Below are positions 1-64,000 of a stretch of DNA of 64,000 nt, one piece after another; the stretch's first letter is position 1, and each line of letters begins with the position of its first letter. The notes beneath the pieces are model-generated. The model did no database searches, was not told the DNA's origin, and worked only from the letters and a program-made list of their open reading frames with translations. This DNA comes from Comamonas sp. lk. GTDB taxonomy: Bacteria; Pseudomonadota; Gammaproteobacteria; Burkholderiales; Burkholderiaceae_C. The stretch is taken from NCBI RefSeq assembly GCF_900564145.1, contig NZ_UOOB01000001.1, forward strand, positions 2,482,754 to 2,546,753, in the 5' to 3' direction. Position numbers and translations under genes: made by a program.

Positions 1-2
1 TG

Positions 3-674
3 CCAGGCTCACCCCTGGATCCTGTCCGTGGGCGTACCTATGAGCTGGGCATCAAGGGAGAACTGAACAAGGACCTGATGGCCAGTGCCGCGCTGTTCCG
101 TACCGAGAAGAGGGGCCAGGCCGTCTATGACCCGGCCTATCCGCAAACGGACTGGCGCGGCGGTTGCTGCTATTTTCGTGACGGCTATCAACTGAGTCAG
201 GGTCTTGATCTGGAGATGACCGGGCGCATCACTCCCAATTTCCAGGTGGCTGTGGGCTATACCTACAACAGCAACCAAGACCGGCGCAAGGACAACGCTC
301 AGTTCAGCACCGTGACTCCACGGCATCTGTTCAAGGCCTGGGCGGACTACCGCATGAGCGGCGCACTGCGCGGCTGGAGCCTGGGCGGCGGCGTGGTGGC
401 GCAAGGCTCCAACTTCAGGGCTTCGGGCATCAGTGCCTACAACCCGAGCACCGGTCGTTATGACGGTGCCTGGACGCCTTACAACTTCACTTCGCCTGGC
501 TATGCCGTTTGGTCGGCACGGGTGGGCTACGCCATCAACAAGGACTGGAGCGTGGCCATGAATGTGGGCAATCTGTTCGACAAGACTTACTACAGCACCG
601 TGGGTTATGCGGGCTACGGAAACTTCTATGGCGAAAAGCGCACGGTGACCGTGTCCCTCAAGGGTCGCTTCTGA
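3..674 (+). CDS. TonB-dependent siderophore receptor, C-terminal part (5' end outside window)
   Basis: Open from the first in-frame codon at base 3 to a TGA at 672-674, so only the last 223 residues of an outer-membrane receptor are present. The visible part has typical barrel strands rich in alternating aromatic residues (GRTYELGIKGEL, VAVGYTYNSNQ, YAVWSARVGYAI), the NVGNLFDKTYYSTVG segment common near the end of ferric-siderophore receptors, and a terminal VSLKGRF ending in Phe, the outer-membrane barrel signature. It would take up a ferric siderophore using energy from TonB-ExbBD. The genes directly downstream (DUF3649, PepSY, DUF3325, MacAB-type pump) support a siderophore substrate. The ligand cannot be told from this part; the plug and TonB box lie outside the window. 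Confidence 0.9.
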   Translation, partial: PGSPLDPVRGRTYELGIKGELNKDLMASAALFRTEKRGQAVYDPAYPQTDWRGGCCYFRDGYQLSQGLDLEMTGRITPNFQVAVGYTYNSNQDRRKDNAQFSTVTPRHLFKAWADYRMSGALRGWSLGGGVVAQGSNFRASGISAYNPSTGRYDGAWTPYNFTSPGYAVWSARVGYAINKDWSVAMNVGNLFDKTYYSTVGYAGYGNFYGEKRTVTVSLKGRF

Positions 675-687
675 TTAGGTGTGCGAG

Positions 688-978
688 ATGGATCAATCTG
701 CTGAAAAGCATTCGGGCTTGAGTTTGATTTCGCGCCTCGCTGCCGCGGTCTTGGGGGGCTATGCGCTCGCCAGCGCCTGGGTGGTGATGTGCGGAGCTCT
801 GGGCGCTGCTCGCGTGGAAGCCGTTCTTGGCGGCGTGCAATCGAGTTGGCTATGGTATGTAGCCGCTGTGATCTGGGCTTTCTCGCCGGTGGCACCTCGT
901 CGGGTATGGGCTGTGCTGGGCGGGGCGACGGTGGTGCTGCTGAGCGCAGCGGCGTTGCTTACTGCTGTGAGAGGCTGA
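688..978 (+). CDS. DUF3649-type small inner-membrane protein of siderophore locus
   Basis: Predicted 96-residue protein with two or three hydrophobic segments (about residues 14-36, 48-65 and 70-90) and little else. It starts 13 bases after the receptor stop; ATG 688 is preferred over the in-frame GTG at 679. Size, topology and position between a siderophore receptor and a PepSY membrane protein match the DUF3649 proteins of iron-uptake loci. In P. aeruginosa small membrane proteins of this kind accompany the FpvG reductase that helps release iron from ferripyoverdine. Family assignment is by recall and context; the biochemical role is inferred. Confidence 0.7.
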   Translation: MDQSAEKHSGLSLISRLAAAVLGGYALASAWVVMCGALGAARVEAVLGGVQSSWLWYVAAVIWAFSPVAPRRVWAVLGGATVVLLSAAALLTAVRG

Positions 979-981
979 CCC

Positions 982-2727
982 ATGGCGCAGCAAAAAAAAG
1001 CTTTTGGTGCCGGGCAGGGCGGCTTTCGTCAGGCCCAAGCCTGGCTGCACACCTGGTGTGGCCTGTGGTTTTCCTGGCTGTTGTATGCCGTGTTTCTGAC
1101 CGGGACTCTGGCGGTCTTTGAAGAGCCGATTACCCATTGGATGACTCCCGAGCACCATGCCGAGGAGGCTGCGGCCTTGCTTGATCAGGCTGGCTCTGCT
1201 GGTCCGGTGGCAACTTTGGGCCAGCGCTTGGGCTGGGCGACGGCCTATATGGAGCGGCAGCACCCAGGTGCTGGCATGTGGGAGCTGTGGCCCGCCGACG
1301 CCAAAGGGGCAGGGGAGTTGCGCGTGTACTGGTTTGATGCCAAAGGCCAGTATGCGGCTGTCAAACTGGATCCTCTGACCGGAGCATCACTGCAAGGGTC
1401 AGAACCGGCGCCGGCGCGCCAGACCCAGGGCGGGCATCACTTTGTGGATTTTCACTATGAACTCCATGCCGGTCAGATCGGCTTGTGGATCGTGGGAATT
1501 GCAGCCCTGGCCATGCTGGTCGCCCTGGTCAGCGGGGTGATCACTCATAGGCGGATTTTCAAGGACTTCTTCACTTTCCGTGCGCACAAGGGCCAGCGCA
1601 GCTGGCTTGATGCCCACAATGCCGTGGCCGTGTTGACGCTGCCGTTCCAGCTCATGATTGCCTATACGGGAATTGCGATCTCCGGCCTGACCTTTATGCC
1701 GGCCGGCATTGCCACCTATTTTGGCGCGAGCAGCGAAGGTACGAAGGCCTTTCAGACGGCGCTCAACGAGCCCGGCAAGCCGCAGCGCTCAGGTAAGGCC
1801 ATGGCTGTGCCTGATCTGGAACCCTTTGTTTTACGTGGCCAGACGTTGATGGGCCAGCCTGTTCGAGCCGTGGTGATTGATTACCCGGGAGATGCTTCGG
1901 CCCGCATCGGCGTGTATGGATGGAACGATGCTGACGAGCTGCGCCAGCGCCTGAGTCCTAGCAGCGGTCTGGCCATGTTTTCCGCCGCCACAGGTGAGCT
2001 GCTGCAGCTGCGCCAACCGGGCGGGGTGGATGGTGGCGCGGCTTTGCTGACGCAATCGGTGATGGGCAGCTTGCATATGGCAAGCTTCGGAGGTCTGGCC
2101 CTCAAGTGGGTGTACTTCATCTGCGGTCTGGCGGGCAGCGCCATGATGGCTACGGGCGCCATCTTGTTCGTGGTCAAGCGCCGCGCCAAGCACCTGGGCG
2201 AGTTTGGCAATGCAACAGCCAGGGTCTACCGCTTGGTCGAGGGACTCAATGTGACCGCCATCGCCGGGCTGGTCATCGCCTGTGTGGGTTTCTTGTGGGG
2301 CAATCGTCTAGTGCCTCTGGGCTTGCCGCACCGCGACGATTGGGAGCTGGGCGTGTTCTTTGCGCTGTGGCTACTGACTTTGGCCCATGCCCTGCTGCGC
2401 GCGCCCGCAGCGGCCTGGAGAGAGCAAATGGCCGTGCTCTCGCTGTTGTGCCTGCTGCTGCCACTGCTTAGCTTCTGGAGCACGGGTGAGCATATGGGCT
2501 CGTATTTCCAGGCTGGCGACTGGGAAAGCGCAGGCGTGGAGTTGTTTGTGTTTGGCGTGGGTCTTGCCGCGGCCTGGGTGCTGCACGGCTTGCTGCGCGC
2601 CCCGGTGGTGAAGAGCAGGCGCCAGCAAAAGCCGCAATCCAGTGCGCCGCCGTATGCACCTGCCGGTGTTTCCCCATCCCCTGCGCACAGGCCCAGTAAC
2701 GCCGTGCAAGAAGAGGAGGCCGTATGA
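982..2727 (+). CDS. PepSY-associated membrane protein, probable periplasmic siderophore-iron reductase component
   Basis: A 581-residue polytopic protein. It opens with the usual Q-A-W-L-H-T-W-C-G-L-W motif at the first membrane segment (about residues 16-45), followed by a periplasmic PepSY-like region, a second segment with VALVSGVITHRRIFKDFF, a long periplasmic stretch around residues 240-365, and several more helices to residue 540. Conserved histidines at the membrane faces fit an electron-transfer or haem-linked role. The family includes FpvG of P. aeruginosa, which reduces ferripyoverdine in the periplasm. The start at 982 lies 3 bases after the upstream stop, and its own stop overlaps the next start (ATGA), so the genes are co-translated. 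The specific substrate is inferred from context. Confidence 0.85.
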   Translation: MAQQKKAFGAGQGGFRQAQAWLHTWCGLWFSWLLYAVFLTGTLAVFEEPITHWMTPEHHAEEAAALLDQAGSAGPVATLGQRLGWATAYMERQHPGAGMWELWPADAKGAGELRVYWFDAKGQYAAVKLDPLTGASLQGSEPAPARQTQGGHHFVDFHYELHAGQIGLWIVGIAALAMLVALVSGVITHRRIFKDFFTFRAHKGQRSWLDAHNAVAVLTLPFQLMIAYTGIAISGLTFMPAGIATYFGASSEGTKAFQTALNEPGKPQRSGKAMAVPDLEPFVLRGQTLMGQPVRAVVIDYPGDASARIGVYGWNDADELRQRLSPSSGLAMFSAATGELLQLRQPGGVDGGAALLTQSVMGSLHMASFGGLALKWVYFICGLAGSAMMATGAILFVVKRRAKHLGEFGNATARVYRLVEGLNVTAIAGLVIACVGFLWGNRLVPLGLPHRDDWELGVFFALWLLTLAHALLRAPAAAWREQMAVLSLLCLLLPLLSFWSTGEHMGSYFQAGDWESAGVELFVFGVGLAAAWVLHGLLRAPVVKSRRQQKPQSSAPPYAPAGVSPSPAHRPSNAVQEEEAV

Positions 2728-3077
2728 GCATGTTGTCTGCATCTCTGCAAGCCTGGGCGCTGTCGTTTGCCGGCATGACAGCGCTGGCTTTTGCCATGGA
2801 TCGCCATTACGCGCAGTGGACGGCGTTGGATGAGGTTCCTGCTGCACAGCGTCGGCTGTGGCGCTGTGCAGGTGTGCTGCTTTTGGCGGGAACCTGGGTG
2901 CCTGTCGTGTCGGGTTGGAGTGCTTCCGTCAGCACGGTGGTGGTTCTGGGCTTCTGGAGCCTGGGTGCCTTGCTGACGGCCGGGTGGCTGGCAGTGTCTG
3001 CCCGCTGGTTGGCTCGTGCTGCCATGGCGGCTGCTGTGCTGGGCATAGGCAGCTGTCTCTGGTCCTTGATGTTTTGA
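2724..3077 (+). CDS. DUF3325-type small inner-membrane protein
   Basis: Predicted 117-residue protein with four hydrophobic stretches (about residues 7-25, 48-64, 68-86 and 92-115). Its ATG overlaps the PepSY gene stop by four bases (ATGA). DUF3325 proteins typically end the receptor-DUF3649-PepSY-DUF3325 array in proteobacterial siderophore loci, which is the order here. It most likely forms a complex with the PepSY protein in the inner membrane. No catalytic motif is visible. Confidence 0.75.
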   Translation: MSMLSASLQAWALSFAGMTALAFAMDRHYAQWTALDEVPAAQRRLWRCAGVLLLAGTWVPVVSGWSASVSTVVVLGFWSLGALLTAGWLAVSARWLARAAMAAAVLGIGSCLWSLMF

Positions 3078-3148
3078 ATGTCAAACAGCCGCTCAGAGGT
3101 CTTCAGCGTTGAACAGATTCGTCTGTATACGCCGAGGGCACTCCGTGT

Positions 3149-3196
3149 GCAGCTTGGGCCGCAGCGCGCGTTGCCAAGCTGCGGTTTTGTTATTTT
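3149..3196 (+). terminator. Possible rho-independent terminator or attenuator between DUF3325 and macA-like genes
   Basis: The nine-base arms GCAGCTTGG (3149-3157) and CCAAGCTGC (3174-3182) are perfect inverse complements and are followed by GGTTTTGTTATTTT. It sits 72 bases after the DUF3325 stop and just before the pump operon, so it may separate uptake from recycling genes. The 16-base loop makes it a weaker terminator than most. Confidence 0.5.
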
Positions 3197-3214
3197 CTGG
3201 AAAGCGCTACGTTG

Positions 3215-4396
3215 ATGCAGCTTGGTGGAGTTAAACGCTGGGGCGTGCTTGCCCTGATGGTGGTTGGTGGACTTGGTAGTGCTTTATGGTGGGCCAGTCG
3301 TCCCCGCACCGAGTACCAGAGCGCCGTGGTGACACGCGCCGATGTGGAGGCCACGGTCACGGCCATAGGTATATTGCAACCCCGACGCTATGTGGATGTG
3401 GGGGCGCAGGTCTCGGGGCAGATCACGCGGCTGCTGGTGGCGCCTGGTGCTCAGGTGGAAAAAGGTGCTTTGCTGGTGGAGATCGATCCCAGCGTGCAGC
3501 GCGCAACGGTGGATGCCGGCCGGGCTTCGCTTGCTGGGCTGCGTGCCCAGTTGGCCGAGCAGCAGGCCCAGCACCGCTTGGCGCGACAGCAATGGAATCG
3601 CCAGCAGCAGATGGCACGCGAGGCAGCTACACGCGAAGAAGATGTGCAGTCCGCAGAAGCTCAGCTGGCAGGGGCGGCCGCACGAATTGAGCATCTCAAG
3701 GCGCAAATAGACAAGACCCAGGCGAGCTTGAAGGCCGATGAGGCCAGGCTGGGCTACACCCGCATTTATGCCCCTATGGCGGGGACGGTGGTGTCACTGG
3801 ATGCGCGCGAAGGTCAGACCTTGAACGCCACCTATCAGACGCCCAACATCTTGAGAATTGCCGACCTGAGCGCGATGACGGTCTGGACCGATGTGTCCGA
3901 GGCCGATGTGCGCCGCGTCAAGGATGGCATGGCGGTCTACTTCACCACGCTGGGAAGTGCGGGCCAGGACAAGCCACGCCGCTGGACCAGTCAGGTGCGT
4001 CAGGTCTTGCCCGCACCTTCGGCCAGTGCAGCCGCCGCAGGTGGATCGGCTGCCGTGCCTGCGCCCGTCACCAAGGCGGTGGCGTATACGGTGCTGTTTG
4101 ATGTGGACAATCTTGATGCCGAGTTGATGCCGCAGATGACGGCCCAAGTTGTTTTCGTCACAGCACATGCCAAGCAGGCATTGACGATACCGTTGATGGC
4201 ATTGCAGGCGACGGCGCAACAAGATGGCCATGCCGTGCGCGTGCTGGGTGCCGACGGCAAGCCGCAGTTGAAAAACGTGCGCACCGGCGTGCGAAGCCGC
4301 CATCAGGTGCAGGTGCTTGATGGTCTGCTTGAAGGTGACAAGGTGGTGACGGCTGAAGCCACCAGCGAAGGCGGACTGCGGTGGCTGCAATGGTGA
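3215..4396 (+). CDS. MacA/PvdR-like periplasmic adaptor of siderophore efflux pump
   Basis: Predicted 393-residue membrane-fusion protein. It has one N-terminal anchor helix (about residues 8-24), a split lipoyl half-motif (VDVGAQVSGQI, later YAPMAGTVVSL), an alpha-helical coiled-coil hairpin rich in Gln/Ala/Arg (about residues 95-175), and beta-barrel and membrane-proximal domains to the end. It links a MacB-type inner-membrane ABC transporter to an outer-membrane channel. ATG 3215 is chosen over the TTG three bases earlier. It overlaps the macB-like gene. With that gene and the outer-membrane factor it resembles PvdR-PvdT-OpmQ, which recycles and exports pyoverdine in Pseudomonas; MacA of the macrolide pump is the alternative name. 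Confidence 0.9.
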   Translation: MQLGGVKRWGVLALMVVGGLGSALWWASRPRTEYQSAVVTRADVEATVTAIGILQPRRYVDVGAQVSGQITRLLVAPGAQVEKGALLVEIDPSVQRATVDAGRASLAGLRAQLAEQQAQHRLARQQWNRQQQMAREAATREEDVQSAEAQLAGAAARIEHLKAQIDKTQASLKADEARLGYTRIYAPMAGTVVSLDAREGQTLNATYQTPNILRIADLSAMTVWTDVSEADVRRVKDGMAVYFTTLGSAGQDKPRRWTSQVRQVLPAPSASAAAAGGSAAVPAPVTKAVAYTVLFDVDNLDAELMPQMTAQVVFVTAHAKQALTIPLMALQATAQQDGHAVRVLGADGKPQLKNVRTGVRSRHQVQVLDGLLEGDKVVTAEATSEGGLRWLQW

Positions 4397-6462
4397 GTGT
4401 TCTTGCAGAGCCGGTAGCCGATGAGGTCAAAGTCGCGCAAGTGGTGAGTACAGAGCCTGAGAGCGGCCCACCCCTGATTGGCTTGCGCGGCATTTGCAAG
4501 CACTATGGCGGCGCAGAGAGTGGTCAGCCCGAAGTCACGGTCTTGCGTGGAGTCAACCTTGAGATCCGGGCCGGAGAGTTCGTGGCCGTGGTAGGTAGCT
4601 CGGGCTCGGGCAAGTCCACGCTGATGAATATTCTGGGCTGTCTGGATAGACCCAGCAGCGGGACCTATTGTTTTCAGGGCCAGGATGTGGACGGCCTTGA
4701 CGCCGATGCGCTGGCCTGGTTGCGCCGTGAGGCTTTTGGCTTTGTGTTCCAGGGCTATCACCTGATCGCCAGCGAGACGGCGCGCGAGAACGTGGAAATG
4801 CCGGCCATCTATGCAGGCCTGTCCCAGGTCGAGCGTGCACAGCGCGCCCAGGAATTGCTGGAGCGGCTGGGTCTTGGCGAGCGCATGGACAACCGGCCCC
4901 ATCAGCTCTCGGGTGGGCAGCAGCAGCGCGTCTCCATCGCCCGCGCGCTGATGAACGGCGGCCGTATCATCCTGGCCGATGAACCCACGGGTGCGCTGGA
5001 TTCGCATAGCGGAGCACAAGTCATGGCTTTGCTCAGCGAGCTGGCCGATGCCGGGCACACTATCATCCTGATTACCCACGACAGGGCGGTGGCCGCACAG
5101 GCGCGGCGGGTGATTGAAATCCGTGACGGCAGCATTGTGAGCGATAGCGCAGCCCAGCCTCAGGGTGCAGAACGGCAGCCAGCCGCGCAAGCCGAACTCC
5201 AGCCGGTCTTGCCTTTGCCTGTTGCAGGGGCGGCCCCGCCTTTGGCTTCGATTGCGAACGCCCGGAGTTGGTGGGCCGATATGCAGGAAGCCTGCCGCAG
5301 TGCCTGGCGCGGAATGCGCAGCAACCGTGCCCGCACCAGCCTGACCTTGCTGGGCATTGTGATTGGCGTGGCCTCGGTGATCGTGATGCTGGCCATTGGC
5401 GAAGGTGCTCGACGCCAGGTCTTGGAGCGCATGGGCACCATGGGAACGTCGATTCTCTACATAGGAAGCAAGCCCCCCGCCACGGGAGGTCCAGCGGGAG
5501 AGTTGAGCGCAGAGGATTTACAAGCGGTGCGCGAGTTGCCGGAAATTCGCCGGGTGCTGCCGGTGATAGGGGACCCAGTGACGGTGCGCTATGGCAGTGC
5601 CGACAAGCAGATCTATGTGTTTGCGGCCAGTCATGAGATGCCGGCCGCGCACCACTGGAGTGTGGCCCAGGGTCGCTTTTACACCGATGCCGAAGACCAT
5701 GACTTGGCGCCGCTGGTGGTGTTGGGCCACAAGGCCTGGCGGCATTTTTTCCCCGATACACCCAATCCCTTGGGTCTGCAGCTCATCATCGGCAACTCCG
5801 CCTTTGAAGTGATTGGCGTCATGAGCGAGCGCGGCGCAGAGTCCGGGGCACAGGATTACGACGATATGGTGTTCATCCCCTACCGAGCCGGGCGGGCGCG
5901 TGTCTACCAAAGCCAGACCCAGCCCGACTATGTGGTGGTGGAAGCCATGTCGTCGGCCCAGGTGAACGAGGCCGAGACGGCGATGCACCAGCTGCTGCTG
6001 GCCCGGCATGGAGGCCGCGAAGATTTCGGTATTGGCAATGCTGCAGCGCGCATTCAGGCGGAAGTCGCCACGCGCAAGAGCATGACCATGATGCTGGGCC
6101 TGATCGCTGCCGTTTCTCTGGTGGTGGGCGGCATAGGCGTGATGAATGTGATGCTGATGACCGTCAAGGAGCGCACGCGCGAGATAGGAATTCGCATGGC
6201 TGTGGGCGCACGCCAGCGCGACATCCTGCGCCAGTTTCTGACGGAGGCCAGTTTGGTGACGCTAGTGGGTGGAAGCGCAGGGCTGCTTGCCGGCCTGGTG
6301 ATCGGTGTGGTGCTGATCCTGGCCGATGTGCCCATGGTCTTTTCCGTGAAAGCCATGCTGGGTGCGTTTGCCTGCGCCGTGATCACAGGGCTGGTGTTTG
6401 GTTTTATGCCTGCCAAGACGGCAGCGCGCCTGGACCCGGTGCGGGCGCTGGCAGGAGAATGA
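4390..6462 (+). CDS. MacB/PvdT-like ABC transporter (ATPase fused to FtsX-type permease)
   Basis: Predicted 690-residue inner-membrane transporter. The N-terminal ATPase has Walker A GSSGSGKST, the signature LSGGQQQRVSIARAL, Walker B IILADEPTGALD and the H-loop THDR. After a linker near residue 250 comes the MacB permease: one helix at about 310-332, a large periplasmic domain, then three C-terminal helices with the FtsX-like ERTREIGIRMAVGAR motif. ATP hydrolysis drives movement of periplasmic substrate through the adaptor and outer-membrane factor. ATG 4390 overlaps the adaptor stop; GTG 4381 is an in-frame alternative. Next to siderophore uptake genes the substrate is more likely a siderophore than a macrolide. 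Confidence 0.93.
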   Translation: MVSVLAEPVADEVKVAQVVSTEPESGPPLIGLRGICKHYGGAESGQPEVTVLRGVNLEIRAGEFVAVVGSSGSGKSTLMNILGCLDRPSSGTYCFQGQDVDGLDADALAWLRREAFGFVFQGYHLIASETARENVEMPAIYAGLSQVERAQRAQELLERLGLGERMDNRPHQLSGGQQQRVSIARALMNGGRIILADEPTGALDSHSGAQVMALLSELADAGHTIILITHDRAVAAQARRVIEIRDGSIVSDSAAQPQGAERQPAAQAELQPVLPLPVAGAAPPLASIANARSWWADMQEACRSAWRGMRSNRARTSLTLLGIVIGVASVIVMLAIGEGARRQVLERMGTMGTSILYIGSKPPATGGPAGELSAEDLQAVRELPEIRRVLPVIGDPVTVRYGSADKQIYVFAASHEMPAAHHWSVAQGRFYTDAEDHDLAPLVVLGHKAWRHFFPDTPNPLGLQLIIGNSAFEVIGVMSERGAESGAQDYDDMVFIPYRAGRARVYQSQTQPDYVVVEAMSSAQVNEAETAMHQLLLARHGGREDFGIGNAAARIQAEVATRKSMTMMLGLIAAVSLVVGGIGVMNVMLMTVKERTREIGIRMAVGARQRDILRQFLTEASLVTLVGGSAGLLAGLVIGVVLILADVPMVFSVKAMLGAFACAVITGLVFGFMPAKTAARLDPVRALAGE

Positions 6463-7853
6463 GGATGGCGATGATCAAGACGGCTGCCGCTGCAGCGGGG
6501 GTTCTTATGCTGGCCGCATGTAGCGCGCCAGCGGTGCGGCAGGAAATTCCACAGGAAGTCGCAGTGGTGAAGTTGCCAGCCCGGTGGCAGCTTGCATCAG
6601 ATGTCAGCGCCAACAAGGCAAGCGTGCATTGGTGGCAAGGTTTTGGCAGCCCAGAGCTGACAGGCCTGATTGACATGGCCAGGCAGCAAAGCTGGGATGT
6701 GGCGGCCGCCGTCGCCAGGGTGAACCAGGCCGCTGCCGGCGTACGCCAGGCAAGAGCCGGCTTGTTCCCAGAGCTTACCGGCAGCCTCAACGCTGCGGGC
6801 TACAGGCGCCTGGACGGTGCCCAGCATACGGCGTCAGATCGCATGGGCGCCTTGTTGTCTGCCAGTTATGAAGTGGACTTCTGGGGGCGCAATCGTGCCT
6901 TGCGCGATGCAGCCCAATCCGGCCTTCAGGCCAGTGTGTTTGACCGGGACACGGTGCAACTGACCGTCACTGCCGGGGTGGCCGATGCCTGGCTGCAGGT
7001 GGTTGCCTTGCGCGAGCGCATTGGCATTGCGCAAGCCAACCTCGCAACCGCACAGCGCCTGCTGCAACTGGTGGAGTCCCGGGGCCGCTGGGGTGCGGCC
7101 ACTCCCTTGGAGTTGGCTCAGCAGCGCGGTCTGGTGGCGGTGCAGCAGCGGGCTCTGGCATCGATGCAGCAGCAAGAGGCGGATGCGCAAACAGCGCTGG
7201 CTTTGTGGTTGGGCCAAGCGGAGAATCTGCCGCTATCTCAGACCAGCCTGACGGCCTTGCAGGTGCCCGCGATTGACCAGGGCCAGCCGCTGGAGATGGT
7301 GACCCGCAGACCTGACATCGCCAGAGCGGAAGCGCGGCTGGCGGCTGCCGATGCGAATCTGCAGGTGGCCAGAGCAGCGATGTTGCCGCGCTTGACCCTG
7401 CAGCTGGATCTGGGCTCGGAGAGCGACAGACTGCGCAAAGTGTTCGACAACCCTTTGTATTCTCTGAGCGCGAGCCTGGTCGCCCCTATCTTTGACGCGG
7501 GCCGTCTGGCGGCAGGTCGAGATCAGACGGCTGCCAGGCGCGAAGAATTGCTGATTGCCTATAGGCAGAGCATTGTTCAAGCGTTTGCGGAGGTGCAAAC
7601 AGCCCTGAACGGCTTGGCCTGGACGCAGACGCGGGTGCAGGCGCAGGCCGAAGAGCTGGAGCAGGCCCGCAAGGCGCTGACCTTGGCAGAAGCCCGCTAC
7701 CGTGCGGGTGCCGAGTCGCTGCTGACGCTGCTTGATGTACAGCGATCTTTGTATCAGGCCCAGGACATGGCCGTGCAACTGCATCAAGAACGCTTGCAAA
7801 AAAGCGTGGCCTTGTACAAGGCCCTTGGCGGTGGTTGGGGCCGAAGCGTTTGA
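6459..7853 (+). CDS. NodT-family outer-membrane factor lipoprotein (OpmQ-like)
   Basis: Predicted 464-residue protein starting in an ATGA overlap with the macB-like stop. The N-terminus is a lipoprotein signal ending in LMLAACSAPAV, with Cys about residue 21 as the lipidated residue. Two TolC-type repeats follow, with the conserved SYEVDFWGRNRALRDAA segment, RRPDIARAEARLAAADANL and a second-half ALTLAEARYRAGAESLLTLLDVQ motif. It forms the trimeric outer-membrane channel for the MacAB-type pump upstream. OpmQ of the pyoverdine recycling pump is the closest functional analogue by context. No clear terminator is seen downstream. Confidence 0.92.
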   Translation: MRMAMIKTAAAAAGVLMLAACSAPAVRQEIPQEVAVVKLPARWQLASDVSANKASVHWWQGFGSPELTGLIDMARQQSWDVAAAVARVNQAAAGVRQARAGLFPELTGSLNAAGYRRLDGAQHTASDRMGALLSASYEVDFWGRNRALRDAAQSGLQASVFDRDTVQLTVTAGVADAWLQVVALRERIGIAQANLATAQRLLQLVESRGRWGAATPLELAQQRGLVAVQQRALASMQQQEADAQTALALWLGQAENLPLSQTSLTALQVPAIDQGQPLEMVTRRPDIARAEARLAAADANLQVARAAMLPRLTLQLDLGSESDRLRKVFDNPLYSLSASLVAPIFDAGRLAAGRDQTAARREELLIAYRQSIVQAFAEVQTALNGLAWTQTRVQAQAEELEQARKALTLAEARYRAGAESLLTLLDVQRSLYQAQDMAVQLHQERLQKSVALYKALGGGWGRSV

Positions 7854-7965
7854 ACGGAAGTACCTTGATTTGGGGAGGTGCTCTCCAGATTTGTCCGATG
7901 AGTAGGTCCGACTTGTTGCGCAATAACGCTTGGCTGCTTGTTTTTCAGGCGGAGCTGGACAGAAG

Positions 7966-8910
7966 CTAGACAGCTGCTTGCCCGCTCAGAATGAAATTGC
8001 GAAAGGCTTTTGCGGCGGAGCGCGACACCAGGGCGCCATTCCATATGGCAACAACCTGCTCGACTTTTCTGTCCAGTTTGAAGGGCAGCACGCGCACCAA
8101 CCCCTCCTGCTCCAGCTGGGTCGCGATGTGTTGCGGATAGACCGCTAGAAAATCAGCTGTCTGCATCAGTCGGGTCGTCATGGACACGTCGCTGACCCGC
8201 ACGCCTTTTGTAGGCGGGGCTTCTCCCAAGGCTCGAAACGCAGCTTGCAGGTGATAGAGCATTCGCCCACCCTGAACGGGCAAACACCAGGGATGCTCGG
8301 CCAACTCCTTGGCCGTAAGCCGCTTTTTCTCGAGCAAGGGGTGATTCACGCTGGCTACCACGAGCAGCGCTTGCTCGGCAATCATGGGCGCGCGGCACAA
8401 GGATTCCTGTTCAAAGCGCGGATCGTCGTAGGCAAACACCAGATCGAGTACACCTTCGTCGAGCTGATCGATCAGCTCCAGGATTCCGCCTTCCACGATG
8501 GTGATGTCCACATTCGGATGGCTCTCGCGGAATGCGCAAATAGCTTGCGCAACGTGGGCGTGTACCGAGGTCGTGCGAAAAGCCAGGCTGAGCTGGCCTT
8601 GCGTACCCTCCTTCATGGCTTGCAGCGACTCCGCCATGCGACCGAGTTGCCTGATGACGATGCTGGCGCCGTCCAGCATTTCCCTGCCAATTTCGGTCGG
8701 CCGCATTCCCCGGTGCCCACGTTCAAACAGGGGCATGCCCACAATCTCCTCCACTTCCGCCAGCGTCTTTGACACAGCCGCCGGGCTGACATGGAAATGC
8801 TCTGCCACCCTGGCTGCGGTGCGCAGTTCTCCCAGCGCCTGAATGACGCGCAAGTGACGGAGCTTCAGGCGTGCCAAAAGCGATTGGACGGGATGGACGG
8901 CAGACTGCAT
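7966..8910 (-). CDS. LysR-family transcriptional regulator, divergent from M81 peptidase gene
   Basis: Predicted 314-residue regulator. Residues about 15-75 form the LysR winged helix-turn-helix (LRHLRVIQALGELRTAARVAEHF, then AVSKTLAEVEEIVGMPLFERG), followed by the two-lobe substrate-binding domain with the usual LSLAFRTTSVHAHVAQAICAF-type opening. It is transcribed away from the M81 peptidase/Bug operon across a 123-base gap, the standard arrangement for LysR control of a divergent operon. The inducer is unknown and is presumably the substrate or product of the M81 enzyme. Confidence 0.88.
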   Translation of the reverse strand: MQSAVHPVQSLLARLKLRHLRVIQALGELRTAARVAEHFHVSPAAVSKTLAEVEEIVGMPLFERGHRGMRPTEIGREMLDGASIVIRQLGRMAESLQAMKEGTQGQLSLAFRTTSVHAHVAQAICAFRESHPNVDITIVEGGILELIDQLDEGVLDLVFAYDDPRFEQESLCRAPMIAEQALLVVASVNHPLLEKKRLTAKELAEHPWCLPVQGGRMLYHLQAAFRALGEAPPTKGVRVSDVSMTTRLMQTADFLAVYPQHIATQLEQEGLVRVLPFKLDRKVEQVVAIWNGALVSRSAAKAFRNFILSGQAAV

Positions 8911-8922
8911 GAAATTCTCAGA

Positions 8923-8932
8923 TGGTTAACCA
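8923..8932. promoter_or_regulatory. Candidate LysR operator palindrome in divergent promoter region
   Basis: The perfect palindrome TGGTTAACCA lies 13 bases upstream of the LysR start and about 100 bases upstream of the M81 gene, within an A/T-rich stretch that must hold both promoters. LysR proteins bind imperfect dyads of the T-N11-A type; TTTGGTTAACCATCTGA read on the minus strand fits loosely. Function is inferred from position only. Confidence 0.4.
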
Positions 8933-9033
8933 AATGCTCAACACCTATCAATATTAATTCGCTTTTGGCTAAGAAGCGCCTGGACTATATTTTCCTGAAC
9001 GCGAGCGAAATCATGCGAGCCAAGGAAATAAAC

Positions 9034-10542
9034 ATGCGCTTTGTCATTGCCCTGATGCGGCATGAAACCAATACCTTCTCCCCCATTGCCACGCCGCTCA
9101 CGGCCTTTAACCGTGGCTCGGATACAAATGGACCTGCGGTTGGTGAAAATGCCATCCGCTCCTGCGAGGGCACGAACAATGCTGCTGCCGCCTTTATCGA
9201 CATAGTGCGCAGGCAGGGTGACGAGTTCGTCATGCCGCTGTTGGGCAATGCCGTGCCCAGCGGGATTGTGACGGCCGAGGCCTTTGAATTCATGAGCGAG
9301 CGCATCGTGTCCGCGGTGCGTGAGGGATGCGATGCCGTGATGCTTGATCTGCATGGCGCAATGGTGGCCGAAGGCTTTCCGGACGCCGAAGGCGAGCTGC
9401 TCAGACGCATACGGGCTGTGGCACCCGAGATACCGATTGCGGTGGCGCTGGATTTTCACGCCAATTTCAGCGATGCCCTGGTGAGCAACGCAACGGCTAT
9501 TGCCGGCTATTGCACCTATCCGCACGTAGACGTCTACGAAACCGGCGTGCGTGCCGCACGCACGCTGATGGCCAAGCTGCGAGGCGAGGTGCAGCCGGTC
9601 ATCCTCAGTCGCACGCTGCCCATGCTCACCCACATGCTGCGCCAGTCCCCCAGGGAGCAGCCCATGAAGGACATCATGGACCGTGTCCTGGCCGCGGAGC
9701 TTGATGGCGAGGTGCTCAATGCTTCCGTGTTTGGCGGCTTTCCACTTTCGGACATTCCCCATGTCGGGCTGACCGTGCTGCTGGTAGCGGATGCCGGACG
9801 GCAGCAGGCGGCGCAGCAGTTGCTGGATGAGCTGACACAGATGGCCTGGGAGCGGCGCGCCGATTTTGTCTATCCCATCGAGCCGATGGCGGAGTCGGTG
9901 GCAAGCGCCAAGATGCTTGAGGGTGGGCCGATTGTTCTGGTGGATCATGGCGACAACTGCGGTGCAGGCGGGCCTACGGACCAGATGGCCGTGCTGGCGG
10001 AAGTGATGCGCCAGGGACTTGATGATGTGGTGGCCGGCCCTTTCTGCGACCCAGGTGCTGTAGCGCAAATGATAGCGGCAGGCGTAGGCCAGACCATCAG
10101 CCTGGAGGTGGGCGGCAAGACCGACATGCCTGCCATGAAGCTCAAGGGGCAACCTTTGACACTGACAGGGCGCGTGAAATGCATCACCGATGGCAACTAC
10201 CAGGTCACCGGGCCCATGTTCACCGGCGTGCATCTCAGCCTGGGGCGGACTGCGGTTCTGGATATGGGCGGCATCCTGGTCATGGTTTGCGAGAAGCCGC
10301 AGGAGCCTTTTGACACGGGGGTGTTCACCCACGCCGGGATCGATCCGGCACGCAAGAAATACATTTTGATCAAGTCACGCCAGCACTTTCGCGCCGGCTT
10401 CGGTCCCATTGCCCAGCACATCGTGCTGGTGGCAGGGCCGGGTGTGTGCAGCTCTGACTACAAGCTGTTTCCTTTCGAGAACCTGCGCCGACCCATCTAT
10501 CCGCTGGAGCTGGATACCGAGCTGGAATTCTCAGCGTCCTGA
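9034..10542 (+). CDS. M81 family metallopeptidase (MlrC-like)
   Basis: Predicted 502-residue enzyme. ATG 9034 is chosen because AAGGA lies at the right distance upstream and the protein then begins MRFVIALMRHETNTFSP, the family's normal start with a metal-binding H-E-T-N; the open frame extends further upstream but without family sequence. Other motifs are MLDLHGAMVAEG, ALDFHANFSD and VDHGDNCGAGGPTD, matching the MlrC N- and C-terminal domains. MlrC hydrolyses linear microcystin in Sphingomonas, but most homologues in Burkholderiales have unknown substrates, probably small amides or peptides. It lies in an apparent operon with a Bug-type binding protein and is divergent from a LysR regulator. 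Confidence 0.9.
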   Translation: MRFVIALMRHETNTFSPIATPLTAFNRGSDTNGPAVGENAIRSCEGTNNAAAAFIDIVRRQGDEFVMPLLGNAVPSGIVTAEAFEFMSERIVSAVREGCDAVMLDLHGAMVAEGFPDAEGELLRRIRAVAPEIPIAVALDFHANFSDALVSNATAIAGYCTYPHVDVYETGVRAARTLMAKLRGEVQPVILSRTLPMLTHMLRQSPREQPMKDIMDRVLAAELDGEVLNASVFGGFPLSDIPHVGLTVLLVADAGRQQAAQQLLDELTQMAWERRADFVYPIEPMAESVASAKMLEGGPIVLVDHGDNCGAGGPTDQMAVLAEVMRQGLDDVVAGPFCDPGAVAQMIAAGVGQTISLEVGGKTDMPAMKLKGQPLTLTGRVKCITDGNYQVTGPMFTGVHLSLGRTAVLDMGGILVMVCEKPQEPFDTGVFTHAGIDPARKKYILIKSRQHFRAGFGPIAQHIVLVAGPGVCSSDYKLFPFENLRRPIYPLELDTELEFSAS

Positions 10543-10576
10543 CATTCCCTTCATAAAAACCAATCGAGGCAAATCC

Positions 10577-11569
10577 ATGGAACGTTTTTTCTCCTTGCGC
10601 AAAGTGACTGCCATGCTGGCCGTTGCGTGTGCGGCAGTAGCCCCCGGCGTCGCTGCTGCCAGCGATACCGACAACACCCCCACGCGAATCGTCATCGGCT
10701 TTGCGCCGGGCGGCGCGCTTGATGTGCTCGCGCGCTCGATCGCGGACAAGCTGCGCGTTTCGCTGGGTGGAGTCGTTCTGGTGGAGAACAAAACGGGCGC
10801 ATCCACTCGCCTGGCCGTTGAAGCGGTCAAACGGGCGCCGCCGGATGGAAAGACAATTTTGATCTCGCCAGCGCCGCCTTTTGTTCTGTTTCCTATGACC
10901 TATACGCGCCCCGGCTACGATCCCGACAAGGATTTCATCCCCGTGGCCTATCTTGCGGACGTACCGTTGGTCGCATCCACCAGCGTCAACCAGCCGTTCA
11001 AGACCATGCCTGAATATGTCAGCTGGGTGCGCAAGCATCCGGAAACTGCCGGGTTTGGCATGGCTTCGATGGGCGGCGCCATCCATTTTGGTACTCTTGC
11101 GATGAGCAAGTCCTTGAATCTGCCCCTGACGCCAACCGCCTACCGCGGCGCGTCGATGATGGTTACCGATGTGATGGGTGGCTCGCTGCCCATAGGCATT
11201 GACGCCATTGCCAGCCAGGTAGGACTGCAAAAGTCCGGCAAGCTGCGTTTCCTGGGTGTGACCGGCACCAAGCGATCGACTTTGCTACCTGATGTTCCCA
11301 CGCTCAAGGAAGTCGGTATCCCCGGATTCGACATGGCCTCGGGATGGTACTCGGCCTTCGTACCGACTGGCACACCTGCAGCAACCGTCAGCCGTCTTGA
11401 GAAAGCCTTCATAGAGGCGGTCAAGGATCCGGCCTTGCGCGCGAAGATGGCCGTGGCTGGTATGGAAATTAACGGCTTGCCTGGCGCGGAGGCAGGCAAG
11501 ATCATCCAGACGCAGCGCGCGCAGTGGAAGCCCATAGTTGAGGCCTCAGGCTTTGTTGCCAACGACTGA
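10577..11569 (+). CDS. Bug/TctC-type periplasmic solute-binding protein
   Basis: Predicted 330-residue secreted protein. ATG 10577 gives a classic Sec signal (basic start, hydrophobic VTAMLAVACAAVAP, AAA-S cleavage near residue 29). The mature part has the Bug family pattern: PTRIVIGFAPGGALDVLAR, VVLVENKTGAS, DGKTILI, and YRGASMMVTDVMGGSLPIGID around the ligand pocket. It would bind a small carboxylate or similar metabolite in the periplasm. No TctA/TctB membrane subunits are next to it, which is usual for the many orphan Bug proteins of this order. It starts 34 bases after the M81 peptidase, so the pair likely handles the same compound. Confidence 0.9.
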   Translation: MERFFSLRKVTAMLAVACAAVAPGVAAASDTDNTPTRIVIGFAPGGALDVLARSIADKLRVSLGGVVLVENKTGASTRLAVEAVKRAPPDGKTILISPAPPFVLFPMTYTRPGYDPDKDFIPVAYLADVPLVASTSVNQPFKTMPEYVSWVRKHPETAGFGMASMGGAIHFGTLAMSKSLNLPLTPTAYRGASMMVTDVMGGSLPIGIDAIASQVGLQKSGKLRFLGVTGTKRSTLLPDVPTLKEVGIPGFDMASGWYSAFVPTGTPAATVSRLEKAFIEAVKDPALRAKMAVAGMEINGLPGAEAGKIIQTQRAQWKPIVEASGFVAND

Positions 11570-11661
11570 GGGCTGGGCCATATGCGCTGACCTGCCTTGG
11601 TCGGGCGCGGTGTGAATTCACCCCCTCCGATGCAGGTAGGCATCAAGGCAAGATCCTGATC

Positions 11662-11700
11662 GCAAGACGGCCGAGCAAGCTGCTCGGCCGTCTTGCCTTT
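11662..11700. terminator. Strong bidirectional rho-independent terminator
   Basis: A perfect 16-bp stem (arms 11662-11677 and 11681-11696) with a three-base loop AGC, followed by CTTT on the plus strand. It sits between the convergent Bug-type gene and the aminotransferase gene and can serve both. Confidence 0.75.
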
Positions 11701-11710
11701 CACTGCGGAT

Positions 11711-12859
11711 TTACAGCTTGCGCAAGCGTGCGGCCGCTTCGATCAGGGTTTCGTCCTTTTTGGCAAAGCAAAAGCGCACCACACGCTGATCGAAGCCATC
11801 GCCATAAAAGGCCGACAGCGGAATGGCGGCGACGCCTACTTCCTTGACCAGCCATTGGCAGAAGTCGGCCTCGTTCAGGTCGGATACCGACGAGATATCG
11901 GCACACAGAAAATACGTGCCCGCCGTGGGCAAGAGCTTCAGGCGTGATCCTTGCAGGCCGCTGGTGAACAGGTCACGCTTGGCTTGGTAGAAGGCGGAGA
12001 GATTGAGATAGGGCGCCGGGTCTTGCATATAGCTGGCCAGGCCAGCCTGCATGGGCGTGTTCACGGTGAACACGTTGAACTGGTGCACCTTGCGGAATTC
12101 GGCCGTGAGGGCGGCAGGCGCGGCCACGGTTCCCACTTTCCAGCCTGTGACGTGATAGGTCTTGCCAAAGCTGGAGACGATGAAGGCGCGCTCGGCCAGA
12201 CCGGCAAAGCGGGCAGTGCTCTGGTGCTGGGCACCGTCAAAGACCATGTGCTCATAGACCTCGTCGGAAATCAGCAGCACATTGGTGGGCGCAAGCAGGG
12301 TCTGCAGCTGGCGCATCTCGGCATCGGTCCAGATGGTGGCGCTGGGGTTGTGCGGGCTGTTGATGATCAGCAGCCGGGTGCGCGGCGTGATGGCTGCGGC
12401 GATTCTTGCAAAGTCCGGGCGGAAGGTGCCCGGCGTGAGTGGTACACGCACGGCCACGCCGCCTGCCAGCTCGATATTGGGCACATAGCTGTCGTAGCAG
12501 GGGTCGAGAACGATGACTTCGTCGCCCGCATGCACGGTAGCCAGGATGATGGTCAGAATGGCCTGGGTGGCGCCCGCCGTAATGGTGATTTCAGTGTTGG
12601 CGTCGTATCGGCGGGCGTGAAGTGCTTCTATTTTTGACGCGACTGCTTCACGCAAGGCCGGCCAGCCGCTCATGGGTGGGTACTGGTTGTGGCCGGCGCG
12701 CATGGCGGCGTCGACGGCATCCAGCAACTGTGGATCGCAGCCAAAGTCAGGAAAGCCCTGGCCTAGATTGACAGCTTTGTGCTCTGCAGCCATGGCCGAC
12801 ATGACGGTGAAGATCGTGGTGCCCACATGGGGCAGCTTGCTGGGAAAGGTAGGAGTCAC
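11711..12859 (-). CDS. PLP-dependent class I/II aminotransferase (YbdL/methionine aminotransferase type)
   Basis: Predicted 382-residue fold-type I aminotransferase. It starts with VGTTIFTVMSAMAAEH and NLGQGFPDF, typical of the methionine aminotransferase/kynurenine aminotransferase-like group. Later motifs are the SPHNPSA loop, the Asp/Tyr pair in LLISDEVYEHMVFD, and the PLP lysine in SSFGKTYHVTGWKVG. YbdL in E. coli prefers methionine, histidine and phenylalanine with 2-oxo acids. It is followed on the same strand, 67 bases upstream, by a CysB-type regulator, which loosely fits a role in sulphur amino-acid metabolism. Exact substrate is inferred. Confidence 0.88.
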   Translation of the reverse strand: MTPTFPSKLPHVGTTIFTVMSAMAAEHKAVNLGQGFPDFGCDPQLLDAVDAAMRAGHNQYPPMSGWPALREAVASKIEALHARRYDANTEITITAGATQAILTIILATVHAGDEVIVLDPCYDSYVPNIELAGGVAVRVPLTPGTFRPDFARIAAAITPRTRLLIINSPHNPSATIWTDAEMRQLQTLLAPTNVLLISDEVYEHMVFDGAQHQSTARFAGLAERAFIVSSFGKTYHVTGWKVGTVAAPAALTAEFRKVHQFNVFTVNTPMQAGLASYMQDPAPYLNLSAFYQAKRDLFTSGLQGSRLKLLPTAGTYFLCADISSVSDLNEADFCQWLVKEVGVAAIPLSAFYGDGFDQRVVRFCFAKKDETLIEAAARLRKL

Positions 12860-12926
12860 GGCAGTTCTGCAAAACTGGCCTGCGTGCAGCTCGCCGCAGA
12901 CCTGACAAACATTCTGGAGGAGGGGT

Positions 12927-13868
12927 TTACAGCCCGAAATCGTCCACGCTGCCGCTCATGGCGCGGATGATGAGGTCGCGCGAGAGGCGGTCGCTCAGCA
13001 GCTCGGCAAATTTGTAGACGAAGTTGCGCAAGTATGCGCCGCGCTTGATGGCTACGCGCGCCACGCTGGAGCCAAACAAATGGCCCACGGGACGAACCAC
13101 CAGGTCATTGGTAGGCTCGTCACGCATGGCCATCTCGGCCACGATGCCAATGCCCAGACCCAGGCGCACATAGGTCTTGATCACGTCGGCATCAATCGCT
13201 TCCAGCACAATGTGCGGCTGCAGCCGACGCATTTCAAAAGCGTGGTCGATCTTGCTGCGGCCGGTGAAGGAGCGGTGATAAGTGATCAGGGCTTCGTGGG
13301 CGATGTCGTCCAGCGTGATGCGCTCTTTTTGCGCCAGCGGATGGCCTGTGGGCAAAACCAGCACGTGCTGCCATTCATAGCAGGGCAGGGTGACCAGGTC
13401 GGGGTAATCTGCCAGTGATTCGGTGGCCATGCCGATTTCGGCAACTTCGTCTATCACCATGCGTGCCACTTCGGCGGGCGTGGCCTGGTGCAGACTGATG
13501 GTGACCTTGGGGTACATCTCGCGCAAGCGAGCCACGGCAGGAGGCAGCACATAGCGCGCCTGGGTGTGCGTGGTAGCGATGCTGAGTGTGCCGCTGTCCT
13601 GGGCGCTGTACTGCTCGCCAATGCGCTTCAAGTTGCCTACTTCGCGCATGATGAGCTCTATGCTTTTGAGCACTTCCTGCCCGGGCTCGGTAATGCGCTT
13701 GAGGCGCTTGCCATGGCGGGCAAAGATATCGATGCCCAGTTCTTCTTCCAGCTCGATGATGGCCTTGGAGACCCCGGGCTGGGACGTATGCAAGGCCTTG
13801 GCAGCCTCGGTGAGGTTGAGGTTGCGGCGCGCGGCCTCTTGAACAAAGCGAAATTGGTGCAGATTCAT
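12927..13868 (-). CDS. cysB: CysB-family LysR-type regulator of sulphur assimilation
   Basis: Predicted 313-residue protein that begins MNLHQFRFVQEAARRNLNLT, and the helix-turn-helix region continues with LHTSQPGVSKAIIELEEELG, the CysB/Cbl signature. The effector domain includes ATTHTQARYVLPPAV and the LGIGIVAEMAM segment of CysB proteins, which sense O-acetylserine/N-acetylserine or sulphate derivatives. The length is close to the usual 315-325. It likely activates sulphate uptake and reduction genes elsewhere. Cbl-like or Burkholderia SsuR-like function is possible, since these are hard to separate by eye. Confidence 0.88.
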   Translation of the reverse strand: MNLHQFRFVQEAARRNLNLTEAAKALHTSQPGVSKAIIELEEELGIDIFARHGKRLKRITEPGQEVLKSIELIMREVGNLKRIGEQYSAQDSGTLSIATTHTQARYVLPPAVARLREMYPKVTISLHQATPAEVARMVIDEVAEIGMATESLADYPDLVTLPCYEWQHVLVLPTGHPLAQKERITLDDIAHEALITYHRSFTGRSKIDHAFEMRRLQPHIVLEAIDADVIKTYVRLGLGIGIVAEMAMRDEPTNDLVVRPVGHLFGSSVARVAIKRGAYLRNFVYKFAELLSDRLSRDLIIRAMSGSVDDFGL

Positions 13869-14008
13869 GGCGGCACAGACTAAAAGCTGGCGTCATTATG
13901 CTTCAAATATCTAAAGAATCTTCTTTTTATTTCAAATCTGCGTATTCATGTTGCGTTGCTCCGGCCCGCAGACCCACACATTCAGCGCAGGCGCGAACAG
14001 GAACCGGT

Positions 14009-16996
14009 TCAGGTGCTGGTGATGTACATGGCCACGTCAACCTCGTCCATCTGTTCAGGCAAGAGAAAGCGCTCTGCATAGCGCCTGTAGACACCTGAGG
14101 TCAGGAACAGATCGAACAGCACTGGGTCAATATGCCTGTCCTTCTTGAAAAAAGACAGGATCTTGATGGCCTCCGACAGCGTTTTTGCCTTCTTGTAAGG
14201 GCGGTCGCTGGCCGTCAAAGCTTCGAAGATATCGGCGATGGCCATGATCCGCGATGGAACGGAGAGATCCTTGTCCAGAAGCTTGCGAGGGTAACCTGTT
14301 CCGCTCAGGGTTTCGTGGTGCGTGCTTGCGTACTCAGGCACCCGCTTCAGGTGCTTGGGAAAAGGCATGTTGTCCAGCATGACGATGGTCTGGATGATGT
14401 GCTCGTTGATCTTGAAGCGCTCCTCTTCCGTCAAGGTGCCGCGCGAGATGCTCAGGTTGTAGACCTCACCTTGGTTGTAAAGGTGTTGCGGTACCTTGAC
14501 CTGAAAGCCGTATTTGGCGTCCGGGGTGCTTTCGGCCGTACGCGGGACAATATGATGGGGCTTGTCAGCGAGCAAGCGCTCTTGGGCCGGCAACGTGGGG
14601 GCTGGCTGGCTGGTCAGGCGATTTTCTTCCTCCTGCGACAGGCCGAGGCGGTCGTCGAAATGCCGCATCCAAGTCATGCTTCCGATGGCCGCGATGCGCT
14701 CTACGCGTTCCGGGGCCATGAACTCCCCACCTACATTGGATTGCGCGACGAAGGCATAGTCTGCAAGCAACTGCGTTTGCTTTTGCTGGAAGATTGCATC
14801 GGCCTGACTGGGGGGGACACCGCGCTCCCAGATGGATTCCAAGCGCTCGATCATGGCATCGCGCAACAGCACTTCGAAGCGTGTTCGAATTTCGTGAATA
14901 CGGTTGTAGATGGTTTCCAGTTTGGTGGCCTTGTCCACCACATACTCTGGCGTGGTCACCTTGCCGCAGTCATGCAGCCAGGCGCCGATGCGGAACTCCT
15001 GCCACTCGTCTTCGTTGCGGAAGCTGAAGTCTGCCAGGGGGCCGTCATTGACCTTGCTTGCTTCCTCGGCCAGCATCACGGCCAGCTCGGGTACCCGCTC
15101 GCAATGTCCGCCGGTGTAGGCACTCTTGGCATCGATAGCGCCGGCGATGATCTTGATCATCGAGTCCATCAGCTCTTTCTGAGCCTGGATGAGCTGCTGG
15201 TTCTCGATGATGATCGCCGCCTCCGCAGCCAGGGCCTCGGCATACTTCACGGTGTCGCTGTCGAAGCGGCTGAGCCGACCCGTTTTAGGATCCAGCGCGT
15301 TCCTCAACAGGATGACCCCCAGCACCTCTCCCTCATGTGCGCTGAGCGGCAGCGTCAGGAGCGAGCGGATGTCATGACCGGAAATTTCTGCAAGCTTCAA
15401 TGCCTCCGTGAAGTCGAAGCGCTTGTCCGATGCAACATCGTCCACGACGACGGTCTTACCGCTCCATACGGCATCCGCGCTGGCGGAGTGATGGCAGGAC
15501 TCTCCCGTGCTGGCGTCGCGCAAGTTCAATTCCAGCTCGGGCATCGGTATGTCGTCGGTGAGCATGGTGAGCCGCAGCGTCTGATGATCGGTTTTCAGGA
15601 ACAAAGCGGCGGACTGACAGTGCGCAATGTCGCGTGCGCCAAGCAACACATTCTTGAGTAGCGTGTTCTTGTCCTTCTCCCTGCCCAGCAGAATGCCTAT
15701 GTCCACCAGGCGGGTGAGCTTTTGAGTCGCAGCCTCCAGGGCCTCGGTGCGTTCCTTCAATGAGTCGTGCATGACTTCCTGTGCCCTGCTAAGAACATGC
15801 ACTTCGTAAAGCCGCGAGGGCACTGGTTCGGGCTTGGTCGAGAAGTCCAGTTGTCGAATGCGCTCTGATTGGCGCGTCAGGGCGGTCAGTGAGCGCGTTA
15901 CGCCGCGTGTGCCCAGGTAGGCGATTGGGATCAACAACACGATGGCCGCTAATGCGGCCCACAACACGTTCTGCTGGGTCTTGAGAACAATTCCAGTGAA
16001 ATCGCTCAGGGGCGCGATGACATAGATGCGGTAATTTGCTCCCTGCACAGACGTCATGCGGCGCGATGTTAGCATGAAGTTCTCGCCCGCCAGCTCTATG
16101 GTTTCAGCGAGCAAGTCCTTGGATGGACGGCCCAGGTCTGCAACGGCCTTGAGGTATTTGTTGTCCAGGTCCCGCAGGGAGACGATTTGGCCCGGCGGGA
16201 GGTCGCCATACAGCGCACCTCCCTTGCGCTTGGCCAGCACGCGAAGCTCTTCATCGGTGACCAGTACCGTGGCATGGGGGCTGAGTTTCAAGCGATTGAG
16301 GATGTCGTTGAACGCTGTCAACGTGATGTCGCTGCCGAACACCGCAGTGCCGTTGGGCGTGGGGGCCGAAAATGTCAAACCGTGAGATGCTGTTTCCACA
16401 AAAATATAGGGCGCGCTGACTTGTACCGTCTTCGCGTTTTTGGCCTGGGTATACCAGACCCGTTGGCTGGGCCGGTAAGTCGTGGGTGTGGTGCGCTCTC
16501 CCAACACCTGGCCGTCTTGGTCCCGGAATGACCAGTTTTCCGTGCGCAGATTGGCTCGAATGGTTCGATACGCTTCGAAGGTGCCGGGCGGGGCATACAG
16601 GTCGGCTTCTATTGCCGGGTTGGACCGTACGGCAATCACCTGAAGAAAATCGTCATTCGGAAAGCCGAAATAGGCTGAGAAGCGGATGGGCATGGTTTGC
16701 AATGCCCGTGAAACCGTGGGTAAGAGATTTTCAGCATCCTCAAAGGCGGTGTCGGTATTGGGCAAACCCACATCGCTGGTTGACATGATCTCCACGAAGC
16801 GCTTTTCCGTCTGCAGTGACTCTTCCAGTTGGAGGAATACCTTGTCTGCGATCAAATTGAACTTCTCTTCTGCGCTGCTGACGGCCAAGCCTTGGAATTG
16901 CCCGAATACCAGCGCCATGAAGACAGCAGTCAGGAGCAGGATCAGAAGAGTGCTGGCCGAAACAATCCAGTGCTGAAATTTGATGCGCATTGGCAT
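14009..16996 (-). CDS. Membrane-bound sensor HD-GYP phosphodiesterase (periplasmic sensor, GAF, HD-GYP)
   Basis: Predicted ~995-residue protein. An N-terminal helix (about residues 10-30), a roughly 310-residue periplasmic sensor of double-CACHE appearance, and a second helix (LWAALAAIVLLIPIAYLG) lead into a HAMP-like linker, a GAF domain (about residues 425-595) and a C-terminal HD-GYP region. The HD pair is in LHDCGKVTTPEY, the later HHETLSGTGYP carries the GYP motif, and IADIFEALTASDRPYK is typical of active enzymes degrading cyclic di-GMP. About 170 residues are inserted between HDCGK and the LTEEERFKINEH helix, longer than in classical HD-GYP domains. ATG 16996 is chosen; GTG 17008 and ATG 16990 are alternatives. 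It probably adjusts cyclic di-GMP in response to an extracellular ligand. Confidence 0.88.
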   Translation of the reverse strand: MPMRIKFQHWIVSASTLLILLLTAVFMALVFGQFQGLAVSSAEEKFNLIADKVFLQLEESLQTEKRFVEIMSTSDVGLPNTDTAFEDAENLLPTVSRALQTMPIRFSAYFGFPNDDFLQVIAVRSNPAIEADLYAPPGTFEAYRTIRANLRTENWSFRDQDGQVLGERTTPTTYRPSQRVWYTQAKNAKTVQVSAPYIFVETASHGLTFSAPTPNGTAVFGSDITLTAFNDILNRLKLSPHATVLVTDEELRVLAKRKGGALYGDLPPGQIVSLRDLDNKYLKAVADLGRPSKDLLAETIELAGENFMLTSRRMTSVQGANYRIYVIAPLSDFTGIVLKTQQNVLWAALAAIVLLIPIAYLGTRGVTRSLTALTRQSERIRQLDFSTKPEPVPSRLYEVHVLSRAQEVMHDSLKERTEALEAATQKLTRLVDIGILLGREKDKNTLLKNVLLGARDIAHCQSAALFLKTDHQTLRLTMLTDDIPMPELELNLRDASTGESCHHSASADAVWSGKTVVVDDVASDKRFDFTEALKLAEISGHDIRSLLTLPLSAHEGEVLGVILLRNALDPKTGRLSRFDSDTVKYAEALAAEAAIIIENQQLIQAQKELMDSMIKIIAGAIDAKSAYTGGHCERVPELAVMLAEEASKVNDGPLADFSFRNEDEWQEFRIGAWLHDCGKVTTPEYVVDKATKLETIYNRIHEIRTRFEVLLRDAMIERLESIWERGVPPSQADAIFQQKQTQLLADYAFVAQSNVGGEFMAPERVERIAAIGSMTWMRHFDDRLGLSQEEENRLTSQPAPTLPAQERLLADKPHHIVPRTAESTPDAKYGFQVKVPQHLYNQGEVYNLSISRGTLTEEERFKINEHIIQTIVMLDNMPFPKHLKRVPEYASTHHETLSGTGYPRKLLDKDLSVPSRIMAIADIFEALTASDRPYKKAKTLSEAIKILSFFKKDRHIDPVLFDLFLTSGVYRRYAERFLLPEQMDEVDVAMYITST

Positions 16997-17379
16997 TGGA
17001 GATCTCACATGGTTTTGTGGATGAATGGCTGGGCAGGTCCGATACGTGTTGTTGCCAAGCTCGTTCCGGGCGGCTGGATTTGTGGCTTTTTTCGGTGAGG
17101 CTGGTGCTGTAGAAGGGCAGTGTCGTGTGCGTCAATGCCGGTCTCGTGCAGAGCGCCATGACCCATGATAGTCCCGCAGCTACGGTAAAGATCGACACAG
17201 CATGGCGGTCTTTGTGCAGATAATCCCTAATCGATTTTAGAGATTAAATAGATTTAAGCTATTTTTTCGAGTTCGATGAAGCAAAGCGCCCTGCAAAAAG
17301 TGATGCCCGAGCGACAAGCCAGCTTTGATCGCTCAGCAGAATTTTTTGGGCGAGGATTCAATACCCTCTGCGCTAAGCG
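16997..17379. other. Non-coding gap between the HD-GYP and CbiX-like genes
   Basis: No convincing gene on either strand. Bases 17220-17275 are strikingly A/T-rich and hold short dyads (AATAG/CTATT at 17247-17263; TAATC/GATTA). This may hold the HD-GYP promoter or the end of the lptF-lptG-CbiX transcript; no clear terminator hairpin was found. Confidence 0.5.
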
Positions 17380-17814
17380 TTATCTGGCGCTGTCTGCAGT
17401 TGGCCGGGCACCGATGGCTTTGAGTGCCATATCGGCCAGCAAGGCCGTTATGCGAGGGTCTTCTCCGGCAGCGGTCAGCACTTCAAAGCGGCAGTGAGGG
17501 TGCTGCTGGCGCAGAACCTCAATCAGGCGCGGAATGTCTTCGCGCGCATGCTTGCCTGTGCCCAGAAATAGCGGCAGCACGGTGAAATAGTTGACGCCTT
17601 GGCTCAGTAGTTCGGCAGCGGCCGATGGCAGATCCGGAGCGCAGGCGTCCAGATAGGCGCACAGGCAAGGCAGCTGGGGCTGCTGCTCGGCCACGGCTTG
17701 CTGTACGGCCTCAATTGGCTGACGCCACAGAGCATCGCGCGAGCCGTGGGCCAGAAGGATCAGCCCGGGTTTGGTGGCCGGGCTTGTTTGAGGGAAATGG
17801 CTTGAGTTTTCCAT
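17380..17814 (-). CDS. CbiX/SirB-like sirohydrochlorin chelatase family protein
   Basis: Predicted 144-residue single-domain protein with the chelatase signature GLILLAHGSRDALWRQPIE near the start, where the His is the metal ligand, and VLPLFLGTGKHAREDIP later with a second histidine. The short single-domain form matches CbiXS/SirB proteins that insert cobalt or iron into sirohydrochlorin. Siroheme is needed for sulphite reductase, which fits the CysB-type gene nearby, and cobalamin is used by the class II ribonucleotide reductase at the right edge. It lies three bases downstream of lptG on the same strand. Metal specificity cannot be told from sequence. Confidence 0.8.
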   Translation of the reverse strand: MENSSHFPQTSPATKPGLILLAHGSRDALWRQPIEAVQQAVAEQQPQLPCLCAYLDACAPDLPSAAAELLSQGVNYFTVLPLFLGTGKHAREDIPRLIEVLRQQHPHCRFEVLTAAGEDPRITALLADMALKAIGARPTADSAR

Positions 17815-17817
17815 CGA

Positions 17818-18918
17818 TCAACGTCTGAGTACCAACCAGCCAAAGGCTGAAAGCGATAGCGCGGTGTAGAGCAGGCCCGGTGCTGCGGCGGTCAGCCATG
17901 GCCACCAGGTCTGCAAGGTGCCGATATAACCAAACACGTTGTTGAGCAGGAAAAAGCTAATGCCAGCCATCACCCCGCCAAAGACATAAGTGGCAATGCC
18001 GCCTGAACGGAAGTGCAGATAGGCAAAAGGCAGGGCCAGCACCACCATGACCAGACAGCTCAAGGGATAGAACACCTTGCGCCAGAACTCGATTTCGTAC
18101 TTTTGCACGGCTTGGCCGTTGGCATCCAGATGGCGTATGAACTGGAACAGGGCAATGGTGGACATGCTGTCGGGCTTGAGCAGTGCACCGGAAACCATGG
18201 CCGCAGTGACCTTGGTGGGCCAAGCCATGGATTTATGCGTGCTGCGAACCAACTTGGTGTTGTCGCCTTCGGTAGACAGACGGCTTTCCTGCACGCCCTG
18301 CATCAGCCATTGATCGTTGTCTTCATCCACCTGGGCAGCGGTCGCATTGAGCTGGCGCACGATGCGGCCGTCGCCGTCAAATTCGAATACACGAACGCTG
18401 ACGAAATCGCCTGGAGCCTTGACAGCACGCACATTGATGGCAATGGAGTGATCGCCCTGTTTTTCCTTGAGCCAGGCGCCGGTGGCACCCCGGGTGAGCT
18501 GGCCCTTGCTCAAAGCGCGCAATTTTTGCGCCACATTGTCTGCTGCGGGGGCGGCGTAGTCGCCAACGATCACGGTGACGGCTACAAAGAATGCACCCAG
18601 AACCAGCAAGGTGCGCAAGGCCAGCCAGGGGCCCATGCCGCTGGTGCGCATGATGGTGAATTCCGAGCTTTGGGCAAAGCGCGCCATGACGAAAATGGTG
18701 CCTATCAGCACGGCAATTGGCATCAGCTCGTAGAGATGGCCTGGAATGGCAAGCGCCACGAACAGCAGCGCCTGCGTGATGTCGTAGGCCGAGTTTCGGC
18801 TGACCCAACGCATCTCATCGACCAGATCGAAAAAGAAGAACAGGGCCAGAAAGGCCAGTGTTACGTAGAGGACGGCAGCCAGGATCTGGCGATAGATCAG
18901 CCCGCGCAATACTTTCAT
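17818..18918 (-). CDS. lptG: LPS export ABC transporter permease LptG
   Basis: Predicted 366-residue inner-membrane protein of the YjgP/YjgQ family. Helices lie at about residues 11-33, 55-80 and 98-118; a periplasmic beta-jellyroll domain spans about 125-265; three more helices end the protein (KVFYPLSCLVMVVLALPFAYL, GISFFLLNNVFGYIG, LYTALSLSAFGWLVL). With LptF and LptB it extracts lipopolysaccharide from the inner membrane and pushes it along the LptA bridge. Its ATG overlaps the lptF stop by four bases. LptG is distinguished from LptF by gene order and the start KVLRGLIYRQILAAV. Confidence 0.95.
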   Translation of the reverse strand: MKVLRGLIYRQILAAVLYVTLAFLALFFFFDLVDEMRWVSRNSAYDITQALLFVALAIPGHLYELMPIAVLIGTIFVMARFAQSSEFTIMRTSGMGPWLALRTLLVLGAFFVAVTVIVGDYAAPAADNVAQKLRALSKGQLTRGATGAWLKEKQGDHSIAINVRAVKAPGDFVSVRVFEFDGDGRIVRQLNATAAQVDEDNDQWLMQGVQESRLSTEGDNTKLVRSTHKSMAWPTKVTAAMVSGALLKPDSMSTIALFQFIRHLDANGQAVQKYEIEFWRKVFYPLSCLVMVVLALPFAYLHFRSGGIATYVFGGVMAGISFFLLNNVFGYIGTLQTWWPWLTAAAPGLLYTALSLSAFGWLVLRR

Positions 18919-20021
18919 CGTGCGGCTCCCGTGGCGGATTTGCGGCTCAGCAGATCACGCAATGACCAGCGCTTGTGGCGTACCAGCAAGATGAACATGC
19001 TGGCGACAAAGGTGGTGCCGTGCAGCAGCAGCAGCAAGGCGGTCATGCTGAGTTTTCCGGAGGAGACCCAGCTTTCGCCCAGGGTCATGAGGTTGTAATA
19101 AACGATAAAGGCGAACAAGGCAATCATGAGGCTGGAGCTATTGCCAGCACGGGGGTTCACGCTGGAGACGGCCAGTCCCAGAATCACGAAATTGAGAGCC
19201 GCCAGCGGCAGGCCCAGGCGCCAGCCCAGCACCGAGCGGGCAATCGGTTCGTTACGCTGCATCAACTCCATGGTGGGCATGCTGCGAGCGGCCTGCTCTT
19301 CCATGGAGATGGGGTTCTCGCCGTCGATCTGGGTGCCGTATTCCTTGAAATCGCTGACCTTGACCGTGCCATCGCTGGCGCGGGTTTCCATGCGCTGGCC
19401 GTCCATGAGAATCACCACACGCTCGCCATTGATGACTTCCAGGCGTGCACCCTTGGCCGAGGTGACGGATTCGCGTCCCGGATCATTGGAGACAATGAAT
19501 ACATTGCTGGCCGCCATGGCACTTGGCGCATCCTTGTCGATGAAAAAGACCCGGTTGCCGCCTGCGGATTCCTGGAACTCACCGGGTGCAATCCGGTCAA
19601 TGTCGCTGCGCTGCTGAAACTGGGTCTTGATCTGCTCGATCTGGGCATATGACCATGGCAGCACGCCCAGGGCCAAACCGGTGGTGACCAGGATGACCGG
19701 CCAGGCGAAACGCAGCAGCGGCCGCAGCAGCGATGCCAAGCCCTGGCCGGAAGCAAACCAGATGACCATTTCGCTGTCTCGGTACATGCGTGACAGCGAA
19801 CCCACGATGGCCACGAACATGCTCAGTGCAAGAATCGTGGGTAATTGCCCGAGCACGGTAAAGCCCATGACCAGCATTACGTCGGAAGGGCTGACACTGC
19901 CCTTGTAAGCTTGACCCAGGGTGCGGATCAGCATCATGGTCATCACCACAGTGATAAGAACCACGGCCGTCGCCCCAAAGCTGCGGGCCAGCTCTTTGCG
20001 TATGGATGAATCGAATAACAT
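18915..20021 (-). CDS. lptF: LPS export ABC transporter permease LptF
   Basis: Predicted 368-residue partner of LptG with the same layout: helices at about residues 15-37, 50-75 and 98-118, a periplasmic jellyroll domain around residues 125-270, and three C-terminal helices. The start LFDSSIRKELARSFGATAVV is the LptF form. It forms the LptB2FG complex for lipopolysaccharide transport. It is divergent from pepA with only 23 bases between starts, the conserved lptF/pepA arrangement of many proteobacteria, so promoters must overlap coding sequence. Confidence 0.95.
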   Translation of the reverse strand: MLFDSSIRKELARSFGATAVVLITVVMTMMLIRTLGQAYKGSVSPSDVMLVMGFTVLGQLPTILALSMFVAIVGSLSRMYRDSEMVIWFASGQGLASLLRPLLRFAWPVILVTTGLALGVLPWSYAQIEQIKTQFQQRSDIDRIAPGEFQESAGGNRVFFIDKDAPSAMAASNVFIVSNDPGRESVTSAKGARLEVINGERVVILMDGQRMETRASDGTVKVSDFKEYGTQIDGENPISMEEQAARSMPTMELMQRNEPIARSVLGWRLGLPLAALNFVILGLAVSSVNPRAGNSSSLMIALFAFIVYYNLMTLGESWVSSGKLSMTALLLLLHGTTFVASMFILLVRHKRWSLRDLLSRKSATGAAR

Positions 20022-20044
20022 TGGCTAAAAGGAAAATGCCGATT

Positions 20045-21715
20045 ATGAACTTTGAACTGAAGGCTCTGACCGCTGCCGCTGCAGCGCGTGAGAAATGTGA
20101 CTTGTTGCTGGTGCTGGTTTCCGAAGAGGCTGCATTGGGCAGCGATGCCATCGGTACCTTGGCGGCCCATGCCATTAAACACGGTGATTTTGCCTTGTCT
20201 TGCGGCAAACAACTGCAGATGTACCAAGTACCCGCAGTGGCTGCCCGTCGCGTGGTGTTGTTGGGCGCCGGCAAAGGCACGGCCAAGGACGTGCGCAGCG
20301 CACTGGCGGCTTGCGCATCCCTGCTCAAGACGGAAGGCATTGCCAAGGCGGTGCTGAGCTTCTCCTTCGAGGCTTCGGCGCAGGCGGTTGCCGCGGCCGT
20401 ACAGGTGTTGGCTGATGCCACTTATGTCTACACCCATACCAAGCCCCAGGCCAAGGCTGTGGCGCTGAAAAAAGTGTTGCTGGGTGTACCTTCGAAATCG
20501 GCAGCCCTGTCTGCCGCTTTCGATCTGGCTGTAGCGCAGATGGAAGGTGTTGAAACTGCACGCGAGTGGGCCAATCGCCCCGCCAATCATGCAACGCCGA
20601 CCTTGCTGGCCAATGCTGCGCGCGGCATTGCCAAGTCGGCGCGCATGAGCTGCAAGATTCATGGCCCGGCCGAAGTTGCCAAATTGGGCATGGGAGCCTT
20701 CATGGCCGTGGCCCAGGGCTCGCGTGAGCCTTTGCGTCTGATCGAGCTGCATTACAACGGTGCGGCCAAGAACGTGGCCCCGATTGTGCTGGTAGGCAAG
20801 GGCATCACCTTTGATACCGGCGGCATTTCGCTCAAGCCCGCAGCCGAGATGGACGAGATGAAGTTCGACATGGGGGGCGCTGCCAGTGTGCTGGGCGTGT
20901 TCCAGGCGCTGGCCAAGCTGCAGCCGGCAATCAATGTGGTGGGCGTGATTCCTGCTTGTGAAAACATGCCCGATGGTGCAGCCGTCAAGCCCGGCGATGT
21001 GGTGACCAGCATGAGCGGCCAAACCATTGAGATTCTCAATACCGATGCCGAAGGCCGTCTGGTGCTGTGCGACGCACTGACTTACGCTGCCCGCTTCAAA
21101 CCCAGCGCCATGGTCAATATGGCCACGCTCACCGGAGCCTGCGTGGTGGCCCTGGGTGGCGTGCGCAGCGGTCTGTTCACGGCAGACGATGCTTTGGCGC
21201 AGGCGCTGCAAAACGCCGGTGATGCGGCCCATGACCTGTGCTGGCGCTTGCCGCTGGATGACGAATATGCCGAAGGTCTGAAGAGCAATTTTGCCGATAT
21301 GGGCAATGTGGCCGGGCGCGCCGGCGGCGCAATCACTGCTGCCAAGTTCTTGCAGAAATTCGTGGGCGACATTCCCTGGGCGCATCTGGATATCGCCGGT
21401 ACGGCCTGGAAGAGTGGCGCAGCCAAGGGCGGTACAGGTAGGCCCGTGGGCTTGTTGCTGCACTATCTGCTGGCGCAGGAAAGTGTTGCAAAGGCCGCGA
21501 CCAAGACCGCAGCCAAAGCTCCGGCTAAAACCTCGGCAAAGACTTCGGCGAAAACATCAACCAAGGCCTCGACCAGATCATCTGCCAAAACTCCGGCGAC
21601 CAAGCCTGTAGTGAAGGCGATAAAGGCGGCAGCCGCGAGCTCTGACTCCACAGGCGCGACCAAGCCGCGTGCCGTGCGTGCCAAGCCAGTTGTTGCTGGC
21701 GGCTCCGCCATCTGA
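20045..21715 (+). CDS. pepA: Leucyl aminopeptidase PepA with lysine/alanine-rich C-terminal tail
   Basis: Predicted 556-residue M17 aminopeptidase. The catalytic domain has VGKGITFDTGGISLKP, KFDMGGAASVLG and NTDAEGRLVLCDAL, which supply the metal ligands and catalytic Lys/Arg. The core ends around residue 478 at the LLLHYLL helix. The last ~78 residues are almost wholly Ala, Lys, Thr, Ser and Pro in KTAAKAPAKTSAKTSAKT-type repeats, resembling histone H1 or the AlgP/PhaF tails. ATG 20045 is chosen; ATG 20036 is possible but close to AAGGA. The enzyme removes N-terminal residues from peptides; in E. coli PepA also binds DNA (Xer recombination, carAB control), so the tail may aid DNA binding. 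That role is inferred. Confidence 0.93.
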   Translation: MNFELKALTAAAAAREKCDLLLVLVSEEAALGSDAIGTLAAHAIKHGDFALSCGKQLQMYQVPAVAARRVVLLGAGKGTAKDVRSALAACASLLKTEGIAKAVLSFSFEASAQAVAAAVQVLADATYVYTHTKPQAKAVALKKVLLGVPSKSAALSAAFDLAVAQMEGVETAREWANRPANHATPTLLANAARGIAKSARMSCKIHGPAEVAKLGMGAFMAVAQGSREPLRLIELHYNGAAKNVAPIVLVGKGITFDTGGISLKPAAEMDEMKFDMGGAASVLGVFQALAKLQPAINVVGVIPACENMPDGAAVKPGDVVTSMSGQTIEILNTDAEGRLVLCDALTYAARFKPSAMVNMATLTGACVVALGGVRSGLFTADDALAQALQNAGDAAHDLCWRLPLDDEYAEGLKSNFADMGNVAGRAGGAITAAKFLQKFVGDIPWAHLDIAGTAWKSGAAKGGTGRPVGLLLHYLLAQESVAKAATKTAAKAPAKTSAKTSAKTSTKASTRSSAKTPATKPVVKAIKAAAASSDSTGATKPRAVRAKPVVAGGSAI

Positions 21716-21776
21716 TGAACCATCCGCCGGTGTTCTGGTCCAGCTCTGGAGTCCGGAGCACTGGCGGGAGTGTGAT

Positions 21777-22208
21777 GTGACTGAAATCGCTTTTCATTTC
21801 AACGCGCCTGACAAGCAGGCCTATGTCTGCCGTTTTGCGCGCAAGGCCATCAAGCATGGCGCCCGCCTTGTTATCCTGGCCGAGGAGGCGCAGCTTGCCA
21901 GCCTCTCGCCCAAGCTGTGGGCTGTTTCGCCCACGGATTTTCTGGCCCATTCACGTATCAGCGACGGTGCGCAACTGGTCTCGGCCGCTCCCATTGTGTT
22001 GACAAGCTCGTTGCAGGACTTGCCCCATCACGATGTGTTGGTCAACCTCACCCGGCAGGTGCCGGAGTCTTTCGAGCAGTTCGCACGCGTGGTGGAAATC
22101 GTCTCGTCCGTGGACGAAATGGACCGCCATGATGCGCGCGAGCGCTGGAAAGACTATGCAGCGCGTGGCTATGCCATCGTGCGGCATGACTTGAATCTCA
22201 AGGGGTAG
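21777..22208 (+). CDS. holC: DNA polymerase III chi subunit HolC
   Basis: Predicted 143-residue protein starting at GTG 21777, seven bases after GGGAG, giving VTEIAFHFNAPDKQAYVCRF as in HolC. Further family features are ARLVILAEEAQLASLSPKLW and the C-terminal RERWKDYAARGYAIVRHDL. The open frame extends upstream, but that part overlaps the pepA end and lacks family sequence. Chi links the clamp loader (via psi) to single-stranded DNA-binding protein at the replication fork. The position right after pepA is conserved in many proteobacteria. Confidence 0.93.
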   Translation: MTEIAFHFNAPDKQAYVCRFARKAIKHGARLVILAEEAQLASLSPKLWAVSPTDFLAHSRISDGAQLVSAAPIVLTSSLQDLPHHDVLVNLTRQVPESFEQFARVVEIVSSVDEMDRHDARERWKDYAARGYAIVRHDLNLKG

Positions 22209-22211
22209 GCA

Positions 22212-22976
22212 ATGAACTCCACACCCAGAATTCCGCCACGCTTTGTTCCGACCTTGACCGAAGTGATAGATGCAGAGCGTGAATCGGCTGTTGCAGAACA
22301 AGACGCCGCACGCGCGAAAGAAATGCCGTTGCGAGAGCCGGCACCGCAGCCCGAGTTGGCGCCAGACACGCTTGGCGCCTTGGCTGTGCCCAAGCAGGCC
22401 GCAGCTTTTCATTCTCCCTGGCTTGCTGACGGTCTGTATGCCAAGCGCGGCGCGGTAGCTCTTCCCAAGGAGTTACCGCCGCTGCCCGAGGCTTTGCCGC
22501 CTCAGCCCTCGTTTTCGCCAGCCGAAGTGATTGAGGCCGCGAGCCAGGAACCGGCCGCTGAAGCTCAAGTTGAAACGGCAGCATTGGTTCAAGCCGAACC
22601 GCATGCGCTGGATATTTCGAACCTTGCCGAGCTGGGGTCAGAGCCTGTCAGAGAGCATGAGTCGGCGCCTCCCCAGGCAACTGGCTTGCCTTCGCCCCAG
22701 CAGCCGCAGCAAGGGTTGGTTGCGAATGCTCTGGCTTCTGCGGTAAGCGAAGAAGATCTGGTTCATCGCCTCATGCAAAGGGTTGATCTGGTGTTGGAGC
22801 AGCGCTTGCGCGAGGCCATCGCGCAAGTGGTGCAGGAACAGACCCGCACCATGGTGCTTAGATTGCGGCAAGAGGTGGAAACCGTGGTGCGCCAGTCTGT
22901 CTATGAGGCTACGGAGGGCGAACTGTCAAAGCAAGTCAGCCTGAAATCCGAGCAGGGCACGGAGAGCAGGCACTGA
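22212..22976 (+). CDS. Proline/alanine/glutamate-rich protein with C-terminal coiled coil, function unknown
   Basis: Predicted 254 residues, starting three bases after holC, so translationally coupled. Residues 1-180 are low-complexity, rich in Pro, Ala, Glu and Gln, with PRFVPTLTEVID at the start. Residues about 185-245 are predicted helical and heptad-like (DLVLEQRLREAIAQVVQEQT, then MVLRLRQEVETVVRQSVYEA), likely a coiled-coil oligomerisation segment. No signal peptide or catalytic motif is seen. I do not recognise a characterised family; similar proteins next to holC are, as far as I recall, typical of Comamonadaceae. A role connected to replication is possible from the operon only. Confidence 0.75.
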   Translation: MNSTPRIPPRFVPTLTEVIDAERESAVAEQDAARAKEMPLREPAPQPELAPDTLGALAVPKQAAAFHSPWLADGLYAKRGAVALPKELPPLPEALPPQPSFSPAEVIEAASQEPAAEAQVETAALVQAEPHALDISNLAELGSEPVREHESAPPQATGLPSPQQPQQGLVANALASAVSEEDLVHRLMQRVDLVLEQRLREAIAQVVQEQTRTMVLRLRQEVETVVRQSVYEATEGELSKQVSLKSEQGTESRH

Positions 22977-22998
22977 TCTCCGAGGCTGGCAGCCGCTT

Positions 22999-24018
22999 TC
23001 ACTGTCTGAGCCGGATAGGGCCTGAGAGCACCTCGGGGTTGAGGATGTGGGTGGCATTGCCGGCCACAAAATTCACCACATTCTCAAAGGCGGCGCGGAA
23101 GTAGAGCTCGTAGCTGTCTTGCTCCACATAGCCTATATGCGGCGTGCAAATGCAGTTTTCCAGACGCAGCAAGGCATGTCCTTGCAAAATGGGTTCACTC
23201 TCGAATACATCGATGGCGGCCAGACCGGGGCGGCCACGATTGAGCGCGCAGAGCAAGGCCTCAGGCTCTATGAGCTCGGCGCGTGAGGTATTGACGAACA
23301 GGGCGGTGGGCTTCATGCGGGCCAGGTCCTGAGCCGTGACCACGCCGCGCGTAGCTTCATGCAGGCGCAGGTGCAGAGACAGCACATCGCTTTGCTCAAA
23401 AAAAGCTTCCTTGGATGCGGCGGCCGTCAGGCCATCATCCACAGCTCTTTGCCGGGAGGCTTCGCTGCCCCAGACGCAGACCTGCATGCCAAACACCTTG
23501 CCGTAGCTGGCCAGCAACTGGCCTATGCGGCCATAGCCCCAGATGCCCAAGGTGCGGCCACGCAGCACATTGCCCAGACCGAAGTTGGTGGGCATGGAGC
23601 CGGTCTTGAGTCCCGATTGCTGCCAGGCTCCGTGTTTGAGATTGGCAATGTACTGCGGCAGGCGGCGCATAGACGCCATGATCAAGGCCCAGGTCAGCTC
23701 GGCAGGGGCGACCGGAGAGCCTACGCCTTCGGCAATGGCCACGCCATGGTCGGTACAGGCTTTGACGTCGATATGGGCGCCTGCCTTGCCCGTCTGGGCG
23801 ATGAGCTTGAGACGCGGCAGTTTTTCCAGCAACTGCCGGGTGATGGGCGTGCGTTCGCGGATCAGAACGATGATGTCCGCGTCGCGCAGCCTGATGGCCA
23901 ACTGGCCTACGCCCTTGACCGTGTTGGTGTAGACCTTGGCATTGAAAGGCTCCAGCAACTGGGCGCATTCGAGCTTGCGCACGGCATCTTGATAATCGTC
24001 CAGAATAACTATGTTCAC
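22999..24018 (-). CDS. D-2-hydroxyacid dehydrogenase family protein
   Basis: Predicted 339-residue NAD-dependent dehydrogenase. GTG 24018 is chosen because AAAGGA lies about nine bases upstream and the product begins NIVILDDYQDAVRKL, as in this subfamily; the upstream extension in frame is not family-like. The Rossmann motif is LGIWGYGRIGQLLASYGKVFG, the catalytic Arg is in NTSRAELIEPEAL, and the His is in CTPHIGYVEQDSYE. It would interconvert a 2-oxo acid and a D-2-hydroxy acid; phosphoglycerate dehydrogenase-like annotation is common but unproven. It stands alone, convergent with the holC operon. Confidence 0.88.
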   Translation of the reverse strand: MNIVILDDYQDAVRKLECAQLLEPFNAKVYTNTVKGVGQLAIRLRDADIIVLIRERTPITRQLLEKLPRLKLIAQTGKAGAHIDVKACTDHGVAIAEGVGSPVAPAELTWALIMASMRRLPQYIANLKHGAWQQSGLKTGSMPTNFGLGNVLRGRTLGIWGYGRIGQLLASYGKVFGMQVCVWGSEASRQRAVDDGLTAAASKEAFFEQSDVLSLHLRLHEATRGVVTAQDLARMKPTALFVNTSRAELIEPEALLCALNRGRPGLAAIDVFESEPILQGHALLRLENCICTPHIGYVEQDSYELYFRAAFENVVNFVAGNATHILNPEVLSGPIRLRQ

Positions 24019-24369
24019 TACCGGAATCCTTTGGTAAGTGGCTGAATTGATTGGATAAATCCAATGCATTCAATGCGCTAAAGCTTTGGCTGCCCCAATC
24101 TGCGCCAAAACCAACGCCGCCAGGCGGCCCTAGGCCCGCCTTACTCACTCCATAGCTTAGCGTAGCTTTTGGCATCACTTTACGAAGTATGTCACTTGAA
24201 GAGGATCTGCCCGGTATTTTGACGCCGTGCTGCAAGAGTATTGATAGCAGAGACTCTATTGTCCTTCCGGCTGATTCGGGGGTAAGGTCTGGGCGCTGTG
24301 AGCGGATCTCGAGATTGGATGGCTGGGAAGCCAGCAAGGAAAGCTGAAGCCGCCGGTGTGCTCATGGCA
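24019..24369. other. Non-coding gap
   Basis: Bases between the dehydrogenase start and the small 83-residue gene. Nothing on either strand resembles a protein or RNA family I recognise. It presumably contains the dehydrogenase promoter. Confidence 0.4.
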
Positions 24370-24621
24370 TCAATCGCTGTTGCTGATGGTTTTTGAGTAT
24401 TTTTCAAGATGCTCAAGCAGACGCTCATACAACTCGTCCGTGGCCATGGAATTCAGGACCTCGGTCTTGGCCTCTTCGGCATGCAACTCAAAACGTAGAC
24501 GCAAAGTCTTGAAATGTTCGGGATTCAGGGTTTCGATCACTGCGAACAGCAACGCTTCCTGGGCCACGAGCTGACTTTTCATTTTTCTCAGCTCGGATCC
24601 TTGACTGCCTAAAAAATCCAT
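24370..24621 (-). CDS. Small hypothetical protein, 83 aa, helical
   Basis: Starts at ATG 24621, preceded by a strong GGGGGAG ribosome site seven bases upstream; the reading frame is open further upstream but has no comparable start. The sequence MDFLGSQGSELRKMKSQL, then LLFAVIETLNPEHFKTLR and ELYERLLEHLEKYSK, is predicted nearly all helical and soluble, with charged residues suited to a coiled-coil or small adaptor protein. No family recognised. It is divergent from the secreted PliG-like gene. Confidence 0.6.
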   Translation of the reverse strand: MDFLGSQGSELRKMKSQLVAQEALLFAVIETLNPEHFKTLRLRFELHAEEAKTEVLNSMATDELYERLLEHLEKYSKTISNSD

Positions 24622-24895
24622 CTCGCTCCCCCATTTGATTTTTATCAATTTTAGGAGCAAAAGCCGGCCATGGTGACCAAGGCGAAGTGCTGCCGCAAGC
24701 CATGTTGAGAGCCGCAAAAGCGCAAGCTGGCTGCAGCCTCGTGCAGGCGGAGGTGAGATAAAGCGCCAAAGTGCCCTAACTCCATTACGGCCTATCGGCT
24801 TCAAGCAGCTCCGATCGGACTCAGCCCCGACATCAAGGCAAAATTGGAACTTCCAGCTGCTGGATGCGCTCTGGAACCAACACAAGGGGCTTTGT

Positions 24896-25510
24896 ATGAC
24901 ACGAATTCTTCCGATGTTGTTGATCGCCGTCAGCCTGATGAGCGGCGGAGCCTTTGCCCAGGAACGTGTCGCGCTGCGCAGCAGTGCCAGCTCCTCGGTC
25001 AGCGGGCAGATCAAGGGGGACGATAGCGCTCAATATGCGCTGGCTGCCGGGCCTGACCAGCAAGTGACGGTCAAGCTGGTCACCAACAACCCCAGCAATT
25101 ACTTCAATGTCGAGAGAAAAGGCAGTTCAGAGGCGGTTTGCCAGGGCGCATTGACGGGCAATGTCTGTATGTTTCGCCCGGAGACAGGGGCAGACTATGT
25201 CATCCATGTATTTCTGATGCGCAATGCAGCGCGGCGTGGTGAACAGGCGCAGTACACGCTTTCCATGGAGCAAAGTTCTTCAAGCACCGGTCAGTCGGCG
25301 CCGGCCGCCGATATGCAGGCTGCATCGGCAGCCATGGCTGCGTGCAAAAGCGCTCTGGCCTTGAAGAGTGGGGCAAATTCCTTGTTCGTGCTACCGCTAT
25401 CGCATGTGCCTGCGGCCGGAGGCTATGAAGTCTTTCTCATGCTTCAAGGCGTGCAGTGGCTGTGTGCGACGGATTCCAGGGGGAATGTGAATCGTCTTGA
25501 GCAACGCTGA
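24896..25510 (+). CDS. Secreted protein with PliG-like (g-type lysozyme inhibitor-like) domain
   Basis: Predicted 204 residues; AAGGGG precedes ATG 24896. The first 21 residues form a Sec signal (ILPMLLIAVSLMSGGAFA-Q). Residues about 25-125 are a beta-rich domain: SVSGQIKGDDSAQYALAAG, NNPSNYFNV, then YVIHVFLMRNAARRGEQAQY. The last matches the conserved region of periplasmic inhibitors of g-type lysozyme (PliG) and related domains. Residues 145-204 are a second, unrecognised segment with a Cys pair (MAACKS, WLCATD). A role in protecting peptidoglycan from host lysozyme is plausible, but many proteins with this fold have no tested function. Confidence 0.65.
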   Translation: MTRILPMLLIAVSLMSGGAFAQERVALRSSASSSVSGQIKGDDSAQYALAAGPDQQVTVKLVTNNPSNYFNVERKGSSEAVCQGALTGNVCMFRPETGADYVIHVFLMRNAARRGEQAQYTLSMEQSSSSTGQSAPAADMQAASAAMAACKSALALKSGANSLFVLPLSHVPAAGGYEVFLMLQGVQWLCATDSRGNVNRLEQR

Positions 25511-25582
25511 GCGCCTTTGAACGTCTCATGCAGCGGGGCTGTATTACGGCGTCAGGGGGCGGTGATCGTTGCCCGCAACGGC

Positions 25583-26032
25583 TCAGGCGTGCCAGACCTG
25601 TTCTGCGCCTGCCATGCGCTCAAGCGCCGCGCAAACATCGGCCATGCGGCCGGAAATCAGCAGGCACTCGGGCTGCTTTTGTGGTTCGCGCTGCACGATT
25701 CTCAGCAGGCGCGGCTGGGTGCTGTCAGCCGCTTGCAGTGGCAAGGCCAGTTGCTGCTGCGCGGCCACTGGCTTGCCGTAGCGACCTGCGCTATTGCGGC
25801 GGCGGGTACGGCTGCTGCGCAGGGTAATCACATTGGGGTAGGCGCCGGTGCCTTGAAACCGCTGTGCTTGCTTTTGCTCTTGTGCGCTGCCGGAGCTGGA
25901 TCCGTCTACGTGGTCTGGCCCGCTGTCATTGCTTGCAGCCCATGCGGCTGAGGGCTGTCCTGCGGCAGTGGCGACGGGAAAGATTTTCCAGGCAAAACGT
26001 GTCAAAGACAGCAGTGGTGCGGTGAATCCCAT
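25583..26032 (-). CDS. Hypothetical protein downstream of lexA
   Basis: Predicted 149 residues; the start at ATG 26032 follows AAGGAG by seven bases, a near-ideal ribosome site that favours this strand over the overlapping plus-strand frame at 25517-25951. The N-terminal half is low-complexity (SNDSGPDHVDGSSSGSAQEQ). The C-terminal half, QLALPLQAADSTQPRLLRIV followed by PECLLISGRMADVCAALERM, looks like a folded domain. Family not recognised. It lies 164 bases downstream of lexA on the same strand with no strong terminator between, so it could be co-transcribed with lexA and SOS-inducible; that is inference. Confidence 0.6.
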   Translation of the reverse strand: MGFTAPLLSLTRFAWKIFPVATAAGQPSAAWAASNDSGPDHVDGSSSGSAQEQKQAQRFQGTGAYPNVITLRSSRTRRRNSAGRYGKPVAAQQQLALPLQAADSTQPRLLRIVQREPQKQPECLLISGRMADVCAALERMAGAEQVWHA

Positions 26033-26196
26033 TTGGCAACTCCTTATCAAAAGCCGTGAGGCATGAGCAGGGCAGGATTGCAAATTTCAGGCAAAGCTCC
26101 GCTCAGGGCGAAGCTGCAAGGCTTCGCGCCTACCACCTGGGCTGGAGAAAACAGGGGCTGTGCGCAGCGGTAAGGCCTGGCGCGCAGCGGCAGTAG

Positions 26197-26871
26197 TTAC
26201 ATGAACATGCTGTTGCGGATCAGACCCACGGCCAGACCTTCGATGGCGAACGACTCTTCGGGCGCCACATGAATCACCTTGTAGTCGGGATTTTCGGGCA
26301 GCAGCTCAATGCCCTGGGGTGTGCGCTTGAAGCGCTTGACCGTCACATCGTCACCCAGGCGGGCCACCACGATCTGGCCGTTGCGTGCCTCGGTGGTGGC
26401 TTGCACGGCCAGCAGATCGCCATCCATGATGCCGGCGTCGCGCATGGACATGCCGCGCACCTTGAGCAGGTAATCGGGCTTGGCGGCAAACAGGCTGGGC
26501 TCGACCGCATAGCTCTGGTCTATATGTTCCTGGGCCAGAATGGGCGAGCCGGCAGCCACGCGGCCCACCAGTGGCAGCACCAGCTGTGCCATGGAGGACA
26601 GCGGCAGGGAAAAGCTGGCGCCACGGGCCGCATTGATGTTGCGCACGGTGTCCGCACGCAGGCGAATGCCGCGCGAGGTACCGCTGACCAGATCAATCAC
26701 GCCCTTGCGGGCTAGGGCCTGTAGATGCTCTTCAGCGGCATTGGCGGACTTGAAGCCAAAAGTGCTGGCGATCTCGGCGCGTGTAGGGGGAGCGCCGGTG
26801 CGGGAAATAGTCGATTGGATGAGGTCCAGAATCTGCTGCTGGCGGGGAGTGAGCTTGGGGTGGTCTAGCAT
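26197..26871 (-). CDS. lexA: SOS regulator LexA
   Basis: Predicted 224-residue repressor-protease. Residues 1-70 form the winged helix DNA-binding domain ([20 protein letters not shown], then [20 protein letters not shown]). The S24 peptidase half has the cleavage site region [12 protein letters not shown] (Ala-Gly), the nucleophile Ser in [20 protein letters not shown] and the catalytic Lys in [11 protein letters not shown]. RecA filaments trigger self-cleavage and de-repression of SOS genes. Length is that of beta-proteobacterial LexA. Two tandem LexA boxes lie 62-96 bases upstream of the start, indicating autoregulation. Confidence 0.97.
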
Positions 26872-26932
26872 GCTGGCATCCAGTCTTGGTTCGATAGGCT
26901 CAGGCTTGAAGGCCTGGGTCTGGAATTCTGAT

Positions 26933-26948
26933 CTGTTGGTTTATACAG
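26933..26948. promoter_or_regulatory. LexA box 1 (perfect CTGT-N8-ACAG)
   Basis: CTGTTGGTTTATACAG matches the consensus CTGT-N8-ACAG of gamma- and beta-proteobacterial LexA at all eight fixed bases. It lies 62 bases upstream of the lexA ATG and 37 bases upstream of the divergent asparaginase gene. Confidence 0.9.
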
Positions 26949-26951
26949 TAA

Positions 26952-26967
26952 CTGTATTTTTAACCAG
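26952..26967. promoter_or_regulatory. LexA box 2 (near consensus)
   Basis: CTGTATTTTTAACCAG matches CTGT-N8-ACAG at seven of eight fixed bases (CCAG in place of ACAG). It is spaced 19 bases from box 1, close to two helical turns, as in the double boxes upstream of lexA in other species. It ends 17 bases before the asparaginase start codon. Confidence 0.7.
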
Positions 26968-26984
26968 TTTTTTGTGGAGAGCAA

Positions 26985-28022
26985 GTGGCAATTCCTAAGA
27001 TTGTGATTTTGGGCACCGGGGGAACGATTGCGGGCCAGGCGGAATCGAGCACGCAGGCCGTGGGCTACAAGGCCGGGCAGATCAGCGTGGAGAGCTTGTT
27101 GGCTGCGGTGCCGGATTTGCCACAGTTGGCTGCGGCTCCGCTGGCCGCCATGCAGCTGGCCCAGATCGACAGCAAGGATATGGATTGGCCGGTGTGGCGC
27201 AGCATGCTGCGGACCGTGGCCGAGGCGCTGGCCGATGCCGATACGCAGGCCCTGGTGATCACGCACGGCACGGACACGCTGGAGGAAACCGCCTGGCTGC
27301 TGCAAACCGTGCTGCAGCCCATCAAGCCGGTGGTGCTGACCTGCGCCATGCGCCCGGCGACTTCGCTACAGGCCGATGGCCCGCAAAACCTGCGGGATGC
27401 GGTGGCCGTGGCCGCCAGCGCCGTGGCTGGCGTGTGGGTGGTTGCGGCCGGCGAGGTGCATGACGCGCAGCAGGTGCTCAAGGTGCATCCTTACCGCCTC
27501 AATGCGCTGCGCTCCTATGAGAGCGGACCTTGTGCCGTGGTGGAAGAGTGTGCCGTGCGCTGGCTGGCCCAGCCCGTGGTCGCCAGCCAGGCACAGGCTT
27601 TGAGTAGCACGGCGTTCCAGGACTTGCTGGCCCACAGCGAGCTGCCCTGGGTGGAATTGCTGACCTCCGGGGCTTTGCAAAGCGGACGCAGCGTGGATGC
27701 GCTGGTGGCCGCCGGCGTGCGCGGTCTGGTGGTGGCAGGCACGGGCAATGCCACGATTCATGCCCAAATGCTTCAGGCGCTGGCACGGGCACAGCAGGTT
27801 GGCGTGGTGGTGTGGAGCAGCACCCGCTGCCTGGAAGGCTTGCCCGTGGGCTTTACTGAGCTGCCCTCGCAACCTACTGTGGTCAAGGCGATGGCAGGGA
27901 TTTCGGGCTGGCTGCGCGCTGGCGCAACGGAGGGAGAGCCGGATGTGATCCTGCTCGCGCCGGGCAAGGCCCGCGTGGCGCTGATGCTGGCGCTGGCATT
28001 GCAGTCGGGCAGTGATTCCTGA
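26985..28022 (+). CDS. L-asparaginase
   Basis: Predicted 345-residue amidohydrolase starting at GTG 26985, with GGAGAG upstream. The first catalytic threonine is in VILGTGGTIAGQAES and the second motif is ALVITHGTDTLEETAWLLQ, together supplying both Thr residues and the Asp/Lys pair region of type I/II asparaginases. It has no obvious signal peptide, suggesting a cytoplasmic enzyme that deamidates asparagine to aspartate and ammonia. The gene is divergent from lexA and its promoter region contains both LexA boxes. A perfect hairpin terminator follows it. Confidence 0.9.
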   Translation: MAIPKIVILGTGGTIAGQAESSTQAVGYKAGQISVESLLAAVPDLPQLAAAPLAAMQLAQIDSKDMDWPVWRSMLRTVAEALADADTQALVITHGTDTLEETAWLLQTVLQPIKPVVLTCAMRPATSLQADGPQNLRDAVAVAASAVAGVWVVAAGEVHDAQQVLKVHPYRLNALRSYESGPCAVVEECAVRWLAQPVVASQAQALSSTAFQDLLAHSELPWVELLTSGALQSGRSVDALVAAGVRGLVVAGTGNATIHAQMLQALARAQQVGVVVWSSTRCLEGLPVGFTELPSQPTVVKAMAGISGWLRAGATEGEPDVILLAPGKARVALMLALALQSGSDS

Positions 28023-28063
28023 ACTGATAGCGGCTGGCGCATGCAGAGTAAGCGCTAGAACGC

Positions 28064-28092
28064 AAAAAAGCACCTCGATGAGGTGCTTTTTT
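28064..28092. terminator. Bidirectional rho-independent terminator
   Basis: AAAAAAGCACCTC - GAT - GAGGTGCTTTTTT: a 13-base perfect dyad with A and T runs on both sides, between the convergent asparaginase and adk genes. Confidence 0.9.
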
Positions 28093-28129
28093 GAATGCGC
28101 GCCTTAACGACGCGCTTGCCGAGGCTGGC

Positions 28130-29094
<965 letters not shown>

Positions 29095-29159
29095 GTGTGG
29101 AGCGCCAACTGCTTTTGTTTTGATAGTGAACCAAGGGAATTCCCTTGGCGTGTCCGGCT

Positions 29160-29942
29160 TCAGGCAAACAGGGCGCGCACGCGCTCCAGATCTTCGGGCG
29201 TATCCACGCCGGCGCCTGGCGCATGGGGCGTGATATGCACGGCAATGCGATGGCCGTGCCACAGGGCGCGCAGCTGCTCCAGCTGTTCCATGGCCTCGGT
29301 GGGGGCGGGCGAGAGGCGGGGGAATTCGCGCAGAAAACCGGCCTTGTAGCTGTAGATGCCTATATGGCGCAGCGGCGTAAAGCCCGCATGACCGGCTTGG
29401 GCCGCAGCACCGCTTTCAGCGTTCCACCAGGCTGTATCGGCGTGATCACGCGAGAAAGGGATGGGCGCGCGGCTGAAATAGCTGGCCAGACCCTTGGCAT
29501 CGCAGACCACCTTCACCACATTCGGGTTGCGGTAGTCTGCCAGGCTGTCTATGGGGTGGGCGGCTGTGCCCATGCTGGCTTCTGGGCGCGCCAGCAGCAG
29601 CTGGGCGACGGCGTCGATCAGGGCCGGGTCTATCAGCGGCTCGTCGCCTTGCACATTCACCACCACATCGTCACCCGACAGGCCTAGCTGTTCGCAGGCT
29701 TCGGCCAGGCGGTCGCTGCCGCTGGGGTGGTCGTTGCGGGTCAGGATGGCTTGCACGCCATGCTGCTGGCAAGCCGCCACGATGCTGGCATCGTCTGCCG
29801 CCACCACACAGCGGGTGGCGCCGGCCAGCGCCGCGCGCTGGGCCACGCGCACCACCATGGGCAGGCCGCCAATATCGGCCAGGGGCTTGCCCGGCAGGCG
29901 GGTGGAAGAGAGGCGGGCAGGAATCAGTACCGTGTAGCTCAT
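29160..29942 (-). CDS. kdsB: 3-deoxy-manno-octulosonate cytidylyltransferase KdsB
   Basis: Predicted 260-residue CMP-Kdo synthetase with [20 protein letters not shown], the nucleotide-binding Arg/Lys motif, then [16 protein letters not shown] [31 protein letters not shown], and [10 protein letters not shown]. It activates Kdo with CTP for addition to lipid A. The stop of the upstream Trm112-like gene lies three bases before its start. With lpxK two genes upstream, it forms a lipid A/inner-core supply cluster. Confidence 0.96.
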
Positions 29943-29945
29943 GGC

Positions 29946-30134
29946 TTAGCGGTCGTCTTCGAGTTCTTCGTCCGACAGCGTACGGGCCTCGTTTTCCAGC
30001 AGCACGGGAATGCCGTCGCGCACGGGGTAGGCCAGACGGGCGCTGTGGCTGATCAGTTCCTGACGCTCGCGGTCAAAGCGCAGCGGGCCCTTGGTGACGG
30101 GGCAGACCAGCAGTTCAAGAAGTTTGGCGTCCAT
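29946..30134 (-). CDS. Trm112-family small zinc-ribbon-like protein (YcaR type)
   Basis: Predicted 62 residues from ATG 30134: [20 protein letters not shown], then [20 protein letters not shown]. This is the usual YcaR/Trm112-like protein between lpxK and kdsB in beta- and gammaproteobacteria. In eukaryotes Trm112 activates methyltransferases; the bacterial role is not established here. Only one of the usual Cys residues of the zinc-ribbon type is visible (LVCP), as in many bacterial members. Confidence 0.9.
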
Positions 30135-30184
30135 GGGAATCCTGCAAAAGTGTGATGAGTTGAGGCGGGGCGGCCTGTATGGGC

Positions 30185-31249
30185 TCAATGATAGTCAGAG
30201 CCGAGCACTGAGACGGCGCCGCTGCCGCAATTTTGGGGGCGAGCGGCCAGGGCGGGATGCGCATCCAGCAGCTCCCAGAAGGCCTGAGGCAGCTGCAGCT
30301 GCAGGGGCACGGCCCAGGCCTCGGGGTGGGAATTCCAGAGTTTGATCGCGTCTTTTTCGGTGCAAATCAAGGGCTGGCCATTATCCAATCTGCGCGAGAA
30401 GCTCTCAAAATCATAGTGATCTGGCAAGGCTTGGGTGACGGCAGGGGCAATGCCCTGCTGTGCCAGCATGGCAAAAAACGATTCGGGTCTGGCTACGGCG
30501 GCCACGGCTTCCACACGCTGGCCGGCAAAGCAGCTCAGCGCGATCTTCTCGCCTTTGCCGTTGACGGCGGTATCGGCCAGTTGGCGTTGCAGCGCAAATG
30601 CCGGGGCGCTGCCCAGGGGGCTGGGTGGCTGGCCGGCATACAGACTGGCCGTCACGGGGCGGGGCCATTTTTCGCGCAACGGGCCTGCAGGCAGCAAAAA
30701 GCCGTTGCCCACGCCTTCATCGTTGAAAACGCATAGCTCCACATCGCGGGCCAGAGCCAGATGCTGCAGGCCGTCGTCGCTGACGATGACATCGACCTGC
30801 GGATAGGCGGTGCGCAGGGCGCGGGCCGCTTCAATGCGCTGGGCGGCGACAAACACGGGAACGCCGGTAGAGCGGGCCAGCAGGGCCGGCTCATCACCGA
30901 CTTCGCTGGCGCAGCTGTCGGCGCGGGCTTCGCGGCAATCGCGGCTTTTTCGGCCATAGCCGCGCGAGATGATGCCGGGCTGCCAGCCGCGGGCCAGCAA
31001 ATGGGCCACCACGGCCTGGGTCACCGGGGTTTTGCCCGCGCCGCCTGCAATCACATTGCCGACCACGATAACGGGTAGGCCCGCGCTTTGTTGGGTTTGC
31101 AGCATGCGCTGCGCGTTCCAGCCTTGCAGCGCGCCATACAGCGCGGACAGCGGCCACAGCAGCCAGGCGCCCACACCCCGCCGGCGCCACAGGGCGCGCA
31201 GACCGCTGGAGGGCAGGGATGGAGAGGAGGTGCTTGGGGCTGTAGGCAT
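30185..31249 (-). CDS. lpxK: Tetraacyldisaccharide 4'-kinase LpxK
   Basis: Predicted 354-residue membrane-associated kinase. It has an N-terminal hydrophobic helix ([17 protein letters not shown]), the P-loop [20 protein letters not shown], the LpxK segment [35 protein letters not shown] with the catalytic Asp-His region, and CTEKDAIKL near the C-terminus. It phosphorylates the lipid A disaccharide at 4' in the Raetz pathway. It is upstream of Trm112-like and kdsB genes in the same orientation, and downstream of exbB-exbD. Confidence 0.96.
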
Positions 31250-31311
31250 GAAGACGGGGATGGAAAAGCCTGGCCGATCATACGGCGTGGCAGGCAGCTG
31301 CTGCGCAAATG

Positions 31312-31336
31312 AAAAAGCCGCCAGTCAAGGCGGCTT
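31312..31336 (-). terminator. Rho-independent terminator after exbD
   Basis: On the minus strand, AAGCCGCC-TTGACT-GGCGGCTTTTTC: an eight-base perfect stem followed by a T run, 18 bases after the exbD stop and before lpxK. lpxK therefore may have its own promoter. Confidence 0.8.
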
Positions 31337-31353
31337 GTGTGACAGGTGTGCTC

Positions 31354-31785
31354 TTATTTGGCCGTACCTGCGGCAGCCGATGTCTGTGTGGCAAAAGTGA
31401 TTTGCGACAGTCCGGCGCGGCGGGCCGCCTCCATCACGCTGACCACGGACTGGTGAGGGGCCATGGCGTCGGCGCTGATGATGACGATGCTGTCCAGGCC
31501 GGCCACGGCGGCCGTGGTCAGGGCCTGGGCCAGCACGGCCACGCTGCGGTCTTGCACGGCGGCTTTGTTGATGGCGTAGCGGCCGTCGGCAGCCACGGAG
31601 ACGATGATCTCCTTGGGCCGGTTGCGCTGCTGCTCGGCATTGGCCACGGGCAGCGTCAGCTGCAGCTCGGTGAACTTGCTGTAGGTGGTGGACAGCATCA
31701 AAAAGATCAGCACCACCAGCAGCACGTCGATGAAGGGGATCAGGTTGATCTCTGGCTCATCGCGATGGCGGGGACGGAAGTTCAT
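31354..31785 (-). CDS. exbD: ExbD/TolR-family proton-channel subunit
   Basis: Predicted 143 residues with a short cytoplasmic start (NFRPRHRDEPEINLIPFID), one membrane helix (VLLVVLIFLMLSTTY) carrying the conserved Asp at its edge, and a periplasmic domain (IIVSVAADGRYAINK). It works with ExbB to couple proton-motive force to TonB-type or Tol-type energy transfer. It follows exbB by seven bases. No tonB gene is adjacent; this orphan pair upstream of lpxK is a common arrangement in the order. Confidence 0.92.
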   Translation of the reverse strand: MNFRPRHRDEPEINLIPFIDVLLVVLIFLMLSTTYSKFTELQLTLPVANAEQQRNRPKEIIVSVAADGRYAINKAAVQDRSVAVLAQALTTAAVAGLDSIVIISADAMAPHQSVVSVMEAARRAGLSQITFATQTSAAAGTAK

Positions 31786-31792
31786 GTACCGC

Positions 31793-32425
31793 TCACTTGG
31801 CTAGCTTCAGGCGCGACAGATGGCGCACAAAATGTTCGGAAGCCAGCTCCATGCTCAGCAGATAGCCGTCTACGCGAGCGCGGAAGTAGCGCCAGAAGAC
31901 CAGGGTGGGGATGGCCACAATCAGGCCAAACGCCGTGTTGTACAGCGCAATCGAGATGCCGTGAGCCAGCTGGCCCGGGTTGCCGCCACCCGTAGGGGCG
32001 CCCGACTGCGAGCCAAAAATTTCAATCATGCCAATGACCGTGCCCAGCAATCCCAAAAGAGGAGCGGCCGAGGCAATGGTGGCCAAGGCGCTAAGGTATT
32101 TTTCGAGCTTGTGGGCGGCCGCGCGGCCCGCGCCTTCCATGGCAGCGCGCAATTCGTCTTCGCTGCTGTCCGGGTGGATTTGCATGGTGCGCAGACCTGC
32201 GGCCAGCACTTCGCCCAGCGCCGAGCTTTGTGACAGCTGCTGCGTCAACTCCGGCGTGGGCAGGTTGCGCGAGGATACGGTGATGGCCTCGTTGAGCAGA
32301 TTGGGCGGTATGACCTTGCCCGTCTTCAGCGAAGCAAAGCGTTCAAAAATCAGTGCCAGAGCCAATATCGAGCAGGCAATCAAAGGCCAGATAGGCCATC
32401 CTGCGGCTTGTATGATCGACAGCAA
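31793..32425 (-). CDS. exbB: MotA/TolQ/ExbB-family proton-channel protein
   Basis: Predicted 210 residues with three helices: about 8-28 (GWPIWPLIACSILALALIFE), 110-135 (LSALATIASAAPLLGLLGTV, the MotA/ExbB signature) and 155-178 (ISIALYNTAFGLIVAIPTLV). Forms the pentameric proton channel with ExbD. It may energise TonB-dependent receptors such as the one at the left edge of the window, though that link is not shown by sequence. Confidence 0.93.
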   Translation of the reverse strand: MLSIIQAAGWPIWPLIACSILALALIFERFASLKTGKVIPPNLLNEAITVSSRNLPTPELTQQLSQSSALGEVLAAGLRTMQIHPDSSEDELRAAMEGAGRAAAHKLEKYLSALATIASAAPLLGLLGTVIGMIEIFGSQSGAPTGGGNPGQLAHGISIALYNTAFGLIVAIPTLVFWRYFRARVDGYLLSMELASEHFVRHLSRLKLAK

Positions 32426-32929
32426 CGTTGCTTCTCCCTAGTCGTTCGCAATTGCAGTCGGCGATTATGGCTCAGGGCAGTTGCAGTTGGGTTCGTATTT
32501 GCGCGTGTTGATGCGATTGTCTTGAAGAGCGGCTACCGGGTTTGCGCCAGGACAAGCCGGCCCTGATTCAGCGGCTGACAACGGGTCTGCGCCAGATTCG
32601 GCGGGCGTTTCCCTCTGATTTTGTGTCGTGATTCTGACCCATCTACGACCCATGGCGGACCTGTTTTTCACGCATATGGCACAAAATTCTGTGGATAACT
32701 TTGTGAGCTAAGCCGGAGTGATCACTTCATGCTGCACTGCAATAGGGCGCGGCATGGATTGTGTCCATGCCGTGAATATTGAGAAAATTGTTTTAAATCA
32801 AATGCTTGCAAGTTGTTGTTTGAATGATTTCGACGTTTGTATGCGCAATGTCGCCCCCGAGGCTGGACGCCGACATCTGTGGACAAAAATCAGCCACCCC
32901 GATGCCCACCTCTTTGTTTGTAAGCCCGC
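32426..32929. other. Non-coding divergent region between exbB and xseA, with two DnaA-box-like sites
   Basis: About 500 bases without a credible gene. It contains TGTGGATAA at 32690-32698 (inverse of the perfect DnaA box TTATCCACA) and TGTGGACAA at 32878-32886 (one base from consensus), with an A/T-rich stretch near 32775-32825. It also contains the divergent exbB and xseA promoters, which I cannot place with confidence. Confidence 0.5.
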
Positions 32930-34267
32930 ATGAATACGATGTTTGACTGCTCCAATCCAGCCAGCGCGCCGCGTGTGTGGGAAGTTGGTGCCCTGTGCCA
33001 CGCCATTGGTGATGCTTTGCAGGCCAGATTCAATCCGGTGGCCGTGCGTGGCGAGATTTCGGGCTTTTCGCGCGCAGCCAGCGGGCATTGCTATTTCAAC
33101 CTCAAGGATGCCGGTGGGCAGATTCGCTGTGCCATGTTTCGCCGCAATGCCGAACAGATGGGGTTCTACCCCCGCGATGGGGAGTTGGTGGAGGTGCGCG
33201 GGCGTCTGGGGGTGTATGAGCAGCGTGGCGATCTGCAACTGGTGGTGGAGCAGTTGCAGCGTGCCGGCCAGGGTGCCTGGTTCGAGCAGTTTCTGCGACT
33301 CAAGGCAAAGCTGGAGGCCGAAGGCCTGTTCGATACGGCCCGCAAGCGACCGCTGAGCACCATGCCCCGTGGCATTGGCGTGGTCACCTCGCTGGGGGCT
33401 GCGGCCTTGCATGACGTGGTCACGGCCTTGCGCCGCCGGGTGCCGCATATTCCGGTGGTGATTGTTCCGGCCCTGGTGCAGGGCGCTCAAGCGCCTCAGT
33501 CGCTGGTCGATGCGCTACAAAAAATGTACCAGCTAGCGCAGTCTGGACAAGGGCAGGAGGGTGATTTGGCCCAAATATCGCCGCTCATAGACTGCATTTT
33601 GCTGGTGCGCGGCGGCGGCTCTATGGAGGATCTCTGGGCCTTCAACGACGAGCAACTGGCCCGCACCCTGGTGCAAAGCCCTGTGCCTCTGATCAGCGGC
33701 GTGGGGCATGAGACCGATTTCACCATTGCCGATTTCTGTGCCGATCTGCGCGCGCCCACGCCCACGGCCGCTGCCGAACTGGTGGCCCAGCCGCGCGAGC
33801 TTTGGCTGGGTGCCCTGGATTTGCTGCAGGACCGGCTAGACAACGCTGTGCAGCGCGTGCTCGATAGAAATGCCCAGCGCCTGGATCTGGCCGCCCAGCG
33901 CCTGGGCCGCCCCAGCGAGCAGCTGTCGCGCAATCATTTGCAACTGGCCCGTCAGGCCCAGCGCCTGCGCCATGCCATGCTCTTTCAATTGCAGCGTATG
34001 ACGCAGAACCAGCAAGCGCTGCAAGCCCAATTACCTCAAAGCTTGCAGCGTCGTCTGGAGCAGCAAAAGCAAGGCCTGGAGCGCATGGATTTGCGCCTGC
34101 AACTGCTGGACCCGCGCCTGGTGCTGCAGCGCGGCTATGCCTTGTTGACCGATACCAAGGGCAAGCCCGTCACCCAGGTCAAGCAGGCCCCGCCCGGTGC
34201 GGCGCTGAAAGCCCAGCTTGCCGACGGGGCGGTGGATGTGGTCGTCACCCAGCCGCGCCTGCTTTGA
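32930..34267 (+). CDS. xseA: Exodeoxyribonuclease VII large subunit XseA
   Basis: Predicted 445 residues. The N-terminal OB fold has RVWEVGALCHAIGDALQARF and VAVRGEISGFSRAASGHCYF, the XseA hallmark; the central nuclease domain has RPLSTMPRGIGVVTSLGAAA, VVIVPALVQGAQAPQ and RGGGSMEDLWAFNDEQLA, and GVGHETDFTIADFCADLRAPT. A long coiled-coil follows (residues 290-390). It degrades single-stranded DNA with XseB, whose gene is not in the window. ATG 32930 has a weak ribosome site; ATG 32939 is an alternative. Often next to sodB in this family, as here. Confidence 0.95.
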   Translation: MNTMFDCSNPASAPRVWEVGALCHAIGDALQARFNPVAVRGEISGFSRAASGHCYFNLKDAGGQIRCAMFRRNAEQMGFYPRDGELVEVRGRLGVYEQRGDLQLVVEQLQRAGQGAWFEQFLRLKAKLEAEGLFDTARKRPLSTMPRGIGVVTSLGAAALHDVVTALRRRVPHIPVVIVPALVQGAQAPQSLVDALQKMYQLAQSGQGQEGDLAQISPLIDCILLVRGGGSMEDLWAFNDEQLARTLVQSPVPLISGVGHETDFTIADFCADLRAPTPTAAAELVAQPRELWLGALDLLQDRLDNAVQRVLDRNAQRLDLAAQRLGRPSEQLSRNHLQLARQAQRLRHAMLFQLQRMTQNQQALQAQLPQSLQRRLEQQKQGLERMDLRLQLLDPRLVLQRGYALLTDTKGKPVTQVKQAPPGAALKAQLADGAVDVVVTQPRLL

Positions 34268-34618
34268 GGCAATTCAGACGCGGGCGATCAAATCTCTTTA
34301 TCAGGCTGTGATGATTTGCAGAGGTTTACTGCTCTGCTATCCCACGGCGGCAGGCTTTATCCGGTGAGCGCTTGCTTGCAAAACGGCTAGGCCCCGGGCG
34401 CTGCATAGTCTCGATGAACGGCGGCAATGCCCGTAGTTGTTTCTACAATGGCTTGCCGCGCGTCTTGTGCATCCCTGCAATGCCGCATTGAAGGGGATGG
34501 CAAGCACTCTCTTGTGCAATACTTGAATGCTGTAGTACAGCATGTGCTCTGGCTTGCCGGTGGCATAGGCGCTGTATGTCTGCTGCTCAACCACAATTTC
34601 AACCACGAGGAAACCAAA
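34268..34618. other. Non-coding gap upstream of sodB
   Basis: Holds the sodB promoter and leader; no RNA gene, riboswitch or Fur-type 19-mer with a convincing match was recognised. A GAGGAAA ribosome site sits directly before sodB. Confidence 0.4.
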
Positions 34619-35203
34619 ATGGAACGCACTCTGCCCCCACTGCCTTACGCCATTGATGCTCTGGCTCCTGCCTACAGCCAGGAAACTCTGGAGTTCCACC
34701 ATGGCAAGCACCACAACGCGTATGTGGTCAAGCTCAATGAACTGCAAGCCGGCACCGAGTTTGAGAACATGGAGCTGGAAGAGGTGATCAAGAAGTCTTC
34801 GGGCGGTATCTACAACCAGGCAGCCCAGATCTGGAACCACACCTTCTTCTGGAACTGCATGGCCCCCAACGGCGGTGCAGAACCCACAGGCGCTCTGGCT
34901 GATGCCATCAACAAGAAGTGGGGCTCCTACGCCGACTTCAAGAAGGCTTTCGTGGCCTCCGCCGTGGGCAACTTCGGTTCTGGCTGGACCTGGCTGGTCA
35001 AGAAGGCCGATGGCTCGGTGGACATCGTCAACATGGGCGCTGCCGGCACCCCTCTGACCACGGGCGACAAGGCCGTGCTGACCGTGGACGTCTGGGAACA
35101 CGCTTACTACATCGACTACCGCAATGCCCGTCCCAAGTTTGTCGAAACCTTCTTCGACAAGCTGGTGAACTGGAAGTTTGCCGAAGCCAACTTCGCCGCC
35201 TGA
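34619..35203 (+). CDS. sodB: Superoxide dismutase (Fe/Mn family)
   Basis: Predicted 194 residues from ATG 34619, preceded by GAGGAAA. Metal ligands are in LEFHHGKHHNAYVVKLNEL (His), IWNHTFFWNCM (His), and VDVWEHAYYIDYRNARPKFV (Asp and His). The Gln in the SAVGNFGSGWTWLV region position and the overall FeSOD-type sequence point to the iron enzyme, but Fe and Mn forms cannot be fully separated by eye. It converts superoxide to peroxide and oxygen in the cytoplasm. A terminator follows 55 bases after the stop. Confidence 0.96.
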   Translation: MERTLPPLPYAIDALAPAYSQETLEFHHGKHHNAYVVKLNELQAGTEFENMELEEVIKKSSGGIYNQAAQIWNHTFFWNCMAPNGGAEPTGALADAINKKWGSYADFKKAFVASAVGNFGSGWTWLVKKADGSVDIVNMGAAGTPLTTGDKAVLTVDVWEHAYYIDYRNARPKFVETFFDKLVNWKFAEANFAA

Positions 35204-35257
35204 GCGGTGAGATGATGCATGGCTAGGGCCTGTTCAGGCCTGAGCCTGCCATCGCCA

Positions 35258-35280
35258 AAGCCTCCGCAAGGAGGCTTTTT
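35258..35280 (+). terminator. Rho-independent terminator after sodB
   Basis: AAAGCCTCC-GCAA-GGAGGCTTTTT: a nine-base stem, four-base loop and T run, the classical form. Confidence 0.9.
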
Positions 35281-35363
35281 CATGCCTTTTAGCTTCAAAC
35301 GTACTTTGATAAAGCGCGTGAAGCTATGTTTTTGATAGTGAGAAGGCCATCTAAGGGGATTTC

Positions 35364-36206
35364 ATGGTGCAGAGCAGTCGCATGCAGGTCTATTTCATCT
35401 GCCATGGCGCAGGCCCCTGGCCCTGGGTGGCTGAAATGCAGGCCTGGCACGCGCAGATGGCAGACGCTTTGCGTGATATTCCGCGCCAGCTAGGCCGCAG
35501 GCCGCGAGCGGTATTGCTGATCTCGGCCCATTGGGAGGAGCCCGTATTCACCGTGCAAAGCGCGCAGCAGCCAGGCATGTTGTATGACTATGGCGGCTTT
35601 CCCGCTCACACCTATCAAGTGCAGTACCGCTCGCCCGGCTCGCCGGCATTGGCCCAGCGTGTGGAGCGCTTGCTGGAGCAGGGCGGTATTGCGGTGCGCC
35701 AGGACGGGCAGCGCGGCTATGACCACGGCATGTTTGCCCCCATGCAAATCATCTACCCCGAGGCCCAGGTGCCTGTGGTGCAGCTGAGTCTGCGCAGCAA
35801 CCTGAACGCGGCCGAGCACCTGGCGATGGGTCGCGCCCTGGCAGCGCTGCGCGACGAAGAGGTGCTCATCATCGGCAGCGGTGCCAGTTATCACAATATG
35901 CGCACCTTTGGCACTGCGGGTCACGTGCCTTCCAAGCGTTTTGACGATTGGCTGGCTCAGACCATGCTGCAAACCACGCCCGCCGAGCGCAGCCAGCGGC
36001 TGGCCGACTGGGAAAGCGCTCCCGGTGCCCGCACGGCCCACCCGCGTGAAGAGCATCTGCTGCCGCTGATGGTGGTCGTCGGTGCGGCGCAGCAGGACGC
36101 GGCGCAACGGGTTTATTTTGAAGAGCGGTTCATGGAGTCGGCGACCCTGTCCAGCTATTGCTTGGGCGCTGTGGCGGACAAAGACACAGTTGCAGACATG
36201 CTCTGA
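35364..36206 (+). CDS. DODA-type extradiol aromatic ring-opening dioxygenase (YgiD/LigB family)
   Basis: Predicted 280 residues, with AAGGGG before ATG 35364. The metal-ligand histidines of the LigB-like domain are visible in ICHGAGPWPWV, LISAHWEEPVFTVQ, RGYDHGMFAPMQIIYP and the C-terminal AHPREEHLLPLMVV. YDYGGFPAHTYQVQYRSPGS and VLIIGSGASYHNMRTFG are other strong family matches. Related enzymes open catechol rings such as 4,5-DOPA using zinc or non-haem iron. The natural substrate is unknown, and no aromatic-degradation genes lie next to it. Confidence 0.9.
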   Translation: MVQSSRMQVYFICHGAGPWPWVAEMQAWHAQMADALRDIPRQLGRRPRAVLLISAHWEEPVFTVQSAQQPGMLYDYGGFPAHTYQVQYRSPGSPALAQRVERLLEQGGIAVRQDGQRGYDHGMFAPMQIIYPEAQVPVVQLSLRSNLNAAEHLAMGRALAALRDEEVLIIGSGASYHNMRTFGTAGHVPSKRFDDWLAQTMLQTTPAERSQRLADWESAPGARTAHPREEHLLPLMVVVGAAQQDAAQRVYFEERFMESATLSSYCLGAVADKDTVADML

Positions 36207-36284
36207 CGATCCGGCCAGCTGATAAGGGCGCGCTGCTGCGTGCGATGCATCCAGGCCTGCGCGCCCCCGAGTGACCCTGAAGTC

Positions 36285-36677
36285 CTAGCCGCTCACCGGC
36301 GTGCAAAGCTCAATCAAGCAGCCATCAGGGCTGCGCACATAGGAAACGGTCTGCCCCCAGGGCTTGGCGCTGGGTGCGGCCAGTTGCACGGCTCCTGCCT
36401 GTATCGCCCGGGCATGTGCGGCCTCCACATCGTCAGTGAGCAGCGCCAACTCCATGCCCAGCGGTTGCTCTGACTCTGACGCCGCGATATGGCCTCCAGG
36501 AAAATTGCCATGACCTAGCTCATGCGCGGCAAACGCCAGTGTGGTCTCGCCGGTGGCCAGTTCGCCGTAGCTGCCGGATTCGTGCAGAAACTTCACTGCA
36601 AAACCAAAAGCTGCCGAGAAAAACTGCAAGGAGGCTTGGACGTTGGGTACGTAAACAATGGTGTATCCGAGCTTCAT
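36285..36677 (-). CDS. VOC-family (glyoxalase/bleomycin-resistance fold) protein
   Basis: Predicted 130 residues with two beta-alpha-beta-beta-beta modules: KLGYTIVYVPNVQASLQFFS with an aromatic FFSAAFGF helix in the first, and MELALLTDDVEAAHARAIQA followed by SYVRSPDGCLIELCTPV, with the usual C-terminal metal Glu, in the second. The family includes glyoxalase I, fosfomycin and bleomycin resistance proteins and dioxygenases. The specific activity is not predictable. Confidence 0.88.
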   Translation of the reverse strand: MKLGYTIVYVPNVQASLQFFSAAFGFAVKFLHESGSYGELATGETTLAFAAHELGHGNFPGGHIAASESEQPLGMELALLTDDVEAAHARAIQAGAVQLAAPSAKPWGQTVSYVRSPDGCLIELCTPVSG

Positions 36678-36794
36678 GATGTGGCGCTAATCCGTAGAAA
36701 GTGATGCAAGGCCGGCCTGCCGAGGGCGTTCCTATCCGGCGCAGGGCTTGGGTCGAATGATGGAGCCGTTGGGTTTTATCACCTATTGAGCGTC

Positions 36795-37361
36795 TCATGC
36801 TCCTTCTAATGGCCCGTTCAGAAATTCTTCGCGGTCTTGGTCCATGCTGTCGGCGGCAGCTTGCAGGTAGGCGCCAAAACTTGGTGCAATCCAGCTGATG
36901 TGATCGGGATCGTGCACATAGGCAATCACCTGGCCCACCGTGCCCTCGGGGCCGGGGTGATGGTCAATCAGCAAAACAATGTCCCCGTAAAAGCTGGCAA
37001 ACGGTTGCCAGCCCGTATGCCACCAGCGACCGGTCAGGCGCCTGTCGTCAGAAGCCGGCCCGGCCAGATCCCACATACGTTGAGCGCGCTTTTCCATGGC
37101 CTGTGCCTGGGCGATGGACCGCTGTGGGGTGAGAAAGTCCAGGGCATCGACGAAGCCAGGTCTTTGAAACATGGGCTGATCGCTGTCGGTGCTGCTGCCC
37201 CGGGTGATGCGCCACAGCGCGGTCAGTTGGGTATCCAAGGGGCCAAGCACATCGGCCAGCGTGGCCAGGTCCGCCTCTGATGCCGGTGGCATCCGCTGGA
37301 ACGGCAATTGGAACTGTTCATACACGGCGTGCAAATGGGTGAGGTATTGCTCAGCTGTCAT
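36795..37361 (-). CDS. SMI1/KNR4 (SUKH-1) domain protein, possible toxin-immunity protein
   Basis: Predicted 188 residues from ATG 37361; a longer frame begins at TTG 37391, so the start is uncertain. The layout LPFQRMPPASEADLATLADV (DLxxLE-type helix), LTALWRITRGSS, then WQPFASFYGDIVLLIDHHPG and GQVIAYVHDPDHISWIAPSF is the SUKH fold pattern (W-x-P, GD, and terminal helix 'SFGAYLQAAADSM'). SUKH proteins often act as immunity proteins to polymorphic toxins, but many are housekeeping. It lies next to, but opposite from, the adhesin locus. No cognate toxin is visible in the window. Confidence 0.75.
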   Translation of the reverse strand: MTAEQYLTHLHAVYEQFQLPFQRMPPASEADLATLADVLGPLDTQLTALWRITRGSSTDSDQPMFQRPGFVDALDFLTPQRSIAQAQAMEKRAQRMWDLAGPASDDRRLTGRWWHTGWQPFASFYGDIVLLIDHHPGPEGTVGQVIAYVHDPDHISWIAPSFGAYLQAAADSMDQDREEFLNGPLEGA

Positions 37362-37613
37362 AGCTTCGATCGAGGATGGAGTCTGACCCAAGCCATGTTT
37401 CTTGGGCGCTACAGATCAAGGCGAAAAGAGTTCGGGATTGCATGAATTACAAAAATACCTGATCTCAGTGATTGCTGATGTAACGGTTGCTCGGTAGTAT
37501 TCTTAATACATTTTTTGACAATTAAGACTTTTGAACACTTTTTGAGTGTCATAGCGCAGATCACTGCCAGGTCTTGTTGTCGAGCCATCTTTGCCACCCT
37601 CCCCATCGCAGAT

Positions 37614-39155
37614 ATGAACACCCTTGCTCATGACCGGCCAGAGACAAGTTTCCGTGGCCGTGTCCGGCTGACCGCCTTGCTGGGATCTGCCATTTGGCTG
37701 ACCGGCTGTGCCAATTTAACCAGCCAGGCGCTGTCCACGGCAGAAATACAGTCGCAGGTTCAGGCAGACAAGCAAAGCCTGGGCAAGGATGCGGTTGCGC
37801 TGACCGGTCCTGTCAGCCTCGAGGAGGCCATTGCCCGTGCCATCAAGTACAACTCTGCCCAGCGCCTGCGCGGCATGGAGGAGGCTGTGGCCCAGGGCAC
37901 GGCCGATGTGGCCAAGTTCGATATGCTGCCCAAGCTGGTGGCTTCGGCCGGTTATCGTTATCGCGACAAGGATCTGATCAGCCGCAGCACGGATTCGGTG
38001 ACTGGGGCCCCTTCTCTGGCTCATCCCTATATATCCTCGGACAGGGAGTCCACGCTGACTTCGCTGAGTTTTTCCTGGAGTCTGCTGGACTTTGGCCAAA
38101 GCTACTACGCTGCGCGCCAGCATGCGGACCGGGCCCAGATTGCGTCTGAGCGCCGCCGCAAAGCGATCCACACGCTGATCCAGGATGTGCGCATTGCTTA
38201 TTGGCGCGTGGCTGCGGCCCAGGCACTCGAGTCCTCGCTCTCCATCGCCGCGCAGGAAGCCGACAAGGCGCTGGAAGACTCACGCAAGGTGGAAGCGGAA
38301 AAACTGCGCTCACCTTTGGACCCGCTGCGCTATCAGCGGCAGCTGCTGGAAAACATACGCCTGCTGGAAGCCGTGCAGCAGGAGTTGTCTTCCGCGCGCG
38401 TGGAGCTGTCCTCACTGATGGGCATGCCGCCCGGTGCGCTCCAGCAGCCGCTGCGCGTGGTGGAGCCGGCCATGTCCAACGCCAAGCGCTGGCTGGAGCA
38501 ACCCGTGGAAAAGCTGGAAGACAGGGCCCTGCTGCTCAACCCCGATTTGCGTGAGAGCCTTTACAACGCCCGTATTGCCAACGAGGAAACCAAGCGCGTG
38601 ATGCTGCGCATGTTCCCAGGCCTGTCCTTCAACTACGGCGCCAACAAAAGCAGCGACAGCTATCTGATCAATGACCGCTGGCAGGACGCGGGTCTGCAGA
38701 TTTCCTTCAATCTGCTGGGCTTGCTGGCCTTGCCGGCCCAGCGCCAACTGGCAGATGCCGGCGTCAAACTGGCCGATCAGCGTCGCCTGGCTACCCAGAT
38801 GGCGGTATTGACTCAGCTGCATGTGGCCCGTCTGCAGTTCGCCAATGCCGTGCACCAATATGAAAGAGCACAAACCATTGCCGATGTGGATCAGCGCATT
38901 TCCGAGCATGTGAGCAATCAGTTGCAGGCCGAGAAGATCAATGCGCTGGAGCTGGTTTCCCAGCGTACGGCCACCATCCTTTCGGTACTACGTCGCTATC
39001 AAGCCCTGTCCAATATGCAGGCTGCAAGCTCCCGCCTGCAAGCCACGCTGGGCATGGAGCCCGTGATTGAAGGCACGGACAGCATGCCCTTGCCCGAACT
39101 CACGCAGGCCGTGGCCCGATCGCTGCAAAGCTGGGAAGCAGGGCAGATTCAATGA
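37614..39155 (+). CDS. TolC-family outer-membrane factor of the giant-adhesin locus
   Basis: Predicted 513 residues from ATG 37614 (a longer in-frame start at 37515 lacks a signal). The N-terminus has a lipoprotein signal, RLTALLGSAIWLTGCANLTS. Two outer-membrane efflux repeats follow: PVSLEEAIARAIKYNSAQRL and FSWSLLDFGQSYYAARQHAD in the first half, and SFNLLGLLALPAQRQLADAG with coiled-coil ALELVSQRTATILSVLRRY in the second. It would form the trimeric outer-membrane channel for the exporter. It is coupled to the short HlyD-like gene by an ATGA overlap, and the giant protein gene follows 207 bases later. Confidence 0.88.
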   Translation: MNTLAHDRPETSFRGRVRLTALLGSAIWLTGCANLTSQALSTAEIQSQVQADKQSLGKDAVALTGPVSLEEAIARAIKYNSAQRLRGMEEAVAQGTADVAKFDMLPKLVASAGYRYRDKDLISRSTDSVTGAPSLAHPYISSDRESTLTSLSFSWSLLDFGQSYYAARQHADRAQIASERRRKAIHTLIQDVRIAYWRVAAAQALESSLSIAAQEADKALEDSRKVEAEKLRSPLDPLRYQRQLLENIRLLEAVQQELSSARVELSSLMGMPPGALQQPLRVVEPAMSNAKRWLEQPVEKLEDRALLLNPDLRESLYNARIANEETKRVMLRMFPGLSFNYGANKSSDSYLINDRWQDAGLQISFNLLGLLALPAQRQLADAGVKLADQRRLATQMAVLTQLHVARLQFANAVHQYERAQTIADVDQRISEHVSNQLQAEKINALELVSQRTATILSVLRRYQALSNMQAASSRLQATLGMEPVIEGTDSMPLPELTQAVARSLQSWEAGQIQ

Positions 39156-39952
39156 TGCGTTTCGTGCCTCGTAATGCTCTATGGATGCTTTTAGTCCTCT
39201 CCATGGGCGCCCATGCCCAGCCCAGTGCGCCCACGCCGATGCCCAAACCCAAGGCCGCTTTGCCCAGCGTTCTGGAACAGCGCGAGATACGCGCCCAGTT
39301 GGCGCCGCGTCGTTACACCACGCTGGCGGCCGAGATCGGTGCCAAGGTGCAGCGCCTGCCCGTAACGGAAGGCGCGGCCTTTCGCCAAGGCCAGCTACTG
39401 GTGCAGTTTGACTGCAGCCTGCCGCAAGCACAGCTCAACAAGGCCCAGGCAGGCGTTGACGCCACCGAAAAAACCTGGAAAGCCAACCAGCGTCTGGCGG
39501 AGTTGAACTCAGTCGGCAAGGTGGAACTGGATGTCTCTCAGGCCGAATGGAACAAGGCCAGGGCCGAAGTCTCAGCCAACCGCAGTCTGCTGAGCAAATG
39601 CCAGATCACCGCACCCTATGCAGGTCGGGTGGCCGAGCAAAAAATTCGCGAGCAGCAATATGCCCAGCCAGGCCAGCCCCTGCTGGACATCATTGACGAC
39701 AGCCTGCTGGAGCTGGAGTTTCTGGTGCCCTCGCGCTGGCTTACCTGGCTGCAGCAGAGCACGGAGTTTCAGGTGCGCATTGATGAAACCGGCAAGGCCT
39801 ACCCCGCCAAGGTGCAGCGCCTGGCGGCAAGAGTGGACCCGGTCAGTCAGTCCATCAAGGTCAATGCTGCCATTCATGGCAAGTTTCCCGAATTGATAGC
39901 CGGCATGAGCGGGCAGGTGCTGTTGGTACCACCTGCGGCTGCTAAGCCTTAA
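39152..39952 (+). CDS. Short HlyD-like periplasmic adaptor of the adhesin locus
   Basis: Predicted 266 residues with a signal peptide (FVPRNALWMLLVLSMGAHAQ). It lacks an N-terminal membrane anchor, so it is likely soluble-periplasmic. It has the split lipoyl motif (TTLAAEIGAKVQRLPVTEGA / ITAPYAGRVAEQKIREQQY), a shorter helical hairpin (residues about 85-130), then beta-barrel sequence with LLDIIDDSLLELEFLVPSRW. This would join an inner-membrane unit to the TolC-like channel. Its ATG overlaps the outer-membrane factor gene (ATGA), so the two are made together. Confidence 0.88.
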   Translation: MMRFVPRNALWMLLVLSMGAHAQPSAPTPMPKPKAALPSVLEQREIRAQLAPRRYTTLAAEIGAKVQRLPVTEGAAFRQGQLLVQFDCSLPQAQLNKAQAGVDATEKTWKANQRLAELNSVGKVELDVSQAEWNKARAEVSANRSLLSKCQITAPYAGRVAEQKIREQQYAQPGQPLLDIIDDSLLELEFLVPSRWLTWLQQSTEFQVRIDETGKAYPAKVQRLAARVDPVSQSIKVNAAIHGKFPELIAGMSGQVLLVPPAAAKP

Positions 39953-40004
39953 ATATTCAAATAGAGGAGCGGTTTGCGCCCGTATTCAAATGGTTTCGAA
40001 GAGC

Positions 40005-40199
40005 TTAAATCTCGAAAGCCTTTGTTTGTTTACGCATGCTGCTCATGTTTTCGATAGTCAGATCACGAGATACCGCCCGCACCCAGTGTGGGCTGAACTG
40101 ACGCTCGGAAGCCGCACAACTGGTCAGAGCTACGCCAGCAGCCACAGCAAGGACATTGGATGACCCGCAAACACCGCCAACTCTGGAACCGTCTGACAC
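40005..40199 (-). other. Possible small lipoprotein or its remnant, antisense to the start of the giant adhesin gene
   Basis: The minus-strand frame contains a stretch VLAVAAGVALTSCAASERQF resembling a lipoprotein signal with an LTSC lipobox, then SPHWVRAVSRDLTIENMSS and a stop at 40005. There is no normal ATG; the only start is a GTG at 40199 inside the plus-strand adhesin gene. It may be a truncated gene whose 5' end was replaced, or simply a shadow frame. I cannot decide from sequence alone. Confidence 0.25.
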
Positions 40200-42964
40200 A
40201 GGCGCTTACGGCGAAGATCGTGAAGGCCGACGCTCCACGCCATCCGCAGCCTGCCAGCGTCGTGCGCCCGCTGGCGCTGGAGCAGCGCTTTATGTTTGAC
40301 GGTGCAGCTGCTGCGGATGTGGCGCATGCCGTGACAGATGCTGCGATACCCGTGGCTGCAGAGCACACGGTGGACACGGCCAGTGCATTGCGGCATGCAC
40401 TGACGGCAGATGCCCAGAGAGCGACCGAGGGTGCGCGAGTGGCAACACAGCGCCAGGAGGTGGTGTTTGTGGATGGTCAGGTGGCCAACATGGCGGAGCT
40501 GCTGCAAGGCCTGTCGGGTAGTCCCGAGGTCGTCATCCTCGATTCGACCAAGGACGGCCTGCAGCAGATGGCCGACTACCTTAAGGGCCGCGAAGGTCTG
40601 GATGCCATTCACCTGCTGTCCCACGGTGCCGACGGCAACGTGCAGGTGGGCAATGTCTGGCTGGCCGGCTACAACCTCGCCGAACACCGCGCGGCACTGG
40701 AAAGCATCGGTGCGGCGCTCAAGGTCGACGGCGATTTGATGTTGTACGGTTGCAAAGTCGGCGAAACGGAGCAAGGTAAGGCGTTTATCGGTGAACTGGC
40801 AAGCATCACCGGTGCGGATGTCGCGGCGTCCGCGGATGACACCGGCGCTGCGATCCTGGGTGGCAACTGGACGCTGGAGCGCAGTGTCGGTTCGATTGAG
40901 ACCACCGTACTGGGCGCGCAACTGGAAGGTTACACCGCGGTGATGGCCGCCCAGTTTACCGGTGGCGCCAACGCCAGCGCGCCAGTACTGGGAGTAGGTG
41001 CCCTGTCGAGGATGGTTGTCGGTGATTTCAACGGTGACGGGCGAGCTGACATCCTGTTCCAGACCTCGAACACCGTCAACGCGCCGTGGAAGTTCGCCGC
41101 CGGCAAGTTCGGTGGTGGCTTCACCATTGTCGACCGCACCGACATCACCTCGCCGTTTCGCAACATTGTTTCGATGGTCGACATGGCCAACACCGGCTCC
41201 AATTACTATGCCGCCGACTTCGACAAAGACGGTGATATCGACCTGCTGGGTGTTACCGTTACCCTCGGTCCGGCGTTCCTGTATCGCAACAACAACGGTG
41301 TGTTCGAAAGTACAACCCCCACCGGTTTCGGTGGCGCGCAATTCGGTTCGCGCCTGGTCGTGGGTGACTTCAACGGCGACGGTGCCGCCGACATCCTCTA
41401 CCAGCCCGGTACTGTCGACAACCTGAACAGCTGGCGCTATGCGCTGAACAACGGCAACGGCACCTTCACCGATGTGGCGCAAAGTGCTTCGCCGTTCGCT
41501 TCGTTCGCGCTGCCGACCTACAGCAACTTCAACTACCGGGTGATCGACTTCGAGGGGGACGGCGACCTCGACATCATTTACATGGCTGCTGCCAACTCCG
41601 CATCGCTCTTTCTCAACAACGGCAACGGAACGTTCAGTCTCGGGGCGGGTGGCAACATCCCGATAGCGATTTTTTCCCAGCGCGCGATCTTTGGCGATTT
41701 CGACGGCGATGGCGATGCCGACATGTTCTGGCAGATGGCCGCCAACGGCACCGACTGGAACTATGCCGAGAACCTCGGTGATGGCATTTTCGCCCCTACT
41801 GTGACCCGGGCCAACTCGCCCTTCAAGGGCTTGCAGATGGTGGATTTCGGTACCACCAACTTCCGCATCGGTGATTTCGACGGTGATGGCGACACTGACC
41901 TGCTCGGCACCTTTGCTGGAGTCGGCGCCAGCGTTTATTACCAGGACGGCACCTCGCCCAAGCTGCTGAGCAGCACGCCGACCGACAACAGCGGCGCGGT
42001 CTCGCCGTCTGCCAACATCGTGCTGACCTTCGACCAGAGCGTGACCAAGGGCAGCGGCAATATCAAAATCGTGCGCACCAGCGACGGTGTGGTGGTACAG
42101 ACCATCGACGTGAATAGCGGTGCGGTAGCTGGCAGCGGTTCCACCTGGACCATCGATCCGCCGGCAGACCTTGTCGGTGGCGTGGCCTATGCAGTGCTCA
42201 TCGACAGCAAGACCTTTGTCAATGCCTCCGGCAGGGTCTACATGGGTATCCAGACCAAAACCGCGCTCAACTTCGTCACGTCCAGCATTGCGTCGCCCGT
42301 GATCACCGGCCTAGATGGCGACAGCATCACCTACACCGAGAAAGGTGCGCCGGTGCTGATCGATCCGAGCGGCAATGCTGAGGTAACCGACGCCGATTCG
42401 CTGAACTTCTCCGGCGGTACACTCACCGTTACCATCAATTCGGGCCGTGTAAACAGCGAGGATGTGCTCGGCGTCATGCACCAAGGCATTGGAGCTGGGC
42501 AGATCGGTGTGTCCGGTGGCCTCATTTCCTACAGCAACAACATTGTCGGCATCGCTAGTGGCGGTACCGGCAGCGATCCGTTGGTCATCAACTTCAACAG
42601 CCTCGCTACACCCACTGTGGTCAGCGCCTTGCTGCAGCGGTTGTCCTACAGCAACAGCAACACCACCGATATCGGCACTGGCGCGCGGAACATCCAGGTC
42701 ACCCTTGCCGATGGCACCGGCGGTGTCAGCAACGTCGCCAACATCAGCCTTGCTATTACTGCGGTGAACGACGCGCCGACGGCTACGATCACAGCGTCCA
42801 ACCCGACCTTCACCGAGGGCGGCAGTGAGGTCGCGGTGTTCAGCAGCACCGCTATCAGCCCCGTCGAGGCTTCCCAGAGAATCGATCAGATCGTCTTCAG
42901 GGTCTCAACGTCGGCAACAGCAGTTCCGAGAGGCTGCGCATCGACGGTACAGATGTGCTCCTGA
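40160..42964 (+). CDS. Giant surface adhesin, N-terminal part (DUF4347, FG-GAP repeats), ends at an apparent frameshift
   Basis: 934 residues up to a TGA in frame. No Sec signal. The N-terminal segment includes LALEQRFMFDGAAAADV (residues 38-54), resembling the LEPR-type signature at the start of giant secreted proteins. A DUF4347 domain follows (about residues 100-262: DAIHLLSHGADGNVQVGNVW, DLMLYGCKVGETEQGKAFIG). Residues about 285-600 hold at least six calcium-binding FG-GAP/VCBS motifs (FNGDGRADILF, FDKDGDIDLLG, FEGDGDLDIIY, FDGDGDADMFW). Then a Big_5-like domain (SSTPTDNSGAVSPSANIVLT). After SPVEASQRIDQIVF the frame loses homology; the normal continuation, LNVGNSSSERLRIDGTDVLL, lies in the neighbouring frame. 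Confidence 0.85.
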   Translation: MTRKHRQLWNRLTQALTAKIVKADAPRHPQPASVVRPLALEQRFMFDGAAAADVAHAVTDAAIPVAAEHTVDTASALRHALTADAQRATEGARVATQRQEVVFVDGQVANMAELLQGLSGSPEVVILDSTKDGLQQMADYLKGREGLDAIHLLSHGADGNVQVGNVWLAGYNLAEHRAALESIGAALKVDGDLMLYGCKVGETEQGKAFIGELASITGADVAASADDTGAAILGGNWTLERSVGSIETTVLGAQLEGYTAVMAAQFTGGANASAPVLGVGALSRMVVGDFNGDGRADILFQTSNTVNAPWKFAAGKFGGGFTIVDRTDITSPFRNIVSMVDMANTGSNYYAADFDKDGDIDLLGVTVTLGPAFLYRNNNGVFESTTPTGFGGAQFGSRLVVGDFNGDGAADILYQPGTVDNLNSWRYALNNGNGTFTDVAQSASPFASFALPTYSNFNYRVIDFEGDGDLDIIYMAAANSASLFLNNGNGTFSLGAGGNIPIAIFSQRAIFGDFDGDGDADMFWQMAANGTDWNYAENLGDGIFAPTVTRANSPFKGLQMVDFGTTNFRIGDFDGDGDTDLLGTFAGVGASVYYQDGTSPKLLSSTPTDNSGAVSPSANIVLTFDQSVTKGSGNIKIVRTSDGVVVQTIDVNSGAVAGSGSTWTIDPPADLVGGVAYAVLIDSKTFVNASGRVYMGIQTKTALNFVTSSIASPVITGLDGDSITYTEKGAPVLIDPSGNAEVTDADSLNFSGGTLTVTINSGRVNSEDVLGVMHQGIGAGQIGVSGGLISYSNNIVGIASGGTGSDPLVINFNSLATPTVVSALLQRLSYSNSNTTDIGTGARNIQVTLADGTGGVSNVANISLAITAVNDAPTATITASNPTFTEGGSEVAVFSSTAISPVEASQRIDQIVFRVSTSATAVPRGCASTVQMCS

Positions 42965-45900
42965 GCAACGGTAACTCGGTGAACACCGTGACCAACAGTC
43001 TGTCGATTGCGGTGACGTATGCCAGTGGCACCGCTGAGGTGACCATAAGCAGCGCAGCAGGGCTTACGGCAGCGGCGGCCAATGCCCTCATCAACGGCAT
43101 GACCTACGCCAACGACAGCAAAGCGCCCATTGGTACCAGCCGTTCGGTGGTGCTCTTCAGCGTGCGTGACAACGGTGGCGGCAGCAACACTACCAACGTT
43201 GGCACGACCAGTGCGGTTACCCTGGTTGCGGTGAACGATGCGCCAACGCTCTCGGGCGGACCGTTCTTCCTGACAGGCACGAATGAAGACACGACGTCCA
43301 CTGGGACCCAGATAAACACGGTACTGGCTGGCCTGAACTACAGCGATCCGGACTCCGGCGCGCTGCTCGGGGCAGCAGTTACCGCCACCACCGGTAACGG
43401 CACCTGGCAGTTTTCCCTCAACGGCGTCAGCGGTTGGACCGCCTTTGGCACGGTATCTAACAGCACTGCGTTGCTGCTGACGGGCAACACGTATGTCCGT
43501 TACGTCCCTGATGGCGCCAATGGCGAGGCTGCGACCTTGACCCTGCGCGCCTGGGACCGGAGCAGCGGCACGGCGTCCTCCAGCTCTGTGCCTCGCACAG
43601 CCGACACCACTTCTTCGGGGGGCAGCACCGCCTTCTCCAGCGGCACGGCGTCGGCTTCGCTCACTGTTACCAGTGTGAACGACGCACCGGTACTGACCAG
43701 CGCGTCGCCGACCTTGCTGGGTCTGACCGATGGCCAGATCAACAACCCCGGCGTGCTGGTCAGCTCGCTGTACTCCACTAACTACACCGATGTCGATACG
43801 GGTGCGATCAAGGGCATCGCCATCACCAGCCTGAGCGCAGGCAATGGCAGCTGGCAGTACAGCCTCGATGGCACGACCTGGAACAACGTCGGTGTCGTCA
43901 CCGTCAGCTCGGCGCTGCTGCTGCGCTCCAGTGACCATGTGCGTTTCGTGCCGGATGGCGTCAATGGCACCACCGCCGACTTCACGTTCCGCGCCTGGGA
44001 CCAGACCGGTATCACCAACGGCATGCAGGGCACCAAGGCCAATGCGTCCGCCGCTGGCGGCAACACGGCGTTCTCCACCGGACTCAACACTGCCAGCATC
44101 ACTGTGACTGCGGTCAACGATGCGCCGACGCTCACTGGCAGTGGCGGCGGCCTGACCTGGACCGAGGGCAACAACACCACGTCGCTCCCGGTGGTCATCG
44201 ATAGCGGCTTGACCATCACCGATGCCGACGGCCCGTACATCGCCTCGGCGACCGTGCGTATTTCGAACAACTACAGCAACGGCAATGATTACCTGGCGCT
44301 GGTTTCCGTTTCGGCGACCATGGGCAATATCATCGGCACGTGGGATGCCGGCACTGGCACCCTGACCCTAACCTCTGCTGGCAACCAGGCGAGCCTGGCG
44401 CAGTTCCAGGCGGCGTTGCAGGCGGTGACCTTCACCAACCTGTCAGACTCGCCCACAGTGGGGACCCGCACCGTAGAGTTCAAGGTCAATGACGGTAGCC
44501 TGGACTCCCTGAGCGTCTCCCGTAACATCCTCATCAGCGCCGTGGATGACGCACCGCTGATCAATGTGCCGACGAGCATCACGGTGCTAGAGGACATCGC
44601 CACGGTAATCAGCCAGATCAGCATCAGCGATCCTGACTCCAGCAACATCTTCATGACCCTGAGCGTCACCTCCGGCACCCTTGGAGCCCTAGGCGGCGCT
44701 GGCGTGACCGTGGGCGGAACCCCTACCGCAATGACCCTGAGCGGTACCATCGCCAATGTCAATGCCTTCATTTCCAACAACCGCGTAACCTACACCACGG
44801 CGGCCAACACCACGGCCGACGTGACCCTGACCGTCGGGGTCGACACTGGCAGCGTCGGTACCGACACCAAGACCATCACCCTCTCGGTCACCCCGGTGAA
44901 CGACGCGCCGGTGGTCACCGTACCGGTGTCACTCACTGTAACCGAGGATGTACCCGGCGGCGTGACCAACATCAGCTTCAGCGACGTGGACGCCGGCAAT
45001 GCTTCGGTCACTGCAACCTTCTCGGTGCCAAGCGGTGTCCTGCGCGCCGTCTCCGGCAGCGGGGTCACGGTGGATGGTTCGGGTACCGGTACGCTCACGC
45101 TGTCCGGCAGCCTGAGCGATATCAACACCTTCATCGCCGCCACCCGCGTGTCGTTCCAGACTGCGCTCAACAGCACCGACAGCGTGCTGCTGACGGTTTC
45201 GATCAACGACAACGGCAATACCGGCGGCGCTGCGCAGACCGATAGCAAGACCGTGATCATCAACGTCTCCGCGGTGAACGATGCGCCGGTCAACAGTGTG
45301 CCGGGTGCTCAGACCATCAAGCAGAACGTGGTCCTGGCGTTCAACACCCTTAAAGGCAACGCCATTTCTTTCAGCGATCCGGATGCCGGCAGCAGCAACG
45401 TGATCGTGATCCTGAACTCGGTGAACGGCACCATGTCGCTGACCGCTGCCGGCGGTGTGAGCTTCGTGACCGGCGATGGCGTCGATGACACCTCCATCCG
45501 CATGCAGGGGACCCTGGCTGATCTCAATACCACGCTGCAGAGTCTGACGTTCAAGCCGACCACCGGCTTCCTCGGCAATGCTCAAATGAGCATCCAGACC
45601 AACGACATGGGTTTCTCCGGCAGCGGCGGTGCCAAGACCGATTTCGACCTGATCCTCATCACCGTGGTTCCGGCCAACCCGGCGGTCACCAGTGTTTCTG
45701 CCCAGGGCCTGGATCGCACCGTCAAGATAGGTGACGAAGTGCTGGTCAACGTGGTCTTCGACCAGGTGGTCAACGCCGATACCAGCGGCGGTATTCCGAG
45801 CCTGTTGCTGGAGACCGGACTGCTGGATCGCAATGCGGTTTATGTGAGCGGGACGGGCAGCAACACCCTGGTGTTCAAGTACACCGTACAGGCCGGTGAT

Positions 45901-48900
45901 AGCAGCGTCGACCTTGATTTCCAGAGCACCGCCGCGCTGCAAATGAACGGCGCGGTGATCAGCAACAACACCAGCGATCTGGCGATCCTGACCCTGCCGA
46001 CCATAGGCGGTGCGAACTCTCTGGGCGGTCGCAGCAATATCGTGGTCGATGGTGTGGTGCCGGTGGTGGCCAGCGTCGGCATGCCGTCCGATGGCAGCTA
46101 CATCGTCGGCCAGAACCTCGATTTCACAGTCAACTTCAGTGAAAACGTGGTGGTCAGCACCGTTGGTGGCACCCCGCGCATTGCCGTGACCCTCGACACG
46201 GGCGGCACGGTATATGCAGACTATGTGTCTGGCTCCGGCAGCAGCGTCCTGGTGTTCCGTCTGGTGGTGGCGAGCGGGCAGCTCGATAGCACTGGTGTCA
46301 CGCTTGGCAACAGCGTGGACCCTAACGGCGGCAGCATCCGTGATGCCGCTGGCAACAATAGCGTGACCGCGTTGAACAACATCGCCAGCCCGGCCAACGT
46401 CAAGGTCGACGGTGTGGTGCCGACGGTGGTCAGCGTGGCAGTTCCGGCCGGTGGCAGCTACAAGGCGGGCACCGAGCTGTTGTTCACCATGGCGGCCAGT
46501 GAGGCGGTTCAGATCGGTGGGCTTGCGCCACGGCTGGTGCTCAATGTGGGCGGCGCGACCCGTTATGCCACCTATATCTCGGGCAGCGGTAGCGCGCAGT
46601 TGGTGTTCAAGTACACCGTGCAGAGTGGTGACACCGATACCGATGGTATCGCTGTCAACACCCTAGACTTGCGCGGCGAATCCCTCACCGATCTTGCCGG
46701 CAATAACCTGAATCTGACGCTCAATGGCCTCGGCAGCACTGCTGGCGTGCTGGTGGACACCACCGCACCGAGCGCCAGCGGCATTGTCCATGTCGACGCG
46801 ACGCCGACCAACAACGGCTCGGTCAGCTTCACCGTGACCTTCAGCGAAGACGTCAGCGGTGTGGATGTCAATGACTTCGCTCTGACTCTCACCGGAAGCG
46901 CCGGCGGCACGATCTCTACTGTGACCCGGGTCAACGGCACAACCTGGACTGTTCTGGTGAACGGCTTGAGTGGTTTAGGAACGCTGGGGTTGAACCTCAA
47001 CGGCAGCGGAACCGGTATCGTCGATGCTGCGGACAATGCGGTGGTCGGTGGCCTCTCCGGTGCAGTCTATGCCGTCGACCGTATTGCGCCGAGTATCACC
47101 AGCGTTGATGTCCCGGCCAACGGCAGCTATGTGGCCGGGCAGAACCTCGACTTCACCGTGCATCTGGACGATGTGGTGCAACTCGACACTACTGCGGGTT
47201 CACCACGTTTGGAGGTCACTCTGGACAATGGTGTCACGGCCTATGCAACTTACCTGTCCGGCGCAGGAACCAATGCTCTGGTATTCCGTTTGACGGTTAC
47301 CGGCGGCCAACTTGACAGCAATGGCATCAGTGTCGGCAATAGCATGCAGCTCAATGGGGCGACGATGCGTGATGCCGTGGGTAACGATGCGATCACCTTA
47401 CTCAAGAACGTTGCCAGTACCTCCGGCGTGCGTGTTGACGCTGTACGCCCCACGGCGACCATTGTGGTCAGCGATGCGGCGCTCAAAGTGGGCGAAACCT
47501 CGCTGGTGACCATCACCTTTAACGAGACGGTGACCGGATTGACCACGGCGGACTTCACGGTCGCCAACGGCACGCTGTCCGGCTTGAGCAGCAGCGATGG
47601 CGGCAGCACCTGGACGGCGACCTTGACGCCTGCGGCCGGCATTACCGACACCAGCAATCTGATCACGCTGGACAACACCGGCTATATGGATGCCGCCGGC
47701 AACAGCGGCACGGGCACGAGTGACTCCAATAGCTACGCCATCGATACCTTGCGTCCCACGGCCGGCATTGTGGTGGCCGATAGCGCTTTGTCAGTGGGCG
47801 AGACCTCGCTGGTCACCATCACCTTTAACGAGGCGGTGACCGGTTTGACCACAGCGGACTTTACGGTTGGCAACGGCACGCTGTCCGGCTTGAGCAGCAG
47901 CGATGGCGGCAAGACCTGGACGGCGACCTTGACGCCGACGGTCAATCTCGAGAACACCGTCAATCTGATCACGCTGGACAACACCGGCTATGCGGATGCT
48001 GCCGGCAACAGCGGCACGGGCACGAGTGACTCCAATAGCTACGCCATCGACACCGTGCGTCCCACGGCGACCATGGTGGTCAGCGATGCGGCACTCAAAG
48101 TGGGCGAAACCTCGCTGGTGACCATCACCTTTAACGAGGCGGTGAGCGGATTGACCACGGCGGACTTCACGGTTGCCAACGGTGCGCTGTCCGGCTTGAG
48201 CAGCAGCGATGGCGGCAAGACCTGGACGGCGACCTTGACGCCGACGGTCAATCTCGAGAACACCGCCAATCTGATCACGCTGGACAACACCGGCTATGCG
48301 GATGCTGCCGGCAACAGCGGCACGGGCACGAGTGACTCCAATAGCTACGCCATCGACACCGTGCGTCCCACGGCGACCATTGTGGTCAGCGATGCGGCAC
48401 TCAAAGTGGGCGAAACCTCGCTGGTGACCATCACCTTTAACGAGGCGGTCACCGGTTTGACCACGGCGGACTTTACGGTTGCCAACGGTGCGCTGTCCGG
48501 CTTGAGCAGCAGCGATGGCGGCAAGACCTGGACGGCGACCTTGACGCCGACGGTCAATCTCGAGAACACCGCCAATCTGATCACGCTGGACAACACCGGC
48601 TATGCGGATGCTGCCGGCAACAGCGGCACGGGCACGAGTGACTCCAATAGCTACGCCATCGACACCGTGCGTCCCACGGCGACCATGGTGGTCAGCGATG
48701 CGGCACTCAAAGTGGGCGAAACCTCGCTGGTGACCATCACCTTTAACGAGGCGGTCACCGGTTTGACCACGGCGGACTTTACGGTTGCCAACGGTGCGCT
48801 GTCCGGCTTGAGCAGCAGCGATGGCGGCAAGACCTGGACGGCGACCTTGACGCCGACGGTCAATCTCGAGAACACCGTCAATCTGATCACGCTGGACAAC

Positions 48901-51462
48901 ACCGGCTATGCGGATGCTGCCGGCAACAGCGGCACGGGCACGAGTGACTCCAATAGCTACGCCATCGACACCGTGCGTCCCACGGCGACCATGGTGGTCA
49001 GCGATGCGGCACTCAAAGTGGGCGAAACCTCGCTGGTGACCATCACCTTTAACGAGGCGGTCACCGGTTTGACCACGGCGGACTTTACGGTTGCCAATGG
49101 TGCGCTGTCCGGCTTGAGCAGCAGCGATGGCGGCAAGATCTGGACGGCGACCTTGACGCCGACGGTCAATCTCGAGAACACCGCCAATCTGATCACGCTG
49201 GACAACACCGGCTATGCGGATGCTGCCGGCAACAGCGGCACGGGCACGAGTGACTCCAATAGCTACGCCATCGACACCGTGCGTCCCACGGCGACCATTG
49301 TGGTCAGCGATGCGGCGCTCAAAGTGGGCGAAACCTCGCTGGTGACCATCACCTTTAACGAGGCGGTGAGCGGATTGACCACGGCGGACTTCACGGTTGC
49401 CAACGGTGCGCTGTCCGGCTTGAGCAGCAGCGATGGCGGCAAGATCTGGACGGCGACCTTGACGCCGACGGTCAATCTCGAGAACACCGCCAATCTGATC
49501 ACGCTGGATAACACCGGCTATATGGATGCCGCCGGCAACACCGGCACGGGCACGAGTGACTCCAATAGCTACGCCATCGACACCTTGCGTCCCACGGCGA
49601 CCATTGTGGTCAGCGATGCGGCACTCAAAGTGGGCGAAACCTCGCTGGTGACCATTACCTTCAGCGAAGCGGTAACTGGTTTCACCAATGCCGACCTAAC
49701 CATCGCCAACGGTACGTTGAGCGCAGTCAGCAGCAGCGATGGCGGCAGCACCTGGACGGCGACCTTGACGCCCACGGTGGGCATTACCGACACCAGCAAT
49801 CTGATCACGCTGGACAACACCGGCTATGCGGATGCTACCGGCAACACCGGCACGGGAACGACGGACTCGGGCAACTACGCCATCGACACCTTGCGTCCCA
49901 CGGCGACCATTGTGGTCAGCGATGCGGCACTCAAAGTGGGCGAAACCTCGCTGGTGACCATCACCTTTAACGAGGTGGTCACCGGTTTGACCACGGCGGA
50001 CTTTACGGTTGCCAACGGGGTGTTGAGCGGTTTGAGCAGCAGCGATGGCGGCAAGATCTGGACGGCGACCTTGACGCCGACGGTCAATCTCGAGAACACC
50101 GCCAATCTGATCACGCTGGACAACACCGGCTATATGGATGCCGCCGGCAACACCGGCACGGGCACGAGTGACTCCAATAGCTATGCCATCGACACCTTGC
50201 GTCCCACGGCCGGCATTGTGGTGGCCGATAGCGCTTTGTCAGTGGGCGAGACCTCGCTGGTGACGATCACCTTTAACGAAGCGGTCACCGGTTTGACCAC
50301 GGCGGACTTCACGGTTGCCAATGGGGTGTTGAGCGGCTTGAGCTCTTCGGATGGCGGCAAGACCTGGACGGCGACCTTGACGCCTGTGGCTGATGTTGAG
50401 CACACGGACAATCTAATTACCTTGAACAATGCAGGTGTGAAGGACGCAGCAGGCAACACCGGCACAGGCAGCACTGACTCCAACGTTTATGCCGTTGAAA
50501 CGCTTGCCCCTGCCGTACCAGAGCTTTCACTGGATCAATTCACCTTGGTGAATGGACAGCAGATCTCACCCACAGGTGTTGTCTTTGTTTCTGGGGTGGA
50601 AGCAGGTGCTCGTTGGCAATATTCACTGGACAACGGTGTGTCCTGGAATGTTGGCCAAGGCGGCGCTCTGCAACTATCGGGTCTCGGTGCACACCGGCTT
50701 TTGGTTCAGCAGATAGACACAGCAGGCAATACGTCCCGCGAGGCTTTGCTCAACTTCGTCGTTGAGCCATTGCTACCTCCTGCGGTACTGCCGCAAACTG
50801 CATTGGCAGCCAGTGATTCGGGGATGCCGATGACTCAGGGGATTGCTGCCAACTTATTTCAGCCATCAGAGGTAGCTGAACCGAGCATTGACTTTCTCCA
50901 TTCCGCGCCGACATTACTTCACCCAACATCTTCAGCGCAAAATTCTGGAATATCAGGGGCAGAGAGCGGGGCGGGATATGGATTGACCGCTTTGCAAGCT
51001 GTCACAGGCTTTGGTGACTGGATGGGTTCGCCTCTTCCTGCCTCGGGAGAGGCAATCCGATCCGGGCTTGATGGAACTCCTGAGCTTCTTTCTGCTCTTG
51101 CTGGAACTGGCTCCAGCCTGAATCTGAAGGCCTTGCTGATAGCTCCAGAAAGCTCATTCGATACATCTTCACTGCAATTTAGTTTATCCGGGCAACAAGC
51201 CTTGCCTGGATGGATTCAATTGGACCGTAATACAGGTCAGCTGTTGATCAATGCGCCTAAAGACATGAACGCCACACTTGTTTTGCATATCAAGGTGAGC
51301 GATGGACAGGGGCGTGAGTCCGTTCAAACTTTCAAGCTGGTGATCGGTACTGCTCGTACTTCATCAGTCGTGCTCCCCGGACGTGCAGGGCTGAGCGAGA
51401 AGATGGCAAATGCAGCGAAGCATCAGGCGGGGCACAGAATGCCTATGTATTCCCGTGGTTGA
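42955..51462 (+). CDS. Giant surface adhesin, remaining part (cadherin/Ig-like repeats, C-terminal Ig domain), continued from previous CDS after frameshift
   Basis: 2,835 residues in the other frame; the GTG at 42955 is only the first in-frame start and coding sequence evidently begins before it near 42,900. It consists of repeated cadherin-like/VCBS-type domains (VNDAPTLSGG, VNDAPVLTSA, VNDAPTLTGS at domain boundaries), SwmB-like segments (VLVNVVFDQVVNADTSGGIP, LDFTVNFSENVVVSTVGGTP), ten 102-residue Ig-like tandem repeats (residues about 1498-2517), and a C-terminal putative-Ig domain (GWIQLDRNTGQLLINAPKDM). There is no RTX nonapeptide repeat, no LPXTG and no typical acidic RTX secretion tail; it ends HQAGHRMPMYSRG. 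Its last 950 bases are more A/T-rich than the repeat region. Function is probably adhesion or biofilm; whether it is made intact depends on the frameshift. Confidence 0.85.
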   Translation: MLLSNGNSVNTVTNSLSIAVTYASGTAEVTISSAAGLTAAAANALINGMTYANDSKAPIGTSRSVVLFSVRDNGGGSNTTNVGTTSAVTLVAVNDAPTLSGGPFFLTGTNEDTTSTGTQINTVLAGLNYSDPDSGALLGAAVTATTGNGTWQFSLNGVSGWTAFGTVSNSTALLLTGNTYVRYVPDGANGEAATLTLRAWDRSSGTASSSSVPRTADTTSSGGSTAFSSGTASASLTVTSVNDAPVLTSASPTLLGLTDGQINNPGVLVSSLYSTNYTDVDTGAIKGIAITSLSAGNGSWQYSLDGTTWNNVGVVTVSSALLLRSSDHVRFVPDGVNGTTADFTFRAWDQTGITNGMQGTKANASAAGGNTAFSTGLNTASITVTAVNDAPTLTGSGGGLTWTEGNNTTSLPVVIDSGLTITDADGPYIASATVRISNNYSNGNDYLALVSVSATMGNIIGTWDAGTGTLTLTSAGNQASLAQFQAALQAVTFTNLSDSPTVGTRTVEFKVNDGSLDSLSVSRNILISAVDDAPLINVPTSITVLEDIATVISQISISDPDSSNIFMTLSVTSGTLGALGGAGVTVGGTPTAMTLSGTIANVNAFISNNRVTYTTAANTTADVTLTVGVDTGSVGTDTKTITLSVTPVNDAPVVTVPVSLTVTEDVPGGVTNISFSDVDAGNASVTATFSVPSGVLRAVSGSGVTVDGSGTGTLTLSGSLSDINTFIAATRVSFQTALNSTDSVLLTVSINDNGNTGGAAQTDSKTVIINVSAVNDAPVNSVPGAQTIKQNVVLAFNTLKGNAISFSDPDAGSSNVIVILNSVNGTMSLTAAGGVSFVTGDGVDDTSIRMQGTLADLNTTLQSLTFKPTTGFLGNAQMSIQTNDMGFSGSGGAKTDFDLILITVVPANPAVTSVSAQGLDRTVKIGDEVLVNVVFDQVVNADTSGGIPSLLLETGLLDRNAVYVSGTGSNTLVFKYTVQAGDSSVDLDFQSTAALQMNGAVISNNTSDLAILTLPTIGGANSLGGRSNIVVDGVVPVVASVGMPSDGSYIVGQNLDFTVNFSENVVVSTVGGTPRIAVTLDTGGTVYADYVSGSGSSVLVFRLVVASGQLDSTGVTLGNSVDPNGGSIRDAAGNNSVTALNNIASPANVKVDGVVPTVVSVAVPAGGSYKAGTELLFTMAASEAVQIGGLAPRLVLNVGGATRYATYISGSGSAQLVFKYTVQSGDTDTDGIAVNTLDLRGESLTDLAGNNLNLTLNGLGSTAGVLVDTTAPSASGIVHVDATPTNNGSVSFTVTFSEDVSGVDVNDFALTLTGSAGGTISTVTRVNGTTWTVLVNGLSGLGTLGLNLNGSGTGIVDAADNAVVGGLSGAVYAVDRIAPSITSVDVPANGSYVAGQNLDFTVHLDDVVQLDTTAGSPRLEVTLDNGVTAYATYLSGAGTNALVFRLTVTGGQLDSNGISVGNSMQLNGATMRDAVGNDAITLLKNVASTSGVRVDAVRPTATIVVSDAALKVGETSLVTITFNETVTGLTTADFTVANGTLSGLSSSDGGSTWTATLTPAAGITDTSNLITLDNTGYMDAAGNSGTGTSDSNSYAIDTLRPTAGIVVADSALSVGETSLVTITFNEAVTGLTTADFTVGNGTLSGLSSSDGGKTWTATLTPTVNLENTVNLITLDNTGYADAAGNSGTGTSDSNSYAIDTVRPTATMVVSDAALKVGETSLVTITFNEAVSGLTTADFTVANGALSGLSSSDGGKTWTATLTPTVNLENTANLITLDNTGYADAAGNSGTGTSDSNSYAIDTVRPTATIVVSDAALKVGETSLVTITFNEAVTGLTTADFTVANGALSGLSSSDGGKTWTATLTPTVNLENTANLITLDNTGYADAAGNSGTGTSDSNSYAIDTVRPTATMVVSDAALKVGETSLVTITFNEAVTGLTTADFTVANGALSGLSSSDGGKTWTATLTPTVNLENTVNLITLDNTGYADAAGNSGTGTSDSNSYAIDTVRPTATMVVSDAALKVGETSLVTITFNEAVTGLTTADFTVANGALSGLSSSDGGKIWTATLTPTVNLENTANLITLDNTGYADAAGNSGTGTSDSNSYAIDTVRPTATIVVSDAALKVGETSLVTITFNEAVSGLTTADFTVANGALSGLSSSDGGKIWTATLTPTVNLENTANLITLDNTGYMDAAGNTGTGTSDSNSYAIDTLRPTATIVVSDAALKVGETSLVTITFSEAVTGFTNADLTIANGTLSAVSSSDGGSTWTATLTPTVGITDTSNLITLDNTGYADATGNTGTGTTDSGNYAIDTLRPTATIVVSDAALKVGETSLVTITFNEVVTGLTTADFTVANGVLSGLSSSDGGKIWTATLTPTVNLENTANLITLDNTGYMDAAGNTGTGTSDSNSYAIDTLRPTAGIVVADSALSVGETSLVTITFNEAVTGLTTADFTVANGVLSGLSSSDGGKTWTATLTPVADVEHTDNLITLNNAGVKDAAGNTGTGSTDSNVYAVETLAPAVPELSLDQFTLVNGQQISPTGVVFVSGVEAGARWQYSLDNGVSWNVGQGGALQLSGLGAHRLLVQQIDTAGNTSREALLNFVVEPLLPPAVLPQTALAASDSGMPMTQGIAANLFQPSEVAEPSIDFLHSAPTLLHPTSSAQNSGISGAESGAGYGLTALQAVTGFGDWMGSPLPASGEAIRSGLDGTPELLSALAGTGSSLNLKALLIAPESSFDTSSLQFSLSGQQALPGWIQLDRNTGQLLINAPKDMNATLVLHIKVSDGQGRESVQTFKLVIGTARTSSVVLPGRAGLSEKMANAAKHQAGHRMPMYSRG
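47446..50505 (+). repeat. Ten tandem 306-bp repeats encoding 102-aa Ig-like domains
   Basis: Units begin at 47446, 47752, 48058, 48364, 48670, 48976, 49282, 49588, 49894 and 50200, each exactly 306 bp and starting at an R-P-T-A codon block. Units 3-7 are nearly identical at DNA level (units 4-6 differ by only a few bases); unit 1 (ITDTSNLITL), unit 8 and the AGIVVADSALSVGETS variants (units 2 and 10) are more divergent. The core is GETSLVTITFNEAVTGLTTA and GLSSSDGGKTWTATLTP. The near-identity indicates recent unequal recombination or gene conversion. Confidence 0.97.
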
Positions 51463-51498
51463 TGAAATCATGCGCAAAGCCACCCGAGGAGTAGTGCG

Positions 51499-52860
51499 GT
51501 GAACGCAGCTGTGTTACCTCAGAACGTGAACCCGGCGATGCTGCTGCTGGAGTTGGGTCATCGCGCTCGGGCTGCGCGCAGCAGTGCCGAACTTGGCTTC
51601 ATGCTGGTCAACGATAGCCGTTTGCTGGCCCCTTATCGCCAAGCCTGTTTATGGATAAGCCACAGCGGAGTGACTGCGGTGTCTGGTGTGGTGGAGCATG
51701 ATAAAAATACGCCTTATGCCCAGTGGTTGAATGAGCTGTGTCGTTTTTTACATGCTCAGCAATCAACGCAAGTGCGCAGCGTTGATATTTCTCAGCTTCC
51801 CCCTGAATTGGCCAAATCCTGGAGCGAATGGCTCGGAGCGTATGCGGTATGGGTTCCTTTGCTTGAGGACGTTGCGGCGGCTCTTCCCCGTGGGGGGCTG
51901 CTGCTCTCAGGTTCCCATCCCTTTGAAGCACAGCGCCTTCCACTTCTCGCAGAATGGAGCCATATCTGGTTTCACGCTTATGAGGCATTGAAGGCCGGCC
52001 AGTCTAGGCTTTGGCGAAAGTCTGTGGCTTCCAGCGCTGTCGCTCAAAAATGGTGGTTGAAGAAGTCCACTTGGGCGTTGGGTGGGTTGCTTGTACTAAG
52101 TGTTCTACCTGTGCATATGAGCGTTCTGGCGCCAGGGGAGCTGGTTGCCGCTCAGCCCGTGGTTCTCAGAGCGCCCCTGGACGGGGTCATAGACCAGATT
52201 CATGTTCAACCCAATCAGATCGTGCGCAAAGGTGATCCTCTGTTTGGCTTGGATGAGGCTCAGATCAGCAGTCGCCTGGATGTCGCACAGCAAGCATTGC
52301 TGACAGCCGAAGCCGAATACCGACAGTCTGCTCAGTTGGCCCTGGGTGATGCACGCTCCAAAGCGCAACTGGCAGCACTGGTTGGCCGCATTGGCGAGAA
52401 GCGCAGCGAGGTGCAATACCTGAACGATCAACGTGATCGCAGCCGGGTGTTGGCGTCTGAAGATGGCATGGTTTTATTTGATGCGCCCATAGAGTGGCTG
52501 GGTAAGCCTGTGCAGACTGGCGAGCGGGTAATGCGTATCGCCCGTCCCAATGAGGTGGAAATCGAGGCCTGGGTTCCTGTCAGTGACGCCATTCCTCTGA
52601 AGCAAGGCTCTCCTGTGAAACTGTATTTGGCGGCTAACCCCATGGCAGGGCTCGAAGGCAAGCTTAGATACATGGCGTATGACGCCAGCGCCAGGCCTGA
52701 TGGCAGCTATGCCTATCGGATGCGCGCTGCCATGCCTTTTGAGGAGGGCGCACGCATTGGCCTTAAAGGGACTGCCAAACTGCAAGGTGAATGGGTGCCG
52801 TTGGCCTATTGGGTTTTGCGCAAGCCCTGGGCCGTGCTTCGCCAATTCATTGCTTGGTAG
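51499..52860 (+). CDS. HlyD-family adaptor with N-terminal cytoplasmic GAF-like region (adhesin locus)
   Basis: Predicted 453 residues; GTG 51499 after CGAGGA. Residues 1-185 are soluble, with ELGHRARAARSSAELGFMLV and LLAPYRQACLWIS, like the GAF-like front part of such HlyD proteins that neighbour M50 proteases. One membrane helix follows (about residues 192-210). The remainder is a membrane-fusion protein: ELVAAQPVVLRAPLDGVIDQ (lipoyl), helical hairpin (DVAQQALLTAEAEYRQSAQL), DGMVLFDAPIEWLGKPVQTG and a barrel domain. It starts 36 bases after the giant gene and is seven bases from the M50 gene, so all belong to one operon. It likely bridges the M50 protein to the TolC-like channel. Confidence 0.87.
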   Translation: MNAAVLPQNVNPAMLLLELGHRARAARSSAELGFMLVNDSRLLAPYRQACLWISHSGVTAVSGVVEHDKNTPYAQWLNELCRFLHAQQSTQVRSVDISQLPPELAKSWSEWLGAYAVWVPLLEDVAAALPRGGLLLSGSHPFEAQRLPLLAEWSHIWFHAYEALKAGQSRLWRKSVASSAVAQKWWLKKSTWALGGLLVLSVLPVHMSVLAPGELVAAQPVVLRAPLDGVIDQIHVQPNQIVRKGDPLFGLDEAQISSRLDVAQQALLTAEAEYRQSAQLALGDARSKAQLAALVGRIGEKRSEVQYLNDQRDRSRVLASEDGMVLFDAPIEWLGKPVQTGERVMRIARPNEVEIEAWVPVSDAIPLKQGSPVKLYLAANPMAGLEGKLRYMAYDASARPDGSYAYRMRAAMPFEEGARIGLKGTAKLQGEWVPLAYWVLRKPWAVLRQFIAW

Positions 52861-52866
52861 GCGAGC

Positions 52867-54975
52867 ATGAATAGTGCTTGGCCCAGTCTGCGTGAGGAGC
52901 TTGATTTGCTCCCCGGACCCGTGCTGCCTGATGGCCAGCCGAGCTGGACTTTGCATGACCCGGTGCGCAATCTATTCTTTCAGCTTGATTGGGCCAGCTT
53001 CGAAGTGTTCAAACGCTGGCATTTAGGTACTGCGCAATCCATTGCGCAGGACATCATCAATGACACGACATTGACACTCCGTGAGGAAGATGTGGCTGCG
53101 CTTTTTCAATTTGCACAGCGCAATGACCTACTAGAGCCCGAGCCGAATTGCGCCGCAAAGCTGGCTCAGCAATGGCAGTCCAGGCGATCAAGCTGGATGC
53201 AATGGTTGCTTCACAACTACCTGTTTTTCCGGGTGCCGCTGATCAAGCCTGATCGGTGGCTGGGGCGTTGGGCTCCGCGACTGGAGTTCTTCTTCGGTCG
53301 TACGTTTGGCTGGGCCAGTATGCTGGCTCTGGTCGCGGGAATTTGGGGTGTTTCACGCTCCTGGGGAGAGTTCACGGCCACCTTGGTTGACTCATTGACT
53401 TGGCAGGGGCTACTGGCCCATGGACTGACGCTGGGGTTTGTCAAAGTGCTGCATGAACTGGGTCATGGCTTTACGGCCAAACGATTTGGCTGCCGTGTTC
53501 CCACCATGGGCATAGCGTTTCTGGTGTTGTGGCCGGTGGCTTACACCGACACCAATGAGGTCTGGAAACTGACTCGACGTGACCAGCGTCTCAAGGTGGC
53601 TGGTGCAGGTATCGTGACGGAGCTCGTCATCGCTGCATGGGCCTTGTTGGCCTGGGTCTGGTTACCCGATGGTGTGCCAAAGTCCATGGCTTTTCTACTG
53701 GCCACCACCACCTGGGTCAGCACCTTGGCGATCAATGCCAGCCCTTTCATGCGCTTTGACGGCTATTTTTTGCTATCGGATTTTTTGCAAATGCCCAACT
53801 TGCATTCACGTGCTTTTGCGCTGGCGCGCTGGGATTTGAGAGAAAAGCTTTTCAATCTTGGTGAGCCGGCGCCCGAGTCCTTCACGGATTCAAAACGCCG
53901 TTGGCTAATTGTGTTTGCCTGGGTGACCTGGATTTATCGACTAGTCTTATTTCTGGGTATTGCTGCCTTGGTCTATCACTTTTTTATCAAGGCACTGGGC
54001 ATCTTGCTATTTTTGGTGGAAATTGTGTGGTTCATTGCCAAGCCCCTTTGGTCCGAAATTTCAGCCTGGTACAAGCGCTGGCCGCAGATTATTAATAGTC
54101 GAAGAGCCCGTTGGAGTGCCGTAGGGGTGATCGCTCTCGTCGTTCTCTGCTGGCTGCCATTGCCTACTCCGGTTCGTACGCAAGGTATGTTGCAATCCGC
54201 CGAAGTATGGCCTTTGCATGCACTCGAGGCATCGCAGTTGCAACAGCAACTGCTGCCAGAAGCACAGATGACTGAAGTGAATGCGCCGATCTTTATGCTG
54301 GATTCGCCGTCTCTAAAAGCTGCTCAAGCCCAAAGCGATGCTCAGCAGACTCAGTATTTGCAGCAAATGGCTGCTGCGGGTTTTGACTCCGAACTACGTC
54401 GGGATTGGCAGGTTCTGCTGGAGCGCCAAACACAGGCGACGGCTCAGCAGTTGGCGATAGAAACCGAAGCCAGTCGCTATCGCCTGAGCTCGGCAGGTAC
54501 GGGCGTGCTGAGAGATGTTGATCCAGACCTTCGCCCTGGTGATTGGCTGGCACGCCATGAATTGTTGGGTAAGGTCGTAGGCGCTCAGTTGGAGGTTCTT
54601 GCCTATGTGCAGGAAGAAGATGTTCAGCGCCTCCGCATAGGTGATAGCGGGATTTTTATCTCTGATGGTGGAGCGGGGCCCGTGCTGGATTTGAAGGTTC
54701 GCAGCATTGACCAGGACGCAAGCCGGGTGCTTTCAGAAGCAAACTTGTCTACGCTTGCCGGTGGCAATATTCCGGTGAGAAGCATGCAGGGTGCGCTCTA
54801 CCCAGAGCGTCCCGTCTACAGAGTTGTGTTGGATGTGACAACGCCGTCTGCTGGAGAGGCTGCTTCCCAACACCGCTGGCGAGGCAAAGTCAGCATCCAT
54901 GGCCGCTGGGAGGCCATCGCCTCTCAGTTTGTCAATACAGCTGCAAGCGTGTTTTGGAGGGAGGCTGGTTTTTAG
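52867..54975 (+). CDS. M50-type site-2 metalloprotease fused to adaptor-like region; probable core of adhesin exporter
   Basis: Predicted 702 residues with several helices (about 143-165, 176-195, 250-285, 345-400 and 417-432). The zinc motif H-E-L-G-H is at residues 196-200 (VKVLHELGHGFTAKRFGCRV), and the third-ligand region is NASPFMRFDGYFLL with Asp near residue 298, as in M50 and YydH-like 'peptide zinc metalloproteases'. The soluble N-terminal 140 residues (PSWTLHDPVRNLFFQLDWAS) form a PqqD-like/winged front domain. After a helix near residue 420, residues 430-702 resemble a HlyD-type membrane-fusion domain (AGTGVLRDVDPDLRPGDWLA, EVLAYVQEEDVQRLRIGDSG). It could process the exported protein or form the channel itself; both are inference. 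Confidence 0.87.
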   Translation: MNSAWPSLREELDLLPGPVLPDGQPSWTLHDPVRNLFFQLDWASFEVFKRWHLGTAQSIAQDIINDTTLTLREEDVAALFQFAQRNDLLEPEPNCAAKLAQQWQSRRSSWMQWLLHNYLFFRVPLIKPDRWLGRWAPRLEFFFGRTFGWASMLALVAGIWGVSRSWGEFTATLVDSLTWQGLLAHGLTLGFVKVLHELGHGFTAKRFGCRVPTMGIAFLVLWPVAYTDTNEVWKLTRRDQRLKVAGAGIVTELVIAAWALLAWVWLPDGVPKSMAFLLATTTWVSTLAINASPFMRFDGYFLLSDFLQMPNLHSRAFALARWDLREKLFNLGEPAPESFTDSKRRWLIVFAWVTWIYRLVLFLGIAALVYHFFIKALGILLFLVEIVWFIAKPLWSEISAWYKRWPQIINSRRARWSAVGVIALVVLCWLPLPTPVRTQGMLQSAEVWPLHALEASQLQQQLLPEAQMTEVNAPIFMLDSPSLKAAQAQSDAQQTQYLQQMAAAGFDSELRRDWQVLLERQTQATAQQLAIETEASRYRLSSAGTGVLRDVDPDLRPGDWLARHELLGKVVGAQLEVLAYVQEEDVQRLRIGDSGIFISDGGAGPVLDLKVRSIDQDASRVLSEANLSTLAGGNIPVRSMQGALYPERPVYRVVLDVTTPSAGEAASQHRWRGKVSIHGRWEAIASQFVNTAASVFWREAGF

Positions 54976-55089
54976 TTTTAGTAAAAGGTTGTTGAGACTT
55001 GGGTTGCGGTACGCACGATGTTTGGTAGAAACGGTGCGTGCTGGTCAAAGACTCTAAAAGTCTGCATGGCGACATGAATACATAAAGAA

Positions 55090-55120
55090 AAACCCCGCTA
55101 TGCAAAACATAGCGGGGTTT
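55090..55120. terminator. Bidirectional rho-independent terminator between adhesin operon and tRNA-Thr
   Basis: AAACCCCGCTATG-CAAAA-CATAGCGGGGTTT: a 13-bp perfect stem with a five-base loop. On the minus strand it is followed by TTCTTTATG for the tRNA; on the plus strand by CCTTATTTG. It ends both transcripts. Confidence 0.9.
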
Positions 55121-55132
55121 CCTTATTTGACT

Positions 55133-55208
55133 TGGTGCCGGAGAGACGAATCGAACGCCCGACCTTCTCATTACGAATGAGCTGCTCTACCGACTGAGCT
55201 ACACCGGC
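55133..55208 (-). tRNA. tRNA-Thr (anticodon CGT)
   Basis: On the minus strand the 76-base sequence starts GCCGGTGTAGCTCAGTCGG and ends with an encoded CCA. The cloverleaf is complete: acceptor GCCGGTG pairs with the CTCCGGC end with one mismatch, the D-arm has AGCTCAGTCGGTAGAGCA, the anticodon arm CTCATTCGTAATGAG gives loop TTCGTAA with anticodon CGT, and the T-arm has GGTTCGAATCC-type GGGCGTTCGATTCGTCT. It reads ACG threonine codons. Confidence 0.97.
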
Positions 55209-55234
55209 AATAGAAAAATATTATAGCGCGAAAA

Positions 55235-56242
55235 TCAGGCTTCTGTGTGGTACTTGGTCACGCGCTCGACTTCGTTCTTGGAGCCTAGGACGACGCTGAC
55301 GCGCTCGTGCAGCTGGGTGGGCTGTATGTCCAGAATGCGCTGGCGGCCGTTGGTGGCGGCGCCGCCGGCTTGTTCGATCAGCCAGCTCATGGGGTTGGCT
55401 TCATACATCAGTCGCAGCTTGCCGGCCTTTTGCGGTTCGCGCTTGTCCCAGGGATACATGAAGATGCCGCCGCGGCACAGGATACGGTGCACGTCGGCCA
55501 CCATGGCTGCCACCCAGCGCATGTTGAAGTCCTTGCCGCGCGGGCCTTCCTTGCCTGCCAGGCATTCGTCCACATAGCGCTTGATGGGTTCGTCCCAGTG
55601 GCGCATGTTGGACATGTTGATGGCAAATTCCTTGGTGTCTTCAGGAATCGTGACGTTTTCTTCCACCAGCACGAAGGAGCCTTGCTCGCGATCCAGAGTG
55701 AACATGCTCACGCCATCGCCCACGGTCAGCACCAGGGTGGTCTGGGGGCCGTAGATGCAGTAGCCTGCAGCCACTTGGCTGGAGCCGGGCTGCATGAAAT
55801 CGTTATCGTGTACGCCGGGGTGGCCTTCGGGCTTCTTGAGCACGCTGAAGATGGTGCCGATGGAGGCGTTGATGTCGATGTTGGAGGAACCGTCCAGCGG
55901 GTCGAACATCAGCAGGTATTCGCCTTGCGGATAACGATTGGGCACCACATAGATGCCTTCCATTTCTTCCGAGGCCATGGCGGCCAGGTGACCGCCCCAT
56001 TCATTGGCTTCGATCAGCGTTTCGTTGGCGATGATGTCCAGCTTTTTCTGCACTTCGCCCTGGACGTTCTCGCTACCGGCCGTGCCCATCACGTCACCGA
56101 GTTCGCCCTTGTTTACGGCAAAGCTGATGCGCTTGCAGGCGCGGGCCACCACTTCCAGCAGCAGGCGCAGCTGGGGAGGGATGCGGCCGTCCATGCGTTG
56201 TTGTTCGACCAGATAGCGGGTCAGGCTGACACGTCGTGTCAT
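55235..56242 (-). CDS. fbp: Class I fructose-1,6-bisphosphatase
   Basis: Predicted 335 residues from ATG 56242 after AAGGAG; the frame extends 11 codons further without a better start. [20 protein letters not shown] opens as in proteobacterial FBPase. The metal/phosphate motif is [20 protein letters not shown], followed by [20 protein letters not shown] and the active-site Glu in [15 protein letters not shown]. It hydrolyses fructose 1,6-bisphosphate to fructose 6-phosphate in gluconeogenesis. Co-oriented with pepN 72 bases upstream. Confidence 0.97.
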
Positions 56243-56314
56243 AAGCGCTCCTTGAAAGGAAACAGGGCGCCGCATGCAGCGCCCGAATGGTTGAAATAGG
56301 AAAAGGCTAAAACT

Positions 56315-59038
56315 TTAATCTGCCAGCGCGCGGGTGATGACCTCGCGTACGTCGTTGGACAGATTGGGCTTTGCAGCGACGCGCTCGATGGCGGCATGTG
56401 CCGCCGTGCGGTAGGGATCGGCCAGTTTTTTCCAGCGATCCATCACACGGGCCAGACGCGCGGCCACCTGGGGGTTGAAGGCGTCGATCTCGATCACGCG
56501 GTCGGCCCAGAACACATAGCCTGCCGCATCGCTGCGGTGGAACGCACCCTGGTTGTTGCAGAAGCTGAAGATCAGGCTGCGGGCGCGGTTGGGGTTCTTG
56601 ATCTGGAAGTCCGCATGCTTCATCAGGGCCTTGACGGCGGGCAGCACATTGCCGCCGCGATCGCAGGCACCGCCTTGCAGCGAGAACCATTTGTCGAGCA
56701 CCAACGCATCCTGCTGGAACATGGCATGAAAGCGCTGCAGGGCTTGCTCGGCCAGCGGACTGGCGCTGTAGAGCAGGGCAGACAGGGCCGCAAGGCGGTC
56801 TGTCATGTTTCCTGCATCTTTGCAGCGCTGGTAGGCACGGCCGGGCCAGACGCTATCGCCGTTGCGCACCGCTGTCAGGCACAGCATGGTCAGGGCGCGA
56901 CCGGCCAGCGCGCGGCGTCCGGCGCTGACATGGTCAGGCGTATAGGCGCCGGTATCGCGATGGGTTTCCCACACCGCTTCCCACTCGCTTTGCAGCGCGC
57001 CTGCCAACTGCAGTTGCATGGCTTCGCGCACGGCATGCACGCGCTGCGGGTCGACCTCGGCCAGCTGTTCGGCGATATAGCCTTCCGATGGTAAGGTCAG
57101 CATCAGGTCCTTGAACGCGGTATCGAGCTGGTCGTTGCACAGCACATCGCGCAGGGCTTGCACATAGTCTGCAGGCAAAACTTCAGTGCCAAATTGACCG
57201 CTAGTGCTTTCTGCATCTGCGGCAGCTGCTATCGCCTTGAGAGCGTAACGCAGGCCCAGGCGCTGGCTGGCTTCCCACTGATTGAAAGGATCGCTGTCGT
57301 GGGCCAGCAGGGTCAGCAGCTGTGCATCGCTGAACTCACAGTCCAGCACCACGGGGGCGCTGAAAGCGCGCAGCAGCGAAGGCACGGGAGCTTCGCTCAC
57401 GTTGGTGAAGACAAAGCTTTGCGTGGCTTCGGTCAGTACCAGCATGCGGCTGGTGCTGACTTGTGCCGCTTCTTCGCCTTGCAGTTGCAGCGCAATTTCC
57501 TGGCCGCTGACGGTGATCAGACCCATTTGCACGGGAATCACAAACGGCAGCTTCTGGGGTTGGCTCACGGTGGGTGCGCAGCTTTGCGACAGCGTCAGCG
57601 TGTAGGTTTGCGCCGCTGCATCGTACTGGCCCACGGCCTTGAGCACGGGCGTGCCAGCCTGGCTGTACCAGTGGCGGAACTGCGGCAGATGCTGGGCCAG
57701 AGGCGAGTCGGGGTTGGCATCGGCAATGGCTTGCGAGAAGTCGTCGCAGGTCACGGCCTGGCCGTCGTGGCGCTCGAAATACAGCTTCATTCCCTTGGCA
57801 AAGCCTTTGAGGCCCACCAGGTTGTGCTGCATGCGCACGACTTCGGCGCCTTTTTCGTAGATCGTGACCGTGTAGAAGTTGTTGATCTCGATATAGCTGT
57901 CAGGGCGCACCGGATGGGCCATGGGGCCGGCATCTTCGGGGAACTGGGCTGTGCGCAGCACGCGCACATCGTCGATGCGCTTGACGGCGCGCGCAGAGGC
58001 GCTGCCCGCCATGTCCATGGAGAACTCCTGGTCGCGAAAAACGGTCAGGCCTTCCTTGAGCGAGAGCTGGAACCAGTCGCGGCAGGTGACGCGGTCGCCT
58101 GTCCAGTTGTGGAAGTATTCATGGCCGACCACGCTCTCGATATTGAAGTAATCGGTGTCGGTGGCCGTGGACTGGTTGGCCAGAACATACTTGGTGTTGA
58201 ATATGTTCAAGCCCTTGTTTTCCATGGCACCCATGTTGAAGTCGCTGGTGGCGACGATCATGAAGCGCTCCAGATCCAAGGACAGGCCAAAGCGCGCCTC
58301 ATCCCATGCAATGGAGTGCATGAGCGAGTTCATGGCGTGCTCGGTCTTTTCCAGATCGCCGGGGCGCACAAACACCTGCAGCAGGTGGTTGTTGCCGGCA
58401 CGGCTCTTGATCTGTTGCTCGCGGGCGACGAGCTTGCCCGCCACCAAGGCAAACAGATAGCTGGGCTTTTTGTGCGGATCGACCCACTTGGCAAAGTGGC
58501 GGCCTTCTTCCAGATCGCCGGAATCGACCAGATTGCCATTGGACAGCAGCACCGGATACAGGGCTTTGTTGGCGCGCAGCGTGACGGTATACATGGCCAT
58601 CACATCGGGGCGATCCAGGAAATAGGTGATGCGGCGAAAGCCTTCGGCTTCGCACTGCGTGAAGAACGTGTCCTCGCTCACATACAGGCCCATGAGCTTG
58701 GTATTCCTGGCCGGCGCGCAGGTGGTGAAGATTTCCAGCTCCACGGGCTCCAGGCCTTCGGGCAGGTTCTCCAGTACCAGCTGGTCGCCGTCCATCTTGA
58801 ACGAGGTGCCCGCGCCGTTGACCAGCACGCGTGCCAGATTCAGCTCGTCGCCATCCAGGCGCAGAGGCTGGGCCGCCACATCGGGATTGCGGCGCACGTG
58901 CATCTTGCTGAGCACGCGGGTCTTGGCAGGGTCCAGGTCAAAAGTCAGATCCACCGTGTCTATCCACCAGGCGGGAGCCTGGTAGTCAGCGCGGTAGATG
59001 GCGGTGGCAGGGGCTTGCCCGTCACGCAGTTGCAGCAT
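56315..59038 (-). CDS. pepN: Aminopeptidase N (M1 family, PepN)
   Basis: Predicted 907-residue zinc aminopeptidase. The exopeptidase signature G-A-M-E-N is in SDFNMGAMENKGLNIFNTKY; the zinc motif is VVGHEYFHNWTGDRVTCRDW, with the third ligand Glu in QLSLKEGLTVFRDQEFSMDM. The N-terminal beta domain (VDLTFDLDPAKTRVLSKMHV) and the large C-terminal helical domain have normal length. It removes N-terminal residues from peptides in the cytoplasm. It lies 20 bases downstream of prfB on the same strand. Confidence 0.97.
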   Translation of the reverse strand: MLQLRDGQAPATAIYRADYQAPAWWIDTVDLTFDLDPAKTRVLSKMHVRRNPDVAAQPLRLDGDELNLARVLVNGAGTSFKMDGDQLVLENLPEGLEPVELEIFTTCAPARNTKLMGLYVSEDTFFTQCEAEGFRRITYFLDRPDVMAMYTVTLRANKALYPVLLSNGNLVDSGDLEEGRHFAKWVDPHKKPSYLFALVAGKLVAREQQIKSRAGNNHLLQVFVRPGDLEKTEHAMNSLMHSIAWDEARFGLSLDLERFMIVATSDFNMGAMENKGLNIFNTKYVLANQSTATDTDYFNIESVVGHEYFHNWTGDRVTCRDWFQLSLKEGLTVFRDQEFSMDMAGSASARAVKRIDDVRVLRTAQFPEDAGPMAHPVRPDSYIEINNFYTVTIYEKGAEVVRMQHNLVGLKGFAKGMKLYFERHDGQAVTCDDFSQAIADANPDSPLAQHLPQFRHWYSQAGTPVLKAVGQYDAAAQTYTLTLSQSCAPTVSQPQKLPFVIPVQMGLITVSGQEIALQLQGEEAAQVSTSRMLVLTEATQSFVFTNVSEAPVPSLLRAFSAPVVLDCEFSDAQLLTLLAHDSDPFNQWEASQRLGLRYALKAIAAAADAESTSGQFGTEVLPADYVQALRDVLCNDQLDTAFKDLMLTLPSEGYIAEQLAEVDPQRVHAVREAMQLQLAGALQSEWEAVWETHRDTGAYTPDHVSAGRRALAGRALTMLCLTAVRNGDSVWPGRAYQRCKDAGNMTDRLAALSALLYSASPLAEQALQRFHAMFQQDALVLDKWFSLQGGACDRGGNVLPAVKALMKHADFQIKNPNRARSLIFSFCNNQGAFHRSDAAGYVFWADRVIEIDAFNPQVAARLARVMDRWKKLADPYRTAAHAAIERVAAKPNLSNDVREVITRALAD

Positions 59039-59058
59039 ATCGATTCCTTTCGAAGGGA

Positions 59059-60163
59059 TCAGAGGCCTTGCTTGAGCGAGGCTTCGATGAACACGTCCAG
59101 ATCACCGTCCAGCACCTTCTGGGTGGCAGAGACTTCGACGTTGGTGCGCAAGTCCTTGATACGGCTGTTGTCCAGAACGTAGGAGCGGATCTGGTGACCC
59201 CAGCCCACATCGGTCTTGGTGTCTTCCAGCTTTTGCTGCTCTTCCATGCGCTTGCGCATCTCGAAGTCATAGAGCTTGGAGCGCAGGCGCTGCCATGCCA
59301 CATCACGGTTGCTGTGCTGGCTGCGGCCATCCTGGCATTGCACTACGATGCCGGTGGGCATGTGGGTCAGACGCACGGCGGAGTCGGTCTTGTTGATGTG
59401 CTGACCACCGGCGCCAGAGGCACGGTAGGTGTCGGTACGCACATCGGACGGATTGATGTTGATCTCGATGGAGTCATCAATCTCGGGGTAGACGAACAGC
59501 GAGGAAAAGCTGGTGTGGCGCCCGCCCGAGGAGTCAAACGGCGACTTGCGCACCAGGCGGTGTACGCCGGTTTCCGTGCGTAGCAGGCCGTAGGCGTATT
59601 CGCCTTCCACCTTGATGGTTGCGCTCTTGATGCCGGCCACGTCGCCCGGAGTCTCTTCCTCCACCGTAGCCTTGAAGCCCTTGCGCTCTGCGTACTTGAG
59701 GTACTGGCGCAGCAGCATGCTGGCCCAGTCGCAAGCCTCGGTACCACCGGCACCGGCCTGGATGTCGATAAAGCAGTTCAGCGGATCGGCTTCGCCACCG
59801 AACATGCGGCGGAACTCCAGCTCTTCGATCAGCGGCTTGAGCTTGGCGGTTTCGGCTTCGATGGTTTCAAGGCCAGCTTCATCGCCTTCTTCCTTGCTCA
59901 TCTCGAACAGCTCGGCGTTGTCGGCCAACTCAGTGGTGAGCTTTTCCAGCGTCAGCACGACGGAGTCGAGCGACTTCTTTTCCTTGCCCAGTTCCTGTGC
60001 CTTCTTGGGATCGTTCCAGACGGCAGGGTCTTCCAGCGAGGCGTTTACCGTGCGCAGGCGTTCGTACTTTGCATCGTAGTCAAAGATACCTCCGGAGATC
60101 GGCCGTACGAGCGGCCAGATCTTCGAGGGTGTTGCCGATTTGGTTGATGCGTTCTGCTTCCAT
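59059..60163 (-). CDS. prfB: Peptide chain release factor 2 (programmed +1 frameshift)
   Basis: The gene reads from ATG 60163 for 27 codons to CTT, hits in-frame TGA at 60082-60080, and continues in the +1 frame (skipping base 60082) to the stop at 59059, giving 367 residues. Segment 1 ([20 protein letters not shown]) and segment 2 ([20 protein letters not shown]) are both normal RF2 sequence. Motifs: SPF in [18 protein letters not shown], which recognises the stop codon, and GGQ in [20 protein letters not shown], the hydrolysis site. RF2 releases nascent chains at UGA and UAA. Without the shift, the frame from 59958 would wrongly look like a shorter gene. Confidence 0.97.
60080..60096 (-). 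promoter_or_regulatory. prfB programmed +1 frameshift site with internal Shine-Dalgarno
   Basis: On the minus strand CTCCGGAGGTATCTTTGAC: CGGAGG acts as an internal ribosome-pairing sequence, three bases before CTT, and CTT-TGA-C is the classical slip site. Low RF2 slows UGA reading and favours the shift, so RF2 autoregulates. Confidence 0.93.
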
Positions 60164-60335
60164 GATGTACCTATCGTGTTCTTTGAGAATTAGCCTGCGA
60201 TTTTCGCATGCTGAGGGGCTGTGAGGACGCAATGCCCGTGCACACGGTGTTTTTGCACTCGAATCAGCGCGATGGTGGCCGGAGTTTGGCCCTTGTATTT
60301 GTGGCAGACGCTTGCAAATAGGAGCAGGCCGGCCA

Positions 60336-61289
60336 TCAGTGTTCCTGCGACATATTGTGGGTTTTCCTCAGCTGCCCGATTGCGCCTGGCGGGTTGTCCA
60401 CTGCATCACGCCCGCCGTCGTCGGCCGGGTCTCGCTCCAGCTGCGCCAGCAGCCATTGCCTGAAAGTGGCCAGTGCAGCACTTGGCTGGCGGGATTTGAG
60501 GTGGGTCAGCCAGTAGGCGCCTGTATCCACTTCCTGCATGAAAGGGCGCACCAGCCGGCCCTGCAGCAGCATGTGTTCAAACATGCGCGCGGGCAGCAAG
60601 GCCACGCCCGCTCCTTGGGTGGCGGCTTCGGCCAGCGTCAGCGATGAATCGAACATGGCGCCGCGCGCCAGCGGGGCGGGCAGCTGGGCCGCGGCAAACC
60701 AGCCGTCCCATTCATGGCTGCGGTAGGAGCGCAACAGCGTCTGGCCTGCCAGATCTGCGGGCTGGCGCAGGTGCTGGGCCAGTGCCGGGGCACACATGGG
60801 CGAGAGCGGGGCGCGCAGCAGCATGTGCGCATGCGTGCCGTGCCAGGAGCCATCGCCAAAGCGCACGGCAGCGTCTAATCCTTCGCCAGCCAGATCCACC
60901 CGGTTGTTATGGGTAAGCAGGCGCAGATCGATATAGGGATGTAGCTGCTGAAACTGGCTCAGGCGCGGAATCAGCCAGCCAATCGCAAATGTGCCGACCA
61001 CGCCCACCGTCAGTATCTCGCGCGGGCGCGGTTCGGCCACTTGCTGCAGCGATTGCTCGATGCGCTCAAAGCTTTGCGCCACCACGGGCCACAAGGCCTG
61101 GCCTTCATCGGTGAGCGCCAGACCGCGGGGCAGGCGTCTGAACAGCGGCTTGCCCAGGCGCTCTTCCAGATTGCGTATGTGCTGGCTGACTGCCGCCTGG
61201 GTGACATGGAGCTCCTGGGCGGCGCGGGTCAGGTTCAGATGCCGGGCGGCGGCATCGAACATGCGCAAGGCGTTGAGAGGCAGTTGCAT
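60336..61289 (-). CDS. LysR-type regulator (GcvA/AmpR-like), divergent from beta-lactamase gene
   Basis: Predicted 317 residues. The winged helix region PLNALRMFDAAARHLNLTRA and VTQAAVSQHIRNLEERLGKP is the GcvA/AmpR-type signature; the effector domain includes TVGVVGTFAIGWLIPRLSQF and RFGDGSWHGTHAHMLLRAPL. The start lies 119 bases from the class A beta-lactamase start in divergent orientation, the layout of ampR-type control, where cell-wall fragments alter the regulator's activity. The C-terminus has a non-conserved extension (DPADDGGRDAVDNPPG). Confidence 0.9.
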   Translation of the reverse strand: MQLPLNALRMFDAAARHLNLTRAAQELHVTQAAVSQHIRNLEERLGKPLFRRLPRGLALTDEGQALWPVVAQSFERIEQSLQQVAEPRPREILTVGVVGTFAIGWLIPRLSQFQQLHPYIDLRLLTHNNRVDLAGEGLDAAVRFGDGSWHGTHAHMLLRAPLSPMCAPALAQHLRQPADLAGQTLLRSYRSHEWDGWFAAAQLPAPLARGAMFDSSLTLAEAATQGAGVALLPARMFEHMLLQGRLVRPFMQEVDTGAYWLTHLKSRQPSAALATFRQWLLAQLERDPADDGGRDAVDNPPGAIGQLRKTHNMSQEH

Positions 61290-61408
61290 AGCGCCATTCT
61301 GATTTAGTTAAAAGTTTTTCTTATGACAGATGTCAAATATTACCGATGGTCTTTGTTTTTACCGCGCTATATGCTGCAACTTGTAGGACGTAATCAGTAG
61401 AGGAACTT

Positions 61409-62311
61409 ATGCAACGACGCAGCGTATTGGCATCCGCGCTGGCATCAGGGTTGAGCTTGGGCTTGGGCGGCTGTGCCTTGTTGAACCGGCGACAAGCCAG
61501 AGCGGCCAATCTCTTGGCTGAAGAGCTGGCGCAGATAGAAATTCAGGCGCAAGGCCGTCTCGGTCTTTATGTGATCGACACCAGCTCGGGCGCGACGGCG
61601 GGCTACCGCAGTGACGAGCGCTTTCCCATGTGCAGTACCTTCAAGACGCTTCTGGCAGCGCGCGTGCTGTATCTGGCGCAAAAAGGACAAATCGAGCTCT
61701 GGCGCAAGCGATATTTCTCGCCCTCGGAGCTGGTGCCATGGTCGCCGGTGACGGAAAAGCGCGCTGGCGCTAACGGCGGTATGACGCCCCTGGAGTTGTG
61801 CGAAGCGGCCGTGGTCTTCAGCGACAACACCGCAGCCAATGTGCTGCTTGATGCCACAGGCGGCCCGGCGGCATTGACCGCCTGGCTGGCCGAAATAGGT
61901 GACAAGACCACTAGGCTGGATCGCCGCGAGCCGCAGCTCAATACGGCCATTGCCGGAGACGAGCGCGATACCACCACGCCTGCCGCCATGGCGCAAACCC
62001 TGCAAACCTTGCAGCGGGGTGACGTGATCGAAGGGTTTGGCAGAGCATTTTTGCGACAATGGCTGATAGAAAGCCGCACGGGCGACAAGCGCCTGCGCGC
62101 CGGCATGCCCACTGATTGGAAGTTTGGGGGCAAGACCGGCTCGGGCGAGAACGGCACAGCCTGCGACAACCTGGTGGTCTGGCCCACGCCCCAGTCCTCG
62201 CCGATTCTGGTGACGGCGTATCTGACGGGCAGCAAACTGGACGGCCCCGGGCGCGATGCCGTGCTGGCCAAGGCCGGGGAGGCGGTCAAGCGCTGGTATT
62301 ACGCCATCTGA
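61409..62311 (+). CDS. Class A beta-lactamase
   Basis: Predicted 300 residues with AGAGGAAC before ATG 61409. All class A motifs are visible: S-T-F-K (CSTFKTLLAARVLYLAQKGQ), S-D-N (AVVFSDNTAANVLLDATGG), the omega-loop E-P-Q-L-N (LDRREPQLNTAI) and K-T-G (FGGKTGSGENGTACDNLVVW). The N-terminus begins with an RR pair and a hydrophobic stretch ending in LGGC, so it may be a Tat-dependent and/or lipidated protein. It hydrolyses penicillins and probably some cephalosporins; spectrum is unknown. No mobile element is near, so it looks chromosomal. Confidence 0.95.
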   Translation: MQRRSVLASALASGLSLGLGGCALLNRRQARAANLLAEELAQIEIQAQGRLGLYVIDTSSGATAGYRSDERFPMCSTFKTLLAARVLYLAQKGQIELWRKRYFSPSELVPWSPVTEKRAGANGGMTPLELCEAAVVFSDNTAANVLLDATGGPAALTAWLAEIGDKTTRLDRREPQLNTAIAGDERDTTTPAAMAQTLQTLQRGDVIEGFGRAFLRQWLIESRTGDKRLRAGMPTDWKFGGKTGSGENGTACDNLVVWPTPQSSPILVTAYLTGSKLDGPGRDAVLAKAGEAVKRWYYAI

Positions 62312-62325
62312 CGGTGAGCTGGCGC

Positions 62326-62363
62326 AGCAACAAATCCCGGCAAGCCCGGGATTTGTTGCTTTT
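62326..62363 (+). terminator. Rho-independent terminator after beta-lactamase gene
   Basis: Arms 62326-62340 (AGCAACAAATCCCGG) and 62346-62360 (CCGGGATTTGTTGCT) form a 15-bp perfect stem with a five-base loop, followed by TTTT at 62360-62363. Confidence 0.9.
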
Positions 62364-62389
62364 GAAGCGCGTTCAAGGCCCCTGGGTTT

Positions 62390-62713
62390 TCAGTTGTCCA
62401 TATCCTTGCGCTGCACCGGCGGCTGCTGTGCATTTCTGCGGCTGGCGCCGGCGCGGCCGGCCTTGCTCCAGTCATAGGCGTGGCCGTCGGGCGTCTGGCC
62501 GTTCTCCACAGCTGCCACGCCTATGGGACCCACCATGGCGCGCAGCTCTGACGAGATGGTGACGTGGGCGTTGCGCGTGTCGCCGCGCAGCAGCTGGCAT
62601 TGTTTCAAGGCTTCGCTCATCTGGGCGTCGCTGAACGGCTGGCACAGGGCCTGCCATGCAGGCTCGGCTCCTTCGGGGCTGCTGTTGTGCAGGTAGTAGA
62701 CGACGATGCTCAT
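62390..62713 (-). CDS. Hypothetical protein, 107 aa
   Basis: Start at ATG 62713 gives MSIVVYYLHNSSPEGAEPAW, followed by PFSDAQMSEALKQCQLLRGD and HVTISSELRAMVGPIGVAAV, a short alpha/beta domain, then a basic low-complexity tail (GRAGASRRNAQQPPVQRKDM). Conserved-looking but family not recognised. It follows the RNR gene on the same strand by 71 bases. Confidence 0.65.
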   Translation of the reverse strand: MSIVVYYLHNSSPEGAEPAWQALCQPFSDAQMSEALKQCQLLRGDTRNAHVTISSELRAMVGPIGVAAVENGQTPDGHAYDWSKAGRAGASRRNAQQPPVQRKDMDN

Positions 62714-62784
62714 GGCCGGTTGGGTAGAAATTGCATACCGCAGTTGTACCTCAGTCCAGAGCCGTTCATGCAGACCGCAGTGCT

Positions 62785-64000
62785 TTAACCGCAGGCTCCG
62801 ATATGGCCGCAGGCCGTGCAAAAAGAGCAGCCGTCCTTCTTGATCACCGCATGGGCGCCGCATTCCGGGCATTTGCCGCCCATAAGGGGTGAATTGGAGG
62901 GGGCAGGCGTGGCAGCCGTGCTGGGCGCAGGCTGCGGCTGGCCGCGGTTGGCGATGATGCTTTGAATGGCATAGGCCAGCAGCGCCACCTCGCTGTCATG
63001 CCACAGCGGGATGCGGCTGCCGTCTTCGCGTGTCTTATGGCCGTAGCGCACTGGGCCTCTATCCCAGGCGACCTTGCGCAGATCGGCCAGAGCCTTGTCC
63101 AGAAAGCCGCCGCGTGCGGCCAGGCTCAGACTGCGCATGGTGGCGGTAATCCACTGCTGGCTTTCTCCGGTCTGGCCCACGGGCATGAAAAATTCGATGG
63201 GGCGCTCCACGCCGTCTATGACCACAAAGCTCACCACCAGATACAGGCGGCGGGCACCGTCGTGGGTGAAGTACTCGATCTTGTCCACCACGGCGTTCAG
63301 CGGTCCTTCAGGGCGGCGTTCGATGACGGCGTTCATTCCTGAATTGATAGCTGGTGGTGCATTATCCGATTGGGCTGGGACTTGATTCTTATCAGGTTCC
63401 GGGGCCAGAGCCAGCACGGCGCCCAGCGTATCGTTGGGCCGGTAGGTGGCGCAGCCTTTGAGACCGGCCTCCCAGCACTCCATATACAGGTGCTTGAAAT
63501 CTTCGAATGGGTAGTCGGCCGGGATATTGACGGTCTTGGAGATCGAGGTGTCTATAAACGGCTGCACCGTGCGCATCATGGCCACATGCTCGCTGGCACT
63601 GAGCTCCAATGCGCTCACAAAATAATCGGGTAGCGGCGCGTCTTCGCCATGCAGGGCTTTGTAGAGGCGGTAGGCATGGTCTTGCACGCTATAGAACTGC
63701 TCGCCGCCATCGGCAGTGCGCTTTTTGCGGGTGTAAGTCCAGGAAAACGGCGGCTCTATGCCATTGGAGGCATTGTCGGCAAAGGCCAGCGAGACCGTGC
63801 CTGTGGGCGCAATCGACAGCAGATGGCTGTTGCGCAGGCCGTGCTTTTTGATGGCGGAGCGCAGCTCTTTGGGCAGGCGCTTGGCAAAACCGCTTTTGAG
63901 GTATTGCTTGGCGTTGAACAGCGGAAACACGCCTTTTTCCTGCGCTAGCTCCACCGAGGCGGCATAGGCGGCATCGCGCAAGGTGCGGGCAATGGCTTCG
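62785..64000 (-). CDS. nrdJ: Adenosylcobalamin-dependent (class II) ribonucleoside-diphosphate reductase, C-terminal part (5' end outside window)
   Basis: The visible ~405 residues include the catalytic-site region HLLSIAPTGTVSLAFADNAS (PTGTxSL is typical of class II enzymes), GIEPPFSWTYTRKK, DTSISKTVNIPADYPFEDFK and the GLKGCATYRPNDTLGAV segment. The C-terminal zinc-ribbon-like tail with CPECGAHAVIKKDGCSFCTA and final CGHIGACG is the usual end of the betaproteobacterial protein. It reduces ribonucleotides with B12 and works with or without oxygen. The start lies beyond the right edge. Confidence 0.93.
   Translation of the reverse strand, partial: EAIARTLRDAAYAASVELAQEKGVFPLFNAKQYLKSGFAKRLPKELRSAIKKHGLRNSHLLSIAPTGTVSLAFADNASNGIEPPFSWTYTRKKRTADGGEQFYSVQDHAYRLYKALHGEDAPLPDYFVSALELSASEHVAMMRTVQPFIDTSISKTVNIPADYPFEDFKHLYMECWEAGLKGCATYRPNDTLGAVLALAPEPDKNQVPAQSDNAPPAINSGMNAVIERRPEGPLNAVVDKIEYFTHDGARRLYLVVSFVVIDGVERPIEFFMPVGQTGESQQWITATMRSLSLAARGGFLDKALADLRKVAWDRGPVRYGHKTREDGSRIPLWHDSEVALLAYAIQSIIANRGQPQPAPSTAATPAPSNSPLMGGKCPECGAHAVIKKDGCSFCTACGHIGACG

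Follow-up and report, generated by a model that had tools for sequence, protein, structure and literature searches.

Probable export of a giant surface protein by an ABC-less, type-I-like cassette in Comamonas sp. lk, with an N-terminal tag as candidate signal

How would a giant surface protein be exported from a locus that encodes an outer-membrane factor and adaptors but no ABC transporter? The question is raised by a 64,000-nucleotide stretch of the Comamonas sp. lk genome (contig NZ_UOOB01000001.1, positions 2,482,754 to 2,546,753), hereafter the window. Giant adhesins such as LapA, SiiE and BapA are exported by type I secretion, which requires an ABC exporter of the HlyB, LssB or PrtD type. 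Their systems likewise combine a TolC-like outer-membrane factor (OMF), HlyD-like adaptors and a giant Ig-repeat cargo; at the window locus, however, neither an ABC exporter nor an RTX family was found, and the candidate signal that is conserved lies near the N terminus instead of at the C terminus. We consider it probable that the locus is a type-I-like cassette that lacks an ABC transporter and exports a single giant surface protein, that it would use an N-terminal tag, an M50/GAF-HlyD pair and the power of SecA, and that it is a SecA-less sister of a locus reported in 2015 (Kamneva, Poudel and Ward, 2015; PMC4452313). Its features are as follows, in window coordinates:

37614..39155, + strand, TolC-like OMF (PF02321, 4.5e-30; ORF open from 37515)
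39152..39952, + strand, short HlyD/RND-type periplasmic adaptor (PF13437, 3.9e-19; TIGR01730)
40160..42964, + strand, giant protein, first open frame, 934 aa, with tag, DUF4347, FG-GAP and Ig-like parts
40277..40306, + strand, LEQRFMFDGA tag, residues 40-49, LEPR-like putative export signal
40460..40939, + strand, DUF4347 domain, residues 101-260 (PF14252, 3.6e-51, 173.6 bits; gathering cut-off 24.6)
42890..42950, + strand, frame change splitting the giant gene, at about 42,905 (uninterrupted in relatives L160 and L162-L167)
42955..51462, + strand, giant protein, second open frame (open from 42829), with 11 stretches of PF19078 (Big_12 Ig-like) and 3 of PF17803 (cadherin-like)
51499..52860, + strand, HlyD adaptor with GAF-like cytoplasmic front and one TM segment, residues 193-211 (PF13437, 1.6e-21)
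52867..54975, + strand, M50 fusion with PqqD-like front, HExxH intramembrane protease and HlyD/MacA-like tail
53452..53466, + strand, HELGH zinc motif, residues 196-200 of the M50 protein
54157..54975, + strand, membrane-fusion-protein tail of the M50 protein, residues 431-702 (MacA, PDB 4dk1)

This five-gene cassette (OMF, short HlyD, giant Ig/FG-GAP protein, GAF-like HlyD and M50-HlyD fusion) is common to many environmental bacteria, and its array and gene order agree with the original prediction apart from the split giant gene. The OMF has a lipoprotein-like start (LTGC, by eye) and scores 38.6 bits on TIGR01844, far under the cut-off of 225, while the short HlyD, whose start overlaps the stop of the OMF gene, passes the RND_mfp model TIGR01730 (119 bits, cut-off 94.9). 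The type I adaptor and OMF families are represented by matches to PF13437, PF16576 and PF02321, with TIGR01843 and TIGR01844 under cut-off. By comparison with relatives the cassette is conserved: in 79 of 80 loci of the window's M50 clade the gene immediately before M50 is GAF-HlyD, so that M50 and adaptor form a fixed pair. The order OMF-HlyD-giant-GAF-HlyD-M50 recurs in many relatives where the contig permits; in others the giant lies elsewhere near the cassette, being convergent and downstream in L025, L028 and L056.

The giant had been described as a single protein of ~3,760 aa. In the host genome it occupies two ORFs in different frames, and ~3,760 aa is the sum of the two pieces; aligned with the uninterrupted giant of L163 the pieces are adjacent, with the junction at residues 931-934. 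The giant of the window is frameshifted and may be inactive. In line with its reported lack of RTX repeats, neither piece matched an RTX family at E<=0.001. The claimed lack of a Sec signal stood in part: hydrophobicity over the first 150 residues (KD19 1.19, KD15 1.22) gives no clear signal, but the measure is weak, since the signal-like start of the short HlyD reaches only 1.38 on KD15, a value exceeded by 9 of 45 tagged giants. By hydrophobicity the fronts of the giants are not clearly distinct from a weak signal peptide.

The pattern LE[QPA]R[FILV][MV]FDGA occurs near the start of 27 of 28 in-cassette giants of relatives, in most cases 18-50 residues past an upstream Met, and the 28th (L168) is a broken gene with the tag on a split-off upstream fragment. 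The 28 are those with the giant inside the cassette among 61 loci with short HlyD, GAF-HlyD and M50 matches; the other 33 were dropped because the giant was elsewhere, because it began beyond the stretch or because a large ORF was missing. In the dropped loci the tag was present in the largest ORF of 18 and absent in 12 (in one of which, L142, it lies further inside a longer ORF), with no large ORF in 3. Comparison also links the tag to the cassette. Among 1971 ORFs of at least 280 aa, 46 have the pattern in their first 260 residues, and all 46 are cassette giants except L052, an LEPR-type fragment downstream of M50. Moreover, a strict DNA pattern for the tag was found in 7 of 120 same-family genomes, all 7 among the 10 with a close M50 (at least 37% identity), and the reversed pattern, used as a control, in none of the 120. 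The Comamonas genome itself has a single tag match and none to the reversed control. The tag resembles LEPR-XLL (NF012209) in position and pattern, and relatives L140, L146, L147, L154 and L244 pass the cut-off of that model (17 bits); the window tag gave no match at E<=0.001. In the sister M50 clade, outside the host family, the tag is not a general feature: among 8 scanned large ORFs that adjoin sister-type cassettes, not all of which need be cargo, 1 passed the LEPR-XLL model, 2 scored just below and 5 gave no match, two of these being two-partner-secretion-type proteins. A Vibrio LEPR-XLL giant is reported to have RTX and serralysin domains at its end (PMC10868602), so an ABC route is compatible with the tag.

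Either the N-terminal motif or the DUF4347 domain had been put forward as the export signal. The motif is favoured as the putative signal, and DUF4347, being optional, is rejected in that role. The His-Gly/Tyr-Gly-Cys pattern of DUF4347 is absent from 12 tagged cassette giants, and when 10 of the 12, picked for lacking that pattern, were compared with Pfam over their first 600 residues, none had DUF4347 (L072 and L078 were left out of the Pfam test). Seven DUF4347 proteins from six M50-less genomes carry no tag (0/7), two of them (L245 and L248) having Sec-like hydrophobic fronts by eye, and a DUF4347 protein of a cassette genome (L252, genome G051) is also without it. The custom DUF4347 profile included the tag region, and its low-scoring matches were not counted as DUF4347.

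The M50 protein has HELGH at residues 196-200 as claimed. In alignment H196, E197, H200, N290, P293 and D298 are invariant in 50 of 50 sequences, and HExxH is kept in 183 of 183 loci. Its C-terminal half does look like a membrane-fusion protein, positions 431-628 matching MacA (PDB 4dk1, 2.1e-8) and other adaptors, with HlyD_3 found in 9 of 10 mixed M50 homologues. The PqqD-like front of the window protein rests on alignment: it gave no PqqD match at E<=0.001, and Pfam PqqD was found in 4 of 10 M50s drawn from both clades (best 3.5e-6). The GAF-like front described for the adjacent HlyD is plausible, as the adaptor profile, at full length including the front, aligns with sister-clade adaptors (E 6e-25) that carry Pfam GAF (best 7.2e-12), although no Pfam GAF was found in 17 relatives at E<=1.

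A tree of 107 M50s splits into 43 rows, 41 with a SecA-like neighbour, and 64 with none, the separating branch having 100% SH-aLRT support. The window's M50 belongs to the SecA-less clade, with SecA_DEAD in 0 of 80 loci. In the sister clade the SecA-like ATPase adjoins M50 and has SecA nucleotide-binding motifs; one sister locus (L189/L234, genome G343) is without SecA. The closest published locus that we found is the secondary SecA_DEAD/M50/HlyD locus, for which M50 was proposed as a membrane pore and SecA_DEAD as the ATPase; its role was called unknown, and neither a substrate nor an N-terminal tag is named in the sections considered (Kamneva et al., 2015; PMC4452313). Judged from those sections, the two have in common M50-HlyD, an HlyD adaptor whose front is GAF in the one and plausibly GAF-like in the other, a further HlyD, sometimes an OEP and no ABC gene, and the window clade differs by lacking a SecA-like gene and by usually having the OMF in the cassette. 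The SecA-less form and the tagged cargo go beyond the same sections, though the supplementary M50 trees of that paper may include SecA-less members. Among the matches listed from the open PMC literature, none linked the locus to LEPR/DUF4347 giants or described a SecA-less form.

In the mechanism that we propose, the cytoplasmic reader of the LEQRFMFDGA tag would most probably be the PqqD-like front of M50, a type of domain that in RiPP enzymes binds leader peptides. The M50/GAF-HlyD pair would act as the inner-membrane dock, the intramembrane zinc protease would cut or release the giant near the tag, and the HlyD-type tails, short HlyD and TolC-like OMF would form a conduit to the surface, where the giant is predicted to be displayed. 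Energy would come from a SecA ATPase, which in the sister clade would be the dedicated SecA-like protein and in the window clade presumably the housekeeping SecA, of which the Comamonas genome has just one, together with SecYEG. Since the window clade shows no motor, the case for SecA as energy source comes from the sister clade only. The idea that M50 plus adaptor replace the ABC transporter fits the lack of an ABC partner and the fixed M50/adaptor pair, but is at best half the story, since the sister clade encodes a SecA-like ATPase and an energy source is still needed. More tentatively, at somewhat less than even chances, the cassettes may represent a separate Gram-negative route in which PqqD-M50-HlyD proteins read LE[QP]R-x-[ML]-[FY]-[DS]-[GA]-A and pass proteins of ~2,000-5,000 residues through HlyD/TolC with no ABC, one clade having its own SecA-like motor and the window's clade none of its own.

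The giant could instead be an ordinary type I substrate whose ABC exporter is encoded elsewhere, with M50 only trimming or retaining the adhesin, a reading we hold to be improbable even though type I systems use the same OMF and HlyD families. Two of the 80 window-clade loci do have a T1SS-type ABC gene downstream of M50: in L006 a HlyB-like ABC 33 bases past M50 (597 bits, under the cut-off of 726), and in L013 a PrtD-type ABC over cut-off about 2 kb from M50, followed by ORFs that are HlyD- and TolC-like by eye. ABC-type ORFs, counted without sorting by class, occur in 6 more of the 80 loci and, likewise unsorted, at L207, L209, L216, L222 and sister locus L229; L219 has one of 18 bits. An LssB-like ABC was found in 53 of 73 genomes at E<=1e-130, a cut-off fixed within the search itself, which scored 13 candidates per genome and could miss PrtD types. 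Such a match is, however, missing from genomes with and without the cassette alike (11 of 41 window-clade, 5 of 22 sister-clade and 4 of 10 M50-less control genomes), so the distribution of T1SS is not tied to that of the cassette. No RTX family was found in the giant, and the Comamonas genome has 6 PF00664 matches, 5 over cut-off, none of them scoring high enough to pass a type I secretion model, and no LssB-type (TIGR03375) match at E<=1e-130. No ABC match was found among the six locus proteins, in agreement with the original prediction of a locus without an ABC ATPase. A BapP-type T1SS, described as having a LolD-like ATPase and ABC transporters (PMC12153261), was also considered; no such genes are present at the locus.

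Less improbable, yet still unlikely, is that M50 and GAF-HlyD alone form the inner-membrane channel, powered by the proton-motive force or by folding outside, with no SecA. No motor gene adjoins M50 in the SecA-less clade, and M50 as a pore was suggested for the 2015 locus (PMC4452313). Furthermore, 39 of 41 window-clade genomes have no second SecA_DEAD gene of at least 60 bits; extra genes were found in the other 2, in 0 of 10 M50-less controls and in 21 of 22 sister-clade genomes, the latter picked largely from loci where the SecA-like gene had already been seen, and the 60-bit line between SecA-like genes and helicase-like crumbs was drawn after seeing the data (66 bits, then 31). Conversely, a dedicated SecA-like ATPase with SecA nucleotide-binding motifs is retained in the sister clade, so a related form uses ATP. 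M50 proteases are not known to act as channels. A role for the cassette in making or exporting a small peptide, like that of YydH/daptide clusters, with the giant an unrelated neighbour, is very unlikely. The M50 does share an HExxH core with the daptide and YydH/LiaK metalloproteases, scoring 156.5 bits on the daptide model NF041824 and 31.2 on YydH/LiaK NF058609, but both scores are under their cut-offs (300 and 225), the match (residues 57-387) ends before the HlyD-type tail, and the tagged giant is a recurring partner even when convergent and downstream. The YydH-type parallel originally drawn for the locus gives way to the closer SecA/M50/HlyD locus.

On the preferred reading of SecA-powered export without an ABC transporter, a locus whose role was called unknown in the 2015 report gains a candidate cargo and a candidate export signal. 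The comparison also shows that the SecA-like motor is dispensed with in a large sister group. If true, the preferred reading would provide a surface route for LEPR-type and many DUF4347 giants. DUF4347 itself has His155 and Cys198 invariant in 17 of 17 aligned sequences, a hint of a clan CD (caspase-like) self-processing protease, with Pfam Peptidase_C80 matching only at 0.0084 and 0.067. DUF4347 is also reported in PA0256, a putative T6SS toxin (PMC8262886), and is the name given to a chain of PDB 9QPE (PMC13323088).

Five tightly packed plus-strand genes occupy 37.6-55.0 kb of the window, an array that had been read from the sequence and that ORF and family searches bore out:

Within 37.6-55.0 kb, plus strand: TolC-like outer-membrane factor (OMF), first gene of the five
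Within 37.6-55.0 kb, plus strand: short HlyD protein, its start overlapping the OMF stop
40160-42964 and 42955-51462, plus strand: giant DUF4347/FG-GAP/Ig protein, from family searches
Within 37.6-55.0 kb, plus strand: HlyD adaptor with a cytoplasmic, GAF-like front and one TM segment (GAF-HlyD)
Within 37.6-55.0 kb, plus strand: M50 protease, from family searches

The giant has the predicted domains, but it is not a single ORF, as the two frames differ. They align adjacently on the uninterrupted giant of a relative (locus L163), with the junction at residues 931-934, and seven close relatives (L160, L162-L167) have a single open giant frame of 2,176-5,005 aa. The split in the window may be an error of sequencing or a loss that happened recently. 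In an eighth close relative (L168, genome G138) the giant is split and the M50 gene is interrupted by about 1.3 kb, both broken as though decaying jointly.

One scan of GTDB species genomes returned at least 582 M50 relatives, the best 80 of which form our set of loci of the window clade. GAF-HlyD lies immediately upstream of M50 in 79 of these 80; in the sole exception, L020, the contig starts just before M50. The place of the giant is more variable: downstream of the cassette and convergent in Herbaspirillum (L025, L028, L056), upstream of OMF in L139-L141, and after M50 in L219. A sister-type M50 query matched at E ≤ 1e-15 in 85 of 299 phylum-wide genomes, both clades counted. The window M50 chain combines three parts: a PqqD-like front, an M50 protease and an adaptor-like tail. 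In alignment the front corresponds to that of the sister-clade proteins, and Pfam PqqD matched 4/10 M50 members scanned (six sister-type, four window-type; best 3.5e-6), with no match at E ≤ 0.001 in the window's own M50. In the protease middle, H196, E197, H200, N290, P293 and D298 are invariant (50/50 aligned), and HExxH is kept in the M50 of 183/183 loci. Over residues 431-628 the chain matches structurally characterized adaptors, MacA among them (2.1e-8), confirming the proposed membrane-fusion tail.

The absence of an ABC partner also held up. The host genome has six PF00664 matches (five above cut-off), and none of these proteins passes a type I secretion system (T1SS) model. Against T1SS models the highest score is 446 bits (HlyB model, cut-off 726), reached by a protein that scores 1,395 on a cyanophycin-associated model; of the remainder, one passes MsbA, two are MsbA-like under cut-off, one passes CydD and one falls just under CydC. 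An LssB-type exporter at E ≤ 1e-130 was absent from 11/41 window-clade, 5/22 sister-clade and 4/10 control (M50-less) genomes. ABC-type matches lay within the examined stretch in 8/80 window-clade loci, and the two classified, L006 and L013, were both T1SS-type. In L006, from a Rhodocyclaceae MAG, an HlyB-like ABC gene (12133-14340) begins 33 bases after the M50 gene.

A SecA-like ATPase is the mark of the sister clade. It follows M50 in 9/9 same-family sister loci and was found within 1.5 kb downstream in 28 of the best 30 sister loci phylum-wide, with another ORF intervening in one of them (L180/L229) and the gene in two frames in L202; of the loci lacking a match, the contig ends there in L194 and the gene is absent in L189. 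No SecA-like gene was found in the window-clade loci (0/80). The sister protein retains the SecA nucleotide-binding motifs, judged by eye, and ends early, mostly at about 660-730 aa. In a tree of 107 M50 proteins, built by a quick method with a midpoint root for drawing only, 41 SecA-linked rows plus the two exceptions (L194 and L189) separated from 64 SecA-less rows with 100% SH-aLRT, and the SecA label needed 3 changes vs a shuffled mean of 33. Counts over whole genomes are in line with this: an additional SecA_DEAD gene occurred in 2/41 window-clade genomes, 0/10 controls and 21/22 sister-clade genomes, the last chosen largely from loci already showing the gene. The two window-clade cases, G052 (whose contig also carries a distant M50 match) and G116 (gene at a contig end, then HlyD), each look like owners of a second, sister-type cassette.

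On sequence evidence, what recurs in the cargo is a short tag, and DUF4347 is not constant. Among 28 loci with a giant ORF between short HlyD and GAF-HlyD, 27 giants carry LE[QPA]R[FILV][MV]FDGA, in most 18-50 residues after an upstream Met (two have no in-frame Met); the remaining locus, L168, has the tag on a detached upstream fragment. Twelve tagged giants lack DUF4347 by pattern, and Pfam found none in the 10 of these that were scanned. Conversely, the tag was found in 0/7 DUF4347 proteins of six M50-less genomes. The strict pattern occurred in 7/120 same-family genomes, all 7 belonging to the 10 that have a close M50, and the reversed pattern matched none of the 120. Same-family sister-clade giants bear the LEPR-XLL form (e.g., LEPRILYSAD). 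Beyond the host family the evidence in the sister clade is weaker: of 8 large ORFs by its cassettes, the LEPR-XLL model is passed by 1, 2 fall just under and 5 have no match. Two sister-type cassettes lie beside two-partner-secretion (TPS) genes without LEPR matches, a ShlB-like protein plus TPS-domain giant in L231 (7801-9885 and 1-7791) and a TPS-type giant front in L233 (14548-19899). In DUF4347 itself (window 40460-40939) one His (SHG) and one Cys (YGC) are invariant and resemble a caspase-type dyad; Peptidase_C80 matches in relatives are weak. The domain may be a self-processing protease.

Kamneva et al. (PMC4452313) describe a SecA_DEAD/M50/HlyD/GAF locus, remark on the missing ABC gene, propose that SecA_DEAD is the ATPase and M50 the pore, and call the role of the locus unknown. 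The central idea of the original prediction, export by M50 and adaptor without an ABC transporter, is therefore already in print for the sister form, but with SecA_DEAD as the ATPase. In the open literature searched, no account was found of the cargo family, the tag, the PqqD-like M50 front or the SecA-less form as a clade of its own; the supplementary trees of that paper may include SecA-less members. Comparison across genomes shows that tag and cassette are linked and that an ABC partner is missing. In the export model, the PqqD-like front would recognize the tag, M50 would cut the substrate, housekeeping SecA would act as motor and the giant would be displayed on the surface. Four points weigh most against it: the window clade lacks a motor, some loci have a T1SS ABC gene nearby, the tag is weakly represented across the sister clade at large, and one Vibrio LEPR-XLL giant is reported to end in RTX (PMC10868602).

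The host genome is 4.9 Mb in two contigs and Comamonas-like, with C. testosteroni JL40 the closest named relative among the matches listed (M50 81% identical). Named flanking genes are ordinary chromosomal ones (superoxide dismutase, an extradiol-dioxygenase-like protein, tRNA-Thr, fructose-bisphosphatase, PepN, a LysR regulator and a class A beta-lactamase). Directly behind the M50 gene lies tRNA-Thr (CGT; window 55133-55208, minus strand), which may mark an insertion site because the cassette is patchy within the genus (M50 match in 19/41 genomes). Elsewhere, genome G135 carries a second M50/GAF-HlyD pair (L169), tail to tail with the first, and L071, whose record bears the title Akkermansia muciniphila MAG, sits in the M50 tree beside a Limnohabitans sequence and is probably a mis-binned contig. 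At window 60336-62311, the LysR regulator, which is PenR-like, is divergent to the beta-lactamase, which scores above the general class A cut-off.
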